Of a DNA stretch of 64,000 nt, positions 1 through 64,000 are shown in pieces; position 1 is the first letter of the stretch; the number at the start of each line of letters is the position of its first letter. Where the stretch lies: NCBI GenBank assembly GCA_964017065.1, contig OZ024786.1:3534369-3598368 (forward strand). Direction: 5' to 3'. A program made the translations under genes and the position numbers. Below the pieces are notes generated by a model. It searched no databases and had not been told where the DNA came from. It saw nothing but the letters and a program-made list of their open reading frames with translations. The stretch is from Haliclona indistincta. Its lineage: Eukaryota > Porifera > Demospongiae > Haplosclerida > Chalinidae.

Positions 1-218
1 GACGCCATCTTGTCATGCCCATAGCAACTGCACTTATAGTCTTTATTAGTAGACTCATTGTAAGCGCTTACCTCTTAGGATAGCCCCTATAGGTAGTTAA
101 AATACCCCTGATGTAGTCAACAGCCAAGATATACATGAATTATTGCACTTAGCCTAAGTGTAGCCGCCATCTTGTTTTCCGCCCAACCCTAAATATGCCA
201 CGACTACCGCGTGGCATA
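1..218 (-). mobile_element. Family B transposon end (inverted copy), cut by the window edge
   Basis: Bases 1-218 are the reverse complement of 5877-6092 with few differences, including a terminal hairpin around ATGCCACG..CGTGGCAT and the shared AGATGGCGGCTAC segment. The rest of the element lies outside the window. It sits in the presumed intron before the first visible exon of G1. Confidence 0.75.
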
Positions 219-526
219 ATAAATTGTTTGTGCAGATTCTCCCAATCACAATACCGGGACAACAAACTCCTCATGTAATACGAGAATAACGCCACCACCA
301 CCAACAGGTATACATGTATGGTAGCTTGTGTTGTCACTATTTGATAAGAATGCTCCTGTTCTTTGTTTAATCTTAAGCGATTATTGTAAGATAAACTACT
401 GTTGCAATACCAAATGCACTGTGTTGCATATATAAATTTTTATAACTAACTTGCATTGACGCAGCACTGTGCATAGAAACATTTTCAACCACGCTTTTAA
501 CCAGGTTTTGTTTTAACTGAATGTAG
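219..526. other. Presumed G1 intron end, no recognised feature
   Basis: No signal-peptide exon, repeat or RNA gene recognised. It ends in a TGTAG acceptor before exon A of G1. Confidence 0.5.
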
Positions 527-3500
527 CATTGAGCATTAATGGACCCATCAGATTATGGCGTAATGGTAATTCATCACTCTCATACACTTCTGGACGAGTA
601 CAACTTGTGTACAACAATCAGTGGGGCAACATTTGTGATGATGCTGACTTTGGTTCATCTGAGGCTACAGTAGTGTGTCATCAGCTGGGATATACTGGTG
701 CTAGTTTCCTCAGCAGAGCAAGTACTGACTCGTAAGTGACAGTTTATGATCAATCAATAGTTTGTTGATTTATAACTGAATGAGCATGTGACTGAATGAC
801 GACTTAAGCTGCCTTGTATGCTGGATGCATCGTGTTTGCTGTAAGATAAGAAATTTTGAATGTCAGAAAGAATGCCATGCAGGCTCAAAAATTATGATCG
901 TTGAATGAAAATAGTTTGTTAATTTTAACAAACCTCAAAATTTTATTCTAAACAATAAATAATTATGATATCTTGTACCCAGCCCTTGTTATGTACATAG
1001 TACACATTTTTCTGTGATCCATAAAGTTACTCATGTTCGCCTTCTTGCAGTTATTTTTAAAACTTATAGTTGGTGAAATTTTAACAAAGACTTGACTTAA
1101 CTATATAACATCTATACAGGTTTGGTACTGATACTAGTCCCACAGTAATTGACAATGTGGATTGCAATCTTTCAACGTATCTTGTTATTCTACAATGCTC
1201 TTTCTCCACCATCATTTCTTTATCATGTACTAATGATTTTGATGTATCAGTTTATTGCTGTAAGTTAAGTTTTGTTTACAATTGTTGCACAGATAGCAAA
1301 CATTGACTAGCTAAAAGTCAAACTTCCCAGATTTATCAGAACCCTGACCATGAGTCATGTGTGTGTTTGAAGCATAAGAACAAACCATCTGATCTTCATT
1401 GATGACAGTCTATGACAGATTTGAGATACAAATACCCCGATCACACTGCATGTTGGAACCGAGCCGAACCGAACTGTGCCACCTGTTCAGTTATAGCACA
1501 GTTCAGTTGTGTTGATACTGTCAGAGATTTGTAACCAGGTCGGCCTGGTCCGGTTCTTATGCATAGCTCGAATGTGAATATTAGTGTGTTTCTAGCACTG
1601 TGATTTGATTTGACATGTGTGTTGACCATGAGCAGAGTGTATTTCATAGTCATTTCTCTGTAACACACTCTATCCTCTATGCAGACACTACTAGAATATG
1701 GGAAAATCCTTACAATCTTCAAGTTCGTCTTACTAGAGGGGAAACTGTTAACCAGGGTCTGGTGGAAGTGTTCTGTAACGGACAGTGGGGTACTGTGTGT
1801 GATGATGGGTTTGGTCGAACTGAAGCTGACACTATTTGCAGCCAACTGGGATACCACAGTGCAAATAGATATGATCATCTCTCAATGTGAGTTATATCAC
1901 TATTCTAGAGTCAAAATGATCCTTGATGATGATGAAATGATCTGATGTAGGGATCTATGGTCTGTTAGCAAGTCAATTGTGTTACCATTCCATGCTAGTT
2001 CCATGTTGGTTTACATTGTGGATCAGTAGCAGATTTCATTCATCTCTACATCCTTTTGATTTCGTTAGAAATATTTTTATTTTCTTGTATATACATATAA
2101 TTATTTTTTATTAAAACTTTTTAACTATCATACGTGTTTTCTGCAGATTTGGCAGTAGTTTTATGCCGATAGTCCTGGATGATGTTATCTGCAGCTCTCT
2201 GAGATCATGTATTGGCTATTGTCAACAATGTCAATCATCACACAACTGTCAGCATTCTGAAGATGTCACTATTGAATGCTGTGAGTATTGTTAATAGTAT
2301 GTACTGAATAATCTTTTTCCAAGTATGCGCTAATAACCTCAAATATATTATTAATCCAATGATATGTAGCTACCTTTAAGGCTGGTTTATGTCATGATAC
2401 AATAGCCTGAATCGTCTACACTTTGTCACTGCAACACATATATTGTGTCACATGGCCTGCTAGTTTTATCATAATAATTATTATGTGACAGAAGTGTGAG
2501 TCCAGTAGCATGCGCATGCAAATTGCACTGGAAGGCAGTAATTTTTAAGTGTTTTACAAGTGTTTTAAGTGTTAAATTGACATACTATGATTTTCAATGC
2601 TTTCTCATTTCCCATGCAGATTCTCCTTCACGCTACTCTGGTACAAACATAGGAACTTGTGACGGTGTTTTTGGTATGATAAATATTACATTATTATGCA
2701 GACATTGTATTTTATATTCTATTTTAAATTATGGTTTTCAAGGGTGCCTTTTTGCTTCAATGTTCCATGATTGTAGAACATAGCCTGATGTGAATACATT
2801 TTTTCTACAAAGCATTCAAATTATCAGAGAAATTTCTTAATTCAAAAAATTGTTATCAAGACCAATGAACTTAATAAGGGTGTTCGACCTAGCTGTATTA
2901 ATTAAAGGTATACTATTTAGCCTATTTTTCTTTCTTAGTCTTTTGAAACTTGTGTTTGTTGATACGTTACAGGCCTACCCTGGTCTATACCATAGAGTGA
3001 CTATGCATACAAAAAAATTATTCTGAACTCTCAATTACGTAATTCATTATTTTTCTTTAGAAACTGGGTCATCAACTTCGTCGTCCAACGTTGGAGCTAT
3101 TATTGGAGGGAGTATCGGAGGAATTATCTTATTGATTGCATTCATAGTAATCTTGAGCTGCATTGTTAAGCAACACAAGCGTACATCTACTAGAGTCAAT
3201 ATTTCAACCGCTCGACGACCAGATGTTGGTCTTCCTCTGACCACCACTACATCAGTACCAACACAGCCTCAGCAACCACCTACTGCTTTTAATATAGTGC
3301 CACGACCAGAAGCTGCAGTTGGGGCTACATTTAACAACAACCACAATCAAATAGCAGATACTGCAGCTACATTCACCCACAATCAACCAACTGATCCCAG
3401 CATCACTGCAGCTCCTCCTCCTGCTTATGGTAATGCTGATAACTATGCTACCTATAATGAAGGACAATCAGATCTTCCACCACCATCATACAGTGAAACA

Positions 3501-3596
3501 CGTCCATCTCTTTCTCTACCTCCTTCTGCTCCTCCACTTTATCCTGCACAATCACCAACATTTGTATATCCTCCTCCTTGCCCACCACAAGCATAG
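527..3596 (+). CDS. G1: SRCR-domain membrane receptor, 3' part (last module, TM, PPxY tail)
   Basis: Exons: 527-731 (A), 1120-1259 (B), 1685-1886 (C), 2147-2280 (D), 2620-2673 (E), 3061-3596 (F, stop TAG). They join into an open frame of 422 residues after the first two bases, which complete an upstream codon. A+B form an SRCR domain ([31 protein letters not shown]), C+D a second one ([25 protein letters not shown]), and E is a linker with TCDG. F gives a membrane helix ([11 protein letters not shown] onward) and a Pro-rich tail with PPAY, PPSY and PPLY; the fourth site reads PPPC. The first exon starts in phase 1, and no leader exon is seen in 1-526. The exon is closest to module 3 of G5 (45540-50303), so earlier modules and the leader probably lie left of the window. 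Family: SRCR receptors bind proteins or microbial polymers; the ligand here is unknown. Confidence 0.87.
732..1119. other. G1 intron A-B, nothing recognised
   Basis: GTAAGT donor and TACAG acceptor; AT-rich sequence without a recognised element. The other G1 introns of this size (1260-1684, 2281-2619, 2674-3060) are likewise plain. Confidence 0.6.
1943..2088 (+). repeat. Solo foldback arm of family A in G1 intron C-D
   Basis: This matches the right arm of the family A foldback (compare 12788-12934), from GATGTAGGGATCTATGG to the ATTTTCTTG end. The left arm and the rest of the element are absent. The end lies about 60 nt from the acceptor of exon D. Confidence 0.75.
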
Positions 3597-4249
3597 TGTG
3601 TCACTATGTCATGATTTATAAGTATAACACGTTAATCTCTATAGTCGTCATCATGAAATCAGTGTATAACTTGCCTTATGAAAGGCCAAATTTAATATAT
3701 AATTGCAAGGCACGTACAATTTTCAACATTATGAACTTTATAACTCATAAACAACTCAACGATAATCTCAAACTGTAACAGGAAAGACCATGATTATGAA
3801 TAGGTCTAGAGTTTCAGAGAGACAAGACATCAGTGGCTATGTATAATACAAAGGAAAAGGGAGAGAAAGAGTGTGTAATTATTAGCAGCTTATCATGTTT
3901 ATGTTACACAAGTTTCTCAGTACCCACAGTATTCCCTGAATAATGAATGATGATTCATTCCCTGGAGAATACAGGACAGTGAAAAATGGAGCTTGTCATA
4001 AGATACATGTATTAGCTCCACTCTTTAGCCTGGGATTGTCAAATTCTTCAGCCTGGGGAATTATTAGCATTCTCTTCCTTATAAGGAAGTAGTTTTTGTA
4101 TAGCTGAAAACTTACAGTGCATCTGAGCTAAAGAAAAACTTTAGCTCTATAGCCATTGTGGTGCATGTGCAAAACAATTATTTACTCGCCTTGAGCCTCG
4201 AGCTAACATATCTTTCGTATAGTTCGTGTCAACTGCGCCGAGGTCAAAA
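3597..4249. other. Spacer G1-G2: 3' UTR and upstream region of G2
   Basis: The block is closely matched by 30860-31517 between G3 and G4, so the spacer was duplicated with its flanking genes. No AATAAA is evident close to the stop. It contains the hairpin at 4125-4147 and ends in the AGGTCAAAAATG start context. Confidence 0.65.
4125..4147. promoter_or_regulatory. Conserved hairpin upstream of G2
   Basis: A perfect 9-bp stem GAGCTAAAG/CTTTAGCTC with a five-A loop lies about 100 bp before the G2 start codon. The same hairpin stands before G4 (31386-31408). It could be a protein site or a 5' UTR structure; function is inferred only from conservation in a recent duplicate. Confidence 0.3.
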
Positions 4250-5876
4250 ATGGCGATTAGGTATTGCAACTGTTGGTCAAAACGACTCATCGCTCTCGCC
4301 TTTCTTGCTTTTTTAACCGTAGTACTAGGTAAGCACGTTTACATGAGATGTATACCGTGATATGTTACATGTGAAGCCTTATAGTCATGCATGATCGTAC
4401 TTGCTGTTGTTCAGGTCAGAGCAACGGTCCCATTCGATTGCGGTGGCGCAATGGCGTTCCCTCAGCTACGAACACTTTTGGACGAGTGCAGGTATACTTC
4501 AACAGTCAGTGGGGAAACATCTGTTATGATGCTAACTTTGAAATAACAGAAGCTACTGTGATCTGCCATCAGCTGGGATACACTGGTGCTAGTAGCTACA
4601 GCAGAGCAAGTACTGACTCGTAAGTTTGGGCTGAACTACACACTCTTATATTGGTACTGAACTATACTACATGCCATGGATTCCATTATGTTATCATGTC
4701 ATAGTCTCATAGACCTTTTCCAATTCCGTATACTCGGTATGATATAGTGATTTGGTGATTGGCTTTCTCTATTTTTGTACTTTTTCGCAATAATTATTAC
4801 TTTATATTGGCTTTTCTTTGTTTTCTAGCTTAAGAATACCATCGTATCACTGTGACGGAGTTGCATGTGTCTCTCGTAGCAAAGGCTCTTTGTGCCTATT
4901 ATGTTAGGACCCCATGCATGCCCTGTTTCACTGGTGTCTCTGCCTCCGTTGTGCATTGTGATTGCTAAGTAGCTGACCAATATTCAGCATACATAATTAT
5001 GTTACATCATAACAATCCTTGATTTATGACTTTCTCTTTCTTTAAGATCAGCTTTATAATCATGCATTAATTTCTTGTTGTCTATACTATTGTTATTTCA
5101 GGTATGGAACAGACACTAGTCCCACAGTACTCAGTAGTGTGGATTGTTCTACCTCATCATATCTGGTGATCCTTCAGTGTAGTTATGACTCTACTCCTCC
5201 TTCATCATGTACTGATAGTGATGATGTATCAGTCAATTGCTGTGAGTCATAGCTACATACTATCAACACGTCACACAATAGTATATGCTAGTCAGTTCAT
5301 GATTCAGAATAGAGAGCTTTAGTTATACGTTTATCACTAATGGCTAACACTTGGCAATGCTGACATCAGAATTTATTACGTGATCTGCCATTAACCTCAG
5401 GCCTCACAAACAATGTCACGGTTGCAATGCATGGCTGGCACCTGTTTTCAAATGACAGCAGTATTGTCATTGTGTATCATAGTTATCATCTTCTGATATA
5501 CTACATTACATGATATTTCTTCACAGACTCCACTAGAATATGGAGCAGTCCTTATCTTGGTCAAATTCGTCTTACTGGAGGATCCACTGTCAACCAGGGT
5601 CTGGTGGAGATCTACTGTAGTGGGCAGTGGGGTACTGTACTGTGTGTGATGACTTGTTTGGACAAACAGAAGCTGACACTGTTTGCAGACAACTGGGATA
5701 TGAACGTGCTTATGATTATGACCATCTCTCAATGTGAGGATTGATATGAAAAATAGAACAATAGTCATAGTTTCACAAAGTCGGTTGAAGATGTTTAGCT
5801 AAAGTGTGTTCTACGCACAACTTTCTATAGAAAAATATTTTGTAGTTGTATAAACTTCTTAGCGCCAACTGTAAAT

Positions 5877-6790
5877 TATGCCACGCGGTAGACGTGGCAT
5901 ATTTAGGGTTGGGCGGAAAACAAGATGGCGGCTACACTTAGGATAAACGCAATAATTCACGTATATATCTTGGCTGTTGACGACATCAGGGGTATTTTAA
6001 CTACCTAGGGGTTATCCTAAGAGGTAAGCGCTTACAATGAGTCTACTAATAAAGGCTATAAGGCCAGTTGCTATGGGCATGAAGATGGCGTCTCGCATGA
6101 AGGCATCGTAAGTACGGCACTACCATATCTTCGCCGTACGGGTGTTTCAAGCTAATCTAATGTTCTGAAGCTCTTTGCACGATTTTTGCGATTACAAAGA
6201 GACCTTCAGAAGCAAAAGAAACCAGGTCTAAGGTGGTAAACCAGAGTTCACGTGGTCACCCGTTTGTTCATCTTCTTTCTTATTCTTATTCTTCTTCTTC
6301 ATGCAGAGAGCTATATAGCGCCGTGGGTAGTGAGCTATTCAAGACAAAACCTACACAGAAGCTACACTAGTCGTTGGGAGCAGTGCACCTGACATCTATT
6401 TAAGCCTAAAACACTAGCAGAAGCGAGTATTTCCAGAAAAACAGCGAATTTTGGTCCATAACAGACTCCATTCTATCATTCTGTTTGAACTCCGTTACTA
6501 GGTTACGCCTACTCGCGCACGCCCGTGTATTTAATTATTCTAATACAAGCGCACCTTAGTACAAATTGCTTGCAACGCGCGAGCGCTGCTGCCACTAGCA
6601 GTGTTCACAGCAGACAACGAGCAATTCATCACTGTTACACTGGATTTATCTGTTCAGGCGTAAGAATGCTAGCTAATGTTGCATGGTACGTGTTGCATAC
6701 ATGCAGTGCAGACTGTCGATCGCCAGCTAGCTAGGGCAGTCAGCCGAAATAGTTCAAGAGGCTCTTTACACTATAATTTATTAGCATAAG
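5877..6790. mobile_element. Family B transposon in G2 intron C-D
   Basis: It starts with a hairpin of ATGCCACGCGGTAGACGTGGCAT, then GGGCGGAAAACAAGATGGCGG. It contains a CTT-rich tract near 6270-6302 and a 3' half resembling 8113-8300 of the element at 7708-8557. The homologous G4 intron (32974-33221) lacks it, so insertion followed the G2/G4 duplication. No transposase reading frame. The right boundary is approximate. Confidence 0.65.
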
Positions 6791-6829
6791 TGCCAACTAT
6801 ATAACTCATTAATAAAAAAAGAAAAGAAA

Positions 6830-7123
6830 CAAGTAATAAAAACATTTTAACCAAAATGCAAAAGATTTAGGGTTGGTACATTTATCGAAAAAGTATGGAA
6901 ACAAGATTTTGAAATGAAAAGGATTGTAACAATAATAGCAGTATAATGCTACCTCCCTAAATTAACTGCTTTCGATAGTTGTGGTTAATTTAATAGGGAG
7001 GTAGCATTATACTGCTATTATTGTTACAATCCTTTTCATTTCAAAATCTTGTTTCCATACTTTTTCGATAAATGTACCAACCCTAAATCTTTTGCATTTT
7101 GGTTAAAATGTTTTTATTACTTG
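6830..7123. mobile_element. Foldback (long inverted repeat) element, about 294 bp
   Basis: Two arms of about 130 bp are almost perfect reverse complements (6830-6960 and 6993-7123), separated by about 30 bp. Outer ends are CAAGTAATAAAAAC and GTTTTTATTACTTG. It is absent from the G4 intron, so it is a recent insertion. No coding capacity. Confidence 0.85.
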
Positions 7124-7170
7124 TAAAATTATACTTATGCTAACATTCTTACACACAGTACTGTTGTGCA

Positions 7171-7294
7171 TAGCCTCGTACCCAGGCTCTCTGGCGGAGA
7201 TTTAATTATGCGTGGGTGTTGATCAATCGCTACCCCTGCATTTCAACACCCACGCATAATTAAATCTCCATCAGAGAGCCTGGGTACGAGGCTA
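7171..7294. mobile_element. 124-bp foldback MITE with 9-bp target duplication
   Basis: Arms of about 50 bp start TAGCCTCGTACCCAGG and end CCTGGGTACGAGGCTA. The flanks 7162-7170 and 7295-7303 are both TGTTGTGCA. The paralogous G4 intron has the unoccupied site TGTCGTGCA once (33153-33161). An 8-9 bp duplication would suit hAT- or Mutator-like transposition; the superfamily is inferred. Confidence 0.88.
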
Positions 7295-7609
7295 TGTTGT
7301 GCATTATTTCAGGAACGACAGACTGCATGTTCTGATGCATGTACATTTTGTAGCCAAGGTACTCCCTTTCAGCCGATCTGGTTGGACGATGTTTCATGCT
7401 CAACTGCACGACCTTGCATTGGTGATTGTGTTGGTTATTGTCTAATAACTCACAATTGTGGTCACCATGAAGATATCACCATTACATGCCGTGAGTATGG
7501 ATTCAAATCATAGTCCGTGCCAGTGACTCGGCTGTAAATTTCGTCATAGATTCTCCAAACCGCTATACTGGAACAACAAGATCCACATGCACTACAAGAA
7601 CAGGATCAG

Positions 7610-7636
7610 GTAGTTCAGGAACAGGAACAGGATCAG
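7610..7636 (+). repeat. 27-bp in-frame duplication carrying a second splice donor (G2 exon E)
   Basis: The segment ending GGATCAG before GTAGTT occurs twice, giving candidate exon E ends at 7609 and 7636. Both leave phase 1, so the choice adds or omits nine Gly/Ser/Thr residues in the linker. Confidence 0.6.
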
Positions 7637-7707
7637 GTAGTTTTCGCATGTGGCACATACGAAAACTAGATAAGAACGATTATTATCATTGCCGATCGGC
7701 AATGATA

Positions 7708-8557
7708 TGTAGGGATGACCTCGAATTAAGATGGCGGCTACTCATGTTGAAAATGGGTTTTCGCACATATCTCTATTATTATACATCTATACTGCATTTT
7801 AACTATCTCTAAGTGACTCTGAAGTGTAAGCGCTTGTAGGACGTCTATTAAAGTCGCCAGGACTGCTTGCTTGACGACGAAAATCAAGACAGAGAGAATT
7901 TGCAGATCTTCGCTGTTATAGCGTTTCTCGAGATTCTAGACATCTAGGATTGATCAGGCGATTGTTCTGAGCATGGAAATACCATTGGCGAAGCTGGCAG
8001 ACGTTTCTAAAATGGTAAACTAAAATTGCCGCCCACGCGAATTGTTCATCTTCTTTCTTCTTCTTCTTCTTCTTCTTCTTCTTCTTCTTCTTCTTCTTCT
8101 TCTTCTTCTTCTTTGACAAGCATAGCGCTGTCCTGAGTGAACGAATCACTACCAAACCTGCACCATCGCATGTGTATATATCTGGGTTAGTGCACTTACT
8201 TCTTGGATAGGCGTCAAACACTACCAGAATCGAGTAATCCTTGAAAAACATGGTTTTTGGACCGTTTTGGACTAGCGACTTCATTAATTAACCCTCTTGT
8301 CGCTTCTTATCATTAACTCCGCCCACATCGGTTTTGCAGCTATCTCGCAAAACCTTCTTATACCTATCTTCTTATACCTTTGACGGTTGTAAAAGGTATA
8401 AGAAGAGGATTCCGCATTTGTCAATTGCACGTCATCGCAGCAAGCCGCTGATGTAGGGATACTTGGGACTTTTACATTTGCAAGCATTGTTCCTTTACTG
8501 ACTTTTGCAAGCATCATCCCATCTTGTTCCTTTCCTTTTTTAAGAGTCATCCCTACA
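7708..8557. mobile_element. Family B-like TIR element in G2 intron E-F
   Basis: Ends TGTAGGGATGAC and GTCATCCCTACA are inverted repeats. Inside are the AAGATGGCGGCTAC segment, a (TTC)n tract and a 3' half resembling 6310-6500. It fills the intron where G4 carries its second module. No transposase. Confidence 0.65.
8053..8113. repeat. (TTC)n microsatellite
   Basis: About 20 uninterrupted TTC units inside the element at 7708-8557. Its reverse-strand reading frame is only a poly-Lys artefact. Confidence 0.95.
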
Positions 8558-9209
8558 CTTTTCAGTTTTTTATTAAAAATTTTTTACTTTTGTATTATTG
8601 GTGTGAAACTATTCTATTATTAAAGTGGTAAAACTATTCTATTATTATAGTGGTAATAATATTTAGGTGCTTTTAAGTAATAATGTTATTAATTTTTGTT
8701 TAGGACCTGCTTCATCTCCACCTGTTGTGTCATCCAATATTGGAGCTATTATCGGAGGGACTATTGGAGGAATCATCTTATTGGTTGCACTCATAGTAAT
8801 CTTCAGCTGGATGATTCATAAACAAAAGCTTAGTACATCACGAGTTCAAAACACTGTGATCGATTTTTCAACTGCTCAACAAACGGTTGTTGGTCTTACT
8901 ACTACATCAGTACCAACACAGCCTCAGCAACCACCTACTGCTTTTAATTTAGTGCCACGACCAGAAGCTGCAGTTAGGGCTACATTTACACACAACAACA
9001 ATCAACCAGTGGATACTGCAGCTACATTCACCCACAATCAACCAACTGATCCCAGCATCACTGCAGCTCCTCCTCCTGCTTATGGTATTGCTGATAACTA
9101 TGCTACCTATAATGAAGGACAATCAGATCTTCCACCACCATCATACAGTGAAACACGTCCATCAGTTTCTCTACCTGATACTTTAGCCCTGATACCTTCT
9201 GTATCATAA

Positions 9210-10146
9210 AGACCTGGTCACTGACACAGCCATTACAATAATTAACAACAATTCCAACTGTTCCTCTTTTAATGTATTCTCACTACACTTTGTGTAGTCA
9301 CCGACGGCGACAGCTAGGCTATACTGGTGGATCTGCTGTATAATTATTCTCTTTCTCTACCTCCATCTGCTTCACCGCTTTATCCTGCACAATCACCAGC
9401 ATTTGTATATCCTATTGGACAGAACTATGCACTCAACATTCTTAGTTGTCTGTTGCATGTTTTACACTTAATTTATGTAGTCACTAGTTAATGTGTAACG
9501 CTGACTCTTCTCATTCACTCTGTCTGCTTATTTAAAGTTTTGTAACATGTGACCAGTTCAGTGTGTTCAGTTTTCTTCATTGTGTTCTCCTTGTATCGCT
9601 CTTTCAGTTGTTGTCTTGTGTTGTCCTAATAATACATTTAAAAAACCATCATATCCTCCTTCCTACCCTCCACAAGCATACTGTGTCACTATTATGTCAT
9701 ATTTAGACAGCAAAAAAATGATTTATTGTTTGTAAACTTTTTGACGCTTCTTTTTATTCCTTAATTCTCTAATGACACTTCATAGACGTCACAATTGCTA
9801 TTACATCATGCATTATACAGTACAACTTGAATTACCAATATAATAATCTAAGTAATTTAACCGCACGGACATATATTACACTACCTGTCAGTGTATTTAC
9901 TCCTTACAGCTAGCATGCAGTATTATCTATGGCAGAATCCTATACTATTTCATGACACAACGAGGAAGTTCTGTGACGAGGGAATTTATCAAATTTGTTT
10001 CTAAAGTTTTATAATTATTAGGTTTTATAATTGCGGAACTGTCTCCTCCCAATACTCTTAGCTTGCTGGCTAGCCTCGCGCAAGTCTCGCTGCTAGTCTG
10101 GCCGCTGCCCCTCCCCGCTACGAGTCGCTAGTTTGTCAAGGTCAAA
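9210..10146. other. Spacer G2-G3 with orphaned tail-coding remnants
   Basis: Fragments of the long-type tail lie out of frame beyond the G2 stop: about 9350-9413 ([18 protein letters not shown]) and about 9652-9680 (PPSYPPQA). Interrupting DNA at 9176-9349 and 9414-9651 separates them; ATATCC flanks the second interruption. From about 9690 on the sequence resembles other 3' flanks. GTCTCCTCCCA at 10041 is shared with 51631 upstream of G6. Confidence 0.65.
10041..10051 (+). promoter_or_regulatory. Conserved upstream block of type II genes (G3)
   Basis: GTCTCCTCCCA lies 106 bp before the G3 start and recurs at 51631 before G6 (73 bp before ATG), both followed by CTAGC-rich sequence. It may be a promoter element; it is missing before G5, where an insertion replaced it. 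Confidence 0.3.
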
Positions 10147-13100
10147 ATGAGGACCACGTCTCTCAACTGCTGGTCAAGACGACTCACTGCCACACTCGCC
10201 TTCCTTGCTATTTTAAAGGGCGTAGCACAAGGTACATTGTAACTAGAATACTGCTATGCGTGCCCGTCTAATCGTTGCATGTTATGATCATACTTGCTGT
10301 TATTCAGGTCAGAGCAATGGTCCCATTCGATTGTGGCGCAATGGTGTTCCCTCAGCTACGCACACTTTTGGACGAGTGCAGGTATACTTCAACAGTCAGT
10401 GGGGAAACATCTGTGATGATGCTAGCTTTGGACTAACAGAAGCTACTGTGATCTGTCATCAGCTGGAATACACTGGCGCTAGTAGCTACAGCAGAGCAAG
10501 GAGTGACTCGTAAGTTTGGACAGAACATGTAAAAGAGGTCAATGCATCTTGAGTACTTCTGTATCTATACACACTGCTCTGTATACCTTTTCCTAACCTT
10601 AGTCTGTAGGACCTACATACTACATAATAATGTGATATCAAACTATACTGTAGTACTATAACATACCATGGATTCCATTGCATGCTACCATGACGTCAAA
10701 TGACGTCACATCACCAGATGAATGTACTTTATTAGGTTCATTATGCTGTGTTGGCACATGAATGTATTTAATTGTTATTGTTACAAGGTACAAAGTGTCA
10801 GACAGATAACTGTACTATGATAACAAATAGATGATCTGGCTGCTTGTAGGAACAATAACACTACACTACATATGTAAACTTAACTTCCCATTTGGTTCAG
10901 TTGTTACCTATGTAGCTTGTGTTCATCTACAGAATAGTGAATGGAAGGTATCATTGATCAATACATACTGTGCAAACACATTGTATCACCCAAGAAAATG
11001 AAATATGTGCATATTATAAAAGTGTGCACATTGTTCAATACATCACTGTACATCAACAGTTTGATGTTTAAACAATGACAATAACACAAACATTGTGTGT
11101 ATGGGCGTCCTGTTGATAGAGCCTTGGGTACCACAGATTCAGCGGTTCTAATCCCACTAGGGTAGGAAAGTAAAAGTCATATCTGTAAAACGGGTATATG
11201 GCTTGTACTGGGGGAGCAAAAGTTCATTGGCTGCATTGATCATGTAAAATACGAGGTCCATGTGGGACATGTTCACTGGAATGTATTTTTCCATCCTTAC
11301 TGCTGGGACCCATCACCACCTGCACATTCATGGTGTGAAACTTCTCTTCATGAGGGTAGCGGGTAAACTTTGGTTTTTTGCTTTGTGTGTGTCGGCTAAA
11401 AGTAAATGTGCTAACTGACCTTCACAGCTGGGTCCCCATCACCACTTCTTCCAGTAGGGTAATTTTTTTTAGGAGAGTGGCAAATAAGTTTTTCTTTTTC
11501 TTTTGAGTATGCATGTGTGTAATTTACTAAGTTTTCTGATTGCAACTCAAATGCATCTGCTGATAGATTTGTCTCAATCAGGAAGTGAAAAGTCTGGTTC
11601 TACAGCTTGAGGTTCACCAGCCACCAACAATGCCTAATGAGCATGACATGTGTAATGTAGTATTGTAATTCTGTACTACTATTACAAGGATGCCTACACT
11701 AGCTACATGTACCTACAATAGGTATTATAATATTATTAGGGAGGCACGGTAGTGACTCCCTATGTAGGGATGAACGAGAAAAAAAGATGGCGGCTACATA
11801 CAATGTATTAGCGTTCAAACGCTGATATTTCGCCTGGTGAGAATTGTATACGTCCAAAGACACTTAGATGCATTGCCCCATCTTACAGTAGCAAGGAGAT
11901 TGCTCGAAATTGTTACTAAAGTGACGAACCTGGAAACGGTGAAAATCGACCTTCGTTTTCTTTCTTTCTTTCTTCAACTCGCCTAGCGCCTTTACGCGAG
12001 CAGTGCCGAGACCAAAACACCCACGAACAGTCGTGAAATTCTCCTGGCATGTGCCTTTTGAACTTAGTTTTTAGCGAAATGACGATATACATTTGACGAG
12101 CTCACGATCACGAACAGTTGTCAGCTAAGTGTTTGACGCCATTATTGTGATTACGTAATACGTACGTGACCAAACACACTTGTAGAGTATCGCCATATGA
12201 AGAGCGCATATTGGCGTCTGGAGTCTTCGAAGAACAACTCACAGAGTAAGCTCGTGTAGTATCACCGTTCTGCTGCTTGCCAGATAGTATCACAGTCATG
12301 CAGAAAACTCTAAACCAGAGTGGGCGGGGCTCGTATGCTGTGCATCCAGGCTTCAGCATGCATGAATGCATGAGCTAGTTTCAGTATTTAGGAGCTACAA
12401 GTTAAAAAGCAATTATCAAGAAAAGCAAACCAAACCAATGATGGAAACAAAAAAGAGATACATTATCTTGCCGAATTCGAACTGCACCAAAAATTTGAAA
12501 CTCACAGTAAAAGAAAAAAGGACACAAACAAGAAAATAAAAAGATTTCTAACGAAATCAAAAGGATGTAGGGATAAATAAATCTGCCACTGGTCCACAAT
12601 GTAAACCAACAAGGAGCAAGCATGGAATGGTAACACGATTGACTTGCTAACAGACCATAGATCCCTACATCAGTGGCTGACTACAGCAGTTCTGCTAGTT
12701 GCTATTGACTGACACCTGACATGCATTGAATTGAATTTAGCTTGTGACAAAATAATTATAGTATAGTCAAAATGTTATGTACAGCCACTGATGTAGGGAT
12801 CTATGGTCTGTTAGCAAGTCAATCGTGTTACCATTCCATGCTTGCTCCTTGTTGGTTTACATTGTGGACCAGTGGCAGATTTATTTATCCCTACATCCTT
12901 TTGATTTCGTTAGAAATCTTTTTATTTTCTTGTATGGTTTGTAGTGTACTGGTCTATTGTGGTTACCATGAACTCCATCATAGACTGTATTGTTCATCAT
13001 GTAAGATTTGTGCTGTGTTGTGTTGTTGTAGGTATGGAACAGACACTAGTCCCACAGTACTCAGCAGTGTAGACTGCTCCACATCAGACTATCTGGTGAT

Positions 13101-16100
13101 CCTTCAGTGCAGTTATGACTCCACTCCTCCTTCATCATGTACTAATAGTGATGATGTATCAGTCTATTGCTGTGAGTCACTGAAGCACAACAGTGTAACA
13201 TGACACTTAGCTTAGGCTTGCTCTGCTTTGAGTATACTAATATTTTGACAGGGTTTTTCAAGGATAAGACCAACCTTAAAAATAAAATGATCAAATAATA
13301 GAATAAAAATATTGTACATGACTTAGGTGCGAACTCTAACCTCATTCAAAAACAATTAAGCCATACATGAGGTGACACCCCCTTGGCGGTCTGACTTCAC
13401 TCTCGCCAATGGCTCCAACACAAAATTAATCTAGGCAGGCCTTAGACGCCAACAAAGCAGCGCTGTGGCATAACCTAGCTACTACTTGTTAGTACAATGC
13501 ATGCATTTAAGGCAAGTATATGAAGGTTAACTTTTTGGTCATAATGTTGCTTGTTGAGGCCTGTTTGAATTTATGTACCGAATGTGAACTTCGAATAAGT
13601 CTGAGACAGCAACAAACAGTGCTACATGCATAGGCTGGCCTTCATGGACTTGTTTTGAATAGTACTAACAAGTAGTAGCTAGGTTATGCAATGGTGCTGC
13701 TTTGTCAGCGTCTCAGGCCTGCTCAAACTTCTGTTTGAGCCATTTCCGATTGTGAGTTCCTTGACTGTCAAGGGGTGGGTCGTGCTGACAAGATGCCAGA
13801 TTCTTTGTGAACTGCATATCTGCACAGAGTCCGTTTGTCAACACTACCATTGCTAATGCATCACCAGAATAAAGGACATCACACAGATGTACGTTTATGC
13901 ATAGAACACAATTTACCTGTAATGTAACACGATGAATATAACGGGTTGCTAATGATAACCACTCCGTTCCGTGAAGGTCACCTTGGATCATAGTTCACTG
14001 TGCGTCGCCTTGCACAGTTTCTACTGGTCCCAGTAGTGTCTGTGGTACTGAAAAATACTCCTATTGGTGTGCCTCGAATGTCTGCTTCCTCCACTATGAA
14101 CTACAAAACGCTGTCGCCGTTTGTTAGCATGGTACAGGTAGGCAACTTCACAGCTCTACAAACGCTTGCAGTAGACATCCACTGTTTCAACACGGCTTTG
14201 TAGAGCTATGCTAAGAAGCTCAAGCTTATGTATTAGCTATAACTATGTTGTTTTAAGGACAGAAATTAAGAGATCAGAGCTCATAGAGAATAGCGGTCAC
14301 GAGTGACTTCTGGGCTCCCTCCTGCAAGTCTTCGCTACACTGGAATAGGGGTAGTCTAGCGGTAGTCTGAGATACTAGCGTAGCAGTTTAAAAGGAATAA
14401 ACCAGGCTAAAACTGTTCTAAACACAACAACTGCTGTACTGAATTTCTTTCTGGTGAAAGCTTACTTCTTACCCGACTTCACCTCAAACGTGGAACTGAC
14501 TATTTACTTTGGATTTTAATTTTGAACACACCATTCAAATCGTCACACCCTGTTCTATTAGATCTGGGGTCGACTAACTCAAGATCTAGTTTACTTTTTT
14601 AGTTACAATAATCGATAAAATCACATTTTGACATCGACTATTACAGTCATTAGCAATTTGGTAACAGTCGCAACTTTAAAGTGTGTTTCGGAACAGACTT
14701 TTTAAGCTAAAACAATAGTTAATAGGCTGAAGTTTGCTTCCCTGTGTCGACCAAATGAAAATCTAGTTTGTGGCAGCGCCAGGACGCCGAGTAGAAGTTC
14801 ATCATCCAATGAACAATAACTAAGGTGATTATACGGACGGACCTAAGCTTTGATAGTATACGGAAATTGAAACAGGATGTTGTTATTAGCTAGCAATGGT
14901 GAGAATCAAAAAATATTATTATTATTGCAGTTTATTGTGTATCTCAACTCTTGTAGACACCGAGAAAAAATTCAAATTATGGTAAACATGTTATTTGTTG
15001 GCAATGGCAAGAACCAAAAATTATACGAAGTCAATCATAAAAACTGCCTTTGTACCAGTCTTCTTAGTCAATACTGCATTAAAAAATCATCATGCCATGA
15101 TGTTTTCTTTTAATATATGCAGACTCCAATAGAATATGGAGCAGTCCTTTTCATAGTCAAATTCGTCTTACTGGAGGGACTACTGTCAATGAGGGTCTAG
15201 TGGAGATCTACTGTAATGGACAGTGGGGAACTGTTTGTGATGATGGATTTGGTCAGAATGATGCCAATACTGTTTGCAGACAACTTGGATATGACAGAGC
15301 TTTTGCCTATGATCACCTCTCAGTGTAAGAAATTAATAGACAGCATGAGTAATTGTGATAACCTAGTTACAACTTGTTTCAAGTCTGAGGTGCTGCAAAA
15401 TCATTTTATATGATAATACCACAAATGATATCAATATTTAATAATTATTACAAGAAAATAAAAAGATTTCTATCGAAATCAAAAGAATGTAGGGTTGTGA
15501 AATCTACCACTGGTCCACAATGTAAACTAACAAGGAACAAGCATGGATTGGTAACACGATTGACTTGCTAACAGACCATAGATCCCTACATCAGTGGCTG
15601 CTTTGGCTGACTATAGCTAGTTCTGCTAGTTGCTGTTGATTGACACCTGACATGCATTCTTATGTACAGCCACTGATGTAGGGATCTATGGTCTGTTAGC
15701 AAGTCAATCGTGTTACCAATCCATGCTTGTTCCTTGTTAGTTTACATTGTGGACCAGTGGTAGATTTCACAACCCTACATCCTTTTGATTTCGATAGATT
15801 TATTTTTTTGTTTGTGTCCTTTTTTCTTATCCAGTGATGTGCAGTTCAATATCATGCATGTACTGAGCCGTCTTTGTTTCCACCATTGGTTTAGTTTTCC
15901 TGTTATTGATGGCTTTTCTTTATTAACAATTTTAAACTTGTAGCTAAAAAATAATTGTTATGCTGTCTATCAGGTCGCCTACGCATAGTGCATGCATGCA
16001 GGCTAGGCATGCATTCGAGCCCCGCCCACACTTGTTTGTAGACCATACGGCGGTTATAATGATCTGGCGAGCGCAGAATGTTGATTCTACACGAGCTTAC

Positions 16101-19100
16101 AGTTCTTCGACGACTCCAGACAAAGATGTGTTCTCCGTGTTCCATACGGCGCGGCTATACTCTAGCTAGTGCTCGGTCACGTGCGCTAGTCACTGCTTGG
16201 TCACGTGCGTATTGCGCAATCACACTAATGGCGTCTAACACTTTGCTGACAATGGATCACGATCGAGAACTCGCGGAATGTATATCGCCGTTTCGCTAAA
16301 AACAAAGTTCAAAAGGCACCTGCCAGGAGAATTTCACGACTGTTCGTGGGTGTTTTGGTCTCGGCACTGCTCGTGTAAAGGTGCTAGGCGAGTGGAAAGA
16401 AAGAAAGAAAACGAAGATGACGAAACTCGATTTTCACCGTTTCCAGGTTCGTCACTTTAGTAACAATTTCGAGCCATCTCCTTGCTACTGTAAGATGGGG
16501 CAACGCCAGAGAGCAGATCTAAGTGTTTATGGACGCATAAAATTCATCACCAGGTGAAATATCAGCGTTTGAACGCTAATACATTGTATGTATCCGCCAT
16601 CTTGTTTTTCTGTTCAACCCTACATAGGGAGTCACTACCGTGCCTCCCTAATACTAAAGAAAATAAAAAAGATTTCTATTAAATCAAAAGCATGTAGGAA
16701 TGTAGAAATTTATACCACTGGTCCACAATGTATATCAACAAGGAAATGGTAACATGCTTGACTGGATAAAGCCCCGTTTATACGTGGCGTTTGATCCGGT
16801 TTAGAAGCTATAGCTTAGTTCGTGTGGACGGTCCAAACCGGTTACTAAGCCGGATTAATTAATCCACATCTGGATTTTGTTTGAAGCTAGCTTGAAGTGC
16901 GCTTATCGCACGTGTGGATGGGTCAAGCTAGCTTAGCTCTTCGTTGTCTCAACGAACAAGCCGCTTGCCAATACAAGCCGCTTGTTAGCTGAGCTGAGCC
17001 AATACAAGCAGCTTGTTAGTGAATACAAGCTTAGGGTAACCTATGCTACTTCGTGGTTACTCAAGTTGTTGTTTGAGCACATTTCTTCGCACAGATACAA
17101 TAATAGTGATGGCTCAGCTCCTTGTTAATAAGTAGACAAATGCTCGTGGTGCGTGGCCTAGACAGCTTTACATTGCCTTGTGCCTTGTATTGCTGCGCAC
17201 TGCCCTTCGCCATATGCCATATTGTACAAGCTAATCCACTTCTGTTACACGTACAATGTGATTAATTTCCAAACCAGTTTGATTAAGCTGGCTTGGAAAT
17301 TAACGAATAAACGGGGGTTAATAGATTAACGAGTACGAGTAAACGGGGCTTAATAGATCATGCATCCCTATACATCAGGAATATATTAAGGATAAGCAAT
17401 AATAATAAAGATGCAGTTGCTACAGAGAGTGCAGTGGCGGATCTAGGATTGGAGAAAGAGGGGTTCTTAGTTGAATGGGTGCGCTTGCGCAGTGCGAATT
17501 TTTGAAAACCACGCCCACTTTCGGTCAAATTCTAGCCTACTTTTGCGTTGAATCTGCAGAGGGTTGCATCCTTGTTATTAGTTTAGCAAGTCTTGCATGT
17601 GGTGAATGTGGGACAACCCCTAGTTATGATTTTGTAAACTAAATTCCTCATAAGGTAATGTAGCTTGTGAATATCATTATTGAGTGCAAAGGGGGGTTCG
17701 CGCTCACCTCTGGATCCACCCTAGATCCGCCACTGGAGTGCATGTGCTGAATTAGTAAATTATACTGCTTCTTCTGCAGTCGAGGTACTTCCTCTCAGCC
17801 GATCTTGTTAGACGAAGTTTCATGCTCCTCAGCTCGTCCTTGTATTGATGACTGTGGGAATTGTCCAGTAGCACATGATTGTTCTCACAGTGAAGATATC
17901 ACCATTACATGCTGTAAGTGTATACTTGCAACAATTTAATCATAACTTGATGTTTGTGACTTTCTGTTATTTTAAATTATTTTTTATTTCTTTGCACAGA
18001 TTCTCCAAATCGCTATACTGGAACAACAAGCTCTACATGTGGCATAATAGGTACAACAGATATAGCTATTCTTTGATATGCATATGAATCTATACTGAGA
18101 CACAGTATGAACTGTGCAGATCGAAAATCACCACTAAACTCTTTACAAACAATCTTGCATTTTTATTCAATAAAAACTCGAAAGTCAGACGATGCTTGTA
18201 TAATATAGTGCATGGTTGTGATCACGAGCATGCATGAGCAAGCACACGTATTTGTCTCCTACAGTGGAGCACCTCTAAGGTGGACACCATCGAGACCAAC
18301 GAAAATTGTCAATTATAAAGAGGGTGTCCTCTGGTCTGGGGTTTATTATACTTTACACTTGAGATTCTGTAAGTGTCCATCATAGAGGGATGAGGGTGTC
18401 CTCTAAGTGGAGTTCCATTGTAGTGCCTGGAGCACACAGTGAAAATGCCAACTATGTCTGTATCATGTGAATTCTAGGTTTTGTTGTGCTTTCTGGCTTT
18501 TTGAATATATCTTTTCTACAGTAGATTGCTAGTATTATATATTGTATCACTGAAGTATCCAAGAGACAAAGCTAACGACTACAAATAGTGTGGCGTAGGC
18601 TAAATTATATGAATTTAGCAGGCTCAATTGCACTTGCTCATGCTCATATGAAAATATGCATGCTGCCTATTGCAAGTACTCTACACCAGCATTGGCTGAA
18701 TGAAGTTTTCATGAATGCAAATCCAGAGATTGTAAGAAGTCAGAGACAATTATTGTGTGGCAACTTTTGAATGGCATAGGTAGTTCTGTGTCCCTAAAAC
18801 GTTCGGTATCTGTTGACAGTGGCGTAGCAATAAAGGGGCTGAGGGGGCTTGTGCCCCCCTAAGATATATAGAGGGGGGCAGAACCCCCTGCATTACTTGG
18901 TTAACAAGAGTCTAGAAGCCTCCAGAACAGCTGGTAATTTACATATGGGCAAGGATAAGTTCCATACCACACATACTAGCAACAGTCATCAACATACTAT
19001 TGTGGCAGAGCACCAATGAAATGCGCTACGAGGATGGCTTATTGCTGAAATGAACGAAAACACGCCCCTCATGAATATTAATTAGCAAAATTTTTCGACT

Positions 19101-22100
19101 CGCTTCGCTCACCAATTTTTGGGCCCCTAATCTAAAACATCTTCCTACGCTACTGCTATGAGCTTGTCTTGTGACTGTAATTTCTTGAAAAAGCCTATAG
19201 CTTTCTTGGGATTCCTAAGAAGCACTGTGCTTTCATGAGAAAGTGCAAGTCACGGAGATATACTAATCATGATTGCAACATTAGGGAGACACGGTAGTGT
19301 CTCCCTATGTAGGGTTGAACGAGAAAACAAGATGGCGGCTACATACAATGTATTAGCGTTCAAACGCTGATATTTCGCCTGGTGATGAATTTTATACGTC
19401 CAAAGACACTTAAATCTGCTATCTGGCGTTGCCCCATCTTACAGTAGCAAGGAGATTGCTCGAGATTGTTACTAAAGTGACGAACCTAAAAACGGTGAAA
19501 ATCGAGTTTCGTCATCTTCGTTTTCTTCTTTCTTCTTTCTTCTTTCTTCTTTCTTTCTTTCTTTCTTCCACTCGCCTAGCACCTTTACGTGAGCAGTGCC
19601 GAGACCAAAACACCCACGAACAGTCGTGAAATTCTCCTGGCATGTGCCTTTTGAACTTAGTTTTTAGCGCAACGGCGATATAAATTCCGCGATTTCTCGA
19701 TCGTGATCCATTGTCAGCTAAGTGTTAGACGCCATTAATAATTATAGTGATTGCGCAATACGCACGTGACCAAGCTGTGATTAGCGCACGTGACCAAGCA
19801 CAAGCATGAGTTCGAGTATCGCCACGCCGTATAGATCACGGAGAACACATATTTGTCTGGAGTCTTCGAAGAACGGTAAGCTAGCAAGCGCAGAATCACC
19901 ATTCTGCCTTGCCAGATAATTATAACCACCGTAAGCAAGTGTGGGCGGGGCTCGTATGCACTGTATTCATGCATGCGTAGGCGAGCTGATATCTACAGCA
20001 TAAAAATTACTTACCTACACGTTTAAAATTGTTAAAAATAAAGAAAAACCATCAACAACAGGAAAACCAAACCAAAGGTGGAAACAAAGACGGCTCAGTA
20101 CATGCATGATATTGAACTGCACTTCACTGAAAAAGAAAAAGGACACAAACAAGAAAATAGAAAAAGATTTCTATCGAAATCAAAAGGATGTAGGGTTGTG
20201 AAATCTACCACTGGTCAACAATGTAAACTAACAAGGAACAAGCATGGAATGGTAACACGATTGTCTTGCTAACAGACCATAGATCCCTACATCAGTGGCT
20301 GTACATAAGCTGTCACAAGCTGAATGCACGTCAGGTGTCAGTCAACAGCAACAAGCTAAGCTGAACTAGCTATAGTCAACTACAGCAGCCACTGATGTAG
20401 GGATCTATGGTCTGTTAGCAAGACAATCGTGTTACCATTCCATGCTTGTTCCTTGTTAGTTTACATTGTTGACCAGTGGTAGATTTCACAACCCTACATC
20501 CTTTTGATTTCGATAGAAATCTTTTTTATTTTCTTGTTATTTTTACAGTTGATATTAATAATAATGTTATCATGACATAAAATTTTACTGTTGGCAATCA
20601 TAATCATCATTGCCGGCTGTAAACATTCCTTAAGGGTGCAGGTTCATGCCCACGCATGTATTTTTGGCTGGTTGCTAGGGAACTGTATCTCAGAAACTAC
20701 TGCTGATATTCCAAAAAACCAAAGACCTGGTGTAGGCTGGTGTAAGACTGGTGTAAGCTGTACGCATGAAAGTGCCAGACGGAAACGTGACGGGCGCGGC
20801 TAGATACAACGCTTAGACTAATAAAGTTTTCGTTCACTCAGGCAGTAGAACTTCAGATTGTGGATATAAACATACTTCAACAAGGCGAAGGCAGTAACAT
20901 AGAGCTTTTTTGTGTATTGTGCTTTAAAGTGCGATTATGAGCTGATTACCTCGTGGTTTTCCTACTGAGAAGGTGTTTATTTAAAAAAAAACTCTATGTT
21001 ACGGTCTTTATCTGGTCACTAATAGTCATATATCCAAGTTTGGGTCTATTCTGAAGCCCACAGGTAGAGTTTTAGGGCCTGCACCCTTAATGAAGCTTGA
21101 ATTGTGCGTGATCACACTTGCTGTTACTCAGGTCAGAGCATGAGCAATGGACCCATTCGATTGTGGCGCCATAGCGGTCCCTCGCCCTCATACACTTTTG
21201 GACTAGTGCAGGTATTCTTCAACAGTCAGTGGGGAAACATCTGTGGTGATGCTAACTTTGGACTAACAGAAGCTAATGTGATCTGTCATCAGCTGGGATA
21301 CACTGCTGCTAGTAGCTACAGCAGGACTGACTCGTAAGTAAACATTATATAATTATAGATGCTAAAAATTATCATGTAAGGTTACATTTTAAATTTTGTG
21401 TATCAGCATGAAACTGATACTACATACTGCACTACACAGACATGAACTACATGCATGCAATGGATTTCATTGAATGCATGTGATATCTGATATATACTTT
21501 ATTGTTTCCTGACTAGCATACTGTGTGTTTAATTATAATTATTACAAAGGAAGACTATACAAGTGCATAATTAGAGTGTGTGTGATAAGAAGGACCTTAT
21601 CACTCATAATTTGAAAGAAAATATAAAGATTTCTATCGAAATCAAAAGGATGTAGGGTTGTGAAATCTACTACTGGTCTACAATGTAATCTAACAAGGAA
21701 CAAGCATGGAATGGTAACACGGTTGACTTGCTAACAGACCATAGATCCCTACATCAGTGGCTGGTGTGGTTGGCTATAGCTAGCTCAACTAGTTGCTGTT
21801 GACAGCCACTGATGTAGGGATCTATGGTCTCTTAGCAAGTCAACCGTGTTACCATTCCATGCTTGTTCCTTGTTAGATTACATTGTAGACCAGTAGTAGA
21901 TTTCACAACCCTACATCCTTTTGATTTCGATAGAAATCTTTTTATTTTCTTGTTTGTGTCCTTTTTTCTATTTCAGTGAAGTGCAGTTCAATATCATGCA
22001 CGTACTGAGCCATCTTTGTCATGGTTTCCACCATTGGTTTAGTTTTCCAGTTGCTGATGGCTTTTCTTTATTAATAGAGAGATTAAGTTTTTATTACCTG

Positions 22101-25100
22101 TACGTGTAACGTGCACGCGTAACGTGTAAAAGATCACGTGAGCGCTACAATAAGTGGGCTGGGCTTGTTTACCCGTTGATTTTACCCGTACAGTGCGTGT
22201 AGACCACTGTCTACAGGTTGGCAGTTTACCTGTGGATTTTGTTGCTCAAAGTTTCATCAATTCTACGTTTGTTACAGATGTATGTGTAGCTTGATTCCTG
22301 CTCTACATGCTCGACTTTTCGAAACCATACGGCGATACTCTACTTCTAGAATTCGTGTGGTTGGTCACGTGCGTATTGTGTAATCACAATAATGGCGTCT
22401 AACACTTAGCTAACAACTGTTCGTGATCGTGAGCTTGTCAAATTTATATCGACGTTTCGCTAAAAACTATGTTCAAAAGGCACCTGCCTGAAGAATTTCA
22501 CGACTGTTCGTGGGAGTTTTGGTCTCGCCACTACTCGTGTAAAGGCGTTAGGCGAGTTGAAGAAAGAAGATAAGAAGAAAACGAAGATGACGAAATACGA
22601 TTTTCACCGTTTCCAGGTTCGTCACTTTAGTGACCATTTCGAGCAATCTCCTTGGTGCTGTAAGATGGGGTAACGCCAGAAAGCAGATCTAAGTGTCTTT
22701 GGACATATAAAATTCATCACCAGGCGAAATATCAGCGTTTGAACGCTAATATATTGTATGTAGCTGCCATTTTGTTTTCTTGGCCATCCCTACATAGGGA
22801 GGCACTACCGTGCCTCCCTAATAAAAGTTGCAAAAATCTACACATGATGGTCATGTTTCTGTAATGGTTTGGTACGTGTACGTCAGGCTTGTACAGGCTG
22901 AAACTTAGTAGCATGAGGCCCCTAAGAGCCTCCTACACACAATTACCACAAATAATTATAAGCATCGTTACAGCTGTCAGTAGCAACAGTCATGCAGGCT
23001 TGTCTACAAGCAGCAGCAACAGTCATGCAGGCTTGTCTACAAGCTGTGTACACTCTCTGATAGATTTCGTACGCTGACTGCATGGTGAAGTCACAGTTGA
23101 AATCATGAAATCATCACATCCCCCGTTTACAACAAAGCAATTTTCTGTATTCTGTAACACTAATACTTAAGGGTGCAGTGTCATGCCCACGCATGTATTT
23201 TTGGTTGGTTGCTAGGGGACTGTATCTCAGAAACTACTGCTGATATTCCAAGAAACCAAAGACCTATGTTATAAGACTGATGTAGGCTATACACACTGCA
23301 AATTATGAGCGCTGAAAGAGCCAGACGGAAACGTGACAGGCACGGCTAGATACAACGCTTAGGCTAATAAAACTTTCGTTCACTCAGGCAGTAGAACTTC
23401 AGATTGTGGATATATACGTACTTCAACAAGGCGAAGGCAGTAACTTAGAGCTTTTTCGTGTATTGTGCTTAAAAGTGCGATTATGAGCTGCTTACCTCGT
23501 GGTTTTCCTACTCAGAGGATGTTTATTAAAAAAAACTCTAAGTTAAGGTCTTTATCTGGTCGCTAATAGTCATATATCCAAGTTTGGGTCTATTCTGAAG
23601 ACCACAGACAGTGTTTTATTGAGGAATGTATTGTTCATGATCTTGCCTGGCTGCTGTCACTTATTAGTATTGTTAATGTGCTTGTACAAACAGTGAATAT
23701 CATTTGTGGTGTGTAACAATGTCCAACTTGTACATTCCTGAATAAGTTAATGGTTGTTAGGGTCTGCACCCTTAATGAAATCTCTCGAAATTTCGTATGC
23801 TAAATCAGCCTGTGTCGTACTCCTTGATGCTCGCACATGTGTTGATAAAATTTCGATGTTGAAATATTTTTATGGCAGGTCGATCCATGACACGAAAATG
23901 TATTGGATAAAAGTTTGTTTCATGAAAACTTCCCGATTTACAGTGAATTCTTTTATTCTCGTATTAACTTGTGCTTTATGTTGCTACTTTAGGTATGGAA
24001 CAGACACTAGTCCCACAGTACTTAGTAGTGTAGACTGTTCTACCTCATCATATCTGGTAATCCTTCAGTGCAATTTTGACTCCACTCCTCCTTCATCATG
24101 TACTGATAGTGATGATGTATCAGTCGATTGCTGTGAGTCACTGACGCATGCACAATGACACAAATCGTTATAGATAAACTGTACATACAGCTGGTTACAG
24201 GATATACATGAGGTGTCTAATTAATTAACTGCCGAGTATATATCCGGTAACCTAAGGTAGATGGAGTTTATCTGGTTTGTACTACAATGCGTGGGTGTTT
24301 ATGCATGCGCATTCTGTGCCTCATATGCATCATGCTCAATGGATAGCTAGCATGGGTCCCTGTGTGCTGTGCTGTATCAAGTCTTAGGTAGCTAGGCATC
24401 TATTCTATGGTGGCATTGTGTGTCTACTGAAACCATGCAGGCATTGCTGTTTGAGGGCATTGTGTGCCCATTTGCAATCTAAGAATCGCTCGGTTGAAGG
24501 TGTTGCATGTCTAGGAGTGGAGCCTGCCAGCCTTCCCGGCAAGGTATTTGTATTCTGAACTGTTTGGCATCATTTGCTCAAGGCACTGTGTGGTCATAAG
24601 TGAGCTGAGTGTCGGATTGCTGTCTGAAGCCATCGACCACATCGCTCATCAGCGATTGCATCATTCATCAGCAATAGCATCATTTTCTGTTGGCTAGCCA
24701 TTGTATGTCGACAAGCGCTTCTTACTAGTTGTGATGACTGACAAGATTAAACTACATGGACTATTGTCTCTTAGTAATGTGTCTTGTGTATTGTATCATG
24801 TAGCCCTTGATTCATGCTCTCTTTGTGTTGCTACACTAGTACTTCCTCTTCCTGTCACCTTGTTGTATATCAGACTGTCAGTACTCAGTGTGTTCAGATT
24901 TGCTAATATCAATTCTCATAATATACTTCTGAGTATATCACACTAGTGAACATTTGTCGAGGAATACCAAGACTTTTCACTTCTCTTGGATTTTTTTAAC
25001 CTCACAACGGTAGTTAGAAGAGTCTTCTAACTTCCCAAGGTGATCTGTATGGGTTTTAGACAACTGGCAGTTCCTTTCATCACACCCATGCATTGTAGTA

Positions 25101-28100
25101 AAATGATAGGTTAGACAGATCAAGACAACTATAATGAGCTTTAAAATGTCATAAAAAATTATGTTCAATGTGCTAGTGTATTCCAGCTTTTAAGGCATTT
25201 TACATCTCATACCGTATAGCCGGTTATTTTCGACGGTCAAATATTTCGTTTGTAAAATTTTAGATTGGATCTAATTTTCGATACTCACTCGCCGTTCGAA
25301 AATAAAATTCAGGCTAAAATGTATTGCCCTTTGCTTATCGTGTGAGTAATATCTCGCATGCAGCAGTGTGCATGGCAGACATTTCTCTAACAGAGGCGCT
25401 TGGCGTTCAGTTGTACTGCTATCGCGGCACCAAGCGGATCAATTGGAAAGAACGGTACTTCGTTAATATTATGTGTGCAATTGAGTGGGCGTGGTTTCGC
25501 AAAGAACTATACTACTAAACCCAAGACCCTAAAACCTTCGCCGCTAACTGCACAAAGTCGGGAGGGTCGTCCTAACCCGGGCCTTCGGCCCTTGGTAAGC
25601 CTAAGGATCGTCGGGAGGGTCGTCCTAAACCGGGCTTTCGGCCCTTGCTAAGCGTCAGGTGCCGTTCTTTCCAATTGATCCCACCAAGCTAGCCGCTGCT
25701 ACCCGTCAAATTCTGGTAAGAAGCGTTGGAAGCGGGCTCTAAGCTGAAGCCTAAATCTGTGTTTGCACGAGAAAATTTTCGGTCTTCAAAATTTTGGGTA
25801 TGGTTCAGATTTTCATGGATTTAATTTTCGAACTGCAAGTCTATGATCGAAAATAAAATCCATTCGAAAATAACCGGCTATACGGTAGTTGGTCATCTGA
25901 CATGTTTGAAACTGGTAACACACGGCAGTATAAGCTATAGAATTTACATGAAGGACAAAGAGTTAACTTGTGACGTCGACAGTTATTTGTAAAGATGTTC
26001 ATTTTGTTTTTTAATGAAATAGTCTCCTCAATGATCTTTCATACAAGATGTGATCAACACCGACCAAATATGTATTACTATACGCTATAATATGTTGTGC
26101 TGAGTCACACAAAGGAAGTCTTTCATAACAAATGCACGAACAGCCCCTGTCTTGTTAAGCAATACTGAACACATGATATTTTCTTTTTATTGTATGCAGA
26201 CTCCACTAGAATATGGAGCAGTCCTTATAATGGTCAAATTCGTCTTACTAGAGGGATTACTGTCAATGAGGGTCTGGTGGAGATCTACTGTAATGGGCAG
26301 TGGGGTACTGTGTGTGATGACTCATTCGGTCAAACAGATGCTGACACTGTTTGCAGACAACTGGGATATGACCGTGCTGATGATTATGACCATCTCTCAA
26401 TGTGAGCATTGAATTTAAGAATAGACAGGCATAAAATTAACATTAATGTGCATAACCCATATGCAGAACTGAGCAGTGCAGGCTAAACATGTCTTGTAAC
26501 ATGCAAGTACTAATAGCTATCTAATAGCTTTTGAAGATCCTTGTATATTATTTTGTCAAACTTTATGTACAGGCATGTATAGCCTATACGTAGCCTGTTT
26601 TATACTGATCATGTGATATTAAAGAATCGGCATGCAAATGTGCAGTACTACAGCACATGATTAGGATTTTTCTCTAGTACTTGCATGTTACACAAGACGT
26701 TTAAGCCACTATTCTGTTCTGCGCATGATTGAGCTATGTACGTACCTGGTTTAAGTCGCTGTTCAGAATCTGCTCCACACATTCTGTGTCTTAACCACTT
26801 AACCGCTATTGAGGCCACCTACTTTAGATGTCATAAATAGTGTAAATGTGCTTTACAAAGTTCAAACTAAGTCAATTTGCTAAAGACAAATTTACCTTTA
26901 AAATCCTTTGTTTTTTGTCGTGCCCTCCCGAATGGAATTTTAATGGACGTCCACCCATTAACTTCGGATTTGACGGGAAAGCCCCTTGCCGCTTTCGGCA
27001 TTTTTGGGGCTTCAGGGTGCACTGAAATGCATACGTTGGCATAGAATATGGTCTTGTTTGCTCACCTGGACACCACCTGATGTTTGTTTTTGTCACCAGG
27101 GCTAAACGAAGACCAAACTTAGCTGGAAAATGACGAGGTGGCAACACTTAAGGGTGCTCGGTCATTATTAATATTCATTAGGCGGCGCGGTTGCTATAGG
27201 CCAGATTTCCAGATGTAAAGCAGCTACGAACGCATCGCTAGCTGCATAACAACACGACTGGAAGTACTGCTAGTATACCAAGTTGTAGCGAGTCAGCTTA
27301 CCGGGAAGAACCGCCAGAGGCTCGACAAAAACCACGTTTGTCTGAAAAACTTTTTTGTAGAGCATGCCAGGTTGCTGAAACTACGTTTCTGTGGCTATCT
27401 CGACACGAGGAGTCCAGTAACGGAGAGCTTTTGGCAGTACAGCAGCGATAAACAGTACTTACGTAAGTTATCTTTGGCTTTTGAGTACGCAATTCGAAAA
27501 ACTCTCCGTTACAGTGTTGACCACGTGTAGGTGACGATCTTGGCACTGTATAAACGTATTAAATTGCTTCATGCTCGAGTTTTATACTGTTTTGTGCTTT
27601 CCCAGCACGTACACGAAGTACAGCGTACTACAAAGCGCGAAATGATATTCACAACCGTGTGACAATATTCACAACCACATAATGATATTCACAAGTACTG
27701 ACCGCCTGATGAATATTAATAATGACCTAGCTCCCTTAAGTGGCTTCAGTTCTGAAGTGGGAGTGGCTAACTCGGAGATTTATTTAGTAGATGGTTGTAA
27801 ACTTTGACATGCCAGGATAAAATTTTGCTAGTTGGAATAGCTAGCATATTGCATGTTGTAGAAATTTACAAGGCAAACTGATAGTTTAGAGCAAGTCAGA
27901 TTTTCGTTAAAATAATTCAGTAACTAAAGTTCTTGTTCCATTCCGCTGGTTTTGTTTTTATCGCTCACCTACAGTGTTCCACACGAAGAGAGGGAATTAA
28001 TGTTGGAAATGTATGACGTCACGTCAATAGCAACAATACATTGTAGCAAACAAAATGGCCACCAAAAACCTGCTTTCTCACAGAGTGAAGTCGCGCTTGT

Positions 28101-30859
28101 CACTGTATAATGCTTCTAGAGATGCTAGGTGAGATCTACTTTCATGATTAATGCTTTAGCAATGCAGTCATGAAGGTTTAGAGCTTAACTACCAGTAGAA
28201 CTGGAATTCCTGTCCCTAACGTTAGGCTCGTCGTGAACGGTCAACTTTTGGTCTCTGCCGCCGATGTAGCACTGATTGGGACCAATCCCGCTGCCAACAG
28301 AGAAGCATCTGAGGTGAAAGCTTCAATGCAGCGATAACAGAGCTCAACTACCAGTAGTCCCTGAGATTCTTTCCCTAACGTGTTTTTCCAAATTGCTGCC
28401 TGTCTTCTAAATTTATGTCACGTGTGTGTCATCTGACAAGAAGCCATATAATTAAAGCATAAGATGCAGTAAGGATAAAGGATCAAAATGTAAATCAAGC
28501 AAATTGTCAACACACAATTATTCCCTCTCTTCGTGTAGAACACTGTAAATGTATAGTCTCACATTCTTTCAGGAAAAATAGCTGCTGATCATATAGCTGC
28601 AGTGTGCTACACAAAGTGCATGTAGTTCCAGCTGTACCATTGCCAGAAATGTAATACATTTTGGACATACTCAGTTTTTTTCACATTTTGCACACCAGGA
28701 CATGTTAACAGTCATATAGTTATCCAGAAAGCACAAGAAGTTGGCTAGAAGGACTGTGCTGAATCGCTGAAGCTGAATAGCTACAATAAAGCTAGTAACA
28801 GTGAATACTGAATTTTACAAATTCAAATTATCAGCACAAAAATCACAAAAATCACAAAAATCTGGTAGACGTGCGCATTTTTCCCCCAGAGAGCTAAAAC
28901 AAGCATCGGGAAAGTCTGTTAATAGCTATGAACAACCATCCGGATTGAATTAAGCCGCAAATTGTGTTATAAACCTGTAAAACTTGTAATAAATATTGAA
29001 ATTGTTCGAAATTCACGTACTATTGTGTTACGAGAATGAGAGTGCTAACGATCATCGTGGAAAAATTAACGCATGTGCGAGTGCTTCACTATGCATACAG
29101 CAGGTTAGCCACGAGTCTATAGAGCATGTTTCCAGGTCAAACTAAGCTTTCCAGACGTTAGTTGGCCTTGGGTGATGTGTTTTCAGGTCGCTCTCAATAC
29201 ATCAGCTACATTAGTATACGAAACGGTATACGGAAAAATTAAACTTCTTCTCCGGCATTTCTGAAATGAAATTAGAATGTACTAATTGTTCTTTTGTAGC
29301 CAAGGTTCTTCCTCTCAGCCGATCTGGTTGGATGAGGTCTCATGCTCTTCAGCTCGTCCTTGCATTGGTAACTGCACTAGTCGTTGTCCAGTATCACATG
29401 ACTGTTCTCACGGTGAAGATATCACCATTACATGCTGTAAGTATTATAAGTATACTTCCGAACTATTCAAAATATTGGTTTTTCACAACTTTGAATTATC
29501 TCACAGACTCAAATAGCACTCTCCTCTGTTTCAGCTATATGTAGCTAGTATAGGTGTCATTACATGTCAGAAGTAAAGTATAGTATTATAATAGTTTAAA
29601 GTGCATCCACGATGTAAATTATGCTTTTTATGCAATGGCAAGCTAGGCCGTCTTTATAATAATATTATGTGCTTTTGCATGGTCCAATTAAGTACTTTCT
29701 ATGAATTTTTGTGTGTGTGTTAACAGCCCATTTAGTCTTCCACTGCATGTACTATAATTATATTATGTCAACATCCTATATCCAAGTGTTATATCTATTA
29801 TAAAGCAATGCTAACCATTATGCTTTTCCTTGTGCAGATTCTCCTTCACGCTATACTGATACAAACTCAGGAACTTGCGACGGAATTGTTGGTATGTCTT
29901 GCATGCATTACATAATTATTATAATTGATATTCAAATGACGGAGAGTATCAGTAGAGAGCCATACAGTATAGTATATTGTACAATAAAATCTAACATTCC
30001 GTTGTGGGAATTATGAGGTAGAAAGAGCCCAGAGAATTAAGCTTGGTGAATGACCTTATTATTAATTGGAGAGGTTCCAACTTGTAAAAATTCTATGTAA
30101 ACTGAGCAGTCAAATGCTCTTCTTTTTTCTGTCTTACTACCATTGGAAAATGCTACTAAGTGATTAAAAGTAACAAGCTTGAGTCAAGTTGAGTAAGTTA
30201 TGTAATACATCATTTTATGCACCATAAAGTGACCCACACAGAAGTATAATACTGAACCATAGATATTATCCGACTTAACTCTTAGTTAATCATTTTCTTT
30301 AGGACCTGGTTCGTCATCATCTGTTGTGTCATCCAATATTGGAGCTATTATTGGAGGGACTATTGGAGGAATCATCTTATTGGTTGCATTCATAGTAATC
30401 CTGAGCTGCATTATTAGACAACGAAAGCGTAATACATCACCAGTTCAAAACACTGCCGGCAGAGTCAATTTTTCAACTGCTCGACAAACAGTTGTTGGTC
30501 TTCCTCCTACCACTACTACATCAGTACCAACACAGTCTCAGCAACCACCTACTGCTTTTATGGTGCCACAACCAGAAGCAGCTGGGGCTACATTTACCTA
30601 CAACTACAATCAGCCAGCGGATACTGCTGCTACATTCACCCACAATCAACCAACTGATCCCAGCATCACTGCAGCTCCTCCTCCTGCTTATGGTATTGCT
30701 GATAACTATGCTACCTATAATGAAGGACAATCAGATCTTCCACCACCATCATACAGTGAAACACGTCCATCTCTTTCTCTACCTCCATCTGCTCCACCAC
30801 TTTATCCTGCACAATCACCAGCATTTGTATATCCTCCTTCCTACCCACCACAAGCATAG
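10147..30859 (+). CDS. G3: four-SRCR membrane receptor with long four-PPxY tail
   Basis: Exons: 10147-10231 (leader, MRTTSLNCWSRRL..), 10308-10509, 13032-13171, 15123-15324, 17780-17913, 18000-18050 (module 1 A-E), 21132-21333, 23993-24132, 26200-26401, 29300-29436, 29838-29891 (module 2), 30303-30859 (F). Sum 2106 nt, 701 residues plus stop. Signal peptide about 1-28, module 1 to about 271, module 2 to about 516, TM about 529-556 ([11 protein letters not shown]..), then a basic stop-transfer and a tail with PPAY, PPSY, PPLY and PPSY. Exon C of module 1 ends TCAGT/GTAAG rather than TCAAT/GTGAG. I join both modules because no leader exon lies between 18051 and 21131 and the phases agree. Alternative: module 2 plus tail is a separate gene whose leader was lost. 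Its 20.7-kb length comes from transposon-filled introns. PPxY motifs usually bind WW domains such as those of Nedd4-type ligases. Confidence 0.83.
11101..11240 (+). repeat. Possible tRNA-derived SINE remnant in G3 intron A-B
   Basis: GTTGATAGAGCC resembles an A box, and GGTTCTAATCC at 11144-11154 resembles a B box. No complete cloverleaf was derived, so this is not called a tRNA gene. Confidence 0.3.
11736..12934 (+). mobile_element. Family A composite element, copy A1
   Basis: The head is a short hairpin (TTAGGGAGGCACGGTAGTG..CTCCCTATGTAGGG) followed by AAGATGGCGGCTACATAC, a CTTT tract, CGAGACCAAAACACCCACG and ATACGTACGTGACC. The tail is a foldback with arms at about 12525-12670 and 12785-12934. 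No coding sequence, so it is non-autonomous. It lies in G3 intron A-B about 100 bp before exon B. Confidence 0.8.
13434..13722. repeat. Foldback repeat with about 60-bp arms in G3 intron B-C
   Basis: AACCTAGCTACTACTTGTTAG near 13472 is the reverse complement of a segment near 13662-13685, and the pairing continues through AACAAAGCAGCGCTG / TGGTGCTGCTTTG. Probable MITE; target duplication not determined. Confidence 0.6.
13723..15122. other. Remainder of G3 intron B-C, nothing recognised
   Basis: No SRCR exon, transposase or RNA gene seen. The short reading frames here lack any family signature. Confidence 0.5.
15451..16651 (-). mobile_element. Family A composite element, copy A2 (inverted)
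   Basis: The foldback arms come first (about 15451-15600 and 15665-15810), then the body in reverse order, ending in the head hairpin with CCTCCCTAAT. Same components as A1. Confidence 0.8.
16655..17380. mobile_element. Family A arm fragment interrupted by a 0.6-kb TIR element
   Basis: 16655-16766 and about 17354-17380 are two parts of a decayed family A foldback arm. Between them an element has ends AAGCCCCGTTTA and TAAACGGGGCTT, each bordered by TA, as in Tc1/mariner-type insertion. Internally it has further inverted pairs (AACCGGTT, GGATTAATTAATCC). No transposase. Confidence 0.65.
17432..17735. mobile_element. 304-bp TIR element (CAGTGGCGGATCTAGG ends)
   Basis: CAGTGGCGGATCTAGG at the left pairs with CCTAGATCCGCCACTG at the right. 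GAGTG flanks both sides (17427-17431, 17736-17740). The termini resemble hAT-like MITEs, but the duplication seen is 5 bp, so the superfamily is open. It ends 45 bp before exon D of G3 module 1. Confidence 0.75.
18260..18422. mobile_element. 163-bp TA-flanked MITE
   Basis: Ends TACAGTGGAGCACCTCTAAG and CCTCTAAGTGGAGTTCCATTGTA are imperfect inverted repeats sharing the GTGGACACC/GGTGTCC segment. TA at both borders fits a mariner-related MITE. Confidence 0.7.
18817..19155. mobile_element. Decayed TIR element (CAGTGGCGTAGCAA ends)
   Basis: CAGTGGCGTAGCAA faces CCTACGCTACTG at the right end. Inside is a C/G-rich hairpin (GAGGGGGC..GCCCCCCT). No clear target duplication. Confidence 0.6.
19281..20536 (+). 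mobile_element. Family A composite element, copy A3
   Basis: Head hairpin TTAGGGAGACACGGTAGTGTC, AAGATGGCGGCTAC, a CTTT-rich tract (19525-19568), GTGATTGCGCAATACGCACG, and foldback tail arms at about 20150-20300 and 20393-20536. In G3 between the two modules. Confidence 0.8.
20630..21090. mobile_element. 461-bp TTAAGGGTGCAG-ended element
   Basis: TTAAGGGTGCAG and CTGCACCCTTAA are the ends; a second copy lies at 23167-23775. A TTAA or TA target is possible. It ends 41 bp before exon A of G3 module 2. Confidence 0.75.
21613..22822 (-). mobile_element. Family A composite element, copy A4 (inverted)
   Basis: Foldback arms at about 21613-21762 and 21806-21953, body reversed, head hairpin at the right end. 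The middle (about 22095-22330) differs from the other copies and carries repeated CACGTG/ACGTGTAA words. Confidence 0.75.
22977..23047 (+). repeat. Short tandem duplication
   Basis: Two adjacent copies of a unit containing CAACAGTCATGCAGGC and TTGTCTACAAGC. Confidence 0.8.
23167..23775. mobile_element. 609-bp TTAAGGGTGCAG-ended element, second copy
   Basis: It matches 20630-21090 from end to end but holds about 150 extra bases near 23613-23760. The right end lies about 217 bp before exon B of G3 module 2. Confidence 0.75.
24133..25209. other. First half of G3 intron (module 2 B-C), nothing recognised
   Basis: Only the stretch around 25090-25170 is recognised: it resembles the corresponding G5 intron near 41205-41270. 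Confidence 0.5.
25210..25887. mobile_element. 678-bp TIR element (TACCGTATAGCCGG ends)
   Basis: TACCGTATAGCCGGTTATTTTCG at the left is mirrored by CGAAAATAACCGGCTATACGGTA at the right. The centre (25556-25651) holds a GC-rich unit, GTCGGGAGGGTCGTCCTAA, twice in direct order, unlike the AT-rich surroundings. The TTTCCAATTGATCC/GGATCAATTGGAAA pair makes further internal inverted repeats. Confidence 0.8.
27145..27742. mobile_element. 598-bp element with about 40-bp TIRs (CACTTAAGGG ends)
   Basis: CACTTAAGGGTGCTCGGTCAT and its continuation TTAATATTCATTAGGCGG pair with CCGCCTGATGAATATTAA..CTCCCTTAAGTG. The termini resemble the TTAAGGGTGCAG family. Confidence 0.75.
27970..28547. mobile_element. 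578-bp TA-flanked TIR element
   Basis: TACAGTGTTCCACACGAAGAG and CTCTTCGTGTAGAACACTGTA form the ends, each starting or ending in TA. Equivalent introns of G5 (about 42280) and G6 (about 58411) lack it between the matching flanks. No coding sequence. Confidence 0.78.
28548..29299. other. End of G3 intron C-D (module 2)
   Basis: The first part (TTCTTTCAGGAAAAATAGC near 28565) matches the same intron in G5 and G6. The rest is unrecognised. Confidence 0.5.
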
Positions 30860-31517
30860 TGTGTCATTATATATGTCGTGATTTATAAGTATAACACGTT
30901 ATTCTCTAATCGTCATCAGTGTATAACTTGCCTTATGAAAGGCCAAATTTAATCTATAATTGCAACGCACATACAATTTTCAACATTATGAACATTATAA
31001 CTTATAAACAACTTGACGATAAGCTCAAACTGTAACGGAGAAAAACCACGACTATGAATAGGTCTCGAGTTGCAGAGAGGCAACACATCAGTGGCAATGT
31101 ATAATACAAAGAAAAAGGGAGAGAAAGAGTGTGTATGATTAGCAGCTTAACTTGTTTATGTTATGGAAGTTTCTCAGTATCCACAGTATTCCCTGAATGA
31201 TGATTCATTCCCTGGAGAATACAGGACAGTGAAAATGGAGCTTGTCATAAGATACATGTATTAGCTCCACTCTTTAGCCTGGGATTGTCAAATTCTTCGG
31301 CATTCTTTTCCTTATAAGGAAATCATTTTTGTATACTATTGTAGCTAAAAATAGTTTTGTCTATTATAGTATGTACAGCGCATCCGAGCTAAAGAAAAAC
31401 TTTAGCTCTATAGCCATGTATTGTGGTGCATGTGCATGCAAAACAATTATTTATACTAGCTTTGAGCCTCGAGCTAACATATCTCTCGTATAGTTCGTGT
31501 CAACTGCGAGGTCAAAA
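30860..31517. other. Spacer G3-G4, duplicate of the G1-G2 spacer
   Basis: Aligned by eye with 3597-4249 over its whole length, with small insertions and deletions. It contains the conserved hairpin (31386-31408) and ends in GAGGTCAAAAATG. Confidence 0.7.
31386..31408. promoter_or_regulatory. Conserved hairpin upstream of G4
   Basis: The same 9-bp stem and five-A loop as at 4125-4147, at about the same distance from ATG. Function unknown. Confidence 0.3.
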
Positions 31518-34500
31518 ATGGCGATTAAGTATTGCAACTGTTGGTCAAAACGACTCATCGCTTTCGCCTTTCTTGCTTTTTTAACCGTAGTACTAGGTAA
31601 GCACGTTTACATGAGATGTATACGGTGATATGTTACATGTGAAGCCTTATTTTATTTTATTAGTCATGCATGATCGTACTTGATGTTATACAGGTCAAAG
31701 CAATGGTCCCATTCGATTGTGGCGCAATGGCGTTCCCTCAGCTACAAACACTTTTGGACGAGTGCAGGTATACTTCAACAGTCAGTGGGGAAACATCTGT
31801 GATGATGCTAGCTTTGGACTAACAGAAGCTACTGTAATCTGTCATCAGCTGGGATACACTGGTGCTAGCGCTAGCTACAGCAGAGCAAGTACTGACTCGT
31901 AAGTTTGGGCTGAGCTACACACTATTACATGTATATTGGTACTATAATGCTTGAACTACTATACATGTCATGGATTCCATTATGTTATCATGTCATAAAA
32001 ATATATTTGCAATTGAAACTGTATAGACCTTTTCCAATTCCGTATACTCGGTATTGTAGTGATTTGGTGATTGGCTTTCTCTATTTTTGTACTTTTTCTT
32101 AATAATTATTATTTTATATTGGCTTTTCTTTGTTTTCTTGCTTATGAATGCCATTGTATCACTGTGACGGAGTTGCATGTATCCCTCATAGCAAAGGCTC
32201 TCTGTGCCTCATATGTTAGCACCCAACTGTTTCACTGCCTCAGTTGTGTATTGTGGTTACTAAGTAGCTGACCAATATTCATATTTCATCATAACAATCC
32301 ATGATTTATGACTTTCTCTCTCTTTAAGGTCAGCTTTAATTATTTCGTGTTGTCTATGCTCATGATTGTTATTTCAGGTATGGAACAGACACTAGTCCCA
32401 CAGTACTCAGTAGCGTGGATTGTTCTACCTCATCTTATCTGGTGATCTTTCAGTGCAGTTATGACTCCACTCCTCCTTCATCATGCACTGATAGTAGTGA
32501 TGCATCAGTCAATTGCTGTGAGTCATAGCTACATACTATCAACACGTCACACAATAGTATGCTTTAGTTATACGTTTATCACTAACGGCTAACACTTGGC
32601 AATGCTGACATCAGAATTTATTATGTGATCTGCCATTAAGCTCAGGCCTCACGATCAATATCACGGTTGCAATGCATGACTGGCACTTGTTTTCAAATTA
32701 TAGCAGTATTGTCATTGTGTATCATAGTTATCATCTTCTGATATACTACATAACATGATATTTCTTCACAGACTCCACTAGAATATGGAGCAGTCCTTAT
32801 CTTGGTCAAATTCGTCTTACTGGAGGGACCTATGTCAACGAGGGTCTGGTGGAGATCTACTGTAGTGGGCAGTGGGGTACTGTGTGTGATGACTTGTTTG
32901 GACAAACAGAAGCTGACACTGTTTGCAGACAACTGGGATATGATAGTGCTTATGATTATGACCATCTCTCAATGTGAGGATTGATATGAAAAATAGAACA
33001 ATAGTCATAGTTTCACAAAGTCGGTTGAAGATGTTTAGCTAAAGTGTGTTCTACGCACAACTTTCTATAGAAAAATATTTTGTAGTTGTATAAACTTCTT
33101 AGCGCCAACTGTAAATAAATTATACTTATGCTAACATTCTTACACACAGTACTGTCGTGCATTATTTCAGGAACGACAGACTGCATTATCTGAATTAGTT
33201 GCATGCATGTACATTTTGTAGCCAAGGTACTCTCTCTCAGCTGATCTGGTTGGACAATGTTTCATGCTCAACTGCACGTCCTTGCATTGGTGACTGTGTT
33301 GGTTATTGTCCAATAGCACACAATTGTGATCACTATGAAGATATCACCATTACATGCTGTGAGTACGGATTCAAATCATTGTACGTGCCAGTGACTCGGC
33401 TGTAAATTTCCTCATAGATTCTCCAAACCGCTATACTGGAACAACAAGCTCCACCTGCACTACAAGAACAGGATCAGGTATGCATGGCTTGTGCATGTTG
33501 CACGTGCAACAACTAGATACATGATCAGAACGATTGTGTATGTTGGTTTTGTGAAACCATTCTGTTATTTTACTATTATTTTCTGTTATATCATTTCATA
33601 ATAGATATTCAAAATGGGCCTATCAGACTGCTGCGTAATGGTGATACTTCACCCTCATACACATCTGGACGAGTGCAGCTAGTATACAACGGACTATGGG
33701 GAAACATTAATGACTGCATCTATAACTTTGGACTAACAGAAGCTACTGTGATCTGTCACCAGCTGGGATACACTGGTGCTAGTACATATACTAGAGCTTC
33801 ACAAGATTCGTATGTTCACTGTATACGTGATAACACTTTAGACACAACCATGAGACACAACCATGAGCATGAGTTTCTTTGATGAATAAAGCACACACGT
33901 GCACTTGATGACGCTCTAGAATTCTTATCATGCACCATCTTTAAAAATGTCTTCTTACAACAATTATTGCATGATCAAACTTTATACCTTTTAGATTTGG
34001 GCTGGACAATAGTCCTACAGTTATCACTAGTGTGGACTGTAGCAATTCAAACTATCTGGTGATACTACAGTGCAGCTTTTCTTCATTCATTTCCTCATCG
34101 TGTTCTAATGATGCCAATGATGTGGGAGTTATTTGTTGTGAGTATGATTGAAACAAAATATTTTATACATGAAAACATTCTTAGTTTGGTTTACAATGTG
34201 ACCAAGTGACACTATGCATCTGTTCTGGTAATAATGCTAAATTTTCTAATGTTCGAGTTGCATTGTGATATAATTATATTATTGCAGTTACAACTGTTAC
34301 TGTGTCATAACGATATACCTTCGTCATCCCTCAGTGCATGGGGTTTGGAGAAACCATCGCGGGATAGCCACCTATGCCGTTGCGAACAGAGGGTGTCCAT
34401 TATAGAACCTGCATTGTGATCCACATATACATACACAACAACATCACCCTGTCTGACAAAAGTGTGTTGTGACGGCAAGTCACGGCTCTGAGATATGAGA

Positions 34501-36929
34501 AATGAGGGCCAGTCTCTCAGGAGACAATGAAGACTAATTTTTTCAGGGTTTCGACCGGTTGTTCTCAGTCCAGTTGAGATCGGTTGTTCCGGACTTGTTC
34601 AACCGGTTATGAAGAGAGTAGAAAACATTAGGAGAATGCGTGATGCCCCCTCACGTCAGTCCAACCACTAAACATTAATTTTAGCTGCTGTTAACAGTTT
34701 GGTTTGCTGGTTTTCAATTGCTATGTCCATTTCTTTAAACAAGTATATAATACTCTGTATAAGAACAATAATTTTATTATGATAGCTAGTTAATTATAAT
34801 AGTTAAGGCTACATAGTTACATGCAGCAATCACCAAAATCAAATGTGCCATATTATTTTCCTTATGCAGACACCACTAGAATATGGAATAATCCGTATGA
34901 TAGTCAGGTCCGTCTTACTGGAGGGGACACTCCTAACAAGGGTCTGGTGGAGGTGTACTGTAATGGACAGTGGGGAACTGTGTGTGATGATGGGTTTGGA
35001 CATAATGATGCCAATACCATTTGCAGGCAACTAGGATACTACAGTGCAACCAGATATGATCATCTCTCAATGTGAGTGTTACATTATTGTCAATTATAAT
35101 AATCTATCTTGATATGCTTGTAGTCGTGGAAACTCCAGTCAACCTATCTGGCTAACATTTGTACCGTGTACATCAACACAGTCATGTCTTTCTAACTGCA
35201 TTGGTAGATGTCCATCATCAGCAGTATATAGCTGTAGCCATTTTGAAGATGTCACAGTTGAATGTAGTAAGTAGTAGACACAGTTTTCAAAATGTGCCGA
35301 GAGTGTAAGGCACCGGTATAATAAGTTGCAATAATTGTGGTTTTTGAGAATGTGCTTCCTTCTGAAGTCTCTTAAATAATCAGTATGTGCCTGATTTACA
35401 TGAGACCCAGCGCTGAGTGCTATCAGGTACATCCATACAGCAGGTATATAAATTGGAGCCAGTTTGTTTTGTATCTACATTCAAAACATTTGAAATAAAA
35501 ATTAATGACATTTGTTCTGTGACATTTGCTCTGTATGACGAATGCACTGTACATGTACCTACTCAGAATACAGTGTTACAATCTTTTATCTTTTTAGACA
35601 TACTTTCAACTACTACCGTGTTAACTAGCAGTTGTAATAGCAGTGACGGAGGTGGCAGAAATGGCGAGTATGGATCAGGTGGAAATGGTGAGTAGTGACT
35701 TTTAAGCAATTTGTACAGGGTTTTGCAGGTTGCTTGACCAAAGATTCTTTTTGCTGGCGCATGCGCACAGTATACGTTTTCTGTACAAAAACACGCTATG
35801 GTCATGCGCTAACAGGAAATTGTTTGGTCAAGCTACCTGCAAAACCCTGTACAAGCTTCATAACTAAGCAACAAAATTATAATGATATTTAGCATAGAGT
35901 GTAAATAAAATTCGGTTGAAATAAGTAAAATAATTACATGTTGTCTGGAGTGGAGTTATTAGAAAAAAATGTGTCTGTATGTTAAAATTTGCAGTGTGGG
36001 TCTCCATTTATGAAATATTATCAAGTTCCACTATAGCTGCTCTAGAGCCTGGGATACGGCCTCAAACATTTTATTGATTATTGCTTCATCTATTCAAATT
36101 AAACTACATCATGTGTGGGCATGGATAGTGTACATATAACCACCACATGTACATATAGTGTCAACATGCTTACACCATCATATTAATTCTAGACTGTGAA
36201 TTTAGTAAGGGAGAGCCCAAAGAAATTAAGAGTGACAGCTCGTTGTTCACAGAGACCAATGACATCATTATTAATTATTGGAGGGTTTCGACTTGTATCA
36301 AATCTATGTAAACTGAGCTGTTAATAATTGACTTTTTCTGCCTTACTATCATTGGAAATTACCATTAAAAGAGTATCTTGATGAAACGTAAGAAGCATGA
36401 GTGAGTGATGTAATAGATCATTATTTTTTATGCACCTCAAACACAGGAAATACTAGAAAAGTATAATAGTGAATAATATAGATATTATGTTATTAATTTT
36501 TGTTCAGGACCCTGGTCATCTCCATCTGTTGTGTCATCCAATATTGGAGCTATTATCGGAGGGACTATTGGAGGAATCATCTTATTGGTTGCACTCATAG
36601 TAATCTTCAGCTGGATTATTCATAAACAAAAGCTTAGTACATCACGAGTTCGAAACACTGCGGTCAGTTTTTCAACTGCTCAACAAACGGTTGTTGGTCT
36701 TACTACTACAGTACCAACACAGCCTCAGCAAACATTTACCTACACCTACAATCAACCAACTGATCCCAGCATCACTGCAGCTCCTCCTCCTGCTTATGGT
36801 CTTGCTGATAACTTTGCTACCTATAATGAAGGACAATCAGATCTTCCACCACCATCATACAGTGAAACAAGTCCATCAATTTCTCTTCCTGATACTATAG
36901 ATCTGATATCTTCTGTATCACGACAATGA
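31518..36929 (+). CDS. G4: four-SRCR membrane receptor with shortened two-PPxY tail
   Basis: Exons: 31518-31596 (leader [13 protein letters not shown]..), 31694-31898, 32378-32517, 32772-32973, 33222-33358, 33418-33477 (module 1), 33605-33809, 33995-34137, 34870-35071, 35124-35266, 35598-35687 (module 2), 36508-36929 (F). Sum 2028 nt, 675 residues plus stop. Signal peptide about 1-27, module 1 to about 274, module 2 to about 535, TM about 547-574. Module 2 differs from module 1: NINDC replaces NICDD in its first domain, the second domain has [15 protein letters not shown], and its linker is long and Gly-rich ([16 protein letters not shown]). The tail keeps PPAY and PPSY and ends [15 protein letters not shown]. 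Homology to the lost C-terminal part lies downstream of the stop. The intact exon C shows what G2 lost. This is the most compact full gene of the array. Confidence 0.88.
35717..35848. mobile_element. 132-bp MITE in G4 intron E-F, with GTAC flanks
   Basis: Ends AGGGTTTTGCAGGTTGCTTG and CAAGCTACCTGCAAAACCCT. GTAC lies on both sides (35713-35716, 35849-35852). The paralogous G5 intron reads AATTTGTACAAACTTC with a single GTAC (45169-45172), the unoccupied site. A TA duplication with longer TIRs is equally possible. Confidence 0.88.
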
Positions 36930-37159
36930 TAAAGACCTGCTTGGTCACTGACACAGCCATTACAATAAGTAACTCTATTTTTCACAACAGCTCCTACTGT
37001 TCCTCTCTTAATGTATTCTCGCTACAATTTTTACAGTCACCCACGGTGACACAGCTATAGGCTATATTGTTGGATCTGCTGGATATTGAAAATGCATCTC
37101 TTTCTCTACCTCCATCTGCTCCACCACTTCATCCTGCACAATCACCAGCACTATTGGTA
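36930..37159. other. 3' flank of G4 with tail remnant
   Basis: Sequence after the stop matches the same region of G2 (9210-9349). Then 37092-37150 codes, out of frame, for the [18 protein letters not shown] part of the long tail. The remnant is broken by copy A5 of family A, and its last piece (CCTTCCTACCCACCACAAGC) lies beyond it at about 38418. Confidence 0.7.
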
Positions 37160-38415
37160 AAGTAAATTAAAAACGATTTCTATCGAAATCAAAAGGATGT
37201 AGTGATGAAGAAATCTACCACTGGTTCACAATGTAAACCAACAAGGAACAAGCATGGAATGGTAACACGATTGACTTGCTAACAGACCATAGATCCCTAC
37301 ATCAGTGGCTGCTATGGCCTGACTATAGCTAGTTCAGCTAGTTATTGTTGACTGACACCTGACATGCATTGAATTGAATTCAGCTGTTTGTGACAAAATA
37401 TTGATCATAGTCTTATGTACAGCCACTGATGTAGGGATCTATGGTCTGTTAGCAAGTCAATCGTGTTACCATTCCATGCTTGTTCCTTGTTGGTTTACAT
37501 TGTGAACCAGTGGTAGATTTCTTCATCACTACATCCTTTTGATTTCGATAGAAATCGTTTTTAATTTACTTGTTTGTGTACTTTTTTCTTTTTCAGTGAA
37601 GTGCAGTTCAATATCATGCATGTACTGAGAAGTCTTTGTTTCCACCATTAGTTTAGTATTGCTGTTGTTGATGGCTTTTCTTAAACTTGTAGCTAAAATT
37701 GACATATCAGCTCTGCCTAGTCGCCTACGCATGCATGCATTGCATACGAGCCCCGCCCACCCTTGTTTGTAGACCTATAGTCTATACGGCGGTTATAATT
37801 ATCTGGCAAGCGCAGAATGGCGATCCTACACGAGCTTACCGTTCTTCGAAGACTCCAGATCGCTCCAGACAAATGCCGGGTATGTGTTCTCCGTGATATT
37901 GATCCATACGGCGTGGCGATAATCTAGCTGCTTGGTCACGTGCGCTAGCCACTGCTTGGTCACGTGCGTATTACGCAATCACAATAATGGCGTTTAACAC
38001 TAAGCTGACAATGGATCACGATCGAGAACTCGCGGAATTTATATCGCCGTTACGCTAAAAACAAAGTTCAAAAGGCACATGCCAGGAGAATTTCATGACT
38101 GTTCGTGGGTGTTTTGGTCTCGGCACTGCTCGCGTAAAGGCGCTAGGCGAGTTGAAGAAAGAAGAAGAAGAAAACGAAGATGACGAAAGTCAATTTTCAC
38201 CGATTCCAGGTTCGTCACTTTAGTAACAATTTCGAGCAATCTCCTTGCTACTGTAAGATGGGGCAACGCCAGATAGCAGATCTAAGTGTCTATGGACGTA
38301 TAAAATTCATCACCAGGCGAAATATTAGCGTTTGAACGCTAATACATTGTATGTAGCCGCCATCTTGTTTTCTCGTTCATCCCTACATAGGGAGTCACTA
38401 CCGTGCCTCCCTAAT
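37160..38415 (-). mobile_element. Family A composite element, copy A5 (inverted)
   Basis: Foldback arms at about 37160-37313 and 37417-37570, body reversed, head hairpin ending CCTCCCTAAT. It is inserted in the tail remnant behind G4. Confidence 0.82.
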
Positions 38416-38582
38416 ATCTTCCTTCCTACCCACCACAAGCATACATGTATATAGTGTGTCACTCAGTCATAGTTAGACAGCAACAAAAATGATTAATTGT
38501 TTGTAAACTTTTTGACGTTTATTTTATCTCTAATGACATTTATAGACATCACAATTGCTAACAACATCATGAATGGTAACAT

Positions 38583-38635
38583 GAGTCCATAATCGACAGC
38601 GCCTGCTCTTAGTAGGCACGGTCGATTATGGACTC
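38583..38635. repeat. Short inverted repeat
   Basis: GAGTCCATAATCGAC (38583-38597) and GTCGATTATGGACTC (38621-38635) pair perfectly around a 23-base loop. Confidence 0.85.
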
Positions 38636-38786
38636 CTGATGGTATTATACGTAAAATGCATTGAAAAAGCAAAATTTCTAATCTCAAGACACGAAATTTC
38701 TTTCCAGTTGTCACGACTAAAAATGCAGCACACGGGAATGGGGTATTTAGGCTGCATCCACTCCTTAAGTGGGCGGGCCAAATTCG

Positions 38787-38856
38787 ATAACACTCCAACT
38801 ACCGGTTACTCCAACTACCGATAACACTCCAACTACCGATTACTCCAACTACCGGT
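38787..38856 (+). repeat. Short tandem repeat of ACTCCAACTACCG units
   Basis: Four units of ACTCCAACTACCG followed by GTT, ATAAC, ATT or GT. Confidence 0.85.
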
Positions 38857-39054
38857 ACTATCAGTTCCATTACAAGTAGTGTGCATCCAGATTTCATGCT
38901 TGTCCGTACATCATATAAATTATAATTATTACAGTATACTGAACAATATAAAATCTAAGTAACTTAATGGCACGGACATATACTACACTAGCTGTCAGTG
39001 GATTTACTCCTAACAGATAGCCTGCAGTATGCATGACTCAACGACGAAGTTTAT

Positions 39055-39711
39055 GGCCTTTCCATTATAAGGCATAAGGAATGTTGATTAAAAATTAATG
39101 AAATTCATCGAGAAATGATGACTAGTGACGGCGAGCGACGTCATTTGCTGGAGTACGCTTAGAGCCGTGAGCGCCAGAAACAAACTAGTACTGCACTACG
39201 CTAAGACTGGGTACATGACCCACTAATCTAAAAATAGCCATATCTATTTATGAAGAAGCACATGTGTAATATTGTGAGTTGGTAGAAGCAAAGAGTGTTG
39301 AGTTTGGTCATAGAAGACTCCCAGGAGCGATCTTGAAAGTCCTGTAGAGAGCCATGCAGTGCATTGTTAAAGCGATAGTTGTTATGCCAAGGTAAAACAG
39401 TTGAAAACAAAGTTGTCTTGCTAGAACTACAGTTCTGGACTCCCCAGGAGCCTCGTGAGAGTCGTTTTTGGACAAAATGGCGGCAACAAACTCGAACAAA
39501 CTCGACTGTATGGCATTGTTACCTTGCGGTTTCAGCAGCAAATCATCATCCTAGCTTTGCCTTCGGTGAAAGTCTAGGAAAACAATGAAAGGGAACTAAA
39601 ATGCGCTTCTAACGAGAAAAACTACGCTGCAGTAGTGATACTCCAGCAAATGACGTCATAACACGCAGAATTACGTTGCGCTACATTCCTTGCATATTTT
39701 GTGGAAAGGCC
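39055..39711. mobile_element. 657-bp TIR insertion replacing the G5 upstream region
   Basis: GGCCTTTCCA and TGGAAAGGCC form the ends. Inside, GACGTCATTTGCTGGAGTA (39137-39155) and its reverse complement (39639-39657) continue the inverted structure. The left flank matches 5' flanks of G3 and G6, and the right flank (TTTTGTCAAGGTCAAAATG) joins the start codon directly. The proximal 150 bp or so present before G3 are missing here. Confidence 0.7.
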
Positions 39712-39730
39712 TAATTTTGTCAAGGTCAAA

Positions 39731-42700
39731 ATGGGGACCACGTCTCTTAAATGCTGGTCAAGACGACTCACCACACTCGCTTTTCTTGCTATTTTAACCG
39801 TAGTACAAGGTACAGTACACTATGTCATGCGTCCGTCTAGCATTAATCGTTGCATCGTGTTATGATCATACTTGCTGTTATACAGGTCAGAGCAATGGTC
39901 CCATTCGATTGTGGCGCAATGGCCATTCCTCATCTGCATACACTTTTGGACGAGTGCAGGTATACTTCAACAGTCAGTGGGGAAACATCTGTGATGATGG
40001 TAACCTTCGTCTAAAAGAAGCTCATGTGATCTGTCAACAGCTGGGATACTCTGGTGCTAGCAGCTTCAGCAGAGCAAGCACTGACTCGTAAGTTTGGACA
40101 GAACATGTAAAAGAGGTCAATGCATCTTGATTACTTTTGTATCAATGCAACATGTATGAATTGCTCTGTCTATTGCCTATAGCCTAAGACCTACTACATA
40201 ATAATATCTCTATAGTACATATCAAACTATATACCGTAGTACTATAACATGCCATGCATTCCATTGCATGCTATCATGCGGCACATCAGCAGCTGACTGT
40301 ACTTCACTAGGTTCATTATACTACGTGTTTGTACTTGAATGTATTTAATTGTTATTGTTGCAAGGTACAAAGTGTTAGACAGATAACTGTACTATGATAA
40401 CAGATAGGTATCAAATTAGCTAACAGTACTGGTACTATAGTGTGATGATCTGGCTGCTTGTAGGAACAATAACACTACACTAAGCTTGCAAATTCCCATT
40501 TGGCTTGTTCTGGCTCAATTCACTGCTGATTCACCATCACCACTCCTCGTAGTAGGCTACTCATTATTTTGAGGAGTTTGGCGAATAATTTTTGCTTTTT
40601 CTTTGAGTGTGCATGTGTGAAATTTAACAATTTTTTTGGATTGCAACTCGATTGCATCTGCACATAGACATGTGTATCGATAACAGTGCTATGTACATTG
40701 ACTGTTGTAGTAAATTTTGTCTGGCTCTACGGCTTGTGATTTACTAGCTACTTTCAATCCCCACTGTCTACTTATACCTGCATGGGTAATATTCTGTAGT
40801 TAATTTGTACTACAATTTAGCTACCTACCTAATTATTATGCCTGCACTAGCTACATGTACCTACAATAATTATCCTTCCTATTATTGTATGTGTAATAAA
40901 ATGTGTGGTGTATATACAAGTGTATTGTAGTTTCTATGTACCCAATATAAATTTATAGACAGTCGCTGTGTTGTTTGTTTCATTTGTGTATGATTTGTGC
41001 TGTGTTTTGTTATTTTAGGTATGGAACAGACACTAGTCCCACAGTACTCAGTGGTGTGGATTGTTCTACCTCATCATATCTGGTGATCCTTCAGTGCAGT
41101 TATAACTCCACTCATTTTTTATCATCATGTACTAACAGTTTTGATGTATCAGTCAATTGCTGTGAGTCACTGATGCATGCACAATGACACATGCCTTACT
41201 CTGGTAGGTTAGATGGATCAAGGCAACTGTAATCTTTAGATTGTCATAAAAATTAATTTGTGTACAATGTGCTAGCTAGTGTATTCCACTTTCTTTTGGC
41301 ATTGTAAATCTCTTCGACCATGTTTAAAATTGGTGCACACAGCTATACACTATAGTAATTTACTTGAGGTGAAGGACAGAGTGTTAACTCGTTGAACAGC
41401 AATGTCAACAGTTTTTTGTAAAGACATTCAACTTGTACTTTATTGAAATAGTGTGCTCAATGAACTTCCATACAAGATGTAGACTATTGTGATCAAGATC
41501 GACCAAAATGTGTTTTGCTCTAGTCTAAGCAAGAGCACTTTTGTTCTGAGTCACTCAATGCTAAGTATTTCATAAAAATGGCAAAAACAGCCTTTATACT
41601 AGTTTTCTTGGGCAATACTGCATAATCATGTTTTACTTTTCATTGTATGCAGACTCCACTAGAATATGGAACAGTCCTTATAATGGTCAAATTCGTCTTA
41701 CTGGAGGCACTACTGTCAATCAGGGTCTGGTGGAGGTGTACTGTAATGGACAGTGGGGTACTGTGTGTGATGATGGGTTTGGTCAAGCAGAAGCTGACAC
41801 TGTTTGCAGACAACTGGGATATGAACGTGCTTATGATTATGGCCATCTCTCAATGTGAGCATTGATTTATAGAATAGACAGGCATAAAAAATTATTATTA
41901 ATGTGCATAACCCATGCAGAACTGAGCAGTGGGCTAAACGTGTTGTGTAACATGCAAGTACTAGAGAAAAGCATTCCTATCTAATAGCTATTGAAGATGC
42001 TTGTATATTTGTGAAACTTTAAGACTGGCATATTTTGTCCCTAAACTATACTTAGTTTTAAACCAATCATGTGAGATTAAAGTAAACTGTCAGTGTCTTT
42101 AAGTATAGTTATAGTTGTAAAAGTTCAGTCTAACTATAATTGATTTTGACCCTTACAAAAAATAGGTTTTAGTTTTTTTGCTATTGTTAACAATTAAAAC
42201 TTTAGGGTTAATCACAGGGGTTAAGTCACTTCCGAGTCTTAACTCCTGCTATAATCCGTTTGGTTAAATTTTTAACACTCACCACCATAATATATTGTCT
42301 AGCATTCTTTCAGGAAAAATAGCTCGTGATCATAATTATGTGCTACACGAAGTGCATGTGCCGAACTTGTTCTAGCTGGGCAAATTTGAGTGCAATACTG
42401 TTTCTTTTAATTGTAGTCGAGGTACTTCCTCTCAGCCGATCTGGTTGGATGAGGTTTCATGCTCTTCAGCTCGTCCTTGTATTGGTGACTGCGCTAGTCA
42501 GTGTCCAGTATCACATGATTGTACTCACAGTGAAGATATCACCATTACATGCTGTAAGTATACTTCATATAACTATTCAAAAATTTGGTTATTCACAACT
42601 TTCTGACAGATTCTCCTATTCGCTATACTGGGACAAAAAGCTACACTTGCACTATGAAAACAGAAGCATCAACAGGTATTCAATACTGCAAGAGCAAGTT

Positions 42701-45700
42701 TACACATGCGACTGGGTGACTTGTAGTTTACCTGAGTGTATATAATGAGTACATTACAATACATGCATGTACTCTGCGATCGCGCACGCATGGATACTCA
42801 TGTTATACACTCACTTAGCTGACAACAGATAATGAGCCACTTTTCAGTGTCTCTTTATAGTGTTTTGTCCTTGCATTGAGGTGCTACAGGCCTCTTAAAG
42901 ATTTCACTACTTCCAGATTCATAGTTTTGGCAATGTGTTCCAACAATTTCTGTGCTATTATAAAGTTGGGGCAACGCCATGCAGAAAGCGGATTTATATT
43001 AGCAATACAATCTCCAATTCACCGCAAGAATCCATTGTAGCGTTTGAAGCGTTTGAATCCATTGTATTGTAGCTGCCATCATTTTTCTGCTCATTACTTC
43101 ATATGAATGAACTACCGTTCGTCTCTACATACATTTATAGTAATATAAATTTTTGAACCGTCTTGTATCATCTGTTTTTGTGTAAAGTACCTACAGATAT
43201 TGATAGTGGGCCAATCAGACTGCTGCGTAATGGTGATACTTCACCCTCATACACATCTGGACGAGTGCAGCTAGTATACAACAGACAATGGGGAAACATT
43301 AATGACTGCATCTATAACTTTGGACTAACAGAAGCTACTGTGATCTGTCACCAGCTGGGATACACTGGTGCTAGTACATATACTAGAGCTTCGAATTCAC
43401 AAGATTCGTATGTTCAAATTTCTGTTGTATACGTGATAACACTTTATACACAACCATGCATGAGCATGAGTCCCTCTGACGACTAAAGCACATATATATG
43501 TACACTTGATTACGCTCTAAAATGCTTATCATGCACCTTAAACATGTCCTATTACATCAGTTATTGCATGATCAAAATTTAATGATCTTTGCCGGATCTT
43601 TGTCATTCTTTATACATTTTCAGATTTGGGCTGGACAATAGTCCTTCAGTTATCACTAGTGTGGACTGTAGCAATTCAAACTATCTGGTGATACTACAGT
43701 GCAGCTTTTCTTCATCCATTTCCTCATCGTGTTCTAATGATGCCAATGATGTTGGAGTTATTTGTTGTGAGTATGATTGAAACAAAAAATTATACAAGCA
43801 CGAAACATAACGCATTCTTAAAGTTTAGTTTGCAATGTGACTCAGTGACTTACACTGTGTGTTCTGCTAAATTTAATGCTAAATTTTCCATAGTTCGAGT
43901 TGCCGTTTGTTCTGCATTGCGATATCAATACTGCTTGTCGCTTGTTGCTGGTGAAATACTCTGCAGCCAATCCGCAGGAAGCGACAGCGCAATCGATTGA
44001 CAGCAGTTTCATTTACTTGTGTCTCAGCTATGCATCAGTGATACCCGTGACATGGTTGGCAACAGCTTCATGTTGATTGTAGATGTAGATTTTTCAGCTA
44101 GAGTTTTCATGAAGCACGCCTAGACAAGCGCTGTATGATGCATCCACGTTCAATGAACTTTGCATGATGTCACACCCGTGTGGGTGTATAATTCTATTTT
44201 AGTAACAATAAAGTTTTTCGATGTCTGTATGCGTTGCATGCCCTCTTCTCTCTATACACCCTTGATAGTAGCTAGTAGTTACATGCAAGCAATCACCAAA
44301 ATTTTATAATAGATTTGTGCCATATCATTTTTCCTTATTTTCCTTACGCAGACATCACTAGAATTTGGAATAATCCATATGCTAGTCAGGTCCGTCTTAC
44401 TGGAGGGGACACTCCCAACCAGGGTCTGGTGGAGGTGTTCTGTAATGGACAGTGGGGAACTGTGTGTGATGTTGGGTTTGGCACTAGTGATGCCAATACC
44501 ATTTGCAGGCAACTAGGATACCACAGTGCAACCAGATATGATCATCTCTCAATGTGAGTAATGCATAGTTGCTGATGATCAATATTTATTGTTTAATCAA
44601 AATTGCAGTGGTGGAAACTCCAGTCAACCTATCTGGCTAACATTTGTTCCGTGTTCATCAGCACAGTCATGTCTTTCTAACTGCATTGGTAGATGTCCGT
44701 CATCAGCAGTATCTAGCTGTGATCATTCTGAAGATGTCACAGTTGAATGTAGTAAGTAGACACAGTTTCAAAATGTGTCAAGAGCGTATGGCACCAGTAT
44801 AAATAGTTGCAATATGGTTTTTGAGAATGTGCTTCCTTCATGGTGTTGTGAAGTCTCTTTAAACAGTATGTGCCTGATTGACATGTGACCCTGTGCTGAG
44901 TGCTATCAGGTACATCCATATAAATTGAAGCCATGCAGTTTGTATCCAATGGTGACATTTTATTCGGTGACATTTGCTCACACTCTTGCTGTATGACAAG
45001 TGCACAGTGAACAGTGAATTTGATGTACATGCACCCACTCAGAATACAGTGTCACAATCTTTTTCTTATTTAGACTCATTTACCACGATATTTCGCAGTT
45101 GTAATATCAGTGATGGAGGTGGTGAAAATGGTGAGTTTGAGTATTGATCAGTGACTTTTAAGCAATTTGTACAAACTTCATAACTAAGCAACAAAATAAT
45201 ACTGATAATAAGCAGAGTGTGTAAATAAAATGTCGGTTGAAAGACTTAACTAAAATGTGTCTGTATGTTAGCAAAATTTGCAGTGTTGGTCAAGTTCAAC
45301 TATAACAGGTCATATAAAAAAATAATAGAGCCTGGGATACACCCTCAAGCATTTTATTGATTATTGCTTCATCTGTTCAAACTACACTGGGTGCATGCCG
45401 GGCATGCATAGAATACATGTAACTACTGTATGTACATTATAGTGTCAACATGCCTATCATATTCTTGCAATTGATCATGAATTTATGCTCCAATGCAGTG
45501 TGACTTGCTATGATAACTGATTGTTTCAAATCTCTATAGCATCGATCAGTAATGGACCCATCAGATTGTGGCGTAACGGTGATTCATCACTCTCATACAC
45601 TTCTGGAAGAGTACAACTTGTGTACAACAGACAGTGGGGCAACATTTGTGATGACGCAGACTTTGGTTCATCTGAGGCTACAGTAGTGTGTCATCAGCTG

Positions 45701-48700
45701 GGATACACTGGTGCTAGTAGCTACAGCAGAGCAAGTACTGACTCGTAAGTGATTAGTTTGACCATATATCGTATTATTTTGTTGCCTGTATAATTGACTT
45801 TTGACAAGGAACAAGCGAAGTTAATAATTTTTGTAAGGGCTCAAGCACATGAAAAGCTATCATTGCTAAAACCAGCTAGAAATTAATTTTGATATAGTGA
45901 TGATAAAAAATGAGGTAAAATTGCTAATTGCTGTTGCAATCTTTATCCCTCCATGAATGTCACTGACAAGTGGCAATGACAATACACCGTATAGCGGGAA
46001 ATTTTCATGGGAGAAAATTTTCGCGAATGTACGAGATAGAGCATTTCGTGAATAATATTTTCGCGAATCAGCGCTATTGCCCTATCTTTGTCAACAAAAA
46101 AAAGACATTCGCGGATAATATTTCCGCGAATAGCCTGTAATTCGCGAAATTCGCGAAAATGTTCTCCCGCGAACATTTCCCGCTATACGGCATTTACCTG
46201 CTACAGTTTGTAGACAGTGCATGGATCACAGATTCGTTCAATAACACAATGACATAGTCATCATTGATAATAATTATTTTTTTCTGATTTATTTTATTTT
46301 TGCTTCAAAACAGGTTTGGTACTGATGCTAGTCCCACAGTAATCGACAATGTATACTGCTCATCAGTGTATCTTGTCATTCTACAATGCTCTTTCTCCAC
46401 CTCCATTTCTTTAACATGCACTGATAATTTTGATGTATCAGTTACTTGCTGTGAGTTGTTTAAAATGATTATTACACTTACACACACTTGTAAAACATTA
46501 CTGAACAAGAGTTCAATGGAACACATACCCTGTGCGCTATGCAATGTGCAGAAATTGATGGGAATGCTACTCCTAGTGACTTCAGTGTGAACTATTATAA
46601 TTTATTAGAGTTCAGTGAACATACGTTTAATTTTTCGCTCAGTCTCACAATTGTGGCACACCCACATACCGGAATGTTCTAATCGGCGATGTTACTAATA
46701 CGAATACATGGCCATAGCACGCGACAGGAGACTATCTCGACTTCGCAGGCATCTTTCAAGGAATAAATATTCAACAACCAAGCTGTTGAGAGCTATTACC
46801 TGACAATCTTCGAGCAGTAAGGCAGTACATGTAAACAGCCACGTTTTTGTACACACACACATAATTATATATACATACAGACATAGCCAAACGCTTAACC
46901 CTTCGGCACCTATGCGCCCAGGGTAATTAGAATTTCTTATAGCCATGTTTCAGTAGTTAGAGTGCAAGCATCTTTAGAAGCATCACAAACAACAATGTCT
47001 AACGTCATAAAATTATGACTATAGACCAGACTTAATTATTTGTATATGTTGATGATATAAATCTAGCCACACAATGCTCGTCTACTTATTTTGAGCTGTT
47101 TAGTATGACAGTCTTAAGAGTATGACAGTTTGAAGAATTTAAGCACCATGTTTGACTGGCAGCATTAACTGAACATACAAATGAACATAGTTCTCAATAC
47201 ACTCTATGCAGACACTACTAGAATATGGGACAATCCTTACAATCTACAAGTTCGTCTTACTAGAGGATCCACTGTCAACCAGGGTCTGGTGGAGGTGTTC
47301 TGTAATGGGCAGTGGGGTACTGTATGTGATGATGGGTTTTTCCAAACTGAAGCTGACACTATTTGCAGGCAACTGGGATACTACAGTGCAAACAGATATG
47401 ATCATCTCTCAATGTGAGTTATGTTATAGGTTAGACGACGAATCAAGGTAACTATGGGATTTATAACACTTTGGAAACTAAACAGAATGTGGTTCACACA
47501 TTAGGGTGTCTATTAGGGAGGCACGGTAGTGCCTCCCTATGTAGGGTTGAACGAGAAAACAAGATGGCGGCTACATACAATGTATTAGCGTTCAAACGCT
47601 GATATTTCGCCTGGTCATGAATTGTATACGTCAACCGACACTTATATCTGCTCTCTGGCGTTGCCCCATCTTACAGTAGCAAGGAGATTGCTCGAAGTTG
47701 TTACTAAAGTGACGAACCTGGAAACGGTGAAAATCGTGTTTCGTCATCTTCGTTTTCTTCTTTCTTTCTTTCTTTCTTCAGCGCGCCTAGCGCCTTTACA
47801 CGAGCAATGCCGAGACCAAAACACCCATGAACAGTCATGAAATTCTCCTGGCAGGTGCCTTTTGAACTTAGTTTTTAGCGAAACGTCGATATAAATTCCG
47901 CGATTTCTCGATCGTGATCCATTGTCAGCTAAGTGTTAGACGCCATTGATGTGATTGCGCAATACGCACGTGACCAAGCAGTGGTTAGCGCACGTGACCA
48001 AGCACTAGCTTGAGTATCGCCGCGCGCCTTATGGATCACGGAGAACACATACATGTACATGTATTTGTCTGGAGTCTTCGAAGAACGGTAAGCTCGTATA
48101 GGATCACCATTCTGCGCTTGCCAGATAATTACAACCGCCGTACATGTCTACAAACAATTATGGGCGGGGCTCGTATCCACTGCATGCATGTGTAGGCGAG
48201 CTGATATGTACAGCATAACAATTATTGTTAGCTACAAGTTTAAAATTCTTAATAATAAAGAAAAGCCACCAACAACAGGAAAACTAAACCAATGGTGGAA
48301 ACAAAGACAGCTCAGTACGTGCATGATATTGAACTGCACTTCGCTGAAAAAGGAAAAAAGGACACAAACAAGAAAATTAAAAAGATTTCTATCAAAATCA
48401 AAAGGATGTAGGGTTGTGAAATCTACCACTGGTCCACAATGTAAACTAACAAGGAACAAGCATGGAATGGTAACACGATTGACTTGCTAACAGACCATAG
48501 ATCCCTACATCAGTGGCTGTACATAAGATCAATATTTTGTCACAAGCTGAATGCACGTCAGGTGTCAGTCAACAGCAACTAGCTGAACTAGCTATAACCA
48601 ACCACAGCAGCCACTGATGTAGGGATCTATGGTCTGTTAGCAAGTCAATCGTGTTACCATTCCATGCTTGTTCCTTGTTAGTTTACATTGTGGACCAGTG

Positions 48701-51089
48701 GTAGATTTCACAACCCTACATCCTTTTGATTTTGATAGAAATCTTTTTAATTTTCTTTAAAAATGGTTTCCGCAGCATTATAAATTCAGTAGTTACTGAC
48801 AAGTCGTCATCTAGCCTGTTTAGTTCCCATTGTAATTGAAGCGCTTAAGGTAGTAGAGAACTCAATAGGGAGTTTTAGTTAGCCATTTAATAACGGTTGG
48901 TACAGTGATGCCACCACTTATCTGGTAACTTGTGTACACACGAATTCGAAGAAGGCAATCTTTAATTGGACCCTAGTCTTGTATGTATACAACACTGCAC
49001 AGCATGCCTGCATCATGCTGTGCAGTAAATATACAACACAGTTAATTAAAAAGGAGAATCATGAAAGCAATAATAATATTATTAGATTGGTTACACTTGC
49101 AAAAGAGTAATTTTTAGACAAAACATTAGCAAATAATTATGGTTTATTTTGTTATCTTCAGAGTCGGCAATAGTTTTATGCCGATAATCTTGGATGATGT
49201 TATGTGCAGTTCTCGAAGATCATGTATTGGCTATTGTCAAGAGTGTCAATCATCACACAACTGTCAGCATTCTCAAGATGTCACTATTGAATGCTGTGAG
49301 TGTTTTATGCATAATTATAGCTGCTGTCTTCAATTTCTGAACTGTCTGCCCAAATTCTAGCTAATAACGGCATCTCACAAATTTATAATGGCATACATGT
49401 AAGTGTACCCTTATCCTACAGCGACCATTGCTCAAACAGCACTCTCCTCTGCTACAGCTATATGTAGCTCATTATATATGTCAGAAGTATAGTATAGTTA
49501 TGGTACAAGGTGCTCGATGTAAATTTTGCTCTTTTATGCACTGGCAAGCTAGGCCTAATTTGTTATAGCTGAGTACCTTAGCACAAGGCAAATAATCGCG
49601 CTGGTGTGCAGAGACTGGAGCCTCATATGTTTTCTCAGTAATGTTAATATGTATGTATGTATGTATATTTAGATGTCACGCTTAGGAATGCTAATCAGGG
49701 TTACGGCGAGGGCTCGTACTACGTGTTATACTGCCGTGTCACAGGATTGCTAGGCCTGGCGGTTGCGTATGAGATAAGAACTTAACGGTGGGCTGAGACC
49801 ATGGCAGATCAGATCCCAGAGTCTACTCCTGACAGAGCCAAGTGGCTAGCTCGGCTCAGGAAGGGATAACAGAGAGCAGTGCCTGAGTCTATCGCAACAA
49901 AAGAAGCAAGGTACGCCATCATCAGTACTAACAATACATGGAACCGCCATTAACTCTTAGGTCGTCTGACACGAGTCCACAAGGCAAAAAACAGGAAACT
50001 AACTCGGTGTATCCGTACATGCCGACCATCTGCTGTCGAGCCCCACCCAAACGTTTTAGGTGGTCAATAAAAACTACTTAATAAAGTCCGCGCGAGGCAT
50101 TCATGCGTATTCGTATCTCCTAGCAATATTATTTGCATGCTCCAGTCCGTTATGTCCACTTCCGTCCGTTATGTCAAGATCCTGTTACCAAGTGTTCTAT
50201 AACTTTTATTTCTATGAAGCAAATTTAAACCATGCTTTTTCTCATGCAGATTCTCCTTCAAGCTATACCGGTACAAGCATAGGAACTTGTGATGGTATTA
50301 TTGGTATGTCATGCATGCATTACATAATTATTGTTATAAATATTATAATTGTTATTCAAATGACGGAGAGTATCAGTAGAGAGAAATACAGTATACTATA
50401 CAATAAGGCTAGCATTCTGTGATGGGAATTATGAGGTAGAAAGAGCCCTGAGAAATTAAGCTTGGTCAATGACCTTATTATTAATTGGAGAGATTTCGGC
50501 TTGTAAAAATTTGTAAACTGAGCAGTCAAATGCTCTTCCTCTTTTTTCTGTCTTATAATACTGAACCATAGATATTATCTCTTAGTTGATATTATTTTCT
50601 TTAGGACCTGGGTCGTCATCTTCTGTGTCATCCAATATTGGAGCTATTATCGGAGGGACTATTGGAGGAATCATCTTATTGGTTGCATTCGTAGTAATCT
50701 TGAGCTGCATTATTAAAAAACAAAAGCATAATACATCACGAGTTCAAAACACTGTAGGCAGAGTCAATTTTTCAACTGCTCGACAAAACATGGTGCCACG
50801 ACCAGAACCAGCTGGGACTACATTTACCTACAACTACAATCAACCAGCGGATACTGCAGCTACATTCACCCACAATCAACCAACTGATCCTAGCATCACT
50901 GAAGCTCCTCCTCCTGCTTACGGCCTTGCTAATAACTATGCTACCTATAATGAAGGACAATCAGATCTTCCACCACCATCATACAGTGAAACACGTCCAT
51001 CACTTTCTCTACCTCCATCTGCTCCACCACTTTATCCTGCACAATCACCAACATTTGTATATCCTCCTTCCTACCCACCACAAGCATAG
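39731..51089 (+). CDS. G5: six-SRCR membrane receptor with three modules and four PPxY motifs
   Basis: Exons: 39731-39809 (leader [13 protein letters not shown]..), 39886-40087, 41019-41161, 41653-41854, 42417-42553, 42610-42675 (module 1), 43197-43407, 43624-43766, 44352-44553, 44609-44751, 45074-45130 (module 2), 45540-45744, 46314-46450, 47212-47413, 49162-49295, 50250-50303 (module 3), 50605-51089 (F). Sum 2802 nt, 933 residues plus stop. Signal peptide about 1-27, modules ending near 276, 528 and 772, TM about 784-811, tail with PPAY, PPSY, PPLY and PPSY. Module 2 matches G4 module 2, and module 3 matches the visible module of G1, so this gene shows the fullest order in the array. Exon A of module 2 has two extra residues (RASNSQDS). 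For the 43197 acceptor, CTACAG is preferred to the nearby AAAG by analogy with G4 and by phase. Confidence 0.87.
40088..41018. other. G5 intron A-B (module 1), nothing coding
   Basis: Similar to the corresponding G3 intron near 10510-10900 and 11400-11700, but without the family A insertion found there. Confidence 0.55.
42950..43130. repeat. Decayed family A head-like fragment
   Basis: TTGGGGCAACGCCATGCAGAAAGCGGATTTATA and ATTGTAGCGTTTGAAGCG.. correspond to the GGGGCAACGCCAGA..TAGCGTTTGAACGC part of family A. A related copy stands at 59233-59400 in G6, in the same intron position, so it predates the duplication. Confidence 0.55.
45984..46192. mobile_element. About 205-bp foldback MITE (CCGTATAGCGGGAAA ends)
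   Basis: CCGTATAGCGGGAAATTTTC faces GAACATTTCCCGCTATACGG, with several TTCGCGAA words inside. The ends resemble those of 25210-25887. It lies in G5 intron A-B of module 3. Confidence 0.75.
46451..47211. other. G5 intron B-C (module 3), nothing recognised
   Basis: No repeat end, exon or RNA gene was recognised between the GTGAGT donor and the TATGCAG acceptor. Confidence 0.55.
47512..48757 (+). mobile_element. Family A composite element, copy A6 (well preserved)
   Basis: Head hairpin TTAGGGAGGCACGGTAGTGCC, AAGATGGCGGCTACATAC, CTTT tract (47757-47778), GACCAAAACACCC, CAATACGCACGTGACC, then foldback arms at about 48365-48520 and 48607-48757. It sits about 100 bp after exon C of G5 module 3. 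Confidence 0.85.
49640..50100. repeat. Unclassified stretch, possibly an LTR-like remnant
   Basis: After a short GTAT repeat (49650-49668), the stretch is richer in G and C than its surroundings. It has a 22-codon ATG frame at 49801 ([15 protein letters not shown]..) and an AATAAA near 50088. No second copy or retrotransposon domain is present, so the class is uncertain. Confidence 0.25.
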
Positions 51090-51181
51090 TGTATTACTAT
51101 GTCGACATATTAATTAGCAACAACAAAAATGACTAATTTTATTGTTTGTAAAATTTTTGACGATTGCTTTATCACTATAAT

Positions 51182-51406
51182 TGTGACTGTATTTTCATAA
51201 ACCACCCATATGGTGCTAAATTTAAATGACATTCATGAAGACAAAAACACCATTAAAGTTGTATTTCTAAAATAAACATACCATTAACTCCCTTGTACCT
51301 TAGCTACAAGATGTGCTAACCAAAACCAGAACACATGATAATTCCTAGCAACCACTAACCATCAAATGAGCAGCGCCATATGGGTGGTTTATGAATACGG
51401 TCACAT
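51182..51406. mobile_element. 225-bp foldback MITE behind G5
   Basis: TGTGACTGTATTTTCATAAACC and CCACCCATATGG pair with CCATATGGGTGG and TTTATGAATACGGTCACA. It contains an AATAAA at 51271-51276 that could act for G5. Confidence 0.78.
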
Positions 51407-51630
51407 ATTCTCTAATGACATTAAATAGACATCACAATAACTAAATAACTTAACGGCACAGACATACTACACTGTCATTGGATCTCCTAGCAGCTAGCAT
51501 ACATGCAGTATGCTATTATTTCATGAAAAATACGTACTTGATCATGCTCAACAACAACAGTTTATGATGAGGGAATTTATCAACCAAAAAAATTCTAATT
51601 ATTAAATTTTATGGGTTTTGTAATTGAATT

Positions 51631-51641
51631 GTCTCCTCCCA
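51631..51641 (+). promoter_or_regulatory. Conserved upstream block of type II genes (G6)
   Basis: GTCTCCTCCCA, shared with 10041-10051 before G3. Candidate promoter element only. Confidence 0.3.
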
Positions 51642-51703
51642 CTTGTTAGCCTAGCTTCGCGCAAGGCTCGCTACGAGCTGGTCGCTAGCTTTTCAAGGTC
51701 AAA

Positions 51704-54700
51704 ATGGGGATTACGTCTCTCAACTGCTGGTCAAGACGACTCACCACACTCGCTTTTCTTGCTATTTTAACCATAGTACAAGGTACATTGTAACTAGAAC
51801 ACTGCTAGGCGCCCGTCTAGCCTCAATTGTTGCATGTTATGATCATACTTGCTGTTATTCAGGTCAGAGCAATGGTCCCATTCGATTGTGGCGCGATGGG
51901 TATACCTCAGCTACGCACACTTTTGGACGAGTGCAGGTATACTTCAACGGCCAGTGGGGAAACATCTGTGATGATGCTAGCTTTGGACTAACAGAAGCTA
52001 CTGTGATCTGTCATCAGCTGGAATACACTGGTGCTAGTAGCTACAGTAGAGCAAGTACTGACTCGTAAGTTTTGACAGAACATGTAAAGAGGCCTAGGTC
52101 CCATGCATCTTGAGTACTTCTCCATGTATAGGGTCTCCACATAAAAAATCAACTTCTACAAAACCACCTTTTCATCGACTTAGTATGTACACCAACTTAT
52201 AAAACCTCCTGGTGCATATTTCACAATCCAAAACTTCTTCGATCCTGCAAAAAACAGCTTTAAATGCTGACCGCAATCAGTTATTAACCCTCGGCGCATG
52301 CGCGAGCTAGGGTTACAGTACTTGGTTTGTCATTCGTTCGTTCATTTGTTCTGTCCAATGAGCTGCAGAGACCATCACTCACTTCTGAAACTCGGTAAAG
52401 GTATGAACAGACTTAGCACGACAATGGCTTCCAATGTGACTTGTGGATATTGCTAAAGTGCTTTCGTTTTTGAGTTATTGCTGGCTGACCTTGACAGCCA
52501 TCTTGGACGTCTATGAGAACAGAATAGCTCATAATAGACTACCTAGGTGCTTGTACATTCCTGCAAGACAGCTCTGAGGGTGCATAGACATCTATGGCTA
52601 CCTTCTAAGTGTTCATGGTCATGCCCACTTGCACGTGACACACCTTGTGGTCAGCACTTTGCTGTCTTCTGGTTAGCAGTGCTGTTTCAATAACAAGCAG
52701 GTTGGCAAAGTATAACTAAGGAGCTTACTCTACAATGTGCATGACACACCGAGGGTTTTGTGAAATCTGTTCATTAACTAGTCATTCGATCTTCTTATTA
52801 GAGAACACCTCTTGCACGACAAGCAAAGTCCTGTAAGGTCTCGGTTAGCAAACTAGAAGAGGTCGGGTTAGTTGATGGGGTCGCTTCCAGCCAGATGGTC
52901 AGAAGTGGCAGTTTATGTTTATATTTATGCAACATGTACAACTACTAACCAACTTTATAAAACCATAGTGAGGAAGCCGCTTCCTCTTTAGCGAAGAAGC
53001 TTACATAGGGTTACTGCATAGATACTGCAAGTGTCGGCGCTGGCTTCAAACTCCCGGTTTCGACACAAACGGTATCTCTTCATAACACCTAGACCTTTAC
53101 CAAAGATCCAGTAAATTGCATAATTCAGCTATGTTGTTATCCTGCATAGAATCGACTTCAACTAGTTGCCTAGTTCTATATCACTGAATTGTTTTTTAAA
53201 CCAATAACCATTTTGTATGTCGAATTGAAAGTCGATTTTATGCAAGAATGGCCAGCAGCCTTACTGAACTTTGCTTGTCGTGCAAGAGATGGTCTCTAAT
53301 AAGAAGATTGAATGATTAAGTAATATTTAGACCACACTAAGTGGTGCATTACGCGATATAAAGCATGAGGGTGGGGTCAATAACGGTTGAGAACGCGTTG
53401 ATAATGCACGAGCGGTAGGCGAGTGCATTATCACGCGTTCGAGACCGTTATTGAGCACGCCCGAGTGCTTTATATCACGTAATGCACTGCCTAGTGTGGT
53501 CTAAACGTTTTAGACCATACCAGGTGACTTTGACCGAGTGCTTGCTATTTTGTTTACTTTGTTTACCTAAAAGTGTGCATTAACAACTTAATGCACACTT
53601 AAGTATGCATTAAGCTATTTAATGCATACTTTTTGAGCAATCTGATTGGTTGAAAGTCACGTGGTATGGTCTAAGCTTAACTGAAAGCGGTCAGAGTTTA
53701 AAGCTGCTTTTTGCCAGATCGAAGAAGTTTAGGATTGCGAAATTTGAACCAGGAGGTTTTATATTAAGTTGGTGTACATACTATGTTGCCGAAAAGCTGA
53801 TTTTATAGAAGTTTATTTTAATGTGGAAGAACCGCTCTGTCCATTGCCTAACCTTAGTCTTTCCTTCCTATTGTATGTATAATACAATGTGTGGTATTCA
53901 ACTATATTGTAGTTTCTATTACTCAATATAAATTTTTAAGATTCGTGTATGATTTGTGCTGTGTATTGTTTTTTTAGGTATGGAACAGACACTAGTCCCA
54001 CAGTACTCAGTAGTGTGGATTGTTCTACCTCATCATATCTGGTGATCCTTCAGTGCAGTTATGACTCCACTCCTCCTTCATCATGTACTGATAGTGATGA
54101 TGTATCAGTCATTTGCTGTGAGTCACTGATCATGATGCATGCACAATTACACATCTGGTAGGTTAGACAGCTCATAGATATTATATACAAAGTAACCGGG
54201 ATTGACAACGAGCAAAAAATTGTCCATTATTGCATGCCATCCTGTTGCTTGGGAAGTCTGCACGAAGCCCCGCCCACCAGTATGTTGCCCATTTCTTCTA
54301 CCATTTCTTTGTTGTTTATCAATGTATAAACCATTGTAGATCATCATAGAGAATAGAATACAACAATGAAAACAACGAAGAACAAAAACAATGAGAATCT
54401 TAATATACAGTCCAGGAGCCCATTGAGACGACATGCACAAGGGAGCATGCAACTCTGTATACGGCGAAATCCAAACATGGCATCCTATTTTTAGTAATAT
54501 TCAACGAAATCCCATCCTATTTTTAGTAATATTCCTTATTATGGTCATGCACATGGAACTTTATTACACAGTGGAGGATTGCAGTCTACAGTAAAGCAAA
54601 TGCCTTCGTTAGACTGACAACGAGACAGCAGCAAATTAAAGTTCTAGCTATAGCAGACAAACTGTCGCATTGTGAGCGGCAGCGTAAAGTCAATCTACGA

Positions 54701-57700
54701 CTACTTCGGTAATGAAAAGATGTCGGCGGTAGAAAAATAATACAAATTGCTTTCCACAGTGCGTCTTCGCTTGGGGAACTCTTCGAGAGCGCCTAGCCTT
54801 GCCGTCACATGAACGTTTCATGTTTACAGTACCTACAGTACGTTTGATCATGATGTGCACGCCCAGTTTCTCAGGGGTTAATCTTAAGTTTATTCCCTAA
54901 AAGGGAACTAATATTTTTAACTAGTCAGCCATGTTTGGATTTCGCCGTATACAGTAACATGTACTGAGTTACATGCTCCCTCGCCGGCTTAGCCGCCTCG
55001 ATATGCTCCTGATATTCGTCTCTCCTGCTGATGGAGAATCTTCCAGTGACCCATTCTATCACTATGAAATGAGTATAATATTCATATTTAGAAATCGACT
55101 TTAAAAGCTTGCACAAAGTTCTTAACTATCCAATTCCATTTCTACATGCTTATCCTACAATTTAAACGCTTTATAGTGCATACAAGCGATGACAGAAAGG
55201 TGTTATGCGCCCACAAATACACATGTTACACAATTATTAATCAAGTGACATAGAAGCAGCTTTGCTACCTAAATGCACTTCAGTTCCATGAGCAAATGAA
55301 CCAGTAATGAACAGAAGCTACAACTTTGAGCTTGACTACCGTGGAGCTAGACGCCCACAAAGTCTCTGAAGAACGACGAAGAATGCAAACTTCGTGTATC
55401 ACAACACCGGGACTCAGAATGAGCACCAATCACTATAAAGTAGCCTGCTAGTGACTGTAACAACACACTAGTATCCACTTGAGCCCATCGTTCACTACAG
55501 AGCATTCTTTCGAAACAGCAACATCTTCTTGACCTCTCGCCTACCGGGCACTCCCACCACAACACTGATGACACGCAGGCTAATGTACAGTGGCAATTGG
55601 CGCACTTTACCCAATGCCAATCCCGGTTACATAGTATATTAGGGTTGAACATAGTATATTAAGGGTGCACGCAACTAATTAATATTCACGGCGCTGCGCG
55701 TTGCTATGGTCAGTGTTTCTGCAAAACTAAAGCAGCAGACAGAGCGATATTAGCAGTATAGCTAGTGTGTCTTGATAGCTACTCGTATCATGAAATTTAA
55801 CGGGCTTGCTTGCTTGCAAGAACGCGGTCCATGATTGACCTGTATATTCATAAAACTCACCAGTGAAGACTTGAATGAGCTCAATATTCCAGAAATGCAA
55901 GTTTCAACAAAGCTGCAATCTAGTGACAGAGCGATTTTTTCGCTGGCGCGCCTAGAAAGCACCGTTGCTCTTCGAGCAGCATGGATTTTCTCGTTTTTCT
56001 CGGCAGTGTGGCGTTTATTTAGAAAAATCGTTCTGTTACGGTATAGCCCACGTGTTGGCGATCCCATAGAGCTAAAAGACGTCCAGATCCAGCGTGCGAT
56101 GGCGAAGTTTTATGCCAAAATGCATGTCGGCTAGGGCAGCGCCATTGGAATGCTAGCTGAGTATACAGTTGCTATTGGCTGTGGTTTGTCGTGTAAACAG
56201 TTGCTATGTCAGCAACCACACTATAATTATATTCAGTGTTCAAGCGCTGATATTTCGTCTGGTGATGATTATATACGTCAAAAGACACCTAAATCTGCTC
56301 TCTGGCGTTGCCCCATCTTAAAGTAGCAAGGAAATCGCTCGAAATTGTTACTAAAGTGACGAACCTGGAAACGGTGAAAATCGAGTTTCGTCATCTTCGT
56401 TTTCTTCTTTCTTTCTTCTTCCTTTCTTCAGCGCGCCTAGCGCCTTTATATACGCGAGCAATGCCAAGACCAAATCACCCACGAACAGTCGTGACATTCT
56501 CCTGGCAGGTGCCTTTTGAACTTTGTTTTTAGCAAAATGCCGATATAAATTCCGTGATTTCTCGATCGTGATCCATCGCCAGCTAAGTGTTAGACGCCAT
56601 TATTATTATTGCGCAATACGCACATGACCAAGCAGTGGTTAGTATAGCGCACGTGACCAAGCACTAGCTTGAGTATCTCCACGCCTTATAGATCACATAT
56701 TTGTCTGGAGTCTTCGAAGAACGGTAAGCTCGTATAGGATCGCGCTTACCAGATAAGTACAACCGTCAACTAACAAGTGAAGGCGGGGCTCATATCCACT
56801 GCATGCATGCATGCGTAGGCGAGCTGATGTGTACAGCATAACAAGTGTTTTGGCTAAAAGTTTAAAATTCTTAATAATAAAGAAAAGCCATCAACAACAG
56901 GAAAATTAAACCAATGGTGCATGAAACAAAGACAGCTCAGTACGTGCATAATATTGAACTGCACTTCACTGAAAAAGAAAAAAGGACACTAACAAGAAAT
57001 TTAAAAGATTTCTATCGAAATCAAAAGGATGTAGGGTTGTGAAGTCTACCACTGGTCCACAATGTAAACTAACAAGGAAATGGTAACCAAATTGTCTTCT
57101 ACATCAGTGGCTGTACATAATTGATCAATATTTTGTCACAAGCTGAATGCACGTCAGGTGTCAGTCAACAGCAACTAGCTGAACTAGCTATAGCCAACCA
57201 CAGCAGCCACTGATGTAGGGATCTATGGTCTGTTAGCAAGTCAATCGTGTTACCATTCCATCCTTGTTCCTTGTTAGTTTACATGGTGGACCAGTGGTAG
57301 ACTTCACAACCCTACATCGTTTTTGCACAGCATTAGCTATACACTATAGAAATTTACTTGAGGTGAAGGACAGGGTGTTAATTTGTTGAACAGCAATGTC
57401 GACAGGTTTTTGTAAAGACGTTCATTTTGATTTTTAATGAAATAGTGTACTCAATAAACTTTCATACAAGATGTAGACTATAGTGATCAACACCGACCAA
57501 ATGTGTATTGCTCTAGTCTAAGCAAGAGCACTTTGTTCTGAGTCACTCGATGCCAACATAACAAATGAGAAAACAGCCTTTGTACCAGTTTTTTGGGTCA
57601 AATAATGCATTAACATGTTTTACTTTTCAGACTCTACTAGAATATGGAACAGTCCTTATCTTGGTCAAATTCGTCTTACTGGAGGATCCACTGTCAACCA

Positions 57701-60700
57701 GGGTCTGGTAGAGATCTACTGTAATGGACAGTGGGGTACTGTGTGTGATGATGGATTTGGTCAAACAGAAGCTGACACTGTTTGCAGACAACTGGGATAT
57801 GAACGTGCTAGTGATTATGACCATCTCTCAATGTGAGGATTGATTTGAAAATTTGTCACAAGCTGAATGCACGTTAGGTGTCAGTCAACAGCAATTAGCT
57901 GAACTAGCTATAGCCAACCACAGCAGCCACTGATGTAGGGATCTATGGTCTGTTAGCAAGTCATTCGTGTTACCATTCCATGCTTGTTCCTTGTTAGTTT
58001 ACATTGTGGACCAGTGGTAGATTTCACAACCCTACATCCTTTTGATTTCGATAGAAATCTTTTTAATTTTATTTCTAATAACATTTGAAGATGCTTTTAT
58101 CTTTGTGAAACTTTATGTGCATGTATTTCCCTGGCCTATACTCAATGTATGTTTTATACTAATCATGTGATATTAAAGAATCGCCATGCTATAAATACAC
58201 TTCCTCTGGTTAAAAAAGTATTACAGCACATGATTAGCACTTTTCTCTAGTACTTGCATGTTACACAAGACTTTTAAGCCATTATTCAGTTCTGCGCACG
58301 ATTGACTTATGCACGTTCCAGATTTAAGCCACTTTATAAATTGTGCAGTTCAGAATCTGCTCCGTGCATTCCATTTCTTAATCCCTGTTCCATTCCGCTT
58401 GGTTTCGTTTTTAACGCTCACCTGTGTGTATCGGAAAAATAGCCCCTGATCTTATAGCTGCAATGTGCTACACAAGTGCATGTGCTGAATTAGTTCTAGC
58501 TGGGCAAATTTGAGTATAAGACTGTTTCTTTTGTAGTCGTGGTAGTTCTTCTCAGCCGATCTGGTTGGACGAGGTTTCATGCTCTTCATCTCATACTTGT
58601 ATTGGTGACTGCGTTAGTCATTGTCCAGTATCACATGATTGTTCTCACAGTGAAGATATCACCATTACATGCTGTAAGTATACTTCAAAACTATTCACAA
58701 GAATTATTGGTTATTCACAACTTTCTCACAGATACTCTTGTTCGCAATACTGGGACAACAAGCTCCACATGCCCTATGAAAACAGAAGCACCACCAGGTA
58801 TACAATATTGCAAGAGCAAGTTTACATGCGAGTCTGAAGTAAGCAGCTCTCGGGTGACTGGTAGTTTACCGTCACGTAGCTATATGTTCTGCAACTTGTG
58901 CAATATCGAAACTGAGTTGAACAAATTGGTGGTTGCTAAATTGCGTGCCAGTTTCGAAACTGCGTGCGTTATTTTGAAACTGCACAACGAGAATTTCTGC
59001 TCAAATTAGAAATGGCAGTCTACATTATTGCAACTATGGTTGCAAGCAGCAAACATACCTTCACACCTACATGTACTAAATTGGCGTGCAAAGATTATGG
59101 ATGCCAGCATCGACACACACTTCGACCAGTATTGTCGAGCGAAGTTCTCAGGCTCTACTAGTGACGCTGATGGTGACAATGGTGAAGCAAATGCCACACC
59201 GAGTACTAGCAAAGCAATACTGTGCTAGTGTAAAGTTGGCCAACGCCATGTAGAAAGCGGATTTATAATGTCTTTGTTAGCCATACAATCTCTAATTCAC
59301 CACCTAGCAAACTACTAGCGTTTGAACGCTATTACATTGTATTATAGCTGTCATCTAGTTTTCAGCTCATCTCTACATATGAACGCACTACCGTGTGTCG
59401 CTACATACATGTATAGTAATATAAATTTGAACCATCTTGTATCATCTGTTTTTGTGTAAAGTACCTACAGATATTGATAGTGGGCCAATCAGACTGCTGC
59501 GTAATGGTGATACTTCACCCTCATACACATCTGGACGAGTGCAGCTAGTGTACAACAGACTATGGGGAAACATTAATGACTGCAGCAATGAATTTGGACT
59601 ACCAGAAGCTACTGTGATCTGTCACCAGCTGGGATACACTGGTGCTAGTACATATACTAGAGCTTCACAAGATTCGTATGTTCACTGTATACGTGATAAC
59701 ACTTTAGACACAACCATGAGCATGAGCATGAGTTTCTTTGATGAATAAAGCACACGTGCATTTGACGACGCTCTAGAATTCTTATCATGCACCATCTTTA
59801 AAAATGTCTTCTTACAACAATTATTGCATGATCAAACTTTATACCCTTTAGATTTGGGCTGGACAATAGTCCTACAGTTATCACTAGTGTGGACTGTAGC
59901 AATTCAAACTATCTGGTGATACTTCAGTGCAGATTTTCTTCATTCCTTTCCTCATCGTGTTCTGATGATGCCGATGATGTTGGAGTTGATTGCTGTGAGT
60001 AATTTCACCAAACATAAAGCATTCTTTAAGTTTGGTTTACAATGTGTCCCAAATGTGCTTTGTTAATAATGCTAAAGTTTCTATTGTTTGAGTTGCATTG
60101 TGATATCGTTTGCAGTTATAACAGTTACTGTGTCATAATATGCCTTCATCCCTCAGTGCATGGTTTGGAGAAACCACCGAGGGATAGCCACCTATATGCC
60201 GTTGCGCACAGACAGTGTCCATTGTGGAACCAGCGTTGCAATCCACATACGTATTCAAAAACCTCACCCTGTCTGACAAAAGTGTGTGTTCTGCATTAAC
60301 ATGTTTTACTTTTCAGACTCTACTAGAATATGGAACAGTCCTTATCTTGGTCAAATTCGTCTTACTGGAGGGACTACTGTCAACCAGGGTCTGGTAGAGA
60401 TCTACTGTAGTGGGCAGTGGGGTACTGTGTGTGATGATGGATTTGGTCAAACAGAAGCTGACACTGTTTGCAGACAACTGGGATATGACCGTGCTAATGA
60501 TTATGACCATCTCTCAATGTGAGGATTGAATTGAAGAATAGACAGGCACAAAATTAGTAGTAATTACATGTATTAATCATGCACAGAACTGAGCAATGTG
60601 CTAAATGTCTTGTGCAACATGCAAGTACTAAAGAAAAGCGTACGTCTCTTATCTTTTGAAGATGCTTGACATTGCTAGTATCTTTGTGCAGCTTTACGTG

Positions 60701-63188
60701 CATACATGTCCCTAGCTATACTTCTGGTAATCTATGTTTTTATACTGAATGCAAATTTATGCAACTAGCTATAGCCTTCTGCTTGGACCAAGAGTCCTAT
60801 CTGGACATATTTATGGTCATGCAGCTCTTATGAGCTGCTAGGCTTAGCGGCCAGCAACATGTAAAGGCTCTCTGCCTTCCACAATTTGCTTACAGCACTG
60901 AGTTAGTACTGTTTCTATAGTACTTGCATGTTACACTGCTCATGTATTTCTGCACATGAGTTATGTGCATACTTTATATTCTTTCAGGAAGAATATCATT
61001 CAATGTGCTACACAAAGTGCATGTGCTGAATGAACAGAATTTTCATTAAACCCTCGGCGTGTCATGCACATTGTAGTGTTAGGTCCTGGTTTGGACCAGC
61101 AATAGTGCCAACATACTAGCTATGTAGTGCTAACGCAAAGTGCTAACCACAAGGTGTGTCTCAAGGGTGTGACCATGAACACGTGAGTAGGTAGCCATTG
61201 CTGCAGTGTAGGCTCTTTACCCTCAGAGCTGTCATGCAGTTTAGATGGAATCTATAAGTACCTAGGTAGACTGCTATGGCGCTTCTGTTCTCATAGAGGT
61301 CCAAGATGTTGTCAAGGTGAGCCAGCCATAACTCGACAACAAAATCATAATTTTTTATTAGCAAAATCCACGAGTCACTTTGTAAGCCATTGTCGTGCTT
61401 ATAATGCTCATAACCTTACCGACATGTAGAAGTTATCACCGATCAATGGACAGAACGAACGAATGAATGAACAGGTTTCACAAACCCTCGGCGTGTCATG
61501 CACATTGTAGAGTTAGCTCCTAAGTTATGGTTTGCAGAAGGAGCATTGCAACTGAAGCCAATCTGCTTGCTATTGAAATTACACTGCTAACCGAAGACAA
61601 CAAAGTGCTGACCACAAGGTGTGTCACATGGGTGTGACCATGAACTCTGAGTAGGTAGCCATTGATCTAGGCTTTGATAGGCTTTTTCTTCAGATGTATA
61701 CCACCATACGAACTATCCTGCAGTTTAGATGGAATCTACAAAATTAATACCGAGGTAGTCAACTATGGGCGCTTTTGAAGTCATAGAGGTCCAAGATGGC
61801 CCTCAAGGTGAGCCAGCCATAACTCATATCGAGAAAGAAAGCACTTTAGCAAAATCCATCTGTCACATTGCAAGCCATTGTTGTGCTTATCATGCTCATA
61901 ACCTTACCAGCATGTAGAAGTGATTGCTGATCTCTGCAGCTCGATGGACAGAATGAATGAACGAATGACAGAGCAAGTACCTTAACCTCGCGCATGCGCC
62001 GAGGATTAATGACAGAACAAGAACCATAACTCTTGCGCATGCACCGAGGGTTAATTGTTCCATCTGTGCAAATTTGAGTGTAATACTGGTTGTTTTGTAG
62101 TCGAGGTACTTCCTCTCAGCCGATCTGGTTGGATGAGGTTTCATGCTCTTCAGCTCGTCCTTGTATTGGTGACTGCGTTAGTCAGTGTTCAGTATCACAT
62201 GATTGTACTCACAGTGAAGATATCACCATTACATGCTGTAAGTATACTTCAAAACTATATATTCAAAAATTGGTTATTCACATAACTTTGAATTTTCTCA
62301 CACAGATTCTCCCGCTCGCTATACTGCGACAACAAGCTCCACATGCACTATGAGAACAGCAGCACCACTATCAGGTATGCTATACTGCAAATGCAAATTT
62401 ATACAAGTGTGAAGCAAGCAAGTATAGAGTGACTCGTAGTTACCCCCACACACCATTGAGTACAATACACATACTCTGCGATCATGCACTTGCACGTGCA
62501 TGCATACTCATGATATATAATTAATTTCATGGATGGTTATTTTTCAAATTTTCAATTCAAGGTTAAAATTTTGCTTCCTGCAGAAAATTTTCGCTATGCG
62601 TTTAGTTCATCCTTACAATGAATTCAACGATGCTATTCTGCATGGTGACTTATGCATTTATTTTCATTATTAGTCGGAGCTGTTGTTGGAGGGACTATTG
62701 CAGCCATATTCTTGGTGACTGTGTTTATATTCATATTGATTGCCTGCATCGTTAAGAAACCCAAAGCCGTATTAAAATTTCTAAGAACGGGTCATTTAGA
62801 AGCTGCCCATCCTCCACAAACACCTGGTGCTACCACCTCACACAGAGCAGAATATCCTCGGCAGCAGCCTTCAGAATTTGCCTTTACACTACCACAACGA
62901 CCTGAAGAAGCAGCAGCAGCAGCAGCAGATTTCCCAGTCTCTCTTGCAAGAGCGGTAACTACAGCAGAGTCTACAGCCTCTCCTTTGACTGATACCAGCA
63001 TCACTGCAGCCCCTCCTCCTGCTTATGGTCTAGCTGATAATTATGCTACCTATAATAAAGAACAATCAGATCTTCCACCACCATCATACAGTGAAACACT
63101 TTCATCACTTTCTCTACCTACATCTCCAGCTATTGTTTCTTTACAATCATCAAGTGCAGATCCTCCTCCTTACTCACCTCAGACATAA
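51704..63188 (+). CDS. G6: four-SRCR membrane receptor with recombinant module 2 and divergent tail
   Basis: Exons: 51704-51782 (leader MGITSLNCWSRRL..), 51863-52064, 53978-54117, 57631-57832, 58537-58673, 58732-58797 (module 1), 59471-59675, 59852-59994, 60317-60518, 62101-62237, 62306-62374 (module 2), 62674-63188 (F). Sum 2097 nt, 698 residues plus stop. Signal peptide about 1-27, module 1 to about 275, module 2 to about 527, TM about 528-555 (VGAVVGGTIAAIFLVT..). Exons A and B of module 2 are of the G4/G5 module 2 type (NINDC), but C, D and E are of the module 1 type, so the module is a chimera. Exon F is the most divergent of the array: no extracellular Ser-rich start, a different helix and juxtamembrane part, an Ala-rich run, and a tail with PPAY, PPSY and [21 protein letters not shown] and [10 protein letters not shown] are still conserved. 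Confidence 0.87.
52136..53827. mobile_element. 1.7-kb element with about 140-bp TIRs, nested repeats inside
   Basis: TCCACATAAAAAATCAACTTC at the left and the inverse at the right (TAGAAGTTTATTTTAATGTGGA) begin arms that pair over about 140 bp, including AACCTCCTGGT and CTTCTTCGATC. Inside are a segment inverted relative to 61483-61700 (about 52590-52770) and a hairpin at about 53326-53512 (GCATTACGCGATATAAAGCA). No intact transposase frame. Confidence 0.75.
54183..55638. mobile_element. 1.46-kb TIR element with nested foldback
   Basis: TAACCGGGATTG at the left and CAATCCCGGTTA at the right, within 21-bp arms, are the ends. Nested within are GTATACGGCGAAATCC (54457) and GGATTTCGCCGTATAC (ending 54952). 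It lies in G6 intron B-C. Confidence 0.65.
55655..56160. repeat. Partial TTAAGGGTGCA-type element
   Basis: TTAAGGGTGCACGCAACTAA and TTAATATTCACGGCGCTGCG resemble the left end of the element at 27145. The right end was not found. The reading frames inside match no family I know. Confidence 0.4.
56231..57318 (+). mobile_element. Family A composite element, copy A7 (head lost)
   Basis: It starts at TTCAGTGTTCAAGCGCTGAT without the head hairpin. Body and foldback follow (arms at about 57000-57112 and 57203-57318, the left one with deletions). Confidence 0.75.
57852..58071 (+). repeat. Family A loop plus right arm, copy A8
   Basis: This repeats 57133-57318 closely (GTCACAAGCTGAATGCACG to the CTTTTTAATTTTATT end) and starts only 20 bp after the donor of exon C. 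The left arm is absent, so it is a partial insertion or a local duplication of A7. Confidence 0.75.
61046..62056. repeat. Two tandem diverged repeats of about 0.45 kb in G6 intron C-D
   Basis: AACCCTCGGCGTGTCATGCACATTGTAG begins both 61048 and 61485. Both units share AAGTGCTAACCACAAGGTGTGTC-like, GTAGCCATTG and CATAGAGGTCCAAGATG parts. CGCATGC.CCGAGG words close the block near 62036-62054. A related inverted segment lies inside 52136-53827. Confidence 0.7.
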
Positions 63189-63271
63189 TGTCACAGATAA
63201 TTTTTATCACTAAAATAATATTAATAATGAGATTGTTTCTTTAAAATATTTGTGTAACAGTACCGTCATTT

Positions 63272-63277
63272 AATAAA
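63272..63277 (+). promoter_or_regulatory. Candidate polyadenylation signal of G6
   Basis: AATAAA 84 bp after the stop codon; cleavage site not determined. Confidence 0.5.
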
Positions 63278-63439
63278 GTAATTTTACGTCATGGTTACCT
63301 TGATTCAGGAATAGAGCAAGCATGAAGACAAAAAAAGAAGATTCACAAACAGATTGCCGGCTTGGCTACCAATGATGCATGATTTGCTAGAAACACACTC
63401 TTTTTGACGACATATGAATAAATGTCGTTAATTAATCAA

Positions 63440-63565
63440 GAATGAATCAGAATCAGAGCATTGAATGATGAACGATTCAGAGCATTGAATGAATCAGAAT
63501 CAGAGCATTGAATGATGAACGATTCAGAGCATTGAATGATGAGTGACTCAGAGCATTGGATGATG
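63440..63565 (+). repeat. Minisatellite with CAGAGCATTGAATGA core
   Basis: CAGAGCATTGAATGA or a close variant is repeated about five times with alternating spacers (ATCAGAAT, TGAACGATT). Confidence 0.9.
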
Positions 63566-64000
63566 CTTTGATGCATAGAATGATGTCCATGCAGGATATC
63601 ATGTTTTTGATAATTAATTACTAAAATCAATAATAGGTGTTAAAAAAATCTACTTATGCTAACAATGATGGTTTAGCAGCTGTTGTGTCCGACTTTTTGC
63701 AGCATTCTACTATCCACGTGCATCGTATTAATAAGAATAGGATTAAGGATTTGTTATAATAATATAAATTCTCGGTGCAGTCTTTGCTGGTCGAAATTTG
63801 TACTGCATATTGTAACACTGAGTGCAAATAAGCATCTAGACATATGGTGCAACTGACATGTTAGTTTACAAGGTGTTGTACAGGAACCAAATGCACTTAC
63901 AATTATTTTGGATTATGCTCAGAATCTCCCAATAAAATTTTGTTGTAGGTGGAGTACATATTACTGAAAATGAACAGTAACAGTTGCATAATTATTATGG

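What the first reader, a model, noticed from the sequence alone, without database searches (positions are those of the whole stretch)
527..63188. Array of SRCR receptors that grows by whole five-exon modules
All modules have the same intron phases (1 in, then 2, 1, 2, 1 between exons, and 1 out after E). Leader exon, module and tail exon therefore join in frame in any number. Visible module counts are at least 1 (G1), 1 (G2), 2 (G3), 2 (G4), 3 (G5) and 2 (G6), so SRCR number ranges from 2 to 6 among neighbours. Exon shuffling by symmetrical exons is known in animals; a neighbouring array that varies SRCR dosage this way may be a diversified recognition locus.
Basis: partly seen in the sequence, partly recalled or inferred. 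Interest (0 to 1): 0.8.

Follow-up and report, generated by a model that had tools for sequence, protein, structure and literature searches.

The report
Sponge SRCR receptor genes, mosaic modules
This is a row of sponge immune-type surface receptor genes built from repeated two-domain cassettes; the cassettes are real, but the row seems to have grown mainly by copying whole genes and reshuffling parts, a known way for such receptor families to diversify.

Summary
The window carries 67 exons of six SRCR receptor genes (G1 runs in from the left), with consensus splice sites in phases 1-2-1-2-1-1. SRCR counts are 4, 2, 4, 4, 6, 4. G3-G6 are open; G2 is frameshifted; G1 has a damaged exon just outside the window. 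The array is larger than seen: 23 modules in 11 leader-headed units over about 182 kb. The interpretation needs changing. Modules fall into three position classes in fixed order (alpha, beta, gamma). For exons A and B the nearest relative lies in another gene in 22 of 22 rows each, which points to whole-gene tandem duplication with module loss. Six of 23 modules are chimeras with switches in three different introns, so units smaller than five exons are exchanged; some C and D exons are closest to a neighbour in the same gene. The alternating AB-CD module, variable module number and tandem arrays are known from Amphimedon queenslandica (PMC10855680). Diversified recognition is plausible but untested: one genome, no RNA. 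Most novel lead: three upstream units lack a tail, yet their exons read open and in frame into the next gene, giving 18 SRCRs.

The parts
236..307 (+). G1, exon E of its first (alpha) module; the rest of that module and the leader lie left of the window
527..2673 (+). G1 gamma module: A 527-731, B 1120-1259, C 1685-1886, D 2147-2280, E 2620-2673
3061..3596 (+). G1 transmembrane and cytoplasmic tail exon with three PPxY motifs
4250..4328 (+). G2 leader (signal peptide) exon
4415..7609 (+). G2 alpha module: A 4415-4619, B 5102-5241, C 5527-5733, D 7354-7490, E 7550-7609
5630..5646 (+). stretch holding a five-base tandem duplication in G2 exon C; shifts the frame
8704..9209 (+). G2 tail exon, shortened C-terminus as in G4
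10147..10231 (+). G3 leader exon
10308..18050 (+). G3 first module (alpha): A 10308-10509, B 13032-13171, C 15123-15324, D 17780-17913, E 18000-18050
21132..29891 (+). G3 second module, chimera alpha ABCD + gamma E: A 21132-21333, B 23993-24132, C 26200-26401, D 29300-29436, E 29838-29891
29505..29508 (+). alpha-to-gamma junction in the D-E intron of the G3 second module
30303..30859 (+). G3 tail exon
31518..31596 (+). G4 leader exon
31694..33477 (+). G4 alpha module: A 31694-31898, B 32378-32517, C 32772-32973, D 33222-33358, E 33418-33477
33605..35687 (+). G4 beta module: A 33605-33809, B 33995-34137, C 34870-35071, D 35124-35266, E 35598-35687
36508..36929 (+). G4 tail exon (short C-terminus)
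39731..39809 (+). G5 leader exon
39886..42675 (+). G5 alpha module: A 39886-40087, B 41019-41161, C 41653-41854, D 42417-42553, E 42610-42675
43197..45130 (+). G5 beta module: A 43197-43407, B 43624-43766, C 44352-44553, D 44609-44751, E 45074-45130
45540..50303 (+). G5 gamma module: A 45540-45744, B 46314-46450, C 47212-47413, D 49162-49295, E 50250-50303
50605..51089 (+). G5 tail exon
51704..51782 (+). G6 leader exon
51863..58797 (+). G6 alpha module: A 51863-52064, B 53978-54117, C 57631-57832, D 58537-58673, E 58732-58797
59471..62374 (+). G6 second module, chimera beta AB + alpha CDE: A 59471-59675, B 59852-59994, C 60317-60518, D 62101-62237, E 62306-62374
60287..60292 (+). beta-to-alpha junction in the B-C intron of the G6 second module
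62674..63188 (+). G6 tail exon, diverged but keeps three PPxY motifs

Best explanation
A sponge tandem array of genes for type I membrane receptors: signal peptide, one to three cassettes of two SRCR domains plus a short linker, one transmembrane helix and a PPxY-rich tail. An older gene gained modules until it had three (alpha-beta-gamma). That gene was then copied in tandem, and copies lost modules or swapped parts by recombination between paralogues, or between modules of one gene, within introns; because the borders that matter are phase 1 or pair exons of matching phase, the products stay in frame. Inferred function: divalent-cation-dependent binding of microbial or matrix ligands, mainly by the second (CD) SRCR of a cassette, with PPxY motifs recruiting WW-domain proteins such as NEDD4-type ubiquitin ligases for uptake or signalling. 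Shown here: gene structure in the sequence, classes, chimeras, conservation of motifs. Inferred: splicing, order of events, ligand binding, tail partners, any immune role.
For: 67 exons with matching splice sites and phases. Three classes in fixed order across 11 units; nearest A and B exon lies in another gene in 22 of 22 rows each. AB tree: beta one clade, 100/99. CD tree contradicts it: beta as one clade rejected p 7.8e-6, gamma p 9e-4. Intron junctions located in both chimeric window modules. Pfam SRCR: 4 stretches in G3, 6 in G5, the two of four open genes that I scanned. Of the SALSA cation-site places D1019/D1020, D1058 with D, E or N after it, and E1086 (residues from PMC7043408), 11 of 20 CD domains keep all and 0 of 20 AB domains do (counted). 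PPxY: 2-4 in each of 8 tails. The same alternating AB-CD module in the nine homologues scanned.
Against: No transcripts: splicing and expression are inferred. For AB, one gamma clade is not the best tree but is not rejected (p 0.112). I had seen the exon identities before choosing the groups for the AU test. The order 'gain of beta and gamma, then losses' is parsimony; transfer of modules between neighbours would give the same order. Two modules of a second cluster nest within alpha in the AB tree (99/96), so the classes may be older than this array. dN/dS is 0.51-0.75 for most parts and 1.17 for beta AB on few sites: neither proof of function nor of diversifying selection. The cation-site reading went by fixed offsets from cysteines, not by structure. 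Tail partners are recalled knowledge, not tested.
Confidence: 0.74

Rival explanations
1. One reading: genes lengthen and shorten by duplicating or deleting whole five-exon modules within a gene.
For: Module number varies 1-3; module borders are phase 1. In Amphimedon, modules 1-3 of one protein (P0001) are close kin, so in-gene amplification does happen in this family. Some C and D exons are nearest to a neighbour in the same gene.
Against: A and B exons are nearest to another gene in 22 of 22 rows each, so no whole module has all its exons nearest within its own gene. Six of 23 modules are chimeric inside the module.
Confidence: 0.2
2. Gene conversion between paralogues, without change of copy number, explains the chimeras and the sameness of module classes.
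For: Some exons are nearly identical between distant genes, such as G6b D and G5a D at 99%, X4g B and G1g B at 99%.
Against: In the exon-class table each chimera switches once and keeps one class to the module end; I did not scan for short converted tracts. Module number differs, which conversion alone cannot do.
Confidence: 0.3
3. Assembly artefact or uncollapsed haplotypes.
For: One assembly only; a 200-base N run lies in the flank at -33787.
Against: No N in the window; most paralogous exons differ by several percent and many introns align only in part.
Confidence: 0.04

Closest known systems
Amphimedon queenslandica tandem SRCR cluster on NW_003546273.1 and related DMBT1-like proteins (PMC10855680)
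   Same: Six-gene cluster with 2, 2, 2, 2, 4 and 6 SRCRs; two-SRCR genes with seven exons; duplication units of one or two SRCRs. Eight Amphimedon proteins scanned alternate AB-type and CD-type SRCRs as here; PPxY motifs in 3 of the 11 homologues read (P0004, P0006, P0111), several of the others being incomplete at the C-terminus.
   Different: The two best matches are 47 and 49% identical, and the 20 array modules tested group apart from them (96/95). The paper gives three exons per SRCR for most genes, here two, plus a linker exon per pair. I did not have its cluster sequence, so orthology is not shown.
Bovine WC1 genes (PMC2681482)
   Same: Multigene SRCR family in arrays, with 6 or 11 SRCRs, a block of five repeated, each gene with transmembrane and tail exons (passages).
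   Different: Each WC1 SRCR is one exon and belongs to group B; here each SRCR is two exons and the cassette holds two domains.
Human DMBT1 copy-number variation (PMC4851238)
   Same: SRCR dosage varies by gain and loss of blocks of one or four SRCRs (passages).
   Different: Variation is between alleles of one gene and was measured in people; here it is between neighbouring genes of one genome.

Membership tests
SRCR superfamily | SRCR domain above the curated Pfam score | tested here: met
   PF00530 268.7 and 370 bits against cut-off 26.1; 4 and 6 stretches in G3 and G5, the two genes scanned
SRCR group A | six conserved cysteines per domain | tested here: inconclusive
   AB domains have 6 Cys in 17 of 17 counted and fit; CD domains have 9 in 13 of 14 and 10 in one and do not
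SRCR group B | eight conserved cysteines, one exon per domain (the exon rule is recalled) | tested here: not met
   6 or 9-10 Cys; two exons per domain
SRCR group C of PMC10855680 | seven conserved cysteines | tested here: inconclusive
   CD domains have 9-10, not 7; the paper's motif figure was not available to match positions
Sponge AB-CD tandem SRCR receptors (Amphimedon type) | alternation of AB-type and CD-type SRCRs | tested here: met
   all nine homologues scanned alternate over their AB-CD part; they were picked from eleven read because they looked alike, and P0111 has three other SRCRs in front
Sponge AB-CD tandem SRCR receptors (Amphimedon type) | exon phases as in the window | not tested
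   no Amphimedon gene sequence was held; a second cluster of the same genome shows like splice borders
WC1-like array | one SRCR per exon | tested here: not met
DMBT1-type copy-number variable gene | allelic variation in SRCR number | not testable with these tools
   one genome only

The most novel reading that the evidence does not exclude
Gene borders in this array are fluid. A leader exon has no acceptor site, and every module begins and ends in phase 1, so if an upstream gene loses its tail, transcription running on would skip the next leader and join both genes in frame. No tail exon was found for upstream units X1, X2 and X3 (X1 keeps a remnant of about 45 bases), yet their exons are open: X1 leader, nine modules and the X4 tail make one 47-exon, 7,329-base frame with no inner stop, 18 SRCRs, while the leaders of X2, X3 and X4 are still present. 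The locus could thus work as nested receptors from several promoters sharing one tail.
Probability: 0.25. Interest if true: 0.65.

Novelty: new member of a known kind. Interest (0 to 1): 0.4.

Why it matters
Sponges carry very large SRCR sets, and the papers I saw describe their growth mostly by gene and domain counts. This array gives exon-level evidence: a fixed alpha-beta-gamma order, module loss, chimeras with mapped intron junctions, and a split within the cassette (many CD domains keep the cation site, no AB domain keeps it whole). That makes the question of how invertebrate receptor repertoires turn over directly testable with long reads from a few individuals.

Tried and rejected
Growth by neighbouring whole-module duplication within each gene: disfavoured for recent events. 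G3 as a fusion proved by intergenic sequence between its modules: the matching stretch is a dispersed repeat found all over the genome, so I make no such claim; only the alpha-type acceptor and the missing leader before its second module hint at it. The window as Amphimedon queenslandica itself: not supported, best matches 47-49% (120 of 3147 hits listed); the species is not identified. Tail exons for X2 and X3: none found at E 0.01 between the units. A first try to cut Amphimedon modules with a pattern found none and was replaced by profile search. A search for papers holding two of SRCR, intron phase and exon shuffling listed 20 of 74, with PMC10855680 the only title on sponge SRCR genes; other paper searches. 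Seen of papers: PMC10855680 abstract, results, discussion and figure legends; passages of PMC7043408, PMC2681482, PMC4851238, PMC8242945, PMC13372038, PMC4772301; listings only for the rest.

Rows left out: G1a and G2a (damaged exon C) and X1a (its A and B were fetched later) from the trees and from dN/dS and cysteine counts; chimeras too from dN/dS and cysteine counts except that beta AB used all five beta rows; the G6 tail from the tail dN/dS. P0056 and P0090 were read but not scanned for the module, as they looked like ordinary SRCR repeats.

Full report
What is there. The window is position 3,534,369-3,598,368 of contig C4 in an unnamed 144-Mb genome. The two best matches to the G3 protein are Amphimedon queenslandica proteins at 47 and 49% identity, so the host is most likely another sponge. 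Six genes in tandem, all on the + strand, each code for a signal peptide, cassettes of two SRCR domains, and a transmembrane tail. I rebuilt the exons from protein matches and splice sites. The window holds 67 exons; in the final models 62 of 62 acceptors are AG and 61 of 61 donors GT. The sites were sought in the expected phase, so this is not an independent test, but the raw flanks show them at constant places. Each cassette is A+B (first SRCR), C+D (second SRCR) and E (a linker of about 17-30 residues).

Which genes are intact. G3, G4, G5 and G6 are open from start to stop, with 4, 4, 6 and 4 SRCRs. G2 has a five-base tandem duplication in exon C, which shifts the frame. G1 has its first module mostly outside the window, and exon C of that module has lost its 5' end; a fragment of a dispersed repeat lies just upstream of the break. 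Leaders share the same start context, AGGTCAAA or the same word one base on, before ATG in the ten units compared, and an eleventh leader was found later with it.

How big the array is. Flanking sequence and a genome search with exon A (best 150 of 852 candidates scored) give 23 A exons between C4:3,415,738 and the G6 tail, in 11 leader-headed units: X1 to X5, then G1 to G6. In 70 kb to the right only low-complexity tail-like matches appeared. The tail exon is found in this array, in a second cluster at C4:2.197-2.216 Mb at 45-50% identity, and weakly on C6 and C8. Exons A and C have many further relatives on C4, C6, C7 and C8. A gene of the second cluster has a single module followed by E and tail.

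How the modules are related. Exon by exon there are three classes with fixed positions: alpha first, beta in the middle, gamma last. Units read: X1 alpha-beta-gamma, X2 alpha, X3 alpha-beta-gamma, X4, X5 and G1 alpha-gamma, G2 alpha, G3 alpha plus a chimera, G4 alpha-beta, G5 alpha-beta-gamma, G6 alpha-beta. For exon A the nearest row is in another gene in 22 of 22 cases and in the same class in 21; for B in another gene in 22 of 22, same class in 19. For C it is in another gene in 18 of 23 and in the same gene in 5 (X3b, X3g, G3a, G6a, G6b); for D 19 of 23 and 4 (X1b, X3b, X3g, G6a); for E 20 of 21 and 1. So the first SRCR of the cassettes tells of whole-gene copying with loss of modules, on top of an older phase in which one gene gained its three modules; the second SRCR also tells of exchange or copying inside genes, chiefly in the chimeras.

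Chimeras. Six of 23 modules mix classes: the G6 second module and the beta modules of X1 and X3 are beta in A and B and alpha in C and D (E too in G6 and X3; X1b E was not in the table); the gamma modules of X1 and X3 are gamma in A and alpha afterwards; the G3 second module is alpha in A-D and gamma in E (A and B of X1's first module by protein match). In the window that is 2 of 11 modules. The introns show the switch: in G6 the B-C intron matches beta introns up to base 293 and alpha introns from base 298; in G3 the D-E intron matches alpha to base 69 and gamma from base 72. Trees agree: beta is one clade for AB (100/99), but for CD one beta clade is rejected (p 7.8e-6) and so is one gamma clade (p 9e-4). 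For AB one gamma clade was not rejected (p 0.112). I chose the groups after seeing the identities. So the exchangeable unit can be one SRCR domain or less, which fits the phases: AB, CD and E are each 1-1.

Older history. In the nine homologues scanned, an AB-type SRCR is followed by a CD-type one over and over; eight are Amphimedon proteins and one is an unnamed protein from a metagenome source. They were picked from eleven read because they looked alike. The Amphimedon proteins carry one to four modules, and in one of them modules 1-3 are close kin, so growth by module copying did occur there. The 20 array modules tested form one group apart from these (96/95). When three modules of the second cluster were added, two fell within alpha (99/96) in the AB tree; the classes may thus be older than the array. 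PMC10855680 already describes a six-gene Amphimedon cluster with 2 to 6 SRCRs and copying of one- and two-SRCR units. Two of the homologues, with 6 and 4 SRCRs, sit on contigs of the same length (475,734 bases); that they are the paper's two larger genes is my inference.

Function. AB domains have 6 cysteines in 17 of 17 counted; CD domains have 9 in 13 of 14 and 10 in one. In human SALSA/DMBT1, ligand binding needs cations; D1019, D1020, D1058, D1059, N1081 and E1086 hold those of sites 2 and 3 (passages of PMC7043408). I read the matching places by fixed offsets from the cysteines. Of 20 CD domains, 15 have DD at 1019/1020, 17 have D at 1058 (all followed by D, E or N), 15 have E at 1086, and 11 have all three; the two pure beta CD domains lack the 1058/1059 acids. 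Of 20 AB domains, 10 have DD at 1019/1020, 3 (gamma) have D at 1058, none has E at 1086 (9 have D), and none has all three. All 8 tails carry two to four PPxY motifs. PPxY as a ligand of WW domains such as those of NEDD4 ligases is recalled knowledge. Pooled dN/dS between copies is 0.51 and 0.53 (alpha AB, CD), 0.75 and 0.56 (gamma), 1.17 and 0.72 (beta; few sites, one pair for CD) and 0.71 (tail): mild constraint at most, no proof of diversifying selection. Related work reports individual-specific receptor expression in Halichondria panicea (passages of PMC8242945), SRCR genes responding to bacteria in a sponge study with Amphimedon genes (passages of PMC13372038) and SRCR expansion in three sponges (passages of PMC4772301); none of the passages is about this locus.

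The boldest lead. For X1, X2 and X3 no tail exon was found (a remnant of about 45 bases for X1), but all their exons read open. Read through into X4, with each inner leader skipped because it has no acceptor, they give 47 exons, 7,329 bases, no inner stop, nine modules, 18 SRCRs. Splice positions were chosen to keep phase, and E ends to keep the frame open, so the open inside of the other exons is the real evidence. One donor in X4's second module is weak and lies near an assembly gap. This may be a merged gene, a set of secreted receptors, or recent decay; RNA would tell.

Limits. One genome, no transcripts, no individuals, no structure model. Gene borders and splicing are inferred. The species is not identified.

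Noticed in passing
window 19280-20535, 47512-48757, 11735-12933, 56230-57323 (+); 15403-16652, 37164-38415 (-): Copies of a dispersed element of about 1.25 kb, 75-88% alike, in introns and between genes of the array. Its last 388 bases match both strands; searched genome-wide, 40 places were scored out of 2308 candidates, all matching.
   Followed up: partly
left flank, about -4422 to -4208 in window coordinates (L015): A fragment of that element lies just upstream of the truncated exon C of G1's first module, so its insertion may have damaged the gene.
   Followed up: partly
C4:2205588-2207754 (L033): In the second cluster the two halves of an exon A lie about 2 kb apart, as if split by an insert.
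   Followed up: no
window 9348-9413 and 37097-37156: G2 and G4 tails stop early; a coding remnant of the longer tail end lies about 140 and 170 bases downstream, a shared derived change.
   Followed up: partly
G000 C1:11857738-11901915 and C2:14634244-14662821: Other SRCR exon clusters with repeated matches of identical score, possibly recent copies or duplicated assembly stretches.
   Followed up: no
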